Below the pieces are notes generated by a model. The model was not told the origin of the DNA. It saw only the letters and a program-made list of their open reading frames with translations, and made no database searches. Position numbers and translations under genes: made by a program. Positions 1 through 64,000 of a stretch of DNA of 64,000 nucleotides are shown here, piece after piece. Position 1 is the first letter of the stretch, and every line of letters starts with the position of its first letter. The DNA is taken from contig NW_026570271.1 in the NCBI RefSeq assembly GCF_019649055.1, positions 124,001 to 188,000 on the forward strand, in the 5' to 3' direction. The DNA comes from Paramacrobiotus metropolitanus. Its lineage: Eukaryota; Tardigrada; Eutardigrada; Parachela; Macrobiotidae.

Positions 1-414
1 CGGATCTATTTCTCCTTACCAGTTTTACTGCTGAGGCCGGATAGCGCTTGAACTCCTGGTCAACTAACTCGATGCACTTAATCACTCAAAAATTTCGAAT
101 ATACTTGCATTCTGCAAAAAGATACAACAGATCGGAAAAATACTGTAACCCTTTCCGAAACGAACAGCTGACGTGTCACATTAAAACATCAATCCGCTAA
201 AAGGTGCAGTAAGATCCATAAGCACGTGGTTTTCGCACTTTATAACATGTAGAAGCCGGGGTTATGCCATTTCCAGCAATGATATTACAATTTACGGAGA
301 AATTACCATCTTCTTCGGCTGCCCCTTGTACTGTTATTGGGTATTGCGCAACAAGCGAAAATGCCGGATTTCTCTAAATTAAACTGCGACCCACATCCGT
401 GCTTTTGTTTTCAG

Positions 415-639
415 GGCTCAAAGCGCAGCAAAAGTTTTTATTCGGAATTCCAAAAGTGTTCTACCCGTCAGTTCATCAGTGAAGTCGGCCGACGCATAAA
501 AGATCAAACAGGAGAAGCGCGCGCTACCGAGTTTTTGTGGCAGCGTATAAGCGTCGAAATTCAGCGCGGAAATGCCGCATCTGTTCTGGGTACTGTTGGT
601 TGTTCAAAAGAACTGGAAGAGTTGTTCCATTTGTTTTAG
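415..639 (+). CDS. Terminal coding exon of an unidentified gene
   Basis: Seen: a polypyrimidine-rich acceptor ending GTTTTCAG lies directly before base 415, an open frame runs 74 codons from there to a stop at 637-639, and an AATAAA signal follows about 60 bases later. The peptide is basic near its start and ends in a segment containing the run QRGNAASVLGTVG. I do not recognise the family. The frame is also open for some 26 codons upstream of the acceptor, so an unspliced reading is possible. Earlier exons would lie left of the window. The acceptor, open frame and poly(A) signal together make a real last exon more likely than chance. Confidence 0.45.
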   Translation, partial: GSKRSKSFYSEFQKCSTRQFISEVGRRIKDQTGEARATEFLWQRISVEIQRGNAASVLGTVGCSKELEELFHLF

Positions 640-697
640 CTATTCAATATTTGAGTTTTAAGTGTAAAACGGCATTTTGCTTGTACATGTTGAAATC

Positions 698-703
698 AAT
701 AAA
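698..703 (+). promoter_or_regulatory. Poly(A) signal AATAAA
   Basis: A canonical AATAAA lies 59 bases after the stop of the terminal exon at 415-639, a typical spacing for a short 3' UTR. Confidence 0.4.
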
Positions 704-1113
704 GAAGTTCTACGTTTATCTTAGTCGTTTAGCTAAGCGTGACAACAGAAATTATTACGAAAAACACTTCCTCAATGCTATCCTAGTCGGGAATTGTGCC
801 CATCACACATAAATTATAGCATTTTCGCGTTGTATTTGAAACTGAATATTGGAATAATTGCTTAAAAAACTCTTTCGTCCGCCTGTCGAGCCTGTTATGC
901 CGGTATCCGAGGAGCAACCGAGTGAGCAGCTAGTTGAATGTCGCGCTTAATTATACGGGTAGAATAGCTGGACACAACTACAAAACAAGTGAAAATTATC
1001 GATAATATCCAGTGCACGAGTAAGCAATGCAGTGAGGCATTTAATTGTTCATCTGTTATCAGAAAACAAAACAATTTTCAGTGGAAGTCACGCCCTATCA
1101 AAGGCTAAAAATA
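704..1113. other. No gene seen
   Basis: AT-rich sequence without convincing exons. The short open frame across 537-812 is a shadow of the terminal exon and its 3' flank. Confidence 0.4.
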
Positions 1114-1390
1114 ACGAAACGTACGACGGATCGTTCGTCGTATCGACCGTAAGGGTCTCGTTTAGTATCAATCATCTCCAGTTTCTTATTGTTGTATTAC
1201 GAAACACAACGAAACGTACGACGGATCGTTCATCGTATCGACCGTAAGGGTCTCGTTTAGTATCAATCATCTCCAGTTTCTTATTGTTGTATTACGAAAC
1301 ACAACGAAACGTACGACGGATCGTTCATCGTATCGACCGTAAGGGTCTCGTTTAGTATCAATCATCTTCAATTTATTATTGTTGTATTAT
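1114..1390. repeat. 95-bp tandem repeat, about three copies
   Basis: Units start at 1114, 1209 and 1304, each opening ACGAAACGTACGACGGATCG and continuing with a shared body. The second and third differ from the first by single bases. Copies are contiguous, so this is a minisatellite and not a spaced array. Each unit holds a short near-palindrome built on CGTACGACGGATCGTTCG. Confidence 0.9.
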
Positions 1391-2284
1391 TGCATCTTTA
1401 TGTTCTTATCAGTGATCTACGAAATCACCAACACTGTTTCTTGTTCCATTTTCGTTTTATTTTCTATGTGTTTATCTGGCTTTGGATAAGTCCGATTTTC
1501 GGTCTGTCCAACTGTGACTCCGATATACCTTCTGTAGGTGCGGGTTAGAAGACTTTTATCCGAATGTCACATTATGCCAGCAAATCGTGTACGCTGTACA
1601 AACTTAATGAATCGTGATAAAGCTTGACAGTTCGAGTGAAGTTCCAAAAAAAGTGCGCAATAGTTGAACAGTTCCAATGCGTCATTCAGTAGTCAACGGA
1701 GCTTTTAAGGAATTCGGAGCACTGCATCCGCCCGATAGACTTGTACAATCTCGGATCCTTTTTTGTAACACAATTTCGTTTTTTGTGACAAAAAGGCGCA
1801 TAATGCTGCCAGGAGATGGTACGGAAGTACTTCAACTTACTGAAAATTTAGATTTTGTGTTGTAATACTAGCGTATTTATTCGAAAACCACACAGAGAAC
1901 TGAAAATACATAGTTATGTGTGTGACAACCACAGCAATCCGCCGTTTCTCAAAGTTCAAGCTGTAAACACTTGCTAATAAACTTACAAATAAAAACTGCT
2001 AATAAAACTTGCTAACCAAATCAGAAGAGAATTGCACAGCGTAATCGGCAAAATCGGCAAACTACAGTACAGATCTTGCATCGACACCGTTGGATGCCAC
2101 CGTAACAATTATTGTTAGGTGTGAAAAACCGGATAAACGGGAAGCATTATTCCTGAGCCTCAAATCCTTAATATCAGTGGAGTGAGTAGTGCCACTGCTT
2201 AGCGGAAGCCGTGACTAATACGTTACAGCTGTTATAGTAACCAAAAACTTGACGGTGAACACTCAGTATAGTTTTCAAAAAAAG

Positions 2285-5200
2285 TCAATGGATAGCTTGA
2301 ACAGAATGCACAATACTGGTTTCCAGTGTACTTTGCGATTGATACTTAACAATATGCTTGCCCATCGTTTCCGGTTTCCGGGATTTGAACTTACATCCTG
2401 TACAGTATAAAAAATCCCCCCTGGCGAAAAGCTTCGCGTGCTCATTGTCTGCCAAATGTAACAGGAATGCGTCTGCTTCCTCACAGAATAACCGACAAAT
2501 GTGACACTCATATCTTACACTAACTCTGCCCGTGGTCGAATTTTCTGGCGGAAGTAACGTCTCGGAGGCGGTTCCCATGCACGAACCTAGCGAAGCACTG
2601 GAATTTGGAAATACTGGGATTTCGCCGGTGGAAAGTCGTCTTGTATCGGTTTTCATATCGACACCGACTTCCGGAGTGCGCTCTGATGAATCCTCCGGCG
2701 GTTGGTTGCCGTTACTTGACATCCACTCAGGTCGCGACGGCTCTGCAGTATTTGGAAAGATCGGGGCCGAAATATTTGGATCTGCTACTGTATCTGACCG
2801 CTGCTGCCTCGCATCAGCAACATATTTGTCTCCGAACTGCCGGATTGTGACTGCCGGTGTATCGCTTGTCTCCTGCGCGTCAACTGCAATCGAAGGAGGA
2901 GCCTAGGTAAGAAAGCAATAAATAGATAAAATTTATTATCACAATTTCATATGGCTTAACCCTTTGGCGCCCTGTGGTGTAGGCGACGTCAGTTGGTGCG
3001 AGTTAGACGCACCAACTGCAGTCGAAGGTGGAGCCTAGGTAAGAAGGCATTTTCAAAATAAAGGTAAAATTTATGCTCACTGTTTTATATGGCTTAAGAA
3101 ATGTGCAGCTCATGATTTCGCCATAGCAGGTGCTTTTCTTGGCAGATCTATAGTTTGCAAAATGAAGAAACGTTTTCCCGTCAAAATGGGTAAGCAATAC
3201 ATCGCTTTTGAGCGTTGATGTAACTAGTATCCTCACTTTCCTGTGTAACAGCATCAATCAATCTTAGAAACAAATAAAGAATTAATTTGGCACACTGAGT
3301 TATCTTACATTTAAATTGCTGAGCTGGCCAGTTGGCATTGTTTTGTCGTGGTTCTTGTCCAGCCCTTTGTCAACTCTACTGTCATCTTGAAAGGATGCGG
3401 CGTCGGTCAAGAAAATAACATCGAGATGCTTTTTCACCGCATCATACGAACATCCCTGTTGACGTAGTTTTAGGACGATGGATTGCATTTCCTGATACTG
3501 GCCGCATTCCTTGTTTGTAACCTTCTCCTGTGCTTGAATGATCGGGTCTGGCGAAATCGTGGGCGTATCAGCAGTTAGTGTCATGGGCGGCTCACAGTCC
3601 ATTTTGTCATGTTCGTGTTCTGGACTGCTTTCCCTGTTTCGGCTGTTTGCACCCTTCTCTCGCGCTTCAGTATTAGGGTTTGACAAAGTCGAAGTCGCTT
3701 TAACCATTACTAATAGGACGATCGGCGGGTCACCGTTAATTTGATTATGTTGATGTTCAGCACTGATATTACACCCAGCGTTAGTGTTAGCTGGTGACAA
3801 CGGCCGCTGGCTCTCCATTACATCCGTGATGTTTTGGTCGAGTGCAGACTGTGCAGCAGCGGTGTGCTGCCCGCTCATAGTACCCACTGAACAGCTCTTT
3901 GTGGGGGTCAGGCGCCGCTGAAGTCCGGAACTAAGAGTAACTAAGTCCGGGGTAACAGATACACCCTGGTAGCACGGCCGGGATGCCGAATATTCCAAGG
4001 TCATCGAAATATCGCGGCTGGTTGTCTGCCTCTCGGCTTCACCCTGTTGCAGCGCATCCTCCTTTTCGACAGCTACAACAAGCAGAGATGAAATCATGAC
4101 GTAGCAGTTAGGACTCTGGAAGGCTGTGTCCATAAAACATTTTTTCGCAACAGGTTGACTGTGCTAAAAGATGAATAAAGATTCTCTTCGATTAACAAGA
4201 CTTAGCAATAGAGCAGTCAGCAGACATCATCATGTACTGTAGTACGTATATATGGATAATCAGACATTCGACCCGTATTGCCCGGCTGTTAATAATCATA
4301 GTAAATCCATAAGCGTGATTTCCGATATCAGTTAACGACTCAAGTTACATATTAAAACAGTTAGCGATTTAAGCAATTAGTCTGCCCGTTGTAAACGTTA
4401 ACATAAGAATTTTTAACGGGGAAAATATCAACGGCATACAATCATTACTGCACTTCTGTAGAAAGAATTCGATCTCCATGCAGTTCATTGTCAGTGTTAT
4501 GAGACTATTTAGCTAATCCACATACCAGACTGGTTGCTCTCGATATCCCGGTCCACCAGTTCTTGCGAGACGTGTTCCGAAACACCTTCAACTTCTGCTT
4601 TTTCATTCTGATCGGCAGATACAGGAATATTAGATGTGGATGCTTCGTCGCGATCACACGTAAGGGTGTAATAACAATCAGAACAACAGTCTAGAAGGTG
4701 TGTAGTTGTACTGCCTAATTGGTCACACTGTCCTGTCTTCCGACGAGACAATCTACGGCACACACTTGCGCTGTTATTGCCGCCATCCTCCTTATGTGGC
4801 GGTGTTTGAAGAACCCGCTCTTCTTCCGGATCGACCAGTCTAAAAGCGGGCTCTACATCATCGTCTCTTGCACTACTTAACGGACGCTCATCCGGTGTGT
4901 TTCCTCCTTCGCCGGCGTTTATCGCTGCTTGCATGCGCGTCTTGCCCATCTTATGCTGTTCCGATATCGTATCTTCCGACAGTGCTTCTGCAGACATTTT
5001 ATGGGCAATTTTTCGCGCCCGTCGGTAAGTTTTTCTAGGGCGGTCCCTTAACTTTTTCCCATTCTGCAGCAGCAACCTTCTTAAAGAATTTCGGGATACG
5101 CCGAACTTTTTAGAGATGTACGACCCACTATGACCTTCTTCAAAGCAGTTAAGTATCCCTTCTATCTGTTTCTGACTGACAGGAGGTTTATCTGGTGCAT

Positions 5201-5653
5201 TGAAACAAAATCCGGCGTAACGAATTACAGCGGTTGCGGCATCAACCGTTACGTTAACCTCACGGGCAATATCCGCTCTTGAGTACCCACGATGGAACAA
5301 CTGCTTGATTGCTTTCTTTTGTTCTTCAGTAAGGCCGATCATTCGTCGCATTAGGTTTACGGTCGACCTGCCAACCTTAAACTGCCGTGCAGTTTGCGCT
5401 TCGCTGCATTTTCCATCTTGCGCTCGCTTTATAATCTCTTCGTTTTTCTCCTCGGTTAATTGGGGTCGAAAGAATACTTCATTTTTCCGGACGGTATAAT
5501 TTACTGTGTGAAAACTGATGCCCAGACGTTCCGCGATTTGCAAATTCGTGCTGCCAGCCTTGCGCAGTTCGCAGATCGATCGGCTTTTTTCTTCTTCCAT
5601 TTCTTTGTTGTTTGACGAGTTTGTATCAATCTGTGTCGATTCCAATGGTTGCC
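2285..5653 (-). CDS. Gene A: four-HTH, zinc-knuckle putative DNA-binding protein
   Basis: Exons (minus): 5653-4526, 4072-3309, 2902-2285. Borders are good GT-AG sites, and the phases (1, then 0) join into one open frame. Starting at the TTG codon at 5645, the reading is 833 codons; the first ATG is 15 codons further in, and a conserved acceptor just upstream of 5653 suggests that an earlier exon may supply the true start. Counting from 5645, HTH units lie at about residues 21-55, 64-102, 104-145 and 156-195, followed by a basic RDRPRK-type patch, then an acidic linker with a CCxxC cluster. Exon 2 ends in a helical module (LKLRQQGCSYDAVKKHL). Exon 3 ends with a CxxC-x12-H-x5-H finger and a second CxxC-x12-H lacking its last His. 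HTH units suggest sequence-specific DNA binding in the nucleus; this is inferred. No transposase catalytic domain is seen. Family not recognised. Confidence 0.75.
2881..3094. repeat. Duplicated exon-3 acceptor region in intron 2 of gene A
   Basis: About 80 bases covering the start of exon 3 and its acceptor (2881-2961) recur at 3012-3094, including a second CCTAG acceptor. Reading from the upstream copy hits a stop after about 30 codons, so it looks like a decoy or dead copy. Gene B lacks it. A hairpin (GTTGGTGCG, 7-base loop, CGCACCAAC) lies at 2992-3016, at the junction. Confidence 0.7.
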
Positions 5654-7049
5654 CTGCTACAACAAATGTTTTTATAGCAGAGGCCTGAAAACACTTTTCG
5701 GTTTACACTCAGTCTATGTATTTTCAATCCGTGGGAGCCAAAAGGCATACAGAATAGCTTTGGTAACGCTTGTAGTCACCAAATGACCTGAAATTCAGCT
5801 TTCCGGATAGGCCCTTCGGGTAACCATTCCAGCCAAAAGTCACCATTTTGGTGGTAGGGGTAGGAGGACACGGCAAAACTGTCCGGTGGGACAAAAGGGA
5901 CACTGTTGCGAGTCTGTGACTACAGGCGCACCCGAACAACGGGAATGTAACATTGCGCCGCACTCAAATATGACGCCCGACTTTTGGCTGGACGCTGGGA
6001 GGTTTCGGTTTAGGTGTGAGACGTTTTCTCTTTGCGATATATTGCCATTACCCAACTGCCCGCGGACATTTGGCCAAAAAGGAATTCAAAGCGCTTGTGC
6101 GACTTGGCTTCAAGATGTTTTTTAATATTTTCAAATTTTTTGTTACTTTGTTTTTGTTCTTTTATTTTTCTTTGGCTTCTAAGATTTCTCCATTTTTTTT
6201 AGATTTCGTATAAATTTTTTCAGTTTCTTGTGTTTTTTATGTTTTGTTTTCTAATGGTTTCGTATGGTTTCTTATGCTGTGTGCCGCACAGGCACCCAGC
6301 AGTGGGCCGTACATTCTCGCCGCTGCCGTGCACCGATGAATTTCAAGCCCACTTGCATTGGCCCGTGCCACTGCTGCCGAATTGACAAATTTTTAAAATT
6401 TCGTTATTGATAAGCAAAAATAATTTTTATCAGCGAATATGCTAACAAATTTTATTCAGCAAATGCGTAATTTAAAACAAATTTAGTTAAATACGCTTGC
6501 GAGCTGAGCACTTATAGAAACGTCTTGCGTAAGCAGCTTCCAGTGATAAACGTTGAAAGTTGCAAAAAGAAATTTTCGATGATATATAACTCCTTTGGGT
6601 GGGATGCGCACCGAGAACCCGGAAACCCAAAAGATGGCGAACTAACCTGCTGTAGAAATTGCTTTGAATTTTTACAAGTTATTAAGCTGGCTCAGTTTAT
6701 GTCATAAAGATTTATTCAGTAGTCACAATCAAACATACTAAGAATCTGGTCGATTTTACAAAAAAACTGCAGTTCCAAGACAAGTTTCTGAGGCATTACG
6801 TCTCAAACATAAATTTTTATGGCTTCATCGCGGTAGTCTATTATCGGTTACCTTGAAACAGAAGGATACTGTTCCAAAAACAGCGAAACTTCAGTGAAAA
6901 TTACCTTAAAAAGTCAAGTTTCTTCGAACCCCAAATTTTTTTACAATACACATGTCGTATTTTTCTGCATCGCGTTACTGTATACAATACGTTTTTCATG
7001 TTACGTAATTTATTACGATTACATAAGCTGGGCGCACTGATTACCTTAC

Positions 7050-7454
7050 CGTTCTTGGTTTCCAGTTCACCGAAGGCAAGAGCCTCAATCTCGGTGAAAT
7101 CGATGTCCTCCACAACTTGTGCTTCCGGAGTCGCTGCTTCCTCATTCTCGTTGGGCATTGAAGGGCCGTCGGTTTGATTCCCGCCTTGAAACTCTAAAGG
7201 GCTGTGACCACTTCCAGAATTTACTGCACATCCGTGCCAGGATTTCGGGCAACGACGCAGGATGGCCTTTAGCTGTGGCACCTGCTGAACTTGCGGTTTA
7301 TCATGATGCACTTCATTGACAAAGCGTATCTCCCACATGTCGGCTCCTGGTTGGCTTCCAACAGGATCTTCTGCACCACCCAGGTACTGGCTCTGGTTCA
7401 CTTCTTAGTTGGCGCGTACGTGTGACTCTCGTTCCGCAGTTTCAACACAATCTC
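7050..7454 (-). pseudogene. Candidate upstream exon of gene A, frame disturbed
   Basis: Seen: an acceptor TTATCTGCAG before 7454 and a donor AACG|GTAAGG after 7050, with a matching segment upstream of gene B (21811-22220). The first residues read IVLKLRNESHTYA, resembling the exon-2 module of the same family (IVLKLRQQGCSYDA). The last part reads FTEIEALAFGELETKNG and ends in phase 1, which fits the phase-1 acceptor at 5653. However, the frame of the first part differs from that of the last part, and in copy B the change of frame falls elsewhere. Either the exon is decaying in both copies or its borders are more complex than I can see. Confidence 0.45.
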
Positions 7455-9800
7455 CTGCAGATAAGACTGGAATATTTAAAGTTGCAAATTTGAACATCAA
7501 ATTAAAATCAGTTCAAAATCTGGCACTAAAGTTATATAAAGGTCACAAAGGTCAAAGCATTTTCTTCACAAATTATTAGTTTCCCTTTCTAAACGGTCTG
7601 ATTATAGAAACATGCAAATTCTGTAATCGCAAATGTTTTTTCTGCGGTACTCGGTAGTGATTCGGACATTCCACTAGATCTACCAAAAACGGAAAATAGT
7701 AACAGCATTCCCCGAATACAGTGACTTTCTAATAAAAAAAACAGCTCTCAGATTTCTAACACTATGGCAACCGGTTCTGGATCGCAACGCACTCCATCCA
7801 TGCAGTCTTGTTTCAGAAAACTGAAAGAACTTACTATACCAGTAGCCAGTAGGGACTTAGAAGTGAATGCGCAACGGCCGTCTCCGTCTTCACTCTCGCT
7901 TTCAGCAAGCGCTGCTGTGCTACTGCTAACCATAGTTCCACAATTTCTTGTACCTACTGAAAGATATTCTCAAGGTTCTTTCTGATATTTTAATAGGTCA
8001 TAATGAATACAGACTTACAGAGACCCATATTCTGGGTGCTAGAAATCGAAGAGAAAAGAAATCTGCTGAGAAAACCTGACAATACCGCGCATCAGTTACT
8101 ATCGCAGCAGTTTTCTCTGACTTCCTTTTTCTTGCCGACATGTATTCCACTAAAATCTTATGAAAACATAAGAAAATAATTATAAGAAAGCCGAAGAGCC
8201 TGAGCAAATTAACATGATATATGGAGAATACGCGAGGCATACTGTGAGGTTACTCTAGGATACGCTAGTGAAAAGGAATGTCCACTTTAACGATATTCGC
8301 AATAAACAAAGTATATTATACTTGCATTCGCACCACCTTCGAAGGCCCACAGTATCCTCTACGTATCCTTCATGTATTCTGCTTTGGGTTTATCAGTAAC
8401 CGCAATATCCCAGTGTACTTTAACGTATTATTAATGTATCCGTCGAGCATCTTTCAAGTTTCGCTTTGGTTCCTTTAACTTCCTTAGTAGGATACATTCG
8501 GGATGTATAATGGGCACTGCAGAGGAACGTTGAGATACGGCAGTGATTAAAAAAAAGTTTTAAGTTTAAAGAATACATATATGAAGGATACAGATACACA
8601 GAGAATACTGTCAGATACGGTGGGATATTGTGGATACAAATCAAAATAAATGCCCGGAAATATTTATGGACTAACCTGGCTACAGGCGAATTTTTTGACT
8701 CACCATGTCAGGGGTGCAAGCGAGGCGTAGCTGATACACAGCCTTACAGAAAGCGAGAATGCTCTTATTACAGCGTCTTAGCACCGAAACACAGCGGGGG
8801 AATGCGCTGTGTTTAACGGCAACCGTTCCACGTTGTGAGGGTTTAAAATCATCACAGTCAATATTATACATAAAAACAAAATGAAAAGCATTTAAACTAT
8901 AAATGCTGTTTAGTTTTGCTTTATAATATTATTTGCGATGTTAAAAAATTGTGTCTCATAATTCAGTAAATTTCGTGAGACTAAACAAAAGTGAGAATGC
9001 TTCAGCTCTGTGCATGCACATACATTCATTCAGATTAATAATCAGTGTATGAGGCACAAAATTTTAAGAAACTGACTGCACAGAACGTACACGTGCGCCT
9101 CCCTGAATAACAGGATAACCCCGGATAATTACTCAGATAAATTAGACGAGCAGAACAGATAGGTACCCGTAGTGCACTAATATGCTTTGTATTGCCAGGT
9201 GACCGTATGGCGTCACCGTTGCGCCTACGTACCTCATTCAAAGTCACCGGGGTCCGGTACTCTTCCATAACAAACAAACATGATTTTTTTGCGTTTTTAA
9301 TAAGTTAGACCTTCGCTGAGCAGTGAGCACCGATCGGTCATCTATCTGTACAATATTAAGGTGCAATTTTCATTTCCTAAAATGCCGTTTCAAAAATGGA
9401 CCAGAAGGTACACGCTCCAACCCTACGTGCACATGCCGATATTTGCGCAGGCCGCGCTCCGGAAAGCTCGACTTCCCTTTCGGTACTTGGTTATCTGTTT
9501 GGTTATCACTTATCTGTTCGATTATCTGTTTGATTATCAGTTTATCTGTTTGATTATCACCCCCATTCGTCCATCTGTCTGAATGGCCCATTCAATTATT
9601 TAAAAAATCCAAGAAAGCGCACAGTGGCAACAGTTTCCTAACTACCCACCGTATGGTCGCTCGGTTGAGCACCTACTACATGTACAGAAATATTACTTGA
9701 ATGGGTAACGGTCGTTCGTTTGGTCACTCATGAATATAATTCCAAAGTGCACAATTCGATTTCCTCTCCGTTTTTATTCTTTACCTGAATAAGCAGGTCG
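7455..9800. other. Non-coding segment with no clear counterpart beside gene B
   Basis: Between the upstream exon of A and the point where alignment to the other duplicate resumes (about 9795), I see no convincing gene. A short minus-strand frame at 7933-7818 (Met, acidic Ser/Glu-rich) ends at a GTAAGT and could be a first exon, but nothing joins to it. Loosely repeated segments rich in GGATAC/GTATCC occur at about 8240-8640, partly in inverted orientation. Confidence 0.4.
9480..9565. repeat. Short minisatellite of TTATCTGTTTGA-type units
   Basis: About six degenerate 12-14-base units of the form (GA/GG)TTATC(T/A)GTTT in tandem. Confidence 0.7.
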
Positions 9801-12800
9801 CACCCTTTACAGAGTTCTTGACATTTTTAAAAAAGGTCAAACCGTTTTCCTTGCGCAATTGCGACGATTAAAAACATTGACGAAACATTTAAGCTACTCT
9901 GTACGCGACGCCACACGAGCCACTGTCCTACACTAGGACAGCTACAGCCATCGCCATGCGGTTGCGACGTCGCTGTGTAAGTGATACATGTGTAGAATAA
10001 AAGTGTCATCCAGAGCTTCAAAAATCATCTTTACGCTAATCACGAAATCGAGGAATCAGTCGAATGAAAATATATAAATCTCATTAGATGGCGAAGACGC
10101 ACATATGTAACATATTGCAGTACTAAAGTTATAATGGTGTAGTGCAATGGCTCGCGTGGCGTGGCTGAAGTGTTTTGTCGCTGTTTTTGTAACGACGCAA
10201 TTGCACGAAAATAGGTCAACCTTCTTTGAAAAGGGTGCAAATCTACTTAATCAGGGAAAGAAGAAAACCGGAAGGAAATCGATTTGTGGGAATTACTTTC
10301 AGGAGAGAGTCCGAGCGACCAACTGAACGCCCGGCGCCCGTTCGCTTACTGTGTGAGTGTGCTTAACCAAGCGATCATATGCGTAGTATGATTTTATTAG
10401 GAATTTTGTTTCCTTTGAAGTTGTTCAAACGTACTGCAAAAATAAATATGTAAACCGAAAATTTAGATCTCAGAATCCCAGATACTTCCGGTTGGTGAAC
10501 AAATGACAGCCATCTGGTGTGGCAGCGTGATTTGAATCGGCAAACTTTCTGCGAAGTTCAAAGTGAAGTCCTCATTTCTTTCGCAAAATATTTTTTCATT
10601 CTTTCTTTCACTTTTTCAAAAATCATTCTGCTAACTCAAAATTCTTGTTCAATTTAAGTCCACAATATTAAAGGAGCGGAAAATGCCTGATGGTTAGTTC
10701 GCATATGTTTATGCGCCCTCCGAGCCAGCAGCACCGTTTAGCACGGTTCACAGAATTTTAAAACGGGATGTAATCGCAAATTAGAATGCTTTTGGTTTTT
10801 TTTTGTCTGTTTTGAGGAAACGCCTCACTTTACTTTTTGCAAATGTGCAGAGAAGACGTTAATTGTAAGAGTTGACATTTCACGATAATCCCGTGAACCT
10901 TATAGTGCGAACACTGGAAAACCAACGTTGTGGTGTTCAACGGCGACCCTGCATCAGGCACATAAAATGTGTACTTACTCAATAGTTCATACTCATAACG
11001 ACCATTAAATGTGAAACCTACACTCTCTTATTACGGCTATTTTTAGGGGAGGCAGATAAATTAATTTATCACGCTGGCTTATCAAAGTAAAAAGCTATAG
11101 CCGTAACAAGCTAGTCTCGTGAGTGCACGAGTTTTTCGTTGAGTAATTCACTTATGTTAAGGTATAGCTGATTTTTTTCCGCGCAGTTTGCGTAAGGTCA
11201 GCTATTAATTACGATAATTATTTTAATAGATTGACAATAAGGAGATGCAATCATACGTATAGTAAACAAATTTAATGGAGATTATTTTTGTCACTAGTTA
11301 TTTTATGACTTCTCTTTTTGTCATTAGCGATGCCTTGATATATTTTACAGCACACGCGTACATCTACTTTGGGAGAACCACCCCCTGGCGACGGAATTCC
11401 AGCTTTGATTCTAGGTTTAATTAATGAATCTACAGAGTACGTACACAAATCACTAAGGAGTTAACAAGTGCAGTGAATTTTTACGAGTGATGTCATAAAC
11501 GCGCCGTAATATCATAATTCATAAACGCACCGTAATACCATGTGGCGCAGGATGGAATCATTTTATCTGCCGAATATTCAACAACAATTTGGAAACTGAG
11601 ACAATAATCACATTGCGCACACAAACAAATAGTCTTAGAAAACGTTTCGACATTATCACTTACAATTGAAAATTAATTGTTGGGTGAATATTCCAATAGA
11701 CGTTTGGCCGTTACAGCGTTCCCTGTTATCAGGTGTTTTGAACAATTGCGGAAATGAGAACGAAACTTTCAGTGTCACCTATCTAAAATCGACCGCTTCG
11801 CAAGTAAATCGGATTTAAATCACTGCGAATTTAGATTCCGATGGTTGGATATGGGTCGGATTGGGAAATTAAAAAACTTAACATTCGGGTTTTTTGAATA
11901 TTTGATCCGATGGCATAGACCGGGCAAGTAACCATACTCTTGTTCTACGGCGGAATAACCCAAGTAGACTCCGCATTCCGCCACTCAGCCATAAGGTTGG
12001 CTTCCAGCTTCCTTGGTCTATCTCAATGCTACGGGAGAATGGCGTGACCAGATTAATCACGGCAAAAGCGACAGCAGCGCCACGGCATTTCGAATGGCAG
12101 CTGCAAATTCCTACGCAGTAGCCACAGGATAGGTAGAACCATACAGGGAATAAACAAAGCAAAGCGGCGTATGTTTATTCCCTCTACGGTAGTTATGCTT
12201 CGCAATTTGAATTGTACATGTGCAGTACTGCCAATAACGAAACTGTATATTTTGAAAACTACAGTTATTATTATGATTTATCAATTATCAATTTATTAAT
12301 TTATTATTTACCAGTTATCAATTTATCAATTATCAATTTATTAGTTTTCAATTTGATTCGCATCATGTAATGCATTAAGTATCAAAGTTTCGATACGATG
12401 CTGCAAGAGAAAGGATTTTCTGATCGAGCGGTTAAGTTACAATGCGAGCAAGAAAGGAAGCTACGGGTTTAGGGTGTGTATTTGCTTTACTAATCTCGTT
12501 TATGTATTAAAATACTCTATGGTAGTTTAATGTCACAAACACCGGACTGCGATTGATGCGGAAGCATGTAAGTAAACAAATGAAATACTTCGGTTTTTTG
12601 TTAAATTTGAGTGTTAACGCTACGCCGCAGTTATGGAGTTATCATTATTATTTCACTGAAATAATTGCGCGTTATGGAGAGAGCATATTTTCTGTGCATC
12701 AAATTGCTTGTACTTATAAAACCACTTTAAGCCAAAGTTGCGCCATCTTCGGATTCATCTTCGTACAGACTACAGAGTAGTTGTAATAGCGTGTAAAAAA

Positions 12801-13310
12801 CTTTGCATTTTATTGTTTCATCTGTTAGTGAAAATACTAACGATTCTGGTTAAAGAACACTATTTCCGCAGCATTATTATCTCGAAACATATCCTGAATA
12901 TATACTATATAGAGCTGTTTTAAAAATAATATTTTCAGTAACTAACAGCAAGCTTAATGTTTAACTACACTTTGTAAAGTTAATACTTTTTATGATGTCA
13001 TTTGTTGTCTGTCTAATTTGAGACACAGTAACACAGATATCAACATTAATATCTTGCTGTGACCGCATTGCAACAAAACAAACTAGTACTACTGTAGTAG
13101 TAGCAGCAGAATCCCTATGCGTCCGAATGGTTTCTGCCCGGAAATCAGTGCTGCTGTATGGTGATGCCTTTATATAAGCGTTTATTTACAAAGCACGGAT
13201 CATAACATCCATGTTGTGCTTTTCAGAGTCTGAGGCAGTATTAAAGCAGACTGGACATGTTTAAGTAACTGACCCGCCGCTTTTGTCTGTCTGCTTAGCT
13301 AAAATTCTTT
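9800..13310. other. Intergenic duplicated DNA
   Basis: Matches 22770-22859 plus 25438-28800 on the other side of a transposon insertion. Open frames here are short and not conserved with the duplicate. An AT-rich run of ATCAATTT-type units lies at 12275-12356. Confidence 0.5.
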
Positions 13311-14356
13311 GCAATGCCTGGGAGCTGGTTTAACCTGGCAATGTTCGGGTATCAAGGGATTTTTTGTCATAGTCGAAATTTATCCCATAGAATAACGATA
13401 ATATAATAAACTTAAACTGTTTTGTTTTGAAAATTTTGCTGCAGTAGTTCAAAATTTAAAGGGCCGTGGCAATTCCACCGCTTGGGTATTAACAATATAC
13501 AATACGTACAGTGTGGGCAAGGCGGTTGGCGGTGCGACGCCACACAAATTCCGTTGTACTCTGTACAAGCTTGTCCGGTAATTTCCTACGTAAAGGTACA
13601 GCTAGCGCGAAGTTTGCGCTTATAACGGTGGCCACTTCACTACGTTTATCAAATTTCCTAAATGCGCTCCGCAGTCAGATTGTCGCTTACTGCACCGACC
13701 ATTTTCTAGCCACCTTCCGCCAGGCAGTTACCGTCTTCTCATAACATTAAATGGGATGTACCAAGCCACCTGCCAGCCAAATGCAAGTTACGTGTTTAAA
13801 CAGTGTGGCGTGGAGCGCCGTAGTGTGAAGATTGGCGTAACACGCAAATTTATGTAATTCGCTGTATTGATTCGTCAGAAATTACCGGACAAGCTTGTAC
13901 ACACCGTCGTGGCTTTGATCTGTTCGAATCAACCAGACTTTAATAGCTGCGGATATTTACAATAGGTAGTTAGTTTATGCGAATTAATTTATCATGAAAA
14001 AAGTCACTGTTCATTTATATTCGAAAAAATTTAAGATTTCCGATCGGTATATAGTTCAGATTTCCGGTCAGGGTTTCCGGTGATTTCCGGTCAGTATATA
14101 ACAGGTCATGATGAGCCGACTTACATGTGCACAAAACAGATCACGGTCAGCCATATTCATGACTGGCTGCTTCGATCACAACGTCATTTTATCGTTCATG
14201 CTCTTATTACGACCAAATAAAGCATTGCAGTACGATAAAAAAGTGCTTTATTTTTACTGTAGCTATTACAGAAGCACTCAGATGTCCTCATGTGCTAAAT
14301 GTTTTGATCATTAACTGTCAGTGATGTGGATTGGCTGCACCTAGCTATATATGGAA
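13311..14356. other. No gene seen
   Basis: Sequence between the end of the left duplicate and the inverted-repeat element. The segment AATTACCGGACAAGCTTGTAC near 13880 matches the reverse complement of a segment near 13566, giving a local inverted repeat of about 20 bases. TTCCGGT motifs recur at 14040-14095. Confidence 0.4.
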
Positions 14357-15295
14357 CGTTTCGTACCAAAGAAAAAAACTCGAACGTTTTTTTCCTTCTT
14401 GTAGTCACTGTAGTCATCTGTAGACAACCTGTAGACACCCTGTAGACAACCTGTATACATCCTAAGAAAACCTATGGAACCCGGTGACTACAGTATGTCT
14501 ACAGTGGTGTCTACGGGCTGTCTAAGGATGTCTACCGCTGTATACAGGCAGCCCTTCTTAGGTTCAGCTCAATACTCTGCCTGTATACACCGGTAGTCAC
14601 CTGTAGACATCCTGTAGTCACCCTGTAGACAACCTGTATACATCGTAAGAAAACCTAAGAAACCTAAGAAACCAGGTGACTACAGTATGTCTACAGTGGT
14701 GTCTACGGGCTGTCTACAGGTGACTACCGGTGCATAAAGGCAGAGTATCGAGCTGAACCTAAGAAGGGCTACCTGTATACAGCGGTAGACATCTGTAGAC
14801 AACCTGTATACATCCTAAGAATACCTAAGAAACCAGGTGACTACAGTATGTCTACAGTGGTGTCTACGGGCTGTCTACAGGTGACTACCGGTGTATACAG
14901 GCAGAGTATCGAGCTGAACTTGAGGGGCTGCCTGTATACAGCGGTAGACATCCGTAGACAAGCTGTAGACACCGTTGTAGACACTGTGTATACATCTATC
15001 AGCAGGGCGCAATCCGAGGGAAACCGAGAAACGGCTGAAAAAGGCGCCGATGGGGGAATCGAACCCCGGCTACGTCGTTAGATCCGCGTAGGCAGTACCA
15101 CTGCACCACGGCGCAATACGTTGAAATCCTTTGAAAGACTTTATCGCTGTACGTGAGCCGCTTCTCCGCTCACACATCCTAAGAAACCAGGTGACTACCG
15201 ATACGTCTACAGGGTGTCTACAGCCTGTATACAGGTGTCTACTGTGACTACAAGGAGAGAAAAAACGATTTACTTTTTTTCTTTGGTACGAAACG
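14357..15295. mobile_element. Non-autonomous inverted-repeat element with internal GTAGACA repeats
   Basis: Perfect 22-bp terminal inverted repeats lie at 14357-14378 and 15274-15295 (CGTTTCGTACCAAAG followed by an A-run, and its complement). The inside is built from many direct and inverted copies of CTGTAGACA/TGTATACA/GACTACAG units and CCTAAGAAA motifs, so the DNA could fold extensively. No transposase is present. Related end sequences occur at 37,080, 43,050 and 57,165. No target duplication was identified. A tRNA-like gene lies inside. Confidence 0.8.
15043..15114 (-). tRNA. tRNA-like gene with intact A and B boxes, odd anticodon arm
   Basis: On the minus strand, box A (TGGTGCAGTGG, 15098-15108) and box B (GGTTCGATTCC, 15055-15065) both match the pol III consensus exactly. 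Six acceptor-stem pairs form (GCGCCG with CGGCGC), and a T-run terminator lies at 15042-15038. Length is about 72 nt, as for a tRNA. The anticodon arm does not fold as a normal 5-bp stem with a 7-base loop, and one T-stem pair is mismatched, so isotype cannot be assigned. It could be a tRNA pseudogene or tRNA-derived promoter captured by the element. Confidence 0.6.
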
Positions 15296-16679
15296 TGCCA
15301 CAGGTGACCTAGCGTGCGACGGCTAAATTATGTTATAAGTGTGCGGCTCCGATCACTGTACCTGTTCCGGCAGCATGGTACTGTCCTACGCCAGTACCCA
15401 AGCAGTGGAATTTCCACCAGCTGATTTTCAAAATTCAGTTTTTTTACAGAAGAGGTTCAGAATTTTGTAGGATACTGTAATTGTGAGAACTCACATGAAG
15501 TTACCAGTAATTTAATCCCAAAGTTTTACCATAACATCCGATCTACGTAGACACACTCGTAGAACTCTACGTTATTTTTCAGTGTTTTTTTAACAGTATA
15601 GATATTTTATGGTGTTTTTGATCAAAAAATAAAAATCCACTGTGCAAAGAGTTATCTTTGCTTTATCTAATACCTACATATACATATGTATGTTATTTGG
15701 CCAATAACGACAGGCCTGGCGCTCGAAAAACTGGCGAACTTTTACTGGTAGTTTATTCACCTAGCAGACGTTGCCGGGTTAATAGAATATTTAGAGCTGT
15801 ATAGTATTTTTCTCAGCCTTTTCACTATGCAACGTATAACGAACGAGGAACATACGTACGACTGGTTTTCATGCGGAGCAACGGTCGATGACAATGCCAT
15901 GAACGTTGTATACCATGTATTATTTTTGTTGTTTGTTGGCTCGTCAGTTGCGATAAATAAAGGCCAGTTCCGATCAATTATACTCGTAAGTCGTGACACA
16001 ACGCACTGCAAAGCACAAAATATGTTTTGACATTGCACATCCCCGTAGACGGCCACGCTGTAGAAACTGCCGCAACCCTCCGAAATCGTTCGCAAGAGCC
16101 AGACAATATCGTACCTCATAATAAATTTTGGTCTGATACCCGAAACAGGGACAAGAAGCTCTGAGGTTAGCTTTACGGAAATATGTTGACTAACACTCTA
16201 ACTTACGGCCCTGACGGATGTCGGGATGCCGGGTGCAAAGATCCATATGCATCTCGATGTAAAATACCTGTACTTGCTTTCCATCTTACAAGCCGCTTTA
16301 ATGATTTTCCATCCGGTACCTTTAAATTCTTTGGAAGACGGACATCACCAAGCTGTATTCTTCAGAACACTATTTAGTAAGTAAGGGGAAGTCGGCTAAT
16401 GTTGTTGTTGTTGCATCTGGACCATTAAAGGCTGGACGGTGCTCCAGTTTACCTTAGCTTCAACTTACCAGGGAACATTTTACCCCTCCAGATTAAAAAA
16501 ATTCTCATGTTTATAAAATGGTAGTGTGCTATTGTAGTATGCTTAAAAATTATTTTATCTGCCATCGTCAAGGGGGCGTGGCAAGACAACAATTAAAAGT
16601 TTGCATACTATCACATACTGTATCTGTACAGTATGTGATAGTATGGGCGAACTGTACAGTATGTGATAGTGTGATAGTG
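15296..16679. other. No supported gene
   Basis: A 120-codon minus-strand open frame (16119-15757) has no recognisable motif, no splice or poly(A) support and no paralogue in the window. A (GTT)n run lies near 16400, and the motif ACAGTATGTGATAGT recurs in tandem at 16628-16680. Confidence 0.4.
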
Positions 16680-16751
16680 ATCGGGCGGAATTACGAATGA
16701 CTTATGCATTACACATGTGTAATGCATAAGTCATTCGTAATTCCGCCCGAT
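16680..16751. repeat. Perfect 72-bp palindrome
   Basis: Two 36-base arms with no spacer, centred between 16715 and 16716 (ACACATGTGT at the centre); every base pairs and the symmetry breaks immediately outside. The right arm runs straight into the left edge of the second 12-kb block (CCGCCCGATAGACTTG); the left arm is the inverted copy. The corresponding edge at 1728 has no such arm. Confidence 0.95.
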
Positions 16752-17303
16752 AGACTTGCACTATTCTCGGATCAGTTTTTTGTAACCAAATTTCGTTTTT
16801 TTGTGACAAAAGAGCGCATAATGCTGTCGGAAATGGAGGATGCGCTTCAACTTACTGACAAAAGGAGATTTAGTGTTTTCGTGTATTTATTCGAAGACCA
16901 TACAGAGAACTGAAAATAATTACTTTGTGTCACAACCACAGCAACCTGCCGTTTGTCAAAGTTCATGCAGTAAACACTTGCTAATAAGCTCGCTCACAAA
17001 ACTTGCCCCATGCTAATAAAAGGAAAAGAGCAGTGCACAGCGCAATCGACAAAAACTACAGATATTTTATCGACAGCGCAATTTTCAAACTACAGATATT
17101 TTATCGACACCATTGAATGCCACAGTAATAATAATATTGTCAGGTGCGAACAACCGGGTAAACAGGAACCATTATTCTTGAGCCTCAGATCCTTAATATC
17201 AGTGGAGTGAGTTGCGAGACTGCTTAGAACAATTCATGACTGATACATTACACTTGTAGGAACCAGAAACATGACACTGAGCTCTGTACAGTTTTAAAAT
17301 ACG

Positions 17304-20300
17304 TCAACAGATAGCTTGAATAGAATGCGTATTACCGGTTTGCGCCATACTTTGCGATTGGTACTTAACAATATGTTTTCCCATCGTTTCCGGTTTCCGA
17401 GTTTTGAACTTACATCCCGTACAATATAAAAACCTCCCTCTGGCGGAAAGCTTTGCGTGCTCATTGTCTGCCAGATGTAACAGGAATGCGTCCTCTTCCT
17501 CACAGGATAAGCGACAAATGTGACACTGATAACTTTCACCGCAGACTCTGCTTGTGGTCGCATTTCCTGGCTGAACTAACGTCTCAGAGGCCGTTTCCAT
17601 GCACGGGTCTAGCGAAGTACTGGAATTTGGAAATAGTGGGGTTTCGCTAGAGGAAAGTCGTATTGGATCGGTTTCCATATCAACACCGACTTCCTGAGTA
17701 TGCTCTGATGAATGCTCCGGTGGTTGGTGGCCGTTACTGGAGGACTCAGTTCGAGGCGGTTCTCCAAGATATGGAACGATAGGGGCCGCAGTATTTGGAT
17801 CTGCGACTGTATCGGACCGCTGCTTCCCCGCATCAGCAACGTTTTCGTCTCCGAACCGCCGGATTGTGACTGCCGGTGTATCGCTTGTCTCCTGCGCATC
17901 AACTGCAATCGAAGGAGGAGCCTAGGTAAGAAAGCAAAGAACACATAAAATTTATGATCACAATTTCATGTGGCTTAACCCTTTGGCGCCCAGTGGTGTA
18001 GGCGACGTCATTCCCATTTCCCACTAAAATATTGTTCTCAGTGTATCTTCAGTTGTTCACGAACCACGGCTGCTTGAAGTTCGCTAATTTCGAACTGTTA
18101 GAGGTCTTTCTTGTTACCTAATAGTCGACCAATCAATTGTTCGGGGATAATTCAACAAGATACAACTGATGATACCTTATTCAAAAATGTATAACCTGGG
18201 CTATAAAAGCAAAACACCAGATGACCACAGTCCGTGGATGCCAATACTAACGAACTTTCGGCAAGTTTATTTACATTAGATGCTAATCAGCGGTAGTTAC
18301 TAAAATATAAAACATGGCGGTTGCCATTATTCAGCAATTCTCTTCGAATCTGGACGATCGTAGCGACCACTGCAGCTGGGCCAGTCCACGGCAACTTCCT
18401 ATGCCGCCTGTTACAATAGTAACGGCCGCACCCATCAGTATTGCAAAACAGTTTCCGTTGATATTACCTAATTATCGAGTCATAAGGTTCATTCAAGTAC
18501 TGCAAAATGTTTCCCAAGGGTTTTTTTATGACCAGTGGTCAGCTAGACCCCTATTCTTGATATGCTATCCGTTGGACATTTGGTTTTTGTTAATTGCGGT
18601 TCGCATATTTGCAGGAGAATTCAGTATCTTTGATTGCTTTTAGTTACTGCCTATGCTTAATCGTATAATCTGATACGCTGGTCACCAAGGGTGAGCGTAC
18701 TCACCGGATTCCACCTATGGTCAGTATCGCCAAACAAAAAAGTTTCTTCCATAACTGAAATTTTTTCATGGGAAATCTCGGTTTTCAAGCAGAAACTCGC
18801 ACTCTTTTGAGCACCCAGCGTGGGTTAAAAGTGTTAAGAAATGTGCAGCTTATAACACCACCGAAGCAGGTGCTTTTCTTGGCCCACCTACAATTTGGTA
18901 ATTAAAGAAACGTTTTCCGCCAAATTTGGTAAGCGAAACATCGCTTTTGAGTGTTAGTCTAACTAATTTCCTGTGTAACAGTATATATCAACCCTAGGAA
19001 CAAACAAAAAAGTAACGTGGCACTCTGCGTTATCTTACATTTACATCGCTGAGCTGACCAGTTGGCAAGGCTTTTTCGGTGTTCTTCCCCAGTCCTTCTA
19101 TAACTATACGGTCATCTTGTAAGGATACGGCGTCCGGCAAGAAACAAACATCGAGATGCTTCTTCATCGCATCATACGAGCATCCCTGTTGACGCAGTTT
19201 AAGGAAGACCGACTGCATTTCTCGATATGGGCTGCTTTCCCTGTCTGCAACCTTCTCCTCCGCTTGAATGCTCAGGTCTAGCAAAGTCGTAGGTGTAGCA
19301 ACAGTTAGTGCCACGGGTGGCTCACAGTCCATTTTGTCATGTTCGTGTTCTGGACTGCCTTCCCTGTTCCGGTTGTTAGCAACCTTCTCCTGCGCTTTAA
19401 TATTAGAATTTGACAAAGTTGTGGGAGCGTTGACCAAAAGTATGAAGACGGCTGGCGGTTCACCGTCAATTTGGTTATGTTGATTTGCAATATTGATACT
19501 ATTCGCAGCATTGACAGGTAACAGCCGCCGCTGGCTCTTCCTCACAATCGTGCTGGGGTGGTTGAGTGCAACAGCGGTGTGCTGTTCGCTCATGGTATCC
19601 ACTGAAGTGACAGAACAGGTCTCTGTGGGGGTCAGGCGACGCTGACGTTCGGAACGAAGAGTAAATAAATCTGGGCCAGATACACCGTGGTAGCACCGCC
19701 GGGATGCCGAATGTTCCAGGGGCACCGAAATACGACCGCTGGCTGTGTGCTTCTCGGCTTCATCCTGCTGCAGGGCATCTTCCTTCTCGACAGCTGCAAC
19801 AAGCAGATAAAAAGTAATCACGTTGCAGTTAGGAGTCAGGCAACCTGTCTGCATAAAACATTTTTTCGCAACATGTTGGCTATGCCAAAAGATGCATCTA
19901 TGTGCAATAGACTGTATTCTGTTAACCAGTAAGAAAGCAGTATCACATGCAATATATAGAAGTAGGGATAATGATCCGATAATCAAACATTCGACCCGTA
20001 TTCTCCAGCTGTTAGTAATTGCAGTAAATCTATAAGCGTGATTCCCAGTAGTTAACGAATCAAGTTGCATACAGTATTACAAAAGTAGCGAATTAAGCAA
20101 TCAGTCTGCCATCTGAAAACGTTAACATAAGAATTTTTAACGGGAAGAATGTCAACGGTATACAATCGTTTCTGCACTTTTGCATCAAGAATTCGATCAT
20201 TTTGTACAGTTCATTGTGTGCTACGTATAAGACAATGTAGCTAATCCACTTACCAGACTGGGTGCTCTCGATATCCCAGTCCATCAGTACTTGCGAAACG

Positions 20301-21375
20301 TCTTCCGAATCACCTTCAACTTCTGCTTTTTCATTCTGACCGGCAGATACGGGAATATTAGATGTGGATGCTTCGTCGCGATCACACGTAAGGGTGTAAT
20401 AACAATCAGAACAACAGTCTAGAAGGTGTGTACTGCCTAATTTTTCACACTGTCCTGTCTTCCGGCGAGTCAATCTACGGCACACACTTGCGCTGTCTTT
20501 GCCGCCATCCTCTTTATGTGGCGGTGTTTTAACAACCCGCTCGTCTTCCCCATCGACCAGTCCCAAAGCGGGCTCCACATCATTGTCTCTTGAACAGCTT
20601 AACGGACGCTCATCCGGCGTGTTCCCTCCTTCGCCGACGTTTATCTCTGCTTGCATGCTCGTCCTGCTCACCTTATACTGTTCCGATATCGTTTTTCCTG
20701 ACAATTCTTCTGCAGACATTTTATCGGCAATCTTTTGCGCCCGCCGGTATTTTTTTCGAGGGCGGTCCCGCAAGGTTTTGCCATTCTGCTGCAGCAACAT
20801 TCTTAAAAAATTTCGGGATATGCCGAACTTTTTGGAAATGTACGACCCACTGTGACCTTCTTCAAAGCTGTTAAGTATCTCTTCATTCTTTTTCTGACTG
20901 GCAGGGAGTCCATCTCGTATAGTGAAACTAAGTCCGGCGTGCTGAATTACAGCGGCTGCGGCATCAGCCGCGACACAAACCTCTCGAATAATATCCACTT
21001 TTGAGTACCCACGGTGGAACAACTGCTTGATTGTTTTCTTTTGCTCTTTAGTGAGACCGCTCATTCGCCGCATATGCTTTACGGTCAACGAGCTAATGCC
21101 AAACTGCCGCGCTATTTGTGCGTTACTGCATTTTCCATCTTGCACTAGCTTCATAATCTCATTTTTTTGCTTCTCAATTTTCTTCGATTTAGAGATAACT
21201 GTGTTCATTCGGAGAACATGATTCGCTGTTTGAAAACCGATGCCCAGAAGCTCTGCACTTTGCGGCTTAGTGCAGCCAGCCTTGCTTAATTCACAGGTCA
21301 GTCGGCTTTTTTCCTGATCCATTTCTTCGATGTTTGACGACATTGTATTAATCCTTATCGGTGCCGATGCTTGCC
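17304..21375 (-). CDS. Gene B: paralogue of gene A, four HTH units plus zinc knuckles
   Basis: Exons (minus): 21375-20254, 19793-19039, 17921-17304. From the ATG at 21343 the spliced frame is 820 codons with no internal stop, and phases (1, 0) match gene A. Exon 3 is exactly as long as in A and C (618 bp). Domain order is the same: four HTH units, basic RDRPRKKYRRAQK patch, acidic Cys-rich linker, exon-2 module (LKLRQQGCSYDAMKKHL) and terminal CxxC fingers, the last again lacking its final His. The donor of the first intron is the consensus CTG|GTAAGTGG. HTH units 1 and 2 differ from A at many positions, while the linker around the CCxxC cluster is almost unchanged. Frames kept open despite visible divergence suggest selection. 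Confidence 0.75.
18202..18209 (+). promoter_or_regulatory. TATA box, TATAAAAG
   Basis: TATAAAAG in the intronic insertion, 105 bases before an ATG in good context (AAACATGG) on the plus strand, opposite to gene B. Confidence 0.3.
18314..18643 (+). CDS. Possible small intronic gene, 109 codons
   Basis: An open frame within the insertion, antisense to gene B, with a TATA-like box upstream and a favourable start context. The C-terminal half is hydrophobic (around ICYPLDIWFLLIAVRIF) and could form one membrane segment. I do not recognise it, and no poly(A) signal or splice site clearly belongs to it. It may be a chance frame. Confidence 0.25.
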   Translation: MAVAIIQQFSSNLDDRSDHCSWASPRQLPMPPVTIVTAAPISIAKQFPLILPNYRVIRFIQVLQNVSQGFFYDQWSARPLFLICYPLDIWFLLIAVRIFAGEFSIFDCF

Positions 21376-21810
21376 CTGTTACAATAAATGTTTTATTAAC
21401 TGTATAGGCTTAAGTTGAGAACACTTTTTGCTTTACACTCGTTGTATTTTCAATTTTTGTAAGCTCAAAGACGCTTAAAAATAAGATTCGCTTAAGAACG
21501 AACATCTCAAAATTTGTACAGACGACTACATTCACGCCGCAGTGAATTTATTTGGATCTCGCGTTTCCCTCTCGTCAGTTGCGTTTCAAGGTAAAACCAA
21601 GAGTGAAAGTCTTTTTAGCAGAGAATCACGGATTTCCGGCGAAGGTGAAATGACAAAAAGAATTATCACAAAAGTCAAAATTTTTACAAACCTCGAATCT
21701 TTTCACAATACACACGTCGCATTTTTGGACATGTAACGCCTTACTGTATACATTTTGTATGTTTCGTGATTTATTACGAGTACATAAGCTCGGCGCACCG
21801 ATTACCCTAC

Positions 21811-22220
21811 CGTTCTGTGTTTCCAGTTCGCCGAAAGCAATAGCCTCGATATCGGTGAAATCGATGGCCTCTATCGGTGCTGCTCCCCGAGTCGTTTCTT
21901 CTTCATTCTCGCTGGGTGCTGAGAGGCCGCCGGCTGTGTGATTCTCGTGTTGAAACTCTAAAGCGCTGTGGCCACTTCCGAAACTCACGGAAGAACCGTA
22001 CCGGGATTTCGGGCCACGACGTAGGATGGACGTTAGTCTTGGAGTGTGACGCATGCTGAAGCTGGGGTTCATCGTCATTCATGCCGTTGACAACCCGCAC
22101 CTCGGCTTCCTGACTGGTGTCCTTCAAGATCTTCTCCTCCACTACCCAGGTACCGGCTTTGGTCCGCTTCCTAATTGTTGCACACGTGCAATCCTCGTTC
22201 CACAGTTTCAGCGCAGTCTC
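21811..22220 (-). pseudogene. Candidate upstream exon of gene B, frame disturbed
   Basis: Counterpart of 7050-7454. An acceptor ATTGGCAG precedes 22220 and a donor AACG|GTAGGG follows 21811, ending in phase 1 as the downstream exon needs. The first part reads ETALKLWNEDCTCA and continues WVVEEKILKDTSQEAEV; the second part (ILRRGPKS, SGSGHSALEF-like, FTDIEAIAFGELETQNG) lies in another frame. The shared ending FGELET(K/Q)NG in A and B suggests past constraint. Confidence 0.45.
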
Positions 22221-22855
22221 CTGCCAATAATATTCAAATCAAATATTCGAAGTTTCAAAATCTGGCACTAGCGCGCGGTGGTCAGAACATTTTTTCGGAA
22301 ACTCCTTCCGAGCGCTTCCTACGGAAGCCACACGTTGATACTTGGAATGATAAGGAACAAGTACGGAACAAAAATTTGGAACGACTTGATTGCTGTACTC
22401 TAGGTACAGCTAATTTTTGCTCTATAAATGCGTATTATAATACCGTCCAGCTTTGAGATACAACGTTCTCTTTACTACTCTTTACTACTTTACTGCTCAT
22501 GCTTTTCTCAGTGGGCGCAAACAGACTTCCATATTATGGGTTGTCCATGTACATGCCACCCCAAAAACAAGAGCCAAAGTAAGCACAGGAACATACACAG
22601 GCACATGCATATGAGGGCAGTTTTGTCCCGTTTGGTGAAGCTCCGACCAGACTGCTGAATCACAGGCCGTAACTGGTTTTTTGTTTGGGTTATTCTTTAT
22701 CGGCAGTTAAAATTCTTTTTTTCCTCGATAGCTTAAAGAAATAAGTTTAACAGATCAAGTACGTAGATCGCACTTTTTACAGAGTAGTTGAAATATTCAA
22801 GAAAACTCGAACCGCTTTCTTGCAACCCCTTTCTTGAAAAACGGTGACGAAACAT
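22221..22855. other. No gene seen
   Basis: Decayed flank of the right duplicate; only short, unsupported frames. Confidence 0.4.
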
Positions 22856-23298
22856 TTAAGGGAAGTGGCCCGGTACATGGTACCGAATTCTTGTGCATGT
22901 ACGGAAACTTTCACTTTCGCGCACTCCCAAATACTTCTTTGCTTTGTTTTATGACATTCTGTAGCCAGACGATTTGTGCACACTGGCGGAAAAACGGGTC
23001 GGCCAAATTAACCTTTGCCGCCTTTTTTGCCTTTGCCGTTTCAATTTGCCTTTTTCAGCTTCACCTTTGCCTTAACCTTTACCGTCGTGAAACCTTTGCC
23101 TTTACCTTCACCGTTTCCAGTTGCCTTTCAAAAACGCCGTTTGAAAGCCTTTGCCGTTTTTTTGCCGTTAAACTACCAAATTACCGTCAACATATTAGTG
23201 CTATTTTTAAAGCTCAGCGTCATTGCGTCGACTAACACTTCGTCGACCGACTTAACGTCGACCGCACTACGTCGACCGTCACGAGGGCGACGGCTAAA

Positions 23299-23420
23299 AA
23301 CCTTAAGAAACCTAAGAAACCTTAAGAAAACTAAGAACCCTAATAATCTAAAAAACCTAAGAAACCTAAGAAAACCTAAGAAACCTAAGAAAACCTAAGA
23401 AACCTAAGAAAACTAAGAAA
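23299..23420. repeat. CCTAAGAAA minisatellite
   Basis: About a dozen 8-10-base units of CCTAAGAAA(A) inside the TTAA element. It is flanked by clusters of GTCGAC motifs (about 23228-23275 and 23462-23515). Confidence 0.8.
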
Positions 23421-23564
23421 ACTGAGATGATTTAACTAAGCATCAGTTCGACGCCGTGACGGGTCGACATCGTGTCTGTTCGATGAAGTGACGGTCGACG
23501 AATTTACGTCGACGAAATGGCGGGTCACCATTTTTAAATCCTCTTTTTGTAGCTTCCTACTTTA

Positions 23565-23615
23565 AAATATGCGCATGCAGATATATATATAATATATATC
23601 TGCATGCGCATATTT
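23565..23615. repeat. 51-bp palindrome
   Basis: Perfect 24-base arms (AAATATGCGCATGCAG then an AT run) around a 3-base spacer, in the middle of the TTAA element. Confidence 0.9.
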
Positions 23616-24790
23616 ATAACAAGCGGAGAAACCATAAAAAGTGTACAACTACAACGTAAAAAATATGCATACTGTTATCGACAAAATTCCAAATGCCAGA
23701 AAAACGAAGGTCATGTTGATATCAAAAGGTCAGAAAAACGAAGACCATATTGGTATCAAAATATTGGCTACATTATACCGTCTATATACAAATCGCCGCA
23801 GTTTTAATCCAAACTCGTCTGGTGCATGGGCTAATTTTAAGTAATGCTTCCCGCCTAATTTCCGCTGTTGGGTTTTAGCTTACGTAAGCATAAATCTAAA
23901 TATCCGACGGTTAAGCATATCCGACACTACCATATGCAGATCTCATGCATCGGGATGCGCCACAAAGGATTTGGCAAATGGTTCACCATGGCAGCGGAAA
24001 GCGAAAAGGAATACGCTCAGATGTTCCGTAGCGGCCTTCTATTCTAAGGAGTTCTGTTAATATTCTGTTGGGACACTCGTAACACCTTTCCAGTTGATTG
24101 CAAGTTAACTGCTTTTCAGTCTTGCCACAATTACGACAACTGTTATTAATTTTTATTCCGTTAGTTGCGGCGGTGAATTCTAAAATTTTTGCGAATACTC
24201 ATCTGTAATATAAGAATAGGTATTCTTGCTTACTTTCTATAGTGGAATAATTTCTGTACCGGTCGAACATAATATGTGGCATATCGTGACACTAATAATC
24301 GTTTGTTGTTTCACTGATACAGCGTAACACAGTGCGAATATTGTTGCGATTCTCTGCGACGTCTTTTTGTGATGTTTTGTTTTTCTAACCGTGGGAATTA
24401 TAATAATAAAACGTTACAAATTCAAATTCTCTTGTATGCAGATGTACAGATGCAGATGTAATTCTCTTGTATGTAGATCAGTAGATGTACAGTTTTCACA
24501 CACACATGGGACGTTGCCCACTAATTAGGATTCTCATCTACACTGACTTTCCACATCCGCATGTAGATACGCGTAGGAAACAGACGGAAGAAAGCCTAAA
24601 AACGGGAATGTGGCAATGGTAATTTGGTAGTTCAACGGCAAAGACTTCAAACGGCGTTTATGAAAGGCAACTGGAAACGGTGAAGGCAAAGGTTTTACGA
24701 CGATAAAGGTTAAGGCAAAGGGGAAGTTGAAAAATGCAAATTGAACGGTAAAGGCAAAGAGGCGGCAAAGGTTAAGTTGGCCGACACGAA

Positions 24791-25300
24791 AAAACCGTTT
24801 GTGCGAGCAACATTCGGTTAGGGAGTTATGGCCGTAAGAAGTGTCCAAAAATTTTAAATGCATTTTGCTGTACCAAAAGTCTCGTTATCAACTGAGCTTC
24901 ACCAAATTTTGCTTGGAAACGCACATATGCATGAGGATCGGTTTTACACCGAACCACGGTCCTACCATTTTTTTCAAATTTTGAAATGAATTTTAAATTT
25001 TTGAAATTCGTTTTAAAATTTGAAAAGATGGTGTAAAAAAATCGAGGTTACACCGTTGCGAGGGGGTGACAATAGTCGCACCCTTCAAAAATTTTAAAAA
25101 TTCATTTTAAAATTTGAAAAAAATGTTAGGATCATGATTCGGTGTAAAGACGATCTCCATGCATATGAGCGCTTCCATGCAAAATTTGGAGAAGATCGGT
25201 TAATGACGATACTTTTGGTACACCGGAATGGATTTAAACGTTTTGGAATTTTCTTACAGCCTGAACTCCCGAACCGGATGTTGCGCGCACAAACGGTTTT
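24791..25300. mobile_element. Fold-back MITE nested in the TTAA element
   Basis: It interrupts the right arm of the larger element. Ends AAAACCGTTTGTGCG(A/C)GCAA and the complement at about 25280-25300 form inverted repeats, and similarity between the two halves continues towards the centre (the TTTTACACCGAA region against TTCGGTGTAAA). Exact borders are uncertain by several bases, and no target duplication was found. Confidence 0.7.
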
Positions 25301-25441
25301 CTTGCCTATGTATACAAATCATCGGGCTACAGAATGTCATAAAACAAAGCAGAAAAGTATTTAGGAGCGCGCGAAAGTGAAAGTTTTTGCCCATGGGCAT
25401 GTACACGAATTTGGTACCATGTACCGGGCCACTTCCCTTAA

Positions 25442-28198
25442 CAAGTATGCCATGCACGAGAGCCACTGCCCTACAACAGGCCCCCGTGCATGTGCGGTTG
25501 CGCGGTCGCTGCGTAAGTTACACATTTACTGAAAACAATTGTATAAATTGCTGAATTTTCAAAACATCTGGAAAACAATTGAATAAAAATATAAGTTTAC
25601 ATTAGATGGCCACGCGATTGTGTGATGATGATTGATAATTGTAGTTATAATATGGTATGGTGCAATGGCTGGAGTGGAGTGGCTTTAGTGTTTCGTCGCT
25701 GTCTTTTTACCAACTGCAGGAAAACGGTAGGAGCTTTTTTAAGACTTTCAAGTACCGTACTCTGTACATAAAGGGTGCGATTTAATTAAACAGGTTAAGA
25801 AGAAAACCGAAAGGAAATCGGTTTGTTGGAATTTTAATTCACGAGTGACCAACCGAACGACCGTCGCCCATTCACTTACTAACTACTATAGGCGCGCAAC
25901 CGAGCGATCATAAGCGTACTCTGTAGATTCAATTTATAAGGAATTTTGTTTCCTTTGAAGTTGTTCGAACGTGTTACAAAAACAATATACATAACAGAAA
26001 ATTTGTATAACTCGGAATCCCAAACGCTTCCGCCTAGTGAACAAAATGGCAGCCGCCTGGTTTGGCAGCATGGTTTGGCTTTGAAGCGAAAATTTCTGCG
26101 AAGTACTTACTCACTTCTTCAAAGTTAAACTTATTTCTTTTGGGAAATGCGAAATATTCATACATTCTTTCTTTAACTTCGTTCGAATTCATTCTGCCAG
26201 CTAAAAATATTTACTGAGTTTAAGTACACGATATTTAGGGAGAGCAAAATACGTTCGCGTTCGCGTATGTGCGCCCTCCAGGTCAGCAGCGCCGCTTAGC
26301 ACGATTCACAGATTTCTAAAATGTGATGAAATCATAGCTTATAATGCGTTTAGAAATTTCTGTCTGTTTTGGTGAAACGTCCTAACTTTAATTTTGCGGA
26401 TATGCAGACAAGACACTAATTATAAGAGTTGATTTAAATCCACTGAACCTTTTTGAACACTGCAGAAACACGTTGCGGTGTTCAACATAAGGCAGATTAC
26501 GAACGGGAAAATTCCTACGTACAGTAACGTAATCATTACTCATGGAGTCTTGATGGTCGTTAAATATGGAATCCAAATCTCTGTTACGGCTATTTTTTAG
26601 GGGAGGTAAATTTAAATGAATTCATTACGCTGGCTTGTCGAAGTACGAGTGTAAAGCCATAGCCTTGAGTGTTGGCTTTTTTCATTAAGTAATTAATTTA
26701 TGTAAATTCTGATTTACTCCGAGCCGTCTCGGGGTCAGCTAGTAACTAAGACAATTATTTTACGATTAGTAGACCATAATAAGGAGATACATTCATATAT
26801 ATATTGTCATACATACAGCAATAAATGGAGATTAGGCATTTAGGCTTGGTGTATTTTATAGCACACGCATGCATCTACTGACTACGGTAGCACTCAGTGC
26901 TGGCGACGGGATTTTGGCTTGTAACCTTTTCTGAGCTAAATTATGCTATTAATTATTTATACCATTAATTTGACCATGAGAATCTACATGCAAAAATAAC
27001 GAGGATTTAACATTCATTGAGTGTTTACACGTGATGTCGTGAACGCACCGTAATATCACGAGGCGCACGACGCAATCATTTTACTATCAATTATTCAGCA
27101 ATAGTTTGGTAGCTGAGACAATAATCACATTGCACACACAAACGAATATTCATACAAAATTATCATTTTCACTTACAATCGAAATTAAGTGTTGGGCGGA
27201 TATTCCATGTTAGAAGTTTGGCCGTTTCCGTTATTTCGTTCTCTGATGTTTTAAGCAACTGCGGAAATACAAACGAGACTTTCATTATTTACTAAGTATT
27301 TAAATCGTTCGCTTCGCAATTAAGTCGAATGTGAATCACTGCGAATTTAAATTCCGATTGTTGTATACGGATCGGGAACACAAAAAAATACAACTGGTTA
27401 GGGTTTTTTGAAAAATTATTGGATTGGGTTCCGGCATCCAAATATTGTATCGGCTGCCCGTTTCAGCAGAATATAGAAAAAAATTGGCTCTGGTGGCATA
27501 AACTGGGCAAGCAACCAGACTCGTGCTTTTTGACCGATTAACCCAAAAGGATTCTGCATTGGGCCACTCAGCATGTATAATCACCTAACGCCTTCCTGTC
27601 TGTTCCTTGGTCTATCTCACTACTACAAGAGGATGTCATGGATACATTGAGATCAAAAGCGACAGCAGCGCCACAGCGTTTCGAAGGGCAGCTCCATATC
27701 CAAATTCATGTGCAGTAGCCACAGGTTGGCTAAAAGTCTAGAACCATGTTTTGCGATGGGAACTGCACTGTACAGGGTTGCCAGTAGCAATTTTGAGAAC
27801 CACATGTTCCCATCATTTTGATTTGCATAATATACTTGCATCAAGTACGAGATTCCATAGTTTCTATTTTCTTGTTTTTAGACTCTAATTTTATTGTCAC
27901 TAACGCAAGTCTATTTATGCTGAGGCCAGATACATGTACTGTAAGTAATCAAATCCGATGCTTCAAGTTTTTAATTTCGAGTGTTATCACTGCGCCGCAG
28001 TTATGAAGATATCGTTTTCTACTGAAATATTTCGCTTTGTGGGTAGAGCATATTTAAAATTTTCTAGCTTACTAATACACATATGCATAAGTATAACTAA
28101 CAATAACCTTTTGCTTAAATGCACTTACTAACTACATGTAGTCGTGATGTAGATACTTTTGATGATATTGTTGTTGGTTGTCTAATTTGCGATATATA
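25442..28198. other. Intergenic duplicated DNA
   Basis: Continues the match to 9900-13000. No open frame is shared with the duplicate, and I see no gene. Confidence 0.5.
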
Positions 28199-28490
28199 CA
28201 GGGGTGCTACGCCAAGTTCGGGCATTTGGGCAATTATAAAGTATTCCAGCTGGTCTTTCCGTTCTTTGCTTTGCGCTTTTCTAGTGGAACTATTTTTTAG
28301 CAGGTCCGTTCTGCGTTCAAATTTACTACAATCCGAAAAACGTACAAAGCGGAGATAAATTAAGTGCAAAAGATGCAAGACACATATCATAAGAACTTTT
28401 AGATCAAAATTTATTGGGCTTGCGATTCTTAACGGGTGACCTCTGGTAATTTTTGGAAAAAAAGTGCCTGAACTTGTCGTAGCACCCCTG
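28199..28490. mobile_element. 292-bp mariner/Tc1-type MITE
   Basis: Inverted ends begin CAGGGGTGCTACG(C/A)CAAG with about 28 matching bases, flanked by TA on both sides (28197-28198, 28491-28492). TA target duplication and CAG-starting ends are typical of Tc1/mariner. No coding capacity. Absent from the other duplicate at the corresponding place near 13,000. Confidence 0.8.
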
Positions 28491-28800
28491 TATACCAACA
28501 AAATTGTGTTGGGTGCCGCAAACGCTGAATAACAAACTAGTGATAATAACGTGATATCAGAATCTAGCAAGCAATTAAGATGTACATCATTGTACTGCCT
28601 ATGCGTCTGAATAATATCGGCTCGGAAATAAGTGCTGCTGTATGGTGGTGCACCTATAAGCGTTTAACTACAGATCGTGGGCCAAAACAGCCATGTTGTG
28701 CTTTTCAGTGTCAGGGGCAGTATGCAGATTCGCCATGTGTCAGTCACTGAACCAGCCGCTATCTTTGTAACTGTTTTAGCAAAACTTTTTTCTGTAGTAT

Positions 28801-30255
28801 TAGTCTAACAGAGAATATAAAGCTGAACAGATTATTTCTCTACCTTTTCGCTGTACACGCACATCCAAAGCGCGCACTAGACAAAATGTATTTGGATACC
28901 GCATACAGTAATTATCGAATTTGTGGCGCCCCCCGCAATATAGACACCTCCCGTTATAAGCCAACCTCCGACGTTAAGTTTGAAAAGTTAGAGCTTCCAC
29001 GAAAATTCCGCACCGAGGGCCGCTAAATTTTGAGCATAAAATAGTTGCGATAGACTGTATCTAAATAAGTACATAAAATGTGGTGGTGAACCACTGGTGA
29101 TTCACCACCGCATGCTAGCAAGTTTGTGTACGTACATTCGTGTTCCGAGATGATGTTTGAAAGTTGCGTATTAATAAGAAAAATTAATTGTATGTACAGT
29201 AGTAATCATAATGTACAAGATATCTACATACTCGCACTGCATATGAACACCTGCTGCGTTCATTTTCCACAGAGAACCTTTATCGTAGCGCGGGTGCCAA
29301 CAAGCTATATGCTGAAGATCAGTCTTTAGTACTTACCATATGGAAGGCGGCTTATATTAAATTGCACAGCATCTAGATTGGTAGAGACTTGGTAAACAGT
29401 GCTCTACAGAGTAGTTTACGTTTGTGATGTTAAAGAATGCTTCTGGGAGTAGCCCCGGAGACTCCTTACCGGTGGCAGTCATGGTGGAGCTTGACAAATG
29501 CAGCCTTACATAGGTTAACAACTGTACTCCTCTTTGCCTTGTGACGGCACGTGGGCAGTCCGCGGCCGGAAGCTGACGTAAACACAGCTTCCTCTGTCCT
29601 TGGCAGAAGCACTTCCCATCTACAAAGCACAGGTAATTCTTGCGAACAAGCCGTTGTCAGGATGTCAACATCGGGTTCAGAAGATGTGCTTCCGGATAAA
29701 TATACATAGTACTGTTCGGTGTAAAATCATGGGCTGGACTGCAGATCTGAAGCCCACATTTCCAATGTCACTGCTGACTATAGCATTAATGACACAAAGG
29801 AAATAATGGTGCTGCGAATAGGAGAAGAAAACCGTCTAAAGCAATTTCAACAGTTTTTTTTTTCAACGGGCCCTTGCTTATGTGTTTTTGAAACAACGGT
29901 GTGTCATCTGGTAAATACAGTAACTTAAATAAGATAAATTAAGTCTTGGGCAGGCTTCGGTTCGACAGTGCACGACAACTTGCACTTTCGATTGCTACTT
30001 TATTTCGAACAAAAATTCACACCTTTATTCTTACATGATTACGTAAAAAACACCTTCATTCTTACACGATAACGTCAGTTATAAAAATATTTCATTCCAT
30101 GCTTAACTGCTTCGCGCACAAGTGAGATGGTGCTGCTTCTGTTGCACTTAACCTGTAGCACACGACCGGAAATAAAAAGTGCCGTTTTATACAATCAACG
30201 ATGAGGTCATGTATGATAATTTAATGGATATCAGCTAATTAAAACAAACATCTTT
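28801..30255. other. No supported gene
   Basis: Unique sequence after the right duplicate. A hairpin (GGTGGTGAA/TTCACCACC) lies near 29085-29110. A GC-richer stretch at 29440-29780 has a short frame without supporting signals. Confidence 0.4.
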
Positions 30256-30545
30256 TTAAAACACGAAAACTGGAGTGGATCGTGAGGCGGCGGAGGTGTG
30301 TACAAGGGAGTTAACAACAGATGTAACAGGCAAGTCAGAGGCGTCACGCCAAGGCCCATATTGGGTCAATAAAGGGAACATGGCCCGCACAGTATGCGGG
30401 AAGAACACAGACAGCCAACCCACTAGAACAGTGGTCAAACCGGCTACTTTTATGATATTGTTAACTGGGTACAGCATGTTACGGAAATCAATGTAGAAGT
30501 ACCGAAATGCATTATATCTAATGAAATCCGGCAGTACGCTGCTCG
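30256..30545 (-). CDS. Possible last exon of a small membrane protein
   Basis: An acceptor (GGTATCTTGCAG) precedes an open frame of about 95 codons that begins near residues VLPDFIRYNAFRYFYIDF and contains a hydrophobic stretch (IIKVAGLTTVLVGWLSVFF). It ends at a stop at 30256. The aromatic run followed by one membrane segment is like several small mitochondrial inner-membrane proteins, but I cannot assign a family. Upstream exons and a poly(A) signal are not identified. Confidence 0.3.
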
Positions 30546-30877
30546 CTGCAAGATACCGGCGACGAAGGTGGTGAAACGATCATCCGCTGCGTTGCACAAA
30601 CTCCAAAAACGCAAAACACCAAACGCACGCAGCAACGGAAGTAGAATAATATATTTGCATATTGCAACGTAAAATCCCTGTCCCAGCGGACGGCTGAAAA
30701 ACTCAAATTTAGTTCTCCGTACCAATTTTATTTCCTCACGAAGTCAGAATGATGCTGGAAGATGAAAACTATGTGCTTTATTACACAAAAATGAAAAATA
30801 ATATTCTACTTGCATTCAGCGAAATATTATAACGGACTGGAGAAGTTACCCCTCGTGAAATTGGCACGCGCTCAAGC

Positions 30878-31030
30878 TCGGACTTAGACTACTAAAACTT
30901 GGACTTGGACAACACTTGGGCTTGTTAGCTTGGACTAGGATTTCCTAATTTGGGCATGGACTTCTCACTTTGGACTTGGACTCTTCAACTTGGACTTCAT
31001 ACTTGAAATCCTCAACTTGGTTTTCAAGTA
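30878..31030. repeat. Degenerate CTTGGACTTGGA repeat
   Basis: Imperfect 10-18-base units built on CTTGGACTTGGAC, ending about 225 bases before gene C; copies of TTAGGTTTCTTAGG (the CCTAAGAAA motif on the other strand) follow at about 31040. Confidence 0.7.
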
Positions 31031-31256
31031 TGGTTAGCTCTTAGGTTTCTTAGGTTTCTTAGATTTCTCTGCATCAGTGATTTCTCTGTAATTTTAGAAG
31101 ACACGTCCTGCACCATGAAGAATTTTTAAATTGGTTAGAGACTGAATCAATCTTAAGCGGATTGTGTACTCAGGATACTGTAATAGAGACGTCTCTTATA
31201 AAGGGCAATGATTTTCATCGTTATGGATTAATACAAAATCGTCAAGTAACACAAGA

Positions 31257-34200
31257 ATGGATCAGGAAAAAAGCCGACTGATCTGCGACCTCTGCAAGAC
31301 TGGCTGCACCTGTCTGCAAATTGCGGAACGCCTTGGCATCAGCTTTCATACAGTGAAGAATCTTCTCCAAAAGACTAAAGTACCTATTCGGACGAAGCAA
31401 ACTGAAGAGCAGAAAAAAGAGATTTTACAGTCAGCAGTCGATGGAAAGTGGAGTGCACCACAAATTGCGCGGCAATTTAACGTTGGCGAGACGACCGTGA
31501 CGCGCATGCGGCGAATGACAGATCTTACTGATGAGCATAAGAATACCGTTAATCAGCTGTTCCATCGCGGGTACTCAAGAGCGGATATTATGCGCGAGGT
31601 CAACGTAACATCTCGTGCCGTAGACGCTGTAATTCGGCACGCTGGACTCAGTTTTACTGTACGAGATATGAATTGTGCTGTACTTCCTGTCGGTCAGCAG
31701 CAGAAAGATGAGATACTTAACTGCTTCGAAGAAGGTCACAGTGGGGTGTGCATATGTCAGAAGTCCGGCGTGTCCCAAGCTACTCTGAAACTGTTGTTGC
31801 GGCAAAATGGGAAAAGCGTGTCTGACCGCTCTCGACGAAATCACGGATGGCGCGAGAGGATACCCGTAAACGTTTTGCAATGGGATTGTCCGAAAATACA
31901 GCAGCGGGAAAGCATCAGATGTGCAGGAAGACGAAACGAACAGTGGAAAGCGCCGGCCAAGAAGGGATCACGCCGGATAACCGTCTGTTAAGATGCGGAA
32001 AAAATGCCGTGCAAATCGCGCTGAAACCGGACAATTCCGAGGAAGAGCGACACTTGCAAACACAGCCCTCTCAAGAGGACGACGACAACGACGCCCCTCA
32101 TATGTATCGCATATCGGCTTGGAAGGCGGTGCAGCGTTATGTTGATAACTTTTGCGATTGTGATCACACCTTTATGCGCGACCACGACAACGGAACCACA
32201 GCGAATATGCATGGTTCTGGGAACCTCAAGAGTATTCATGCTGGTAAGTGGATATACGAACTATTCTTTTAACACTCAACGAACTGTGCAGTGTGTGAGT
32301 ACATCTTGCAAAGGTGCACAAATTGGTTATTAATTATTACCGCTGGTATCTTGTTCGTTAAAACCTCGTCTTAACGTTTTCCAATGGAAAACTGAATAAT
32401 TCGTTAAACGTGTTATTAAATAAACAAAGACGGAATTTAGTAACGTTAACCTTTCTGCTGGCTACATTCCGGTAACCATTAGAGCAGTTCAGTAGTAATG
32501 TTTGGCCTCATATTGAAACTCAGGAGTGGCTAATGTAAATAGGCTACTCGTCTTTTGCCTACTGCTTTTCTTCCTATTTCAGTCGCTGCTGTGCACACCC
32601 ACCAGATCCTCAGCGTCAGCACAGAGGATACCCAGCGGCGGCAAACAGTACAATAGCGCAGCATGTAGCAGGGCGCCAAAATTTCAGCATAACGTAACGG
32701 ACAGCGAACCGTCTTTTGAATCGACCGCTAATACGTCGCCGGATTTGTCAATCCCGTTCACACAAGCGCTCCCCATCGATACGAAGTGGGACGACAGCCA
32801 ATATCTCGCGCTGCAGGCCGTTGTTTCGAAACTGCGCAAACCGAGATACTCCTGTGCATCAACTAAGGGAGCACATTGAAGTCTGCTTGCTGTCAACCCA
32901 TTTTCGCGGTGCCAGCAGCGACGCCGTCGAGCAGCATGTCCGCAGTAGAGAATCACCGGCGATTTTTCAGCTGCCTTTTGTAAGTTCGTTGCAGTGTGCC
33001 AGCTATTTTTTCCTTTGTTTGTTACTGTAAGGCTGCAAAATTAATATCTTTAACCAGGAATAAAACACAGCGAAGATGATTATTCAGCTGTTGTTGGCTG
33101 CCCCATTTGCTGATAAAAATGTAGAGCCATACGAAATTGTATGACAATTTTCCTTTGTTTTTTTGGAAATCGTTGGCTCAGACTTCTACTGCAGCACTTG
33201 ACGATGGTACATGCAAAACTCCGGTAGCTACACTTGGTTGGTTGGAAGCTGAAGACGCCAGTAATACCGAGCAGCGGACATCGGAAGCCGCCTTAGGTCA
33301 GATCACAAAGGGGCCGCTTCCAACTTCGCCCCAACCTGAGCGGATGCCATCCAAGAATCGACAACAACCGAATGTAACTTTAGAGAAGGAGGATTCACTC
33401 AGCGGTGAAAGAAGGAATGGTGAAGCAAGTTCATTACCAAATGACAACTGGGCTGTCGAGGTACATTCTCCACACTCTGATAACGAATCAGCAGAAACTG
33501 CGGAAACCACAAACAGCGACGTCTGCCGCTCCATCGGGAGCCAAAAAGGTGTGTATACTGTACTGTTACCCTGCACTTGTTCATTTATTTTGCAGTGCGG
33601 CCGCACGTACGTTTTATGAGCCATCCACAATTTACATACATGACTGTGAGTCATGTTTTGTGAATCGTGAACCAGTCTTTACAGCGTATCTGCGCCTGCT
33701 TGGCGAAATAAATGGACAAGTGCTGGGTAGCAGTGCAGTACCTCGAATTAAAGGTGACTGTGTTCTTTCTTCCATGACTACTGTGCCAGTCGATCAACTT
33801 GCACCCCAAAGTCAGGCTTTTTGAATAATCTGTTCGGTATGTAATGTGTGCGATGCCGGCAGTGACCGGATCTGATAGAGATGCAAGTTGACCAGGCGGA
33901 TTCATTAAAATAATGACGTTAATTGCAAAGCACTTCCAGCTGCTGATTAAAATCAACCTTAATGAACCAATTTAAATTGACTATCTCCGTTTGGTCTACA
34001 ATTAATTAACTGAATTTTATATAACGAACGATTATAGTACAGAAGCTACGGCTTCAGTGTGCGCGGATAATCGTTGGCTTTCACTGGATGATTATTTCGG
34101 CATGCGACTTTACCAACAAAACGCTGCGTTTGAAGACGGACACGTGGCAGCGGAAGTACCGGAAAATATTTCGTGTGCACCACACAGAGAATATGGAGAG

Positions 34201-35370
34201 TCTGCGAATACAGCTACCCATATGCCGCACATATCCGCAGATAACACCGCTCCACAATCACAGGAGATTGCGAGCAGGGAAAGCAGTCAATATCGAGAAA
34301 TGCAATCCATCTTTCTAAAACTGCGCCAATAGGGATGTTCATATGATGCAATAAAACAACATCTCGATGTCAGCTTCCTGTCTGACTCCGAATCCAAGCA
34401 AGATAACGGTAGAGTTGACGAGAGGCAGGACAACAAATACGAAACAGCATTTCCAACCGGCCAGCCCAGTAATGTAAGGTAGCGCAAGATTTCAAATTAT
34501 GTCTTTGCTTGCTTCCTGAGGTTAGCTGGTACTGCTACACAGGATACTAGTTACAGCACCACTTAAAATGTACTCGTATCATTTATACAATTTAGCGAGT
34601 AAAATTTTCTTCATCTAGCAAAATGTAGGTAGGTGTATCAAGATAAACAGTTGCTTTTGCTGTTTATGAGTTGCACATTTATTAACACCGAGCCTTATGA
34701 AATTCTAAGCCATAATTTTTACCTTTATTTTGAAGATGCTTCCTCTGTGTAGACTCAACCACCGACTGCATTTCGTGTCAGTGAGCCTTGCGTTACGCCG
34801 GTATTCACATTCTGGCCGTTCGAAGAGAAAGATGCTCTTGATAGCGGGCAGCAGGGGTCGGATACAGTCGCAGATCTAAGTTTTGTGGCCCCGACCATCG
34901 TAGCACCGCCTCGACCCGAGTGCATGTCAAGTAAGGGCTTCCAACAGCCCGATCATTCGTCCGATCACATTCCACAAGTCGGCGAAGATGTGAATTCTGT
35001 CACAGTACAATTTCCCTCCAGCGAAATTCCAGCGCATCCAAATTCCAGTTCTACGTGGGGCCGATGCATGGGAACTTCTGAGAAACTGTCTATTTTGCCA
35101 TCGAATGCGGTCAGTAGCGAGGATTGGGCAAGATATCAGTGTCAGATTTGCCGCTTATCTTGCGCGGACGGGGACGCATTCTTATTACATTTGGCAGACA
35201 AGGAGCACGCACGGCTTTTCACTCCCGGGGATTTTCTGTATTGCACAGGCTGCAAGTTCAAAACCCGGAAACCGGCGACGATGGGAAAGCACATTGTTAA
35301 ATACCAATCCCAAAATATGCTGCAAACCAGTACCAAACATTCTGTTAATAGCTATCCATTAAGTTGTTAA
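31257..35370 (+). pseudogene. Gene C: five-exon paralogue of A and B, damaged
   Basis: Exons: 31257-32243 (core HTH exon), 32583-32979 (exon-2 type), 33182-33548 (exon-3 type, without fingers), 34043-34473 (second exon-2 type), 34753-35370 (exon-3 type with fingers). So the exon 2/exon 3 pair is duplicated relative to A and B. Border phases (1, 0, 1, 0) match A and B and fit the duplication, and the last exon is again 618 bp with both CxxC motifs. Damage: one frame change in the HTH exon near 31,845 after unit 4, a frame mismatch in the first exon-2 copy, and TAG at about 34,330 inside LKLRQ. The exon-1 donor CTG|GTAAGTGG is intact. Probably a pseudogene, though individual exons remain open. 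Confidence 0.65.
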
Positions 35371-36112
35371 AACCATATTGAATTCAAGGCTATGTTTTTG
35401 ATTGTGGCATGATGTAGTTCAAAGAAACAATTTTTTGTTTCTTTGAACACATATTTTTTTTGTTCGCTTCTACTGTAATACAGTTGTGGCCTTTCTCAGT
35501 GCATATTTACTTTTTTGCGGTATCTCCGGCATGCACACATAATACAGAATCTTCTGTTTTATAAGTGAAATTGCACAAAGCTTTCACAGGCGTGCGAATT
35601 ACTGTAGTTGCCAATACAAATGTTCGATGCGAATCGAAATTAAAACTTGGCTTGTGTCAGTAAGTTAAAGTCTCGACTTCCTGGTAATATTTTGCGCCTC
35701 TTTTTCAAAACACTCACAAAACGGGGAACTTAAAAATTATTCTACTTTATGTACTGTATGTGCTTGGATGAACAAACATACGAACAAACAAGCTATATAT
35801 GCAAACTGTTATTTTATTAGCGCAACACTTTGCGGAATTCGATGACTGCTTAAAACTGCTTTACAGTATATGCCTTTCAAGAGCTGCAAGCTGCTTCTTT
35901 CACCGCTAAGCCATCCCTGGCGCTGTGAGTATGGATTATTACCTTAACCAAATTAAATTTGCAACATTTGCATTAATTATCGACGTATAAAATTTAATAT
36001 TATAGAAAACCGACAGGAAATTCGCTTTTAATTCCCATAGCGCAGCGATGCGCGCCTCATTCAGAAAACAAAAATTGCGCAAAACATCATCGATGTAGAA
36101 AAAGGGTTTTTG
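35371..36112. other. No gene seen
   Basis: AT-rich sequence between the tail-to-tail genes C and D. A local inverted repeat (AAAGAAACAA and TTGTTTCTTT) lies near 35420-35445. Confidence 0.5.
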
Positions 36113-39100
36113 TTACTCTGAAGATCTCCTGGTTTCAGCCATAAAACAAACATCGAGTTGTTGCTTTATTGCTTCGTAAGAGCAGCCCTCTCTGCGCAGT
36201 TTCTGAACGACGAACTGCAGTTTCCGGTATGGGTTGGTGTCTCTTTCCGGAGTTCCTTCTCGCGCTTTCAAGGTCTGGTTTGGCAAAGCGGTGAGAGTGT
36301 TAGCAGCCGCTTCCTTGGGCGGTCTGATGTCCGTTTCATAATGCTGATGTTCATAAGGTTGATGGTCTGCAGTGGGGGTACGCACTGCGTAAACGGACGG
36401 AAGCGGTCGCCGGGTGTCCACTAGGTTCGTGGTGCCATGATTGTGCGCAGTCAACGCAGCAGAGGGATTTTGTGCCCGTATGGTGTCATGCTGGCGAAGG
36501 ATTACCAAATCCGGCCCAGATGAACCGAAATAACATCGGCCGGATGCTGAATATTCCATAGGTACCGAAGCAGCGTGGCTAGTTTGCTGTCTCTTTGCGT
36601 CACATTGTTGCATTGCATCCCTCATTTTGACTAGATTATTCAAAGAGAAAAGAAGGTGAGGCACAGCGTATAAGAAGTATAACGTTTGCATACATTAAAA
36701 CGTAATACAGTTGCTTACGGATACTGTAACTGTTGTTTAGTTAGCAACAGTGCAGCCTAACAAGTAAACAAACTTCACCGCCAATATTCAGTTCGTACGA
36801 TGGAGCCATTATCAGTTAAATCCATATTATTGTTTTGAGCAATTTCCACTGCAGTTGCTGTTGCTCACGGGCACTTATGTACGTGCACATCAACACACAT
36901 ACCGTTCTGGCGATCCGAATCGGGCGATTCATTAAACTCAGGAGTTTCCGGCGTCTCAGAGGTTTTACTGCGACGCATTGACTGGGGTAAATTCACGGAG
37001 GCGTGAACATTGTGGTGATTCACTGAATTTTCGGGATTCGCAAGCATTGCGGCTGGTTTGTATGCTGGATAGCACCTGTGGCACCTTGCGTAGCAAAGCA
37101 AAAAAGAAAAACAGTAGATAATTTTGTAATCACGACTCACCAGTAGACATCCTGCCGCAATGGCGTGACCGCCTGTGAACGCGATTGCATGATACACCTA
37201 ATACTATTAATTTCGCCTGCCACCAAAGCCGTAATCACAGGTACCCGTACATAAACGCCGGTTACTTAAGCTCTCAGTTTCCGTTGGTTTTTCGTTGGCT
37301 AAATCAGAAATCACTTGCCTACACTTCAACCGAAACTCTAAATCAACCTCTGAAATGATAAAAAATAATCCAGAAAGTTTTTAGTGTCTACTGTCTAGCA
37401 AGTGAGTTTCCGTGGCGATTGGCGAACAAAGAAAGATAAGAATGTTTGTGATTTCTCATAGATATAGCACATGATCCTCTTCAACGGCTCGTCGTACGGA
37501 TCCTATGCTATGTACGGAAAATCACAAACGCTCGTAATTTTCTTTGTTTGCCAAACAAACTTACTTGCTAGATACTAAAAAAATTCTGGATTATTTTCTA
37601 TCGTTTGAGATGGTGCCACCAGTTTCTACCGATTATTCCGGTGACGACTGCCGGGAAGTCTATCTTGACATAGGGACTAAGCCTACGCGATTGTTCAGCG
37701 GAAACTAAAGTTCTGCCGAAGTGTGCCGGATGTCACGGTCACCATGTGTCTGAAGGGAACAAATGAAACGTTCAAAGTTTACCTGTGATATAAAACATGC
37801 CATATATATGGATAGCGCTGACGTTTTGCCGTCAAGGGTGGCCGGGAACTGGAATCACCGGATGTTTCCGGATCATCGCACAGCTGACGTCGTGCACCAG
37901 ACGTGAGGATACTGCGGACACGGTCCGTCGCTAATCCTGCTCTCTTGGCCATATTAACAAGGTGGTACTTAATGCCGCCAAAAAAGTCATCATACAGTGT
38001 CGGTTCGGGCTCGCCATGCCTGCTGACTTGGGAACAATTGTTGCCGTCTGATTCTGAAAATTGCAGTCAATTAATAAAGTGGTCGAAAAACGGAAAATAG
38101 TTCATGTCGGTTCACGTTCAAACATGCGGAATGTTATTGCTGTATCTAGCAACCATTGTGCGGCTTCCTATTATTTCGTCCACCATTCATTTTGTCCACC
38201 ATTCACTTTGCCCACCATTCATTTTCTCCACCATTCATTTTGTCCACCAATCACTTTGTCCACTAACTATTTACTCATTTAAACTATAGAGAACCATTTA
38301 AACCGAAGAATACCATTAAAACCGAAGAGAATTACTACCTAAGAAAACCTAGAATTGCCTAATAAACCTAAGAAATCCCAAGATAACCTAACTTAGCACA
38401 GTAATCGTTCTCAGCATAGAGCTGAGTGTTGCGAGGTGTTATATTGTTTAACCTAAAGCGCTGTAATCGTTTTTAGCACAGGGTTAGCGTTTGCGTAGGT
38501 GCAGTAAAGTATAAATCGAATTCGGTAGTGTGCATCGAACTGTATGGTGGACGAAATGTACAGTGGACAAAATGAATGGTGGACAAAATGAAGGGACACG
38601 CCATTGCGCATACTCGTACAGCAGACAACTGGTTAGATGTAAAAGGGGCAGGCAGAGGCTCAGGCAAGCACTCTTTGTACTTGTTACCCGGGCGGTGTTT
38701 TACGCTGTAGCTAAACATGGGGCTTAAATACCACGCCTGATTTAATTGTATGTACTGTACTGCCGCTTGTTCATACTCCTATTAGGGAAGTAACGCTTTT
38801 GGATACCCCCTCCTCCCACCCCGCGTTACGTAATTTATGGATGCCGCCTTATCAGTTTTTTGTAATTCAACAGCAGCTTAGCGCACGTACCAGTCTGCTG
38901 TATATCGACATGAGGTGCTCTGACAGCTTCCGGTTGGGAGGTGCTCTTTTGCCCTTTTGCAACTACACCTTCTTCGAAATCATCCGCGCTGCTCGACGAG
39001 TGTTCGTTCGGTGCGATCGCGTCCTGACTGGCATTTGCCAGTATTTGGTGTAGCACGTTCTCGCTGAATGTAAACTGCTCTGCTATCTTATTCCATGACC

Positions 39101-42100
39101 AACCCTCCGCACGAAGTTTGGCAGTATCAGCAGGCGTAAGCTGTCTTTCCTTCCCATCAGTTTCTTCGTTGTTTGGCCGTGCTGTGCTGGTCAGTACAGC
39201 TGCAAATATATGACGTATATTACGAGAAACTTCTTTTAAACTTTTGTAAATTCGAAATATAAAGCTATTTCCATAATTATAAATACGTAATAAATAACAG
39301 AAGTCCAGAAAGAGGCTTGCAAGCTGCTTGCTTGATCATTAAAGGTTGGACTACCGCAGTAGCTTCGCCTGACTATCCGCTGACAGTGGAAGCTGGGAAC
39401 AGAGGCGATAAAACATTACCATGTCGCTAATAATGTAAGCGTTACTCTTACGATTAATTATTGGTAGAGGAGGCGGTAAAGTTATGATGGTATGGTTTCG
39501 GATAACCATGTCCTCAATACTTTCCATCAGTGAAGTCATAGCCTTACGAGATGCTTGAATGTCATCAGTATCTGTAAAACAAATACGAAAAACATCAAGA
39601 TAATCGCCAAAAAGTACTGTATTGTTTAGCGGAAGCTTACGGTACATACTTCAGATCCACTGCAGTAAGACCTAAGAAGGGTGGTAAGAAGCGCGATTGC
39701 GGTGCTGCATTCCCAGCGGCGAAATCGATTAAGTATTTTAAACATTTATCCGCTATGGTGCGCTGCTCTTAAAAATGTGCATCCCTTTACTAAACGTACT
39801 AGAAGCTTGTACAGATTTTTTTAAGACTCATTTCTTGTTGGCCGTCGTTCGGGTGGGCAATGTAAAATATACGTAACAGGATTTCCTCTTTCAAGGGATT
39901 TTTTGTCGACAATCTCCTCCTATTAATTCTCATGGTTTCGGATCGTGTGGTTGCTTTGGGATTCATAACGCTGAAATCGGAGCGATTCCGAGACTTTTCA
40001 TCATTTTGACTGTACATTTCGATAACGATCACGTTTTTCAAATTTCCTGAATGTACACTGTACAGAAATTTGAAAATTCATTATTTTACATAGTCACGAT
40101 TTATTACTCACAACTTCCATTTTTTCTTTACACATATACATGCTAGCGTGATAGACTCTGACCACAGATCCACTAAAGTGCTTTTGTGCGGCTTGCCCAG
40201 AGTTTGTAAACAAAAGATTTTATTTTCACTGTGAGATCAGCACTTGCTTTCCGCAGATTTGTTTGCAAAATAAAGATGACAGCCGTGGTGGCTTAGAAAA
40301 GCTTAATATTCGAAGATTAATTTAAAAATTAATGTAAAGATTAATTTTCAAATTTTTATTTTGTTTTATCAGAAAAATGGAATGCGTGGGTGATCGGTTG
40401 TTCAAATTATCCATTGTCCATTGTTTAGGAAAGTCGAAGTGAAGTATACACAATTGAAGAAACTCGGGTTAACCAGCGAACAGTTGTTCGCTAATCCCAT
40501 CGAAATTTTTCATAATTCTAGCAAGTAAATAAAGTGATAGTAGATAAGAATGTGCATACCTTTCTGGCTCTCCGTGTTGCGGAATCCATTAGTCGCATCA
40601 GATTTCTGTGACCTCTGTTGATTGCGTTTTGGCACGCGTTTTGGCACCAAACTTCCATGGTTTACAACAGTGCTTGCGCGTTTGCGCGTGGATGCTTGAC
40701 TGCGCTGAGGTTTCGTGGTCCTGGCTGGCTTGCAGTTCGGAGTACTGAAAGTTGGTGGCATAAGAGAGAGCTGGCGTCGTGGACGGGATCTGAGAGTACT
40801 GCCAGCACGCTCCGCCGGGAGACCCACTGTCTCGGTCATATCGAGGATGTGGTACTTTCCTCCAAGGAACTGATCATGAGAATCCGGTCGCGGCTTCTCT
40901 GAACCATTGACCACTGCCGACTTACGGCAGCCCGTTTCTGAAAGTTGCAGTAAAATTGTTCAAGAATCAAGAAATAGTAAAGAACAGCTTCTTGCACTCA
41001 CTGAATTAGGTAGATCAACTGGAAAAAATAGGATTGTGTGAAATTCATAGCAAATAATTTTTTGTACTCCGTTGTATTTTAAAACCCGTGCTGTTACATA
41101 CAAAGACAATGTACGTTTTAATGGGTAGTTTTACCAGCATTGTTTCTCTCGGAATCCGAATTTTTGGCTCTATCCTCAACTCCGTGCGCATGCAAAGGGC
41201 GCTGAACAGTGTCGTCATCGTGAAAATCAGTATCGCTGAGATCGGAACCAGAACAAACATCTTGTCTCGATTGGCATCCGGAAGGGTCCGGTCTGGCATA
41301 TACTAACCGATTCACCTTTGGGCGCTTTGCGGCAGCGTCCTGATCATCGCGCTCAGTAATTCCCGGTCCGTGTTCGATCACACACCCCTTGCAGCCATGC
41401 GATTCCGGTCGGCGAACCGCGAAAACTTCTGCGTTGGTAGTAGGTTGCACAATCGAAGCGTTCAGTTTCAACTGTCGATCAACTTCCTTAACTGTTCCTT
41501 TGATGTTACAAGCAGAAACATTAGCATCTATGGTTTCTTCGTCGTGGTTATGGAGTTCAGCGCCCTGATCAACCTGCTGCACTGTCGACGTTATACCAGG
41601 CGATAGTTGAACGACAGTTGCATGTCCGTCGGTACCGGCATCAACTGGTACTGTTACATTAACTTTGCGCATAATATATGTTCCTGAGTAGCCGCGATGT
41701 AAAAGTTGCAGGACTGCTTTCGCTTGCTCATCGCTAAGGCGGGGCATTCGCGGCAGGATTCGCCGCATTTTTTTCACGGTCGTCCCACCAACCCTGAGCT
41801 GCTTCGCAGTCTGTGACGGTCGATTTTTCCCTTTGCGTACAGGCTGCCCGATCTGGTTTTTCGGCGCTTCAGTCGGCTTCATTGGAAGAGCGGAGTTCTC
41901 CTCCATACCGAGCAATGTTTTGATTGTATTCACAGGGAGACCCACGCGTTCCGCGATTTGCGGCAGTGCGCATCCACCCTTGTGTAGTTCGCAGATTAGC
42001 CGCCCTTTTTCTTTATCCAGTATCTGTGGTATCTTCTTTAGTTGGCAACTTTTATGTTCATCAATAAAAAGTACGGATGCCGGCAATGTGAATGGTTGAC
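36113..42100 (-). CDS. Gene D: paralogue assembled from phase-1 cassette exons
   Basis: Minus-strand exons: 42100-41135 (core), 40937-40560, 39199-38891, 38053-37783, 37052-36903, 36630-36113 (stop). The core, 40937, 39199 and 37052 exons begin and end in phase 1 with open frames, and the last begins in phase 1, so they can be joined freely. The core keeps about three HTH-like units before a divergent linker; exon 39199 encodes another HTH (around LRAEGWSWNKIAEQF); the last exon has the exon-2 module (LRREGCSYEAIKQQL) and ends without zinc fingers. Exon 38053-37783 ends in phase 2 unless it is an alternative last exon using the TAA at its border. A phase-1 acceptor at 39571 also opens a frame ending near 39351. 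The core's acceptor (CAACAG|GTCAACC) is shared with A, B, E and F. No first exon with a start codon was found. Confidence 0.6.
37783..38053 (-). CDS. YDDFFGG-module exon of gene D
   Basis: Acceptor GCAATTTTCAG; the frame reads PEPTLYDDFFGGIKYH, then RAGLATDRVRSIL and KRQRYPYIWHVLYHR, then TAA. The homologous exon at 58330-58067 keeps LYDDFFGENYRL, KRQRCPYIWDVLFHR and the same CACAGGTAA ending, where the stop overlaps a usable donor (AG|GTAA). A shorter relative lies in exon 40937-40560 (HDQFLGGKYHILDM). The module may be another small helical DNA-binding unit; that is inference. Confidence 0.6.
38163..38607. mobile_element. Fold-back element with repeat-built arms
   Basis: The left arm (38163-38265) is an array of about five 18-base units (CACCATTCATTTTGTC). 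The right arm (about 38540-38605) carries the same units inverted. The centre holds CCTAAGAAA-like motifs and two related CAGTAATCGTT(C/T)T segments. It lies between D exons 39199-38891 and 38053-37783. Target duplication not identified. Confidence 0.6.
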
Positions 42101-42141
42101 CTGTTGCAACAAAAGTCTTTGTGATCAAGAGCTTTATTTTA

Positions 42142-42705
42142 GGTGACCACTCCGTACACACCCTTTCACACCCTTTCACTCCGTACACAACCTTTTTGAG
42201 CACTACCTTTTACTCCGTACCCAACCTTAATCTGCGTGCACTATCATTTATTTTTTTATTTTTTCACATCACAGTTATTTCTGGAACTGCCACTTTTTCG
42301 TTAGCAGCAGTTATTGCTGCATATTTCAAAGTATCATCGGCAGTTACAAAATGGAATTCCCGTGAGAAAATAATTCTAGGCGCCCTTGTGCCAGTTTTCC
42401 TTCGCAGAGTTTGGAGTTTGGACAGTGGTTTGCTAGTTTGACATAGTGCAATTTTCGTTGTCCGAGCTTGATGTAGTGCAAAAGTATTAGAGAAAATGCT
42501 CCAGATTACCATAAGTATACATAACAGATCAAAAAGCTTAAAAGAACTTAATTGCAGTAAACGTTTGATAAAACGTTTACTGATCGTGGATGGGTAGTGT
42601 ACCGAGTGAATGGTAGTGTCAAAGGTTGTGCACGGAATGAAAGGTAGTGCAAAAGGTTGTGTACGGTGTAAAAGGGTGTGAAAGGGTGTGTACGGAGTGG
42701 TCACC
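42142..42705. mobile_element. 564-bp fold-back transposon with 9-bp target duplication
   Basis: TTTATTTTA flanks both sides (42133-42141, 42706-42714). Ends begin GGTGACCACTCCGTACACAC and are inverted for roughly 90-110 bases, made of repeated (A/T)CTCCGTACACAACCTTT units. A 9-bp duplication with long inverted repeats suggests a Mutator-like non-autonomous element; coding capacity is absent. It lies just upstream of the core exon of gene D, and the long frame starting at 42203 begins inside it by chance. Confidence 0.8.
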
Positions 42706-42714
42706 TTTATTTTA

Positions 42715-43914
42715 AGTGTACTCTAATTATTTTTACTGCCCGAGAGGCGCATAGAATCGTTTCGGTACAAATATGTAGAAGTGTGCAATTTTGACTTTTA
42801 AGTATAGTATGTATACGAATAAATTCCTTCAATTTGTCGTTCATTCTTGGGGAAACTTGCCGCTTCTCTGCTTATAAGGGAAACTCCGGGACATTATGGA
42901 ATGGAAGATTTACAAGCGCCCCGTGTAACAGCGTAATGTGCTTTATATTGGAAAGTTTTGAAAATGTTCAAAAATCTGGACTATTGTTGTCTAACAAAAG
43001 CAAATTTATCTGAAAGGCGGCCGCTCGAGTTGGCTGCTGTAACAATGCATTTCGTACCGAAGAAAACAGCCAAAAACAATCATTTTGGCTAGGTATGAGT
43101 GGCCTTCGCCTTTGGATAACTCTCGCGCTCGTCCAAATAGGCCCATTTAATCTATCAAAATTTTATTAAACGGCTCGTGACAGTTAAGTTCTTATTATTT
43201 TGTCTGAATTCATTTCAGAATTTATTTGCTTTTAAATCGTTCAACCATTTTGGTAAAACAATATCAACTGAACCCTCCAAAACTGCACATTTCAACCGTT
43301 TCCGGTGGGAGAACAAATGCAAGCCTCCCGGTTGTGGCAGTCTGATTCCGCTTTTCTGTGACATAATATAAATGATTTACATACTATGAATGAAATGGAA
43401 GAATACTGCTCAAAAATGTCTTAAATGGTTGTTAGGCCGCTCTGCATTAACTAGGGCGAACTCATTAACTTGGCCGGCGTGGCGAGCAAGAAATTTTCGT
43501 GTAGATAACCGATACACCGCTACAGTCTCCTTTTAAAGAAAGCCCGCTTTTATGGTGGTTGCTGGTGGTCCATAATTGGTTCACAATATGTCGCAAGACC
43601 GAAAAATTTCGTTCTCGAATATTGTTCAAAATTTGTGGAACCGAGGATATAGTTCCACTGCGGACATCCATGAACAGCTTAAAAAAATTAATGTGCTAGG
43701 TATTCACTTAGCGTTGATATGTAATTCGAGTATGAGTAATTTAACGGTAGTTTCTTCCCCGTATAATCCCTTTTGTGACAGACGGTTATTGTATCATAAT
43801 TATTTGAAGATCTACTGTGCCGTATACCTGATCAAATTTTTATCCACAAAAATTAAAATAATAAAGCAACAGGAGCGCTACAAACAATAACAGCATCGAC
43901 AAATGTGTTAAGTT
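42715..43914. other. No supported gene
   Basis: Contains CATTTCGTACCGAAGAAAA near 43050, related to the ends of the element at 14357. A 68-codon minus frame (43671-43465) and a 104-codon plus frame (43576-43890) overlap each other, and neither has further support. Confidence 0.4.
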
Positions 43915-46900
43915 ATTGTTCCCTTCCAACTGCAGAACAAATCAGACTCCATAAACTAAACTTTTTGATATTATTGACGAAGGATGGAATGTAATAGATA
44001 ATACATACGAGAGTATGTGGAGCAACCGCTGGAGCGGAGGACAGTATGTCGAACGAAATCGGCAAATTTGTCGAACCCCAACCCCACACCAGGATTTTGC
44101 TTTTCGTCTGACAATGTATTACCCAGAAAACGCAGTTTAGGAATGCAGACGTGTGACGTAAGCCCTTTCTGTGCCTAAAGCAAGCGTACTGCTCAGTATA
44201 GACAAGGCTTTTCATACCACAATTAACTTTTTATTTCGTATCGGAACAAGAACATAGGAGACAGCTGAAGACGGGTCAACAGCTGATATTATAATTTACG
44301 GCCGGTAGAAAATGCGCTGGCCATTACGGTCTGAACAGTCACAAAATTAATGTTACAATCGCTGTCCAGCCACTCTGCCCATTAAATTGGCTTTCCAGGG
44401 ATGGCAGCCACCAAGCGCCAACTCATAAAAGTTTTATTTGTTATGATTCCACTCTTCCATCGAATGATTGCTTGAGTGATGCAAACTTTAACGCGAGTAA
44501 AAATCGCGTTAAAAGTACGAGTACGCTTCTGTTCGTTGATGTTTAGTTATTGTGCAAGAACCATTCCGGGTTGACATCATTCGCGTACAGGTCGGACCCT
44601 TGAACTGAATTGATTTTCAAAGGACTTTAGTTGTGTTATTGTGGCAAGAATTGTGCATAATAATATTATCGGAAAATTTGTCAAGCACTTCAGCCACATA
44701 ACCAGAGAATAATATTGCGAATGTCCGTTATTTTTATTTACAAAATTGCCGATGAAAACAACAACTGCTTGCTGGCTGTTTTTCTACTAAAAGAAAACTG
44801 TACAGCGCACCCGCACTGGCAGGCACTGTCTCGCGACTTGTGACCCTGTGCGGCGAGCACTGCGTAACCGATAAATCAACCGTTTTAATAATATTTCCTC
44901 AACCATTTATTTCTTCGTTATTTAGTTATTTAACCACGTTGTACCGATCGCCGATCGGTAAGTCCGCGAATATCTGACGTATAACGATAACCTTTAATTT
45001 ACTAAGTAAGTTAAAAACTATCAGAAAATTAGAAAACTTACCATCGGTGGTCCTTTCTTCGTGGTTACGAGCATACGTGTGATCAAAACCGGGATAAAAT
45101 GCAAGTCTGTGCTCAGCGCCGAGGTCATTATATTGCACCATAGTGTCCGCGTTGCTCGGCGGACGCTTATCCGGCGCGTTCGCATCTTGGTCGACCAGAT
45201 CCCCTTTTTTTGGGGTGCTATCGGGAAATACAAGTGAGGCTTGTATGCGGGCGTCAGACAGTCGTGGGCATCCTTGGCGGGTTATCCCCTTCTTTAGCAA
45301 TAATAAACTAAGGAACCTCTCCGATAGGTTGTACTTATTTCGGATATTCTGCACACTGTAGCCCAATCTGAAGTAGTTCAGTATTTGTTCTTCTCGCTCC
45401 GGACTGATAACAGTGTTATCCACTGCGGTAAAACTTCGTCCGGCGTACCCAAGTGCAGCGTTAGCGCCGTCGTATGCTACGTTGACCTCGCGAATAATCT
45501 CTGTCATTGGGTAGCCAAGATCGAACAGTTCTATGATTTTTGTTCTTTGATCGTTTGTAACGCCGGCCGTTAGTAGTCCGTGTCTCACGGTTGTTACGCT
45601 AGTGTTCAGCTGCTTGGCGATTTGTTCCGGCCTGTACTCTCCTTTACGCGCCAGTTCCATGATCTCGTTTCCGTGTTTTCGGGGCAGCATCATTATCCGA
45701 GTATATTCTTCCTAAGCAAGAAAGTTTCGCAGTGCAGACAAAGTGACGCCCACGCGTTCGGCGATCTGCTGCCCGTATAGCCATAAATGCGTAGTTCGCG
45801 AATTAGCCGTTCTTTTTCCTCATCCATTTCGTTGTTTGACATCTTTTGCAGCAATCAGTATGAGTATCGCTGCGAATGGTTGAGCTGTTGTAAAATCGCC
45901 ATTAACAAATCAAAAATGTGGAATTACAACAATATTGCGGAAATAACTGTTACGACTGGAAATGTAATGCCAATATGCACGTTTACCAATGCCGCATTTA
46001 TTACAGTATGATGCATTATTTTATATTGGTCGCTTGCGTAATGATAACGGTACTATAACCCTGTCGTGTTTACAAAACTTGCTCCAGGTCAGCATTCGCC
46101 GGTTGTGCTGCGCTAACTTTAACGAAAACTAAGTGCTGAAACAAACCCTATTCGCAACCAAAAACGAATTTTATGATATCCGTTATGATATCTGATATTT
46201 ATGATATCTTTTATGATATCCTCTGAACTCTTAATTGGAGCAATCAAATTATTATGTAAGAGGTCAAATTTGCTGTAAATTTAAAGTAGTTATTATGAAT
46301 TAATTGGCTCTTTGCTGTCGCAATTTTCTCCGACTTTGGTCGTTAAAAAATTTTGCTGTTCGGAAGGTTGTTGCCGTTGTTTTTTCTAGCAAAGGCGCAT
46401 TGGATCACACTCATCACAGATAAGTTTTGTACGAAACTTTGTAAGCTTTTTACGTAGATTGATTTTGAGACCAGCTAGAGTTATTCTTTCACAATCAGGC
46501 CAACCCACCGTCGGGGCGTAATAGTAACGGCGCAGCTCTACGCCTGCGCTAGAATACATCCAGGATATTACTCCTGCCGGCAGCAGGGATTTTGGGGTTC
46601 AAAATAGAAAGGGCTCTATGCGATAGGCGTACAGATTACCAACATCAGGTAAACAATTCAATGAACTCTTTCCACATTTAACGGCTAGATTTATGGTCAA
46701 ATTTTCTCCCGATGCCTCCTCGGATGCTGCAGCACGAAAAATGACTTGGCGGTATTCTGTTCCCGAAGAAGAGTCTTAAAAATCGAAGAAAAATACTGCT
46801 CCCGAATCTGTTCCCTTAAGACGACAAGGTTTTCAGCTTGTCTGCGCGTAATGCCTAAATTTAGGTCCATACTCAGCGTAGTACAGATCAAACATGAGAG

Positions 46901-49130
46901 CAAACTCATTTATTGGCAAGTATTGAATACGAAATGTGAATAAGACATAAATCAGTACATAAATTCACAGCATATCCATAAATTCACAGCATATCCAGAA
47001 TTACAAAATTATTAACTACTTAGAAGTTTAACATTCGCGACGTAAACACTTACCAGCAATATTTCTTGTGCTTAGGAGTACAATCCCTGTCGTAACATGA
47101 CGGCCGATATGCAATAATTTCAAGATTTAAACGGATTAATCAGTTTTTCATCCACAGAAAGTCCCGGCGTGATAAATTACCAATATATTACTAAAATTAG
47201 CACTTATGCTATTAGAAGAGGGCAAATAAATGGTTAACTTGTAGCGTTCAAAATAATATTTGTGCACCAGACTGTGCAAATCAACTTTTTCGAAAGATTA
47301 GTCGATGCAGATTAGCCTGATTAAATTATACAACCCTCCAGGAAAAGTGTATTTGAAGGCCATAGTGGGTTCGTTCCCGGACGATACCCATAAGATCGGA
47401 ATTTTGACTTTATCTGAGAAAGCCTGATAAAAGAAAATGCTACTGAACTCTTAGCAAGCGCAACCCTTTGCAGCAGCAGGGCAAAACACGGCGCGGTAGG
47501 CTGATCGCTATCTTACTGCCTAATTTGAAAAGATTTCCTCCACTAGACCGAACAGGCTCACAACAGAGACGGGTCAACACCGGACCTCTTTCGTACGGCT
47601 GAACGGGCTAGTTAACCGGCCGAGTAAATGGAGTGCACAGTCTACTCGATTTAAGCTACCGAGGAATAATCAACGACTTTGCCCGTGTTTGTGCAGCTTT
47701 GTTATAATAGAATCCGCTTCAAATTACGTACCAGCCGAGGGATGACAGCAAGCAAACGCTAACCGGCGAAAATTTAAAATTTTGATAATCTGAAATGAGC
47801 TTTTGCTGCTATCGGTTGATTACACTTATAAGTTATAACTAACTGATGATATCTTGGTGCCGCAAATAAATCTTTACTCGGGTATTCAAATGATCTGTTA
47901 TTCTGATATTATTTTGCCTTTGAGCTAGCTGAGCGAGAATTAAGTTAACTGACACCGTTGTATACGTGTACTGTAGACTTTGATAACCCAATAAAATGTA
48001 AACTATAGTATGCCCTACTCCAAGATCGGTACGTTGGATACTTCAGTGTGTCATAAAGGCAGCTCGCGAATTTTTGAATTTTTTTAGACAACAGCGCATT
48101 CGCAACAATTTTTTATAATTTATTATAAATTCTGCAATAAATTATTTGCAGAGTAAGCCGCCCTTTTGTTACGAAAATCAGAAAAAGCAGATACGACTGT
48201 GAAGCATTTGAAAGTTTGCAAACGTATTACACTGTCACACAAAGCGGTTGTAATTTTTTCTAACACCGGAAGTTTTAGATTTTTCTTCATATTAAAGTTT
48301 CAGCTTGAAGTTTTCAGTGAAATATAAATCGCGTTATATAGGAAAAGTATTTCCACAAAAGGATAGGATGCATAAATCCCACGTGTGTTACCAGCCTTTG
48401 CTTGAGCCGCCTGTGTCTTTAGCATTCAAGTCGGCCGTTTAAAAAAATGTTGTTTCAATTGCCTTTGCCTGTTTATTAACGCTTATTGGTCAAATTATCG
48501 TCTACACATTGACGTTTCCAGACTTCGCAAGATTTTTGCTACAACGTCGCACATCGTTGATCAACGCAAGAAAAACCACGGAATCTAGGTCAGAAGAACA
48601 CTCGAAAACGATGTTTCCGGCGAACGTCTGTTAACGTTGACAGTGCTGACGTCGTCGTCGGCAACAACTACTTCTGCCGTTTTCATTTTTTCTCAGATTA
48701 GATCTGAAAGCGATTATATCAGCTTATTTCCAGCTGCTTTGGTGCTTTTGGAATATTACAAGGTTGATAATTGTGGGTCAATCTGACGGAAATTTGCTTA
48801 AAGTTTTTTTGTCGCCCCTATAAAATCTGTGTATTTTTAATAAAACACAGTTTTGCTACATAATCTATGTAATCAATCTAGTAAAACATAAGAAGAAAAA
48901 CATGTAATGTCACCTCGGTTTATTATATAACAAGTGTAATAAAACTAAGAACACAAACGAAAAGGCAAAAAAAGATAAAAAAACCTAAGAAAACACAAGA
49001 AAAACAAAAATATAAGGTAAACATAAAAAGACAATAAGATCTGTTTCGAATTTTTCGTTCCAGTAGGTACTTCGTCAGAGCGCTGGTAATCCTTCTTCAA
49101 GGCCGACGTTACCAGAGAATACGTGCAAAA
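43915..49130. repeat. Segmental duplication 2, left copy (contains E)
   Basis: Bases 43915-44880 match 50175-51300 plus 52320-52450 (for example GCTTTTCGTC and TATTACCCAGAA(A/G)ACGCAGTTTA). Bases 44925-49130 match 59610-63990 (pseudogene E against F's core exon, TACCGGACGATACCCA-like segments, and GAGGCCGACGTTACCAGAG near 49098 and 63941). Same orientation throughout. Confidence 0.85.
45042..45884 (-). pseudogene. Pseudogene E: isolated HTH core exon
   Basis: The conserved acceptor (CAACAG|CTCAACC) and a consensus donor (GATG|GTAAGT) bound 843 bp, consistent with a phase 1-1 core exon. HTH units 2-4 are open (from MMLPRKHGNEIMELARKGEY through IREVNVAYDGANAALGYAG to YNLSERFLSLLLLKKG). Near its 5' end the frame changes after MDEEKERLIRELRIYG and a TAG follows the first unit. 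The exon ends in a DHTYARNHEE motif shared with F, and related to DHTFMRDHD in C. None of the downstream exons found in D or F is present in the 1.1 kb that follows, so E is a remnant. Confidence 0.65.
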
Positions 49131-49247
49131 AAAAAGCGTTTAGTCGCTAGCTTGTTTTAACGACGTGAGAGAAACGCCGGCACGGCTGATCTCTCATTCT
49201 GTGGCTCACGAACAGTAGCCTTTGTTCGTATCATCTATCTCCTTCCG
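45885..49247. other. Intergenic duplicated DNA
   Basis: Aligns to 60565-63990. A TATGATATC repeat occurs at about 46169-46222. A roughly 170-base segment at 47572-47765 (GAGACGGGTCAACA to AGGGATGACAGC) is a dispersed repeat also found at 44262, 50947 and 62220. No gene is supported. Confidence 0.5.
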
Positions 49248-49255
49248 TTGACTGC

Positions 49256-49534
49256 TTGGAATGTGAAGTTACCCGTTGCAAGCGGAACGCCTGCCTTATT
49301 ATCTGTATGCAGCGTTCGATTGCTCCATTTACCTGCGTCAGCCAGCCTGGCCAATTCTTCGAAAGCTGTCTGCCTGTTCTCTTTCGCTCAGCGGAGGATG
49401 TTGACTGCATTCGCGAAGATGGTTACTGGTTGTGTGCGATCTGTGTCTGGCATTTTGTTTATGTATGCGGGCTGGAATTTAGAAGTTGTTCAGTGATTGT
49501 TGAGTGTGTATTTTGCCGTGTTATAACTTATTGA
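49256..49534 (+). CDS. Cys-rich open frame, 92 codons, unassigned
   Basis: The frame holds 13 cysteines in 92 residues, spaced CxxxxC, CxxxxC, CxxxC, then a DGYWLCAIC segment. Base composition is GC-richer than the surroundings. The cysteine density resembles small disulfide-bonded domains, but the pattern fits none I know, there is no signal peptide, and an overlapping frame of 82 codons is also open. It could be one exon of a larger gene or chance. Confidence 0.25.
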   Translation: MECEVTRCKRNACLIICMQRSIAPFTCVSQPGQFFESCLPVLFRSAEDVDCIREDGYWLCAICVWHFVYVCGLEFRSCSVIVECVFCRVITY

Positions 49535-50174
49535 ATTTTACTGAATTTACTCGCCATCCCACCCTGACGCTTGCTTCTTCCAAGTATGTCTTCCAAGTAT
49601 TTTTTTCGTTATGTAGCAAACTCTCTCCGCAGCGCTGTACAAAATTCTGATTAAAGGTCTGACTTCACCCGCGCAGCTCTCTTGCTATGGTACGCGCAGA
49701 CCGCACCGGAAGGCAGTCTCATCCCTTGGCCACCAGTCAGATGGTGGTCCCAACTCCCTTGGTGGGAGTCACCTGGACACATATCATTTGTCGACCTCCC
49801 TGGCCACGCCTCAGGTGTCTGCGATTGCATACAAGCGCATACGCATACATTCCTTCCCGGTGGACATGCATGTTCTGACGATACCACGAGACTCAGCGGC
49901 CGAGCTGAGGCTGGCCATTTGTCCCGAACCATTTGTCGGCGTTTCTCGAACAAAGGCGTTAAATAAGATTGCTTACTAAACATTACTTTGGTTACTTCCG
50001 CTTTATAAAGAATTGTACGGCCAGCGCGAAGCTTACATGATTAGCAGCCAATGTACCAAACCAAACCTATACCAGAGTTACAGCCAATGTTACGAGTTAG
50101 TATAATTGGTGCCGCCATCATTGATAACGAACAAACGGTTACATACAGATAGACAGCAAAAATTACAAATATGT
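49535..50174. other. GC-richer stretch with unresolved open frames
   Basis: At 49650-49980 several overlapping frames are open on both strands. One plus frame, ending VHVLTIPRDSAAELRLAICPEPFVGVSR-like, looks the most protein-like, but no splice pair fixes it. Not called as a gene. Confidence 0.3.
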
Positions 50175-52450
50175 GTCAAGTAATTGTTCCTTTCCAGTTT
50201 AAGAACAAATCGTACTACAAAAACTAAACTTTTGATAGTTGACAAAGTAAGGAATTTTGTAGATAATACAGTCATACGAGAGCATGCGAAGCAGCGATTG
50301 AAGCCGAGATTACAATTTGAGCAGTTTTGCCGAACTAAAATCCCACATCAGCATTTTGCTTTTCGTCGGAGCACATATTACCCAGAAGACGCAGTTTAAG
50401 AATGCTTTCAGTGCCTAAATGCCTAAGTAAGAGTAAATATTGCCACAGTCTACTATAATAGTCCACCTACTCCTGTCAGCCGCTGTATCTGAAACTTGTT
50501 CATGTTAAAGGACAAAAATCTCATTAACAAAGACCGCGCTAAATGGGTTGAGCGCTGAGTGAAAATCTTGCCGTTCCTTCTGCACAGGAGAACACTTTCT
50601 TTTGCGTCTGACAACAGACAGGCTGGTGTGATTTGTATCTTCTAGTGCAATAACTTCCAGTAGGGAGATAGAGCAAGGACAAACGCTTGCGAATTCCGCA
50701 TAGGTGTGCAAGACGCATCTTTGTTCCATGCGAATGTGACTGTTATCCCGCAAGGTAAACAAAACCCCATTTACGCGCGCCAGCTTGTTTACATAAGGAA
50801 TCAAGTTGTTCAGTTTCCTTCGAAGACTAATCTCACTGTAAGCCTATATAACCTTTCACTATGGTATTGCTCAATACAGGCAAGGCTTTTCATGTAATTA
50901 GCTTTTCATTATCTAGCTGGACAGGGACACAAGAGACAGCACGAGACGGGACAACAGCTGATATTGTGATTTACGGCCGGTAGACAAAATTCGCTGGCTT
51001 TCACGGCTTGAACAGTCACTGTAATTGTTATAATCGCTGTCCAGCCCTTTCGGCTTCCTACTCTAGGGATGGCAGCAACCGAGCGCGACCTCATAAAAAT
51101 TTATTCTAGTTTCGACCACGCTTTCATCGATTGATTGCTGTGAGCCTGTGAGTGATACAAACTTTAACGCGACAAAAAATTGCTTTAAAGGTAAGTAAGC
51201 TTCTGCTCCTTGATGTGCAATTATTGGGCAAGAGCCATTCCGGGCTAATATCAGCGCGTACGGACCAGCCGAAAGCCCTTGAACTGAAATGATTTTCGAA
51301 GGACCTTATCAAGATAAAGATCTATATTACAACGGAAAACCCCGTACGATCTGGTCAGAACAAACCAAAAAATTAATCGAAAAACTGATAACGCCATTCG
51401 ATTTCGCATGTCTGGAAACTGTGTCACTTGCATTTTGTTTTAAAAATTATTCACTTTGGCTCCCGTGCTCGTGCCGGTAAAGCTGAAAGCTCAAGGTGAC
51501 CTTGAAAATAATTTCCAAGTCCGGTTGCATAGAGAAAAAATCATTAGAATTAAACTGGTACATTTTTAGACCAGCAAATTAAAAACATTTAAACTTTTAC
51601 TCCTACAAAACTGGAAAAACCAATAATATTAGCAGTAACACAAACGATGCTGCTAGGGGATGGCTTCGTTTCAATAAATCGTTAACAATTTAAAGCGCTC
51701 AAAACCATGACTTAAGAATAAGAACGCTCGTTAAAAGCCACTTGAAGGCAGCTGTAAAAGAAACTGACCATCGCAATCGTTCACAACTTCACACGGCCTG
51801 AGTGCCTGACCTTTCATTGCAGTCCGAGCAAAACTAAGGACATTTGAGATCTTTATTATTACAAAAAAAGGGATACACGAACGCAGCTGTCCCGTATAGA
51901 ATCAGCAAAAACCGTTTCCATTGTCTGAGCACAGTGCAGAGCACACAGCCCGCTTGGCGAACGAGTGACCGAAGTACCGCTACTGTCCAGAGCACACAGC
52001 CCCCTAGGTGATGGAATGACCGAACTACCACCAGCATCTAATGCAAGCGTTCTTTACGTTGAAATTTTCTACCTCGTAGACTCAGAGTCGGGATGAAAAA
52101 TTTTACAAAGATTCCCTTCTGAGTCAAAGCATGCATCTGAGTGCAAAAATGCCGTAAATTCACTTATTATCCTATCTAAGTTTTAGCGCTTCTTTCGGAC
52201 CGTTTTATTTTGCTGAAGGAATAAGATGTTAACTAAACAGCTGATCGAAATCATTTGAATAAACCGGCCGTAGACTGGGGACCACAAGAAACGCGGAGGC
52301 GAAGCCGAGGCTGTTTCTTGTATATTGCTATTGTGGCAAGAGTTGCGTGTAATATTTATCGGAAAATTTGTCAGGCACTTCAACTACATAACCGGCAAGT
52401 TAATATAAAGCTAATATCTTTTTTACAAAATCGCCTAAGGAAACAACATT
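50175..52450. repeat. Segmental duplication 2, right copy, first part
   Basis: Matches 43915-44880 but is interrupted by about 1 kb (51300-52320) not present on the left. In that stretch I see no gene; GAGCACACAGCC recurs at 51937 and 51991, part of a local duplication of about 50 bases. Confidence 0.7.
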
Positions 52451-52920
52451 TACTTTGCAGGTCATCGCGGATTCATGAAATGTTGATGCAATAAGCATCA
52501 ACATACTTTGAATTATAAAATCACAAAGCAAGGCAGTTTCAGGAGAAGCGAAAAACAGCATAAGCAGCAAGCGTTTTGCTTTCGGCTGCAGCATTTGGCG
52601 AAATCATTCATCTGCCACATTTGAGCGATGCATCTGTTTCAGACATTATCTTTCATAACTGATTATGAAGCGGCGGATTTATGCAAAGTCGTGCCGGAGA
52701 CGACCACTGTGTATCCGCGTATCCGTACTGCTCGGATGCTGTGCTGTCCGGGATAGGCCAGGTGTCACGTGTGACATATTTTCGTTCACATCTTTTCGGA
52801 GAAAATGCCGAAAGGAAAATAAGATCGTGGCAGAAACTTCAGCAATATTTAGCACTCGTGGAAACAGGAATTTCTGCAAAATTATCAGCCATTATAGGTT
52901 AACCTATACCAAAGTTTATA
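52451..52920. other. No supported gene
   Basis: A plus frame at 52681-52902 with a helical-looking end (RSWQKLQQYLALVETGI) lacks supporting splice sites or a paralogue. Confidence 0.3.
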
Positions 52921-53170
52921 CCTATACCAAAGTCGAGTACTATTCAGACCGATTTCCAATGAAGCTGTTGCTGCTCTAGCGGAATAAGTGAACCTAACAC
53001 CATGTGCAAGCGTACCGTCCTTACCATCCGAATCGTGCTATACCAAAGTACCTATACCAAAGTCGAGTACTATTCAGACCGATTTCCAATGAAGCTGTTG
53101 CTGCTCTAGCGGAATAAGTGAACCTAACACCATGTGCAAGCGTACCGTCCTTACCATCCGAATCGTGCTA
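52921..53170. repeat. Recent 130-bp tandem duplication
   Basis: Bases 52921-53040 and 53051-53170 are identical over 120 bases, separated by TACCAAAGTA. The motif CCTATACCAAAGT also appears once more just upstream. Identity implies a recent event or an assembly duplication. Confidence 0.95.
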
Positions 53171-53179
53171 TTCTTTGGT

Positions 53180-53320
53180 CTCATCAGCTGCGGGCGTACT
53201 ATCTATGGTTTCACAACTTTCACTGCGACGCATTGGCGGAACTGGTTCGGCTGTGGCGTGACGACTGTGCTGATCCACCAAGTTTTCGAGAGTTGCAAGC
53301 ATAGCCAAAGGTGTTGGTTT
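53180..53320 (-). pseudogene. Relic of the family exon matching D's 37052-36903
   Basis: Minus-strand reading AMLATLENLVDQHSRHA, then PPMRRSESCET, resembles AMLANPENSVNHHNVHA, then QSMRRSKTSET in gene D; the upstream bases (CATCCAAACCA against CATACAAACCA) also match. No donor is left; the match stops at the tandem duplication. It probably belongs to gene F, with the Harbinger element now between. Confidence 0.55.
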
Positions 53321-53499
53321 GGATGCCGGGAATCGCGGTGGCCAGGGCTAATGTGCGCCATGTGTCTGGATACCCGACAGGGCTGTGTCTGGACCGCTTG
53401 TTCCGCTTGGTGTTCCAGACGGCCTTCCGGCCCAAGTGTGCTCCTGAGAGTGATGCTGCATGTTGCCGCGTGACCTCGGATTTTCTGTTTTCTTGAAGT

Positions 53500-53965
53500 T
53501 TTCTTAGGTTGTGGCAACTAAAATTTGTGCTTTTTGATGTTGTTGTTTCTTAGGTTTTCGTTGTGGCAACGAAATATTTTGATTATTGTGTTGTTTCTTA
53601 GGTTTCCGTTGTGGCAATTAAATGTCTAGTTTCTTATGCTGTTTCTTGAGATTTCGTTGTGACCACTACATGTTTTGTTGCTTAGGTGGTGTCTCTGGAG
53701 TTTTCGTTGTGGCAACTAAATTTCTTGTTTTCCTGTGTTTTCTTATGTTTTCATTGCGGCAACTAAATTTCTTGTTTTCCTGTGTTTTCTTATGTTTTCA
53801 TTGCGGCAACTAAATTTCTTGTTTTCCTGTGTTTTCTTATGTTTTCATTGCGGCAACTAAATTTCTTGTTTTCCTGTGTTTTCTTATGTTTTCATTGCGG
53901 CAACTAAATTTTTTGTTTGTTAATGTTTCTTATGTTTTCGTTGTGGCCACTAAATGTTTTGACTG
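53500..53965. repeat. 47-bp minisatellite
   Basis: Five near-identical 47-bp steps start at GGCAACTAAATTTC (53711, 53758, 53805, 53852, 53899), preceded by more degenerate units from about 53500 that contain TTTCTTAGGTTTTCGTTGTG. Ends about 30 bases before the Harbinger element. Confidence 0.95.
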
Positions 53966-54221
53966 CTTTATTGTATTTTTTTCTCTTACAAGTCAGATTA
54001 TTATCGCCCCACAGGCCCGGTAGACGGTAGCGATATACGGTCGATGCCGACCGCACCGGAAGCGCACCGGCTCACATCCTGTGTGATCGCAGCCGGGATA
54101 ACACGATGTACGGTGAACGACTATGCAGTATATGCACTGATTAATCCATTTTTATGTTTAGAAAAAACGAAATCAGTTTTCAACATTACCGTTTTATTTT
54201 ACAGAATTTCCGATAGCTAAA

Positions 54222-55430
54222 ATGCGGTGGTTTATAATTGCGAATCTGTTGAGAACTGGTAGAATAGATAAAAAACGATTTACGGCCTTGAGACTGCTGA
54301 AGAAAAGACAGGATGCGGCTCGATATCGTGAAACTCAGGAAGTGTGGCTGAGCAGCCATTTGATCTTGATCGCTTTTCTGATGTTGACTGCTGGAGAATG
54401 TTTCGCGTTAGAAAAGATGATATTGATAGACTGCGAGTTGCCCTGCGTATTCCGGAATCAGTTCGAACTTCAGAACGGGATAGGTGTACGGGAACGGAAG
54501 CGCTCTGTATCGTATTACGACGAATGTCGTACCCAAATCGATGGTGTGATCTGCGAGCCATCTTTGGCCGATCTCATGGTTCTTTGATGAGGATTTTTTA
54601 TCACACTCTGGAAACAATAGACGCACACTGGTCGCATTTACTTCGTGACCTTGAGCAGCGCTGGTTAACGGAAGGAGACTTCGACGAATTTTCGCGCGTC
54701 ATCACAGCGAAGGGTGGTGTTTATCCTGGTGTGATTGGATTTATAGATGGAACTGCACGAGAAATATGTCGGCCTAAAAGATATCAGCGGATTATGTACA
54801 GCGGTCACAAAAGATTTCACTGCACCAAGTGGCAGTCTGTTCTCTTTCCAAACGGTAAGCTAAAATAAGCATTTGCGCCATATTTTGCTACGCACGTGTG
54901 CATTGCGTAGTAAATCTCTGAGCTATTCTGCTATGTTCGGAATTTATTCACTGATGTTGTGATATCTTGTGCCTTTTGTAGGAATGATTGGTAACCTTTA
55001 TGGTGGAAAAGAAGGATCGATGCACGACAGCAGGCTCTTTGCAGAAAGTAATTTCCTACAGCAGTTCAGAGACAAGCAGGCTAACTTTCAACAGAAATAT
55101 TACGTCTACGGAGATTCTGGTTACGGCCGCAAAGATCTGTTAATTAAGCCATTTTCCCAAGTAGAGGCAGCCAGTAATCCCCTGAAAGAAGCTCTCAACG
55201 AGGCCATGTCGACAGTAAGAGAATCTGTTGAGTGGGGCTTCAAGGAAGTCGTCAAAGAATTCGCATTTGTTGATTTTAAAAAGCAGATGAAGATATTTGA
55301 GAAACCTGTTAATAAGATATTCAGAATCGCTGTGCTACTGACAAACTGCAGAAACTGTTTGTATCCAAATCAGGCTAGCCAGTATTTTAATTTAGAACCG
55401 CCATTCATTGAAGAGTATTTGCGAGATTAA
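54222..55430 (+). CDS. Harbinger transposase (DDE_Tnp_4 type)
   Basis: Two exons: 54222-54854 and 54982-55430, joined by consensus sites (ACG|GTAAGC, TTTTGTAG|G) in phase 1. Catalytic residues are visible: first Asp in FIDGTAREICRPKR, second Asp in YVYGDSGYGRKD, and Glu in ESVEWGFKEVVKEF. The N-terminal part has the usual helical region with TGTEALCIVLRRMSYPNR and FGRSHGS. The first about 40 codons (MRWFIIANLL to RETQEVW) lie in a different frame from the rest, changing near 54,340, so one frame change interrupts an otherwise complete enzyme of typical length. It would cut and paste the element together with the Myb-like partner. Six bases separate its stop from the partner's stop. Confidence 0.9.
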
Positions 55431-55436
55431 AAAAGT

Positions 55437-56719
55437 CTACAAGCCATAATATTTTTCCTGAATTTTTTCGTTCTCAATTTTTTTCAGTTCGACTTGAAGA
55501 CGTAATTTTTCCACTTCCAGTTCCTTTAAGCGCACTTCCTTAGCGTCTTCTGCCAATTTCATTTTTGCGGCCATTTCTTCTGCGGCTTTTGATTTTTCAA
55601 ACTCCAGGCGCTTATTGTCTGACTCCTTAAAGTAGTCCAGCCACTTCTCCTCAGCATCAACATTCTGGACTTTTGCCGCATTTGAGCGCGACGTGCGGAG
55701 CTTTTTCTCCAGCGCTTTTTTGGGAGATCCAACAAACTTAAATTTTCGCGGTGAAATTTTCATTCGCTTAGACGAATGTTTTTGGACCTCTCGAGACTTC
55801 AGTTCTTCGACCCAATCCTGCTCGTCACAGCCCGTCTCCTTCATCCATTCCTCCTTATTTAAAGCGAGCGAGGAAGCCGCTGCTATTAAAATTTACAAAA
55901 AAGCTAATTTATTAATGAATAAACACTTTAAATAACTCGAATTTTAGACATTTCAAGTGCATTACTTTTAATAGCTGCAGCACATTTGTTATGCAGAAAT
56001 AAATTATGATTGTTGTGCTTCGCCTGAACTAATAAAATGCAGTTTATTAATAGATTAATTAATACAAGATTTTATTCTCATTTTAATTCTCAGTCAACGG
56101 TTTTATGGTCTTTTACACGTACAAATTGCCAAATTCAGATGGTCTTCCTCGTCGTTCGGAATTTTGCGGCCGCGTTCGCCAGCAGTCTTCATAATTTTTG
56201 AGATTTCTTGGCGTTCTTTCTGTGCCTGAGTTGCTGCGCGTTTCTTCTCCGCCTCCGCATCCTCCGATCCCTTTATAAGTTCACATATCTCGGTGAGGAG
56301 CATTTCCATGCGTCCATATTGCTCTTCGGTACCACTGCGGCTTTTGTTTCGCAGATCTTCTGCCTTGAACCAGGCGACCAAGTTCGTTAGCCGATCCTTC
56401 GCAGCTCTTTCCGTCACAGGTTTCACAAAAATCTAAGAAATGCAGTTCTGGATCAGTAATCACAAAAGCACGGAAATTACTTGCGTTTTTTAAAAATACA
56501 TACTTGTTGGTAACAAAGCTTGATTTTTACCTTAGTGTCATCCAGAGCTCTTACGATATCTTTCCAAGCAGCACCTTTGTTATCCGCGACGTAGGGATTG
56601 TAATGCTTGACGAGGTCCAGGAGAACGAGATCAGATGTGGCGTTAAATCGACATTTTAGCTTTCGAACATTAGGAATATCAACGCCTGCTTCAGACGTTT
56701 GTGGTGTCGGAGACTCCAT
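55437..56719 (-). CDS. Harbinger Myb-like DNA-binding partner
   Basis: Exons (minus): 56719-56531, 56432-56123, 55879-55437. Lengths 189, 310 and 443 bp join in phases 0 and 1 to an uninterrupted 313-codon frame. Exon 1 holds a Myb/SANT-like trihelix (RKLKCRFNATSDLVLLDLVK, then AAWKDIVRALDD). Exons 2 and 3 are charged and helical, with a basic stretch (KHSSKRMKISPRKFKF) and a long C-terminal coiled coil (LKELEVEKLRLQVELKKIE). In this superfamily the Myb-like protein binds the transposon ends and helps bring the transposase into the nucleus. An in-frame ATG 15 codons further upstream is an alternative start. Confidence 0.85.
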
Positions 56720-57157
56720 TTCCAGTAACGAAAAGAACGTGACTACACTTACAGTATACTTCAAAAAACCTCACAAATCTCCTAAAGAAATCAAAAAACT
56801 TTAATTTTTAATTTCCTTTTTTCTTGCTGGGTGTTGTTTCGTAATCAGCAAAAAGCATAAAGAGATACGAACAACCAATCAGAATTCTGGAAATTCATTC
56901 GATCGAGCGGAACTGATATCCAAGTACATGCCACAGGTGGCGGTTGCTATTTCGCAGAAGGCAACGGTACGCCCACAGCAGAATAACGATAGGACAATTA
57001 CTTACCGTCACACTTATCGTATGACGGTCCGGTAAGGGTACTCCGTTGTGACGTTTAGGAGCCTACCGTATATCGCACCGTATATCGTAGGCCTTTTCTA
57101 ACGAGCGATAATAATCTATTAATGTCTAAATGCGGTACAGTATAAGCGTACCGCCGG

Positions 57158-57200
57158 GTAGCACCTGTGGCACCTTTCGTAACCAAAGAAAAAACCCAAA
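57158..57200. repeat. Solo copy of a recurrent element end
   Basis: GTAGCACCTGTGGCACCTTT followed by CGTAACCAAAGAAAAAA. It matches the inverted right end of the element at 14357-15295 and flank (CACCTGTGGCACGTTTCG) and the segment at 37080 (ATAGCACCTGTGGCACC). No partner end was found nearby. Confidence 0.6.
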
Positions 57201-57224
57201 GTAATTCAAGCTGTAATAATTATT

Positions 57225-57534
57225 GTACTTCGCAGGGGGAGTTTTCCCCTCATACATAAGCGAAACCTTGTTTTCCCCCGCACGGCTGCCTCTTAGTCGC
57301 TTGCATGAAGCCGCTCAAAGCTGGCTACAGTGTAAACCCGGTTTCTGAATTCTGAACAACTCAGCATATCAAATTGCGCAACTGCACAAGAGTGCGGAGA
57401 GATAACGGCTGCGCAGCGCACGCGCTGATTGTAATTATTATCGGTACTTCTATACGACTAAGCGGCGGAAGTGCGGGGAAAGCAAAGTTTCCCTTAATGT
57501 ATGAGGGGAAAACAAGAGGTCCTATGCGAAGCAC
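57225..57534. mobile_element. 310-bp fold-back MITE
   Basis: Arms of about 60 bases at 57225-57285 and 57470-57534 are inverted copies (GT(A/G)CTTCGCA then GTTTTCCCCTCATACAT then CCCCGCAC). No coding capacity and no clear target duplication. Confidence 0.75.
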
Positions 57535-58066
57535 TAATTGCAGCAGACACCCTATGGTGATGCATGGGCTTGCATGAATGTAGATCGTTTGTTAGGCTTC
57601 GCCGTTTGCTTTGGTTTCTACCATGTGACTATCAGTGTCTTATGTGAAAGGAACTGTGCGAAATTGCAGTGATGTGCGATGTCGACAGAAATATATCGTC
57701 CGTGTTGTCGCACCCTTGACTGCAGGAAAAAGCGCGTGATCGTTTGAAAATGCCCAAATCTCTCAAAAAAAACACAGAAAAAAGGCTCAAAAACGCCAGC
57801 TTCTTTTCGTTTTCGTATAAAATTCGTCGGTGCGACAACAAGCGCCTGGATTGCGCTCAGTTTCGGCTAGGAGTGCACCATTTTCCCGTTTTCTTCCTCC
57901 GGGAGGGCGCCCACGCCACCTCGCAGCGCAATACTGATGTCTATTGTCTATCGGTGTGGACAGTGCGATTGCCTAGCGAAAATTACAGTTCTGCCGGAGT
58001 CAGTAGCAATATGCGTCAAGAAACAAATACCGTATGAAGTCTACAGCAACACAAAAGCGATATTAC
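57535..58066. other. No gene seen
   Basis: Sequence between the MITE and the last recognised exon of F; the open frames on both strands overlap and lack support. Confidence 0.4.
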
Positions 58067-60564
58067 CTGTGAAACAAAACATCCCATATATATGGACAGC
58101 GCTGACGCTTGTCCGCCCAGCCTGGCTGTGACGTGGCAGGACTCAGTTCGGGAGTATCACACGGCGGAAGTCCTGGGCCGGACACAAGGATACTGTGGGC
58201 CATCTCCGTTGTTAGCCCCATTGCCTTAGCCAAATCGGCCAAGCGATAATTTTCACCAAAGAAATCATCATAGAGATTCCGTTCCGGCTCATAATGTCTG
58301 CTGGCCTCTACAAAGTAATTTTGTCTGATACTGAAAATTGCGCAGCATACAGAAGATTTGAGAAGTGTAAAATGCGAATACCAGCGTATGTACAATCAGT
58401 CATGTTAGTGAAAACTGGAATGTAGTTTGTACTAGTAAGTACTAATATGTTCTGCAATAACCAGTAAGCCGAATTTATCCACATGGCAGTGAGTGGTTTT
58501 AGAACATTCAAGCTTTATTCAAAATTTTAGAACACTGAAGTATATAGAATTTAGGTACCGTTTCCTTTCACCATACATGATCGATTCGATATATCTGTAC
58601 TGTATTTTCGTACAGAGATTGCTTATGCGAGTAACATAACGCAAAAACCGAGTTTCAGAATGAATAAGCCGGTTTCAATCATGTGACCGAAGCGGCGCCG
58701 CATGTGCCATTAAAGTTCTGTACAGCTGGGGTGTTGGCGGTCCGGCGGAAGCGGAGCAATGTCCTTTTTATATGTCAGCAGTTTTTATTTAAAAACGTGC
58801 ATTACCATACAAAAACCTCCGCACCAATATTAATTTATTTTATCAGTAATATAAGAACAGGTGGATAGTGCACCTACCAGAACGGTGTATTCCCAAATTC
58901 TGGTCCATGACAGAGTCGCACTGCGAGATGGCAATCGAAGCGTTTGTAGCTGCACCTCCTTCGGTGTTACTTGCAGTTAAATTAACATTTTCTGTTAAAT
59001 TTTGGTCGTAGCCATTGGTGGAAGAATGATCAGAACCGGAGCGAGAGGAATACGTGCGTGAACTGCCTGGACCTCTCCTTCGCATGGACTTTAAGCGAGC
59101 CGACCGGCGGCAGCCGGCACTGCTGTCATCCTTCTTTTCTTGCGATGACTCAGCCACCTGATTTTCCTCCACACTGACAGGCCTGAGCATGGAGAAAAGG
59201 GCAGGCTCCTCTTTACATTGCATCATGTCTTCTTTCTCTTCCTCACTAACGGGACGATGGTCCAGCGCGGCGAAACGGCAACCAGCGTGACGAATCACAG
59301 CGTCCACGGCGTTACCTGGTATGTTAACCTTGCGCATAATCTTTGTTCGTGAGTACCCACGACAGAACAGCTGAAATACGGTTATTCTTTGTTTGTCAGT
59401 AAGGTCGATCATCCGCTGCAACAGCTTCACAGTCGTTTGTTTAACATTGTACTGCTTCGCGATTTGGGCTATACTGTAATTTCTTTGGCTTGCTGGATGT
59501 TCGATCGATTTTTTCTGCCGTTTAGTCCACGTTGCTGGTCGTCGGTGGATTTTTCCTACTAAGAGAAAATTTTATCTCAACGATTTTGTAACTTTTTATT
59601 TACCATTCGTTCAATAACCATGTTGTGCCGGTCGGTATGTCCGCAAATAACTGACGTATTACAATAACCTTTCATTTTTTAAGTAGGTTAGAAACTATCA
59701 GACAAATAGAAAAATTACCATCGGTGGATCTTTCTTCGTGCTTACTTGCATACGTGTGATCAAAACCAGGATGAAACGCAAGTCTATGCTCAGCGCCAAG
59801 GTCACTATGTTGCACTTCACTGTCCGCGTTGCTCGGCGGACGCTCATCCAGCGCGTTCGCTTCTTGGTCGGCCAGCTTCACTTTTTGTGAGGCCCTTTCG
59901 CGTAATACAATCTGTGCTTGTATGCAAGGGTCATACAGTCGTGAGCATCCTTGGCGGGTTATCCCATTCTTCAGCAATAATAAACTAAGGAACCTTTCCG
60001 ATAGATTATACTTATTTTGGATATTCCGCAGACCGTAGCCCAATCTGAAGCAGTTCATTATGTTTTTCTCTCGCTCCGGACTGATAGCAGTGTAATCCAC
60101 TGCGGTAAAACTTCGTCCGGCGTACTCAAGTGCAGCGTTAGCGGCATCGACTGCTACGTTAACCTCGCGAATAATCTCTGTCATTGGGTAGCCGAGATCG
60201 AACAGTTCTATGATTTTTGTTCTTTGTTCGTTTGTAACGCCGGCCATTAGTAGTGCGTGTCTCACGGTTGTTACGCTAATGCTGAGCTGCTTGGCGATTT
60301 GTTCTGGCCTCTACTCTCGTTAGCGCGCCAGTTCCATGATCTCGTTTTCGTGTTTTTGGGGTAGCATCATTATCCGAGCATATTCTTCCTTAGCAAGAAA
60401 GTTTTGCAGTGCATACAGTACAAACTGACGCCCACGCGTTCCGCTGTCTGCTTCCGTGTGTAACCATGACTGCATAGCCCGCGAATTAGCCGTTCTTTTT
60501 CCTCATCCATTTCGTTGTTTGACAACTTTAGCAATCAGTACAAGTATCGCTGCAAATGGTTGTC
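58067..60564 (-). pseudogene. Gene F: paralogue with HTH core, extra HTH exon and YDDFFG exon
   Basis: Exons (minus): 60564-59719 (core), 59558-58878, 58330-58067. The core is bounded by the conserved acceptor (AACAG|GACAACC) and donor GATG|GTAATT; units 3 and 4 are open (IREVNVAVDAANAALEYAG to YNLSERFLSLLLLKNG) but the 5' third is out of frame. The second exon is 681 bp, open, phase 1-1 and carries two HTH-like units (IAQIAKQYNVKQTTV and LFCRGYSRTKIMRKVNIP), then an acidic and basic tail, ending at TCTG|GTAGGT. The third exon has the LYDDFFG module and ends RCPYIWDVLFHR followed by TAA, as in D, but its acceptor phase is off by one base. Probably decaying; the second exon may still be functional. 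Confidence 0.6.
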
Positions 60565-63500
60565 CTGTTATGCAAACATTATTAGCAAATCGAAAATATG
60601 GGACTACAACAATATTACGGAAATAACTGTTACGGCTGGAAATGTTCCGCTACTTTGCACGCAGCACGTTTAATAATACCGCATTGATAACGTATTTTCT
60701 AATGGACGCCTGCGTCAAGCTAACAGCAGCATAACTCTGTCTTGTTTACAAAACTGGATCCAGGTTCAGCTTTCGCCGGTTATGCTGCGCGAACTTAAAA
60801 AAATAATTACTGAAATAAACCATATTCGCAACCGAAACAGAATATTATGATTTCCATTTTCTCAGAAAACTTAATTGGAGATGATTTTTGTGTACGAGTT
60901 TAAATTTTCACGTTACAGTAAATTATAGTTATTGTGAATTAATAGGCTCTTCGCTGCCGCCATTTTTTCCGAACCCGATCATTTAAAATTCTTGTAGGAG
61001 GGCGGTTATAGACGCTCTTGTTTTCTACCGAAGGTGAATTCGATCACAGATAAGTTTTGCACAAATCCTTAGAAACGTTTTACAAATTTACGTGGATTTA
61101 GCGACAACTGCATTTAAGGCACATAGTAATTATACCCGAAGGCCAAAAGCGGACAATAGTAATATTATTCGTAAAAAAATTAATGTTTAGTCTCAGTGCG
61201 ACGGTGCGATGCCTCTTTACAGCAGGCAGTTGAGGATGCACTGAACCTCAGCTAGGTCCTGGCTAGGATACACCCAGGATATTCTTGCCGCTGTGCCGAC
61301 AGCATAGACGTTGGGGTCAAGATCGTAGGTCCATGCGTTAAAAAATTACAGCATACAGATTACAGGTTAAGAAATTACAAATACCAGGCGAATAATTTAA
61401 TAAACTGTTTTCACATTTAACGGCCAGATTTTATGGGCTAATTTAAATCCAAGACAAATGCTGTTACCGAAGGTTCGGCCTTCAGATAACAAGGCTCGTA
61501 ATTTGCCTGCATCATGCTGCATGTGATGCCATAAATAGGTCCACACCGGAAGTAGTTCAAGTATCATTATAGAAACTTGTTTGTTGTCGTGTATTATATG
61601 CGAATCGTGAATAAGACATAAAACAGTATCCAAAAATTTACAGCAGATCCACACATATGAAACTAAAAAAAGTATTTCAACATTTGCGACGTAAAAACTT
61701 ACCAGGAATATTTACTTCGTGTGCAAATGAGTAATTTACGTCACATGTGTAGTCCCTGTCGTAACACGACGGCCGATAAACAAGATTTAAGTAATTTCAA
61801 GATTTAAATGGCTTAATTAATTTTTCATCCATAGGAAGTCCGACGTGATAAGTTAGCGCCGTATCACTAAAATTAGCACTGAAATTAGCACTGAAATTAG
61901 CACTAAAATTAGCACTGGAATTAGCACTGGAATTAGCATTAAGCCTTTCCAAAAGATTAGCCAACGCGGATTAAGTTATATTTGTACAACCACCCCGGAA
62001 AAGGTGCAATAAAGGCCATAATGGGTTTGCTACCGGACGATACCCAAAAATCCGAATTTCGACTAACAAAACAAAAGAAAACAAAAGAAAATCCTATTGA
62101 GATTTGAGGTTAGTAAGCGCGACCCTTTGCAGCAGCAGGGCGAAATCACGGCGCCGTAGACTGCTATCATACGGTCTAATTTGAATAAATTTCCTCCACC
62201 ATGCCGAGTAGGCTCACAACAGAGACGGGTCAACAGCTGACCTCTTTCTTACGGCTAGTTACCCGGCCGAGTTAATGGAGTACGCAGCGGTTTACTCGGG
62301 AAATAACCAATTACTCTGCCCATGCGTGAGCAGCTTTGTTATAATAGAATCCCTTGTCTTGTAATTACCAGCCAAGGGATCACAGCCCGCAAACGTTAAC
62401 AAGCAAAAATGTAGAATTTGTTAATTATAATAACACTTTGCTGCTACCGACTGACTACGTTTGTAACTGATGCAGATCTTGTTCGACAAACAAATCCTTA
62501 TTCAGGTGTCAACACGCCCTGTTATTCAGGTATTATCTTGCCTCTTAGCTAGCTGAACGAGAACTAACTTACGTACTTTATATGTCGCTGTTGTACACCA
62601 GTATACCTAAGTTGATAGGTAACCGAATAAAATGTAAAGTATAGCAGGCCCCTCTATTCCACGATCGGTACAGAGTAGGTTGGATACTTCGGCGCCCCAT
62701 TAACGCAGCTCGGCTGTTTTGGCATTAATTAGCGCATTTGTAACATAATACAGTTTTCTATAATTTACTCGTAAGTTTGCAATATTTGATTGCAGGATAA
62801 ACTTCTTTTTATAACGAAAATCATAAAAGAAAACAGTAACAATTTTGAAACGGTTCCAAATTAGCTAACCTTTTATACTGTCACACCGAGCGGTTGTAAG
62901 TTTTTTCAAGTACCGGAAGTCCCAGATTTTTCTCCGTATCAAAAAAAGTTTCAGCTTGAAGTTTTCAGTGAGATATTAATCGCGTTATATGGGAAAGGAA
63001 TTTCCACAAGAGTTCAGGCTAGCATGAATGTAATAATTTCACGCCATTGTCTTTACCGTCCTGCTTCGGCCGTTTGAAAAAGTCGTTTCAATTGCCTTTG
63101 CCGTTTAGTAACCGTGAAAGTTTAAAGTACCGTCGACACATTGCCGTTTTCAGGCTTTTCAGGGTTTTTACTGCAAGTTCGCACATAGTTGAAAACGCGA
63201 GAAAAAGCACAAAATCTAAGTCAGAAGAGTACGCAAGAACGATGTTTCCGGCGCACTGCTGTTAACGTTGACAGTGCTGGCGTCGGCGTCAACAACCACT
63301 ACTTTTGTCGTTTTTCATTACGCTTTCTTCTGCTCGGTTTTTTTCGGCCGCCATTAAGTTTGGCCACATCACACTCCGCACTTCCGTTTGCACCTACTCG
63401 TGAACAAAATTCAGCCCCAGCGAAGCTGCTTCTCTGCTGCTCTTCTTCAATCAAAATTTTGCTGATAATTTGCTGGTAAAGTATATGTATGTACATTTTT

Positions 63501-63990
63501 ATACAACCACATCCTCCGGAAAGCCTATATTTTTTTGTCAGATTATATCTGAAAACGATTAGAGCATCTTATTTCCAGCACCTCTGCTGCTTTCGGAGCG
63601 CTACAAGGTTGACATTTGTGGGTTAATCTGTCAAAAAGTTGCTTAAATTTCTTTGTCGCCCCTAAAAAACCTATGTAAGAAAACACAGGTTTATTACATA
63701 CATACTCTATGTAATAAATCTAGGAAACATCAGAAGGAAAACATGTAGTACATATTACCTCGGTTTATTACATAACCTGCGTAATAAAACTGAGAAAACA
63801 TACGAAAAGATACAAAAACCTAAGAAAACACAAGAGTAACAAAAACATAAGGCAAACGTAAGAAGATACTAAAATCTGCTACAAATTTTTCGTTCTAAAC
63901 TTCTAATATGTACATTGTCAGAGCGCTGGTCATTCTTCTTCGAGGCCGACGTTACCAGAGAATACGTGCAAAATATACCGCGCTATTAAT
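59610..63990. repeat. Segmental duplication 2, right copy, second part
   Basis: Matches 44925-49130 at an offset growing from about 14.68 to 14.84 kb. Differences include a repeat expansion at 61868-61948 and about 210 extra bases at 63325-63545. It continues to the window end. Apart from F's core exon I see no gene in it. Confidence 0.85.
61868..61948. repeat. 12-13-bp tandem repeat ATTAGCACTRAA
   Basis: About seven units in a row. The aligned place in the other duplicate (about 47,200) has one unit only, so the array grew after duplication. Confidence 0.9.
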
Positions 63991-64000
63991 AAGTTTGCTT

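Follow-up and report, generated by a model that had tools for sequence, protein, structure and literature searches.

A cluster of tandemly duplicated genes with predicted arrays of HTH units and C2H2-like finger pairs in Paramacrobiotus metropolitanus

Introduction

Tandem arrays of HTH units on a single chain occur in several described systems. Drosophila Pipsqueak carries four Psq motifs, a tandem HTH array within one animal protein. Tc1/mariner transposases and Pax proteins possess a paired-type bipartite HTH. According to the available text of PMC10883916, the archaeal Cbp1, a CRISPR repeat-binding protein of Sulfolobales (NF040595), contains three HTH domains that arose by duplication. 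The ZHX proteins, in the account available from PMC2893186, comprise two C2H2 fingers and five homeodomains. Fission-yeast CENP-B-like domesticated transposases, whose Cbp1 family is distinct from archaeal Cbp1, provide a eukaryotic case of N-terminal tandem HTH (available portion of PMC10085805).

Here we analyse a cluster of paralogous loci in a 64,000-nucleotide stretch of tardigrade DNA (the window). Its predicted units match general HTH families, and among the families searched no named one covers the protein. The preliminary description of this DNA had known of no family combining four HTH units in tandem with a repeated module and a terminal CxxC-x12-H pair; as regards the tandem array, Cbp1 (PMC10883916) and ZHX (PMC2893186), as far as the available texts describe them, show that this was put too strongly. 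With Cbp1 the cluster shares, by prediction, tandem HTH on one chain. In contrast to the predicted four units and finger pair found here, Cbp1 is archaeal, has three units and lacks zinc fingers. NF040595 is nevertheless the best named family profile (E 2.4e-18 in A, scoring 66.3 bits where the cut-off is 140) and is matched by five of the seven cores at 1e-3; by analogy, the likeness would concern the working mode and not membership.

ZHX1-3 are animal proteins that set a C2H2 pair beside several helical DNA-binding units and so resemble the predicted layout here, but their fingers come first and are accompanied by five homeodomains (available text of PMC2893186), whereas in the cluster the C2H2-like fingers come last and the HTHs span about 39 residues. 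Tc1/mariner and Pax proteins have the unit fold and the tandem pairing predicted for the cluster; Tc1/mariner transposases differ in that the array here has four units, a DDE domain was not found in the exons searched, and the HTH_SB score (23 bits for the A open reading frame, 24.6 bits for the A core) lies below the curated cut-off of 43. PF00046, which we take to be the classical homeodomain model, is absent from a tally of 21 families and from the Pfam lists shown, where only the 'homeodomain-like' HTH_23 and HTH_32 appear. HTH_psq is missing from the same tally, from the full Pfam lists for D, E, F1 and F2 and from the best 25 matches listed for A, B and C, while a viral HTH psq-type protein ranked ninth in the viral fold search. 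The fission-yeast CENP-B-like proteins retain a degenerate DDE domain, unlike the cluster exons searched.

Cluster organization

Comparison of the window with itself (tblastn) yielded seven copies of the core exon in six loci, A to F (Table 1), in agreement with the six paralogous loci proposed earlier. Homologues of exon 2 are present in four of the six (A, B, C and D) and of the terminal exon in three (A, B and C). Seven open frames of 438, 397, 363, 348, 287, 261 and 259 codons all exceed 245 codons, the longest frame in 100 near dinucleotide-preserving shuffles, and are not due to chance. The duplicates are segments of 5-12 kb that include flanks and introns; within segment A, the block 9652-9899 is inverted in the B copy (blastn).

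Searches of viral contigs and prokaryote contigs with a DNA pattern and tblastn, extended to plasmids for the core, detected no relatives outside the window. ARAGORN detected no tRNA in the window, and Rfam gave no match at gathering score. Among ten other open reading frames, Pfam returned nothing at 0.1 for eight and weak matches for two (0.041 and 0.09). A separate Harbinger at 54.3-55.4k gave the sole DDE match in the domain searches.

Table 1 Features of the cluster, in window positions
Feature	Position	Strand	Evidence
Core-exon homologues	A 5.7-4.5k; B 21.4-20.2k; C 31.2-32.2k; D 42.1-41.1k; E 45.8-44.9k; F2 and F1 both within 60.5-58.8k		tblastn, window against itself
Duplicated segment A	1727..13310		copy of 16742-28791 (B); blastn blocks mostly collinear, 69-81% identity
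Duplicated segment E	43903..49130		copy of 50171-52448 and 59627-63973 (F); collinear blastn blocks, 70-80% identity
Gene A exon 0, putative first coding exon	7050..7338	-	donor GTAAGG; in frame with core from ATG 7338
Gene A core exon, four HTH units	4526..5653	-	Pfam, AlphaFold2
Gene A HTH units	5597-5481, 5456-5340, 5330-5214, 5177-5061	-	unit HMM
Gene A exon 2 with LKLRQQGCSYDA module	3309..4072	-	open; homologues in B, C, D
Gene A terminal exon, C2H2-like finger pair and stop	2285..2902	-	alignment; profile match to 2ghf
Gene B exon 0, candidate	21811..22078	-	donor GTAGGG
Gene B core exon, four HTH units	20254..21375	-	Pfam, unit HMM
Gene B exon 2	19039..19793	-	homology to A exon 2
Gene B terminal exon, C2H2-like pair	17304..17921	-	alignment
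Locus C core, four HTH units	31212..32224	+	frameshift near 31844: tblastn frame 3 to frame 2
Locus C exon 2 homologue	34225..34485	+	one in-frame stop
Locus C terminal exon with C2H2-like pair	34756..35370	+	tblastn, alignment
Gene D core exon with HTH units 1 and 2 and a truncated third	41135..42100	-	tblastn, unit HMM, spliced frame
Gene D exon 2	40560..40937	-	spliced frame open
Gene D exon 3 (module X, possibly an additional HTH)	38891..39199	-	spliced frame; hhalign 13.99
Gene D exon 4 (module Y)	37783..38053	-	spliced frame; paralogue at 58320-58066
Gene D exon 5	36903..37075	-	spliced frame
Gene D final exon with terminal stop, homologous to A/B exon 2	36114..36630	-	tblastn, spliced frame
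Locus E core	44998..45840	-	frameshift and stop break unit 1; units 2-4 open
Locus F core copy F2	59675..60522	-	units 1-2 with frameshift and stop
Locus F core copy F1 with two HTH units	58843..59571	-	tblastn, unit HMM
Module Y in locus F, homologous to D exon 4	58066..58341	-	tblastn, blastn

Predicted gene structures

In genes A and B the frame stays open from the core through exon 2 to the end of the terminal exon, where each has its only stop, as had been noted before. Addition of the candidate exon 0 leaves both frames open and gives predicted proteins of 932 (A) and 920 (B) amino acids. The start of exon 0 is uncertain because the wider A/B alignment contains gaps of 7 and 8 nt, which break the frame; the candidate ATGs lie at non-homologous positions, and the 73 codons common to both genes have a dN/dS of 0.61. 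Gene D is composed of six predicted exons with at least 870 codons, no internal stops and GT-AG boundaries in all five introns. Its predicted phases (1,1,1,2,1) fit at 5/5 junctions, a fit that is no independent test because the splice sites were chosen by eye with the reading frame in view. The predicted phases of A and B are 1,1,0. A common set of phases, or phase-1 exons as a rule, is therefore not borne out, and the view of the cluster as paralogous multi-HTH genes with common splice contexts is supported.

Half of the loci (C, E and F) are damaged, with frameshifts or stops in C, E and F2. These three copies are decaying; A, B and D, to judge from their predicted frames, are probably genes.

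HTH array and C-terminal modules

Structure prediction, one of the checks suggested in the preliminary description, was carried out with AlphaFold2 and places 12 helices in the core, arranged as four triplets, i.e., four three-helix HTH units (mean pLDDT 76.8, pTM 0.43). The units are about 39 residues long and joined by short linkers. The claim of four units stands for A, B and C and does not extend to every copy: D has three, the third shortened, and F1 has two, all counts by the unit HMM being in-sample. Identity to the unit at the same position in other genes averages 0.47 (52 pairs), compared with 0.16 (26 pairs) for other positions within the same gene. This marked preference for the corresponding position indicates that the four-unit array is older than the duplications.

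In Pfam, the gene A open reading frame matches HTH_7 (1.9e-16) and HTH_23 (1.6e-12); across the cores, HTH_7 is found in all seven (best 1e-17), HTH_23 in six and CENP-B_N in four. In a Foldseek search of the PDB with the core, no match reached E 0.001, the top one being 2lvs, a CRISPR repeat binding protein (E 0.065). Among natural proteins in the PDB, the strongest sequence match came from a bacterial deoxyribonucleoside regulator (E 0.0066) and was confined to one unit. The 'CAP repeat' protein 8VD6, with five tandem HTH-like repeats, gave a summed E of 4.2e-15, each repeat alone exceeding 0.1; it was rejected as a relative because it was designed, de novo according to the available text of PMC12339374, and such a protein has no evolutionary meaning.

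The profile searches, also proposed earlier as a check, were run exon by exon and returned no transposase or named-family match beyond the HTH units. No DDE, nuclease or recombinase catalytic domain was present in the exons searched, which comprise all four exons of A and B, all six of D, the cores of C, E, F1 and F2, the terminal exon of C with part of its exon 2, and module Y of F.

The terminal exon, formerly read as a zinc knuckle, shows C2H2-like spacing and a profile match to the ZHX1 finger pair (2ghf, E 6.6e-4), with Pfam C2H2 scores under the cut-off. In sequence, this end of the protein looks like the C2H2 pair of ZHX1 and not like a zinc knuckle. The AlphaFold2 model of this exon (pLDDT 31.7) is unusable. 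The LKLRQQGCSYDA module of exon 2 may, on weak grounds, be a degenerate HTH: its hhalign score against HTH is 16.35, the best of 40 column shuffles reaching 11.66. The score exceeds the shuffles but has a probability of only 21%, and the unit HMM, at E up to 10, lists neither this module nor X or Y, so that a fifth HTH unit is no more than possible. Module X likewise scores above its shuffles (13.99; best of 40, 12.17), whereas module Y (9.76) falls within the control range and has no Pfam match either.

Coding constraint

In the core, exon 2 and terminal exon, all seven A/B gaps are multiples of three, compared with 15 of 55 in non-coding DNA (Fisher p 3.5e-4); the exon 0 gaps (two of four multiples of three) stand outside both counts. 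Over 827 codons, a simple Nei-Gojobori pairwise estimate of A/B dN/dS is 0.61 (bootstrap 0.49-0.79), the limits of core and exon 2 having taken in one or two intronic bases here, in the gap counts and in the estimates for the A/B core tail and E/F2 given below, which were obtained by the same method. Simulated unconstrained change over 831 codons produced on average about 8 or 11 stops (divergence 0.08 or 0.12), with a minimum of 1 or 4 across 500 simulations each; A and B have none. By these measures, A and B appear to be coding sequence under weak constraint.

Discussion

We consider it probable that the cluster encodes nuclear DNA-binding proteins that read extended sites and that belong to a family restricted to one lineage and enlarged by tandem duplication. 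The genes would be transcribed, and their products would enter the nucleus, bind DNA and serve as transcription or chromatin factors. We postulate that the four consecutive three-helix units, separated by short linkers, line up along DNA on one chain, such that a monomer would read an extended, non-palindromic site, as Cbp1 does with three. The C-terminal C2H2-like pair could add further DNA or protein contacts.

An origin from a transposon, as a DNA-binding gene or the DNA-binding part of a transposase (Tc1/mariner-like, pogo-like or other) that was recently domesticated or is still mobile, with the gene spreading locally along with its element, seems unlikely. It draws on the HTH_SB match in A (7.1e-5), PDB sequence matches to Sleeping Beauty transposase (0.028) and its PAI subdomain (0.071), Foldseek neighbours Mos1, Tc3 and Pax6, and the CENP-B_N matches in four of seven cores. 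Transposon-derived HTH factors with lineage-specific expansion are, moreover, common in animals according to the available text of PMC10027918, and the N-terminal tandem HTH of fission-yeast domesticated transposases (PMC10085805, available portion) offers a parallel. The exons searched nevertheless lack DDE, nuclease and recombinase domains, the only DDE match belonging to the separate Harbinger, and the copies are segmental duplicates, carrying flanks and introns. Nor did self-comparison reveal long inverted repeats flanking A or B among matches above 60 bits, the only ones listed, so that short ones could be missed; a further listing of pairs covered 25 of 79 and 25 of 47. Should the origin lie in a transposon, the cluster would be one more case of a known process, if an unusually elaborate one.

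That the cluster is a graveyard of an old gene expansion, all copies now being pseudogenes and A, B and D open by luck, is rather improbable. The frameshifts or stops in C, E and F2 speak for it, and dN/dS is high in A/B, in the A/B core tail (0.96, 0.47-2.12) and in E/F2 (0.80, 0.51-1.30); yet the three main exons of A and B hold zero internal stops and in-frame gaps only, the combined A/B interval excludes 1, and D is coherent across six exons. Very improbable is an accessory family of nucleases or recombinases, comparable to the homing endonucleases of phages, in which an HTH array directs a catalytic domain. The top viral fold match, one of 14 with E <=0.001, is indeed a phage endonuclease (E 3e-6), and the HNH and the homing endonuclease families of PHROG each match four of seven cores. 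That fold match, however, has low TM-scores of 0.27 and 0.19, the matches to PHROG families cover short, HTH-sized stretches where shown, and no catalytic domain was found in the exons searched.

If the proposed family of DNA-binding proteins is transcribed, three-helix HTH units can take the place of zinc fingers as building blocks of a DNA-binding repertoire that is assembled and expanded locally in an animal genome. The four-unit array with its position-specific units leads to a testable prediction, namely a long composite binding site. It is unlikely, though conceivable, that the cluster forms an HTH-array counterpart of clustered zinc-finger families, in which multi-HTH and C2H2 proteins undergo tandem and exon duplication and change their recognition helices, perhaps against repeats. 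The arms race suggested in the preliminary description finds no significant backing: nonsynonymous change per codon in the A/B recognition helix is 0.11 higher than elsewhere in the unit (permutation p 0.17). In this helix, pN does not reach pS in A/C or E/F and does so in A/B and B/C.

Organization of the gene cluster

The six paralogous core loci (A to F) proposed in the preliminary description were recovered by tblastn of the window against itself, with locus F holding two copies of the core exon, F2 and F1. Exon 2 is common to A, B, C, and D, and the terminal exon to A, B, and C. With predicted splicing, gene A has four exons and a length of 932 aa, its candidate start codon (ATG) lying at 7338 and its stop at 2285; gene B extends from 22078 to 17304 (920 aa). 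Both are open over the three exons originally claimed, these lengths including a candidate first exon (exon 0), and the two genes share corresponding splice-site positions at the three main exons. Gene D comprises 870 codons over six exons with zero stops; each exon has one open frame only, and the phases 1,1,1,2,1 are consistent at 5/5 junctions, the splice sites having been picked by eye with the reading frame in view. The exons had been described as phase 1, which is only mostly right, since those of A and B are 1,1,0 and those of D are also not all 1. At locus C, the core is frameshifted and exon 2 carries a stop, while the first units of E and F2 carry frameshifts and stops.

Core exons, transposase pieces, and adjoining ORFs in the window.
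Feature	Position	Strand	Evidence
Core exon A	5.7-4.5 kb	-	tblastn, window vs itself
Core exon B	21.4-20.2 kb	-	tblastn, window vs itself
Core exon C	31.2-32.2 kb	+	tblastn, window vs itself
Core exon D	42.1-41.1 kb	-	tblastn, window vs itself
Core exon E	45.8-44.9 kb	-	tblastn, window vs itself
Core exons F (two copies)	60.5-59.7 kb; 59.6-58.8 kb	-	tblastn, window vs itself
Harbinger/PIF-type transposase pieces	54332-55430	+	DDE_Tnp_4, 7.5e-13, at 54963-55430
ORFs adjoining Harbinger/PIF pieces	55437-56432	-	opposite strand

Self-comparison places a duplicate of the 1.7-13.3 kb segment at 16.7-28.8 kb, with one block inverted, and a duplicate of 43.9-49.1 kb at 50.2-52.4 kb plus 59.6-64.0 kb. 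The latter copy is interrupted by 7 kb in which F1 and the Harbinger element lie. Judged by sequence, the loci are segmental duplicates. Pfam lends no support to the ORFs beside the transposase pieces being the Harbinger partner gene, which they could be.

Weak tblastn matches at 32679 and 33212 lie upstream of the better exon set of locus C, and 32594-33550 seems to be a second, decayed set of exon 2 and terminal exon. In gene A, the terminal-exon acceptor region (2881-2959) is duplicated in the preceding intron at 3013-3097 (81% over 85 columns), possibly as an alternative mini-exon.

Coding constraint between A and B

Across the core, exon 2, and terminal exon, A and B differ by seven gaps, each with a length divisible by three, compared to 15/55 in introns and flanks (p 3.5e-4; exon 0, with 2/4, excluded from both counts). 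Identity is 80-86% in these three exons, 76% in exon 0, and 77-80% in the compared introns and flanks, with one upstream block at 72%. Together with a dN/dS of 0.61 (0.49-0.79; 827 codons), the gap pattern argues that A and B are coding but fast-evolving. The value of 0.80 (0.51-1.30) for E and F2 is expected, as both are damaged copies.

Along the A/B core, pS falls from 0.3-0.5 at the start to 0.06 in the tail. Silent divergence is ~0.10 at 4524-5012 / 20252-20731 and 0.40 in the HTH portion next to it; local gene conversion is possible and would fit this drop.

Structure of the core and terminal exons

Structurally, the AlphaFold2 model from seven aligned cores bears out the proposed array of up to four HTH units, its 12 helices forming four triplets (mean pLDDT 76.8, pTM 0.43). 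The predicted units are well formed, and the model leaves their relative placement unfixed. Units at the same position share 0.47 identity between genes, compared to 0.16 for different positions within a gene; the four-unit array thus predates the duplications and is not homogenised.

Core matches in Pfam are to general HTH families only (HTH_7 7/7, HTH_23 6/7, CENP-B_N 4/7). The best named family is Cbp1 (NCBIfam; E 2.4e-18, 66.3 bits against a cut-off of 140). Foldseek neighbours of the model include the CRISPR repeat-binding protein 2lvs, Mos1, Tc3, and Pax6, with no match below E 0.001 among them; viral models gave 14 matches below E 0.001, a phage endonuclease first, at low TM-scores. Titles, abstract openings, and passages on tandem or multiple HTH families yielded no fitting family.

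The terminal exon carries a pair of CxxC-x12-H motifs; in the alignment, a further H comes five residues after the first, and the second has no last H nearby. Pfam C2H2 models match 3/3 copies, all below cut-off, and a profile built from these copies matches the finger pair of ZHX1 (E 6.6e-4). The motifs appear to fit C2H2-type fingers better than the zinc knuckles first assigned.

Possible origin and mode of action

Transposase-like HTHs could be a remote source of the units. Passages from published work document transposon-derived HTH factors with lineage-specific expansion (PMC10027918) and tandem HTHs in domesticated transposases of fission yeast (PMC10085805). Profile searches found no catalytic domain in the cluster exons searched, and self-comparison found no long inverted repeats flanking A or B (matches above 60 bits).

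In archaeal Cbp1, according to PMC10883916, three duplicated HTH domains run along the repeat in one direction; the core here has four predicted units. By analogy, we postulate that a protein with four linked units would recognise, as a monomer, a long and asymmetric DNA site, presumably in the nucleus and in a regulatory role. That fingers and an array of helical units can serve transcription in animals is illustrated by the ZHX proteins, described in part of PMC2893186 as co-repressors with two C2H2 fingers and five homeodomains, whereas the units here match no homeodomain by profile.

Other features of the window

The window has a eukaryotic appearance, with predicted spliced genes and a Harbinger-type transposase; searches of it found no tRNA and no Rfam match at gathering score. 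A 118-codon open frame at 283-639 (+), with no Pfam match at E 1, may be the final exon of a gene located outside the window. Nested inverted arms at 22856-25441, where 22856-23196 pairs with 25441-25296 and 24788-24607 (blocks 83-96% alike) and 24791-25300 holds an additional 212-nt hairpin, look like a foldback or inverted-repeat element. Short direct and inverted repeats are dense around CTGTAGACA-like units at 14352-15300, and a 95-bp unit is tandemly repeated at 1113-1389 (2.9 copies, 97% alike).
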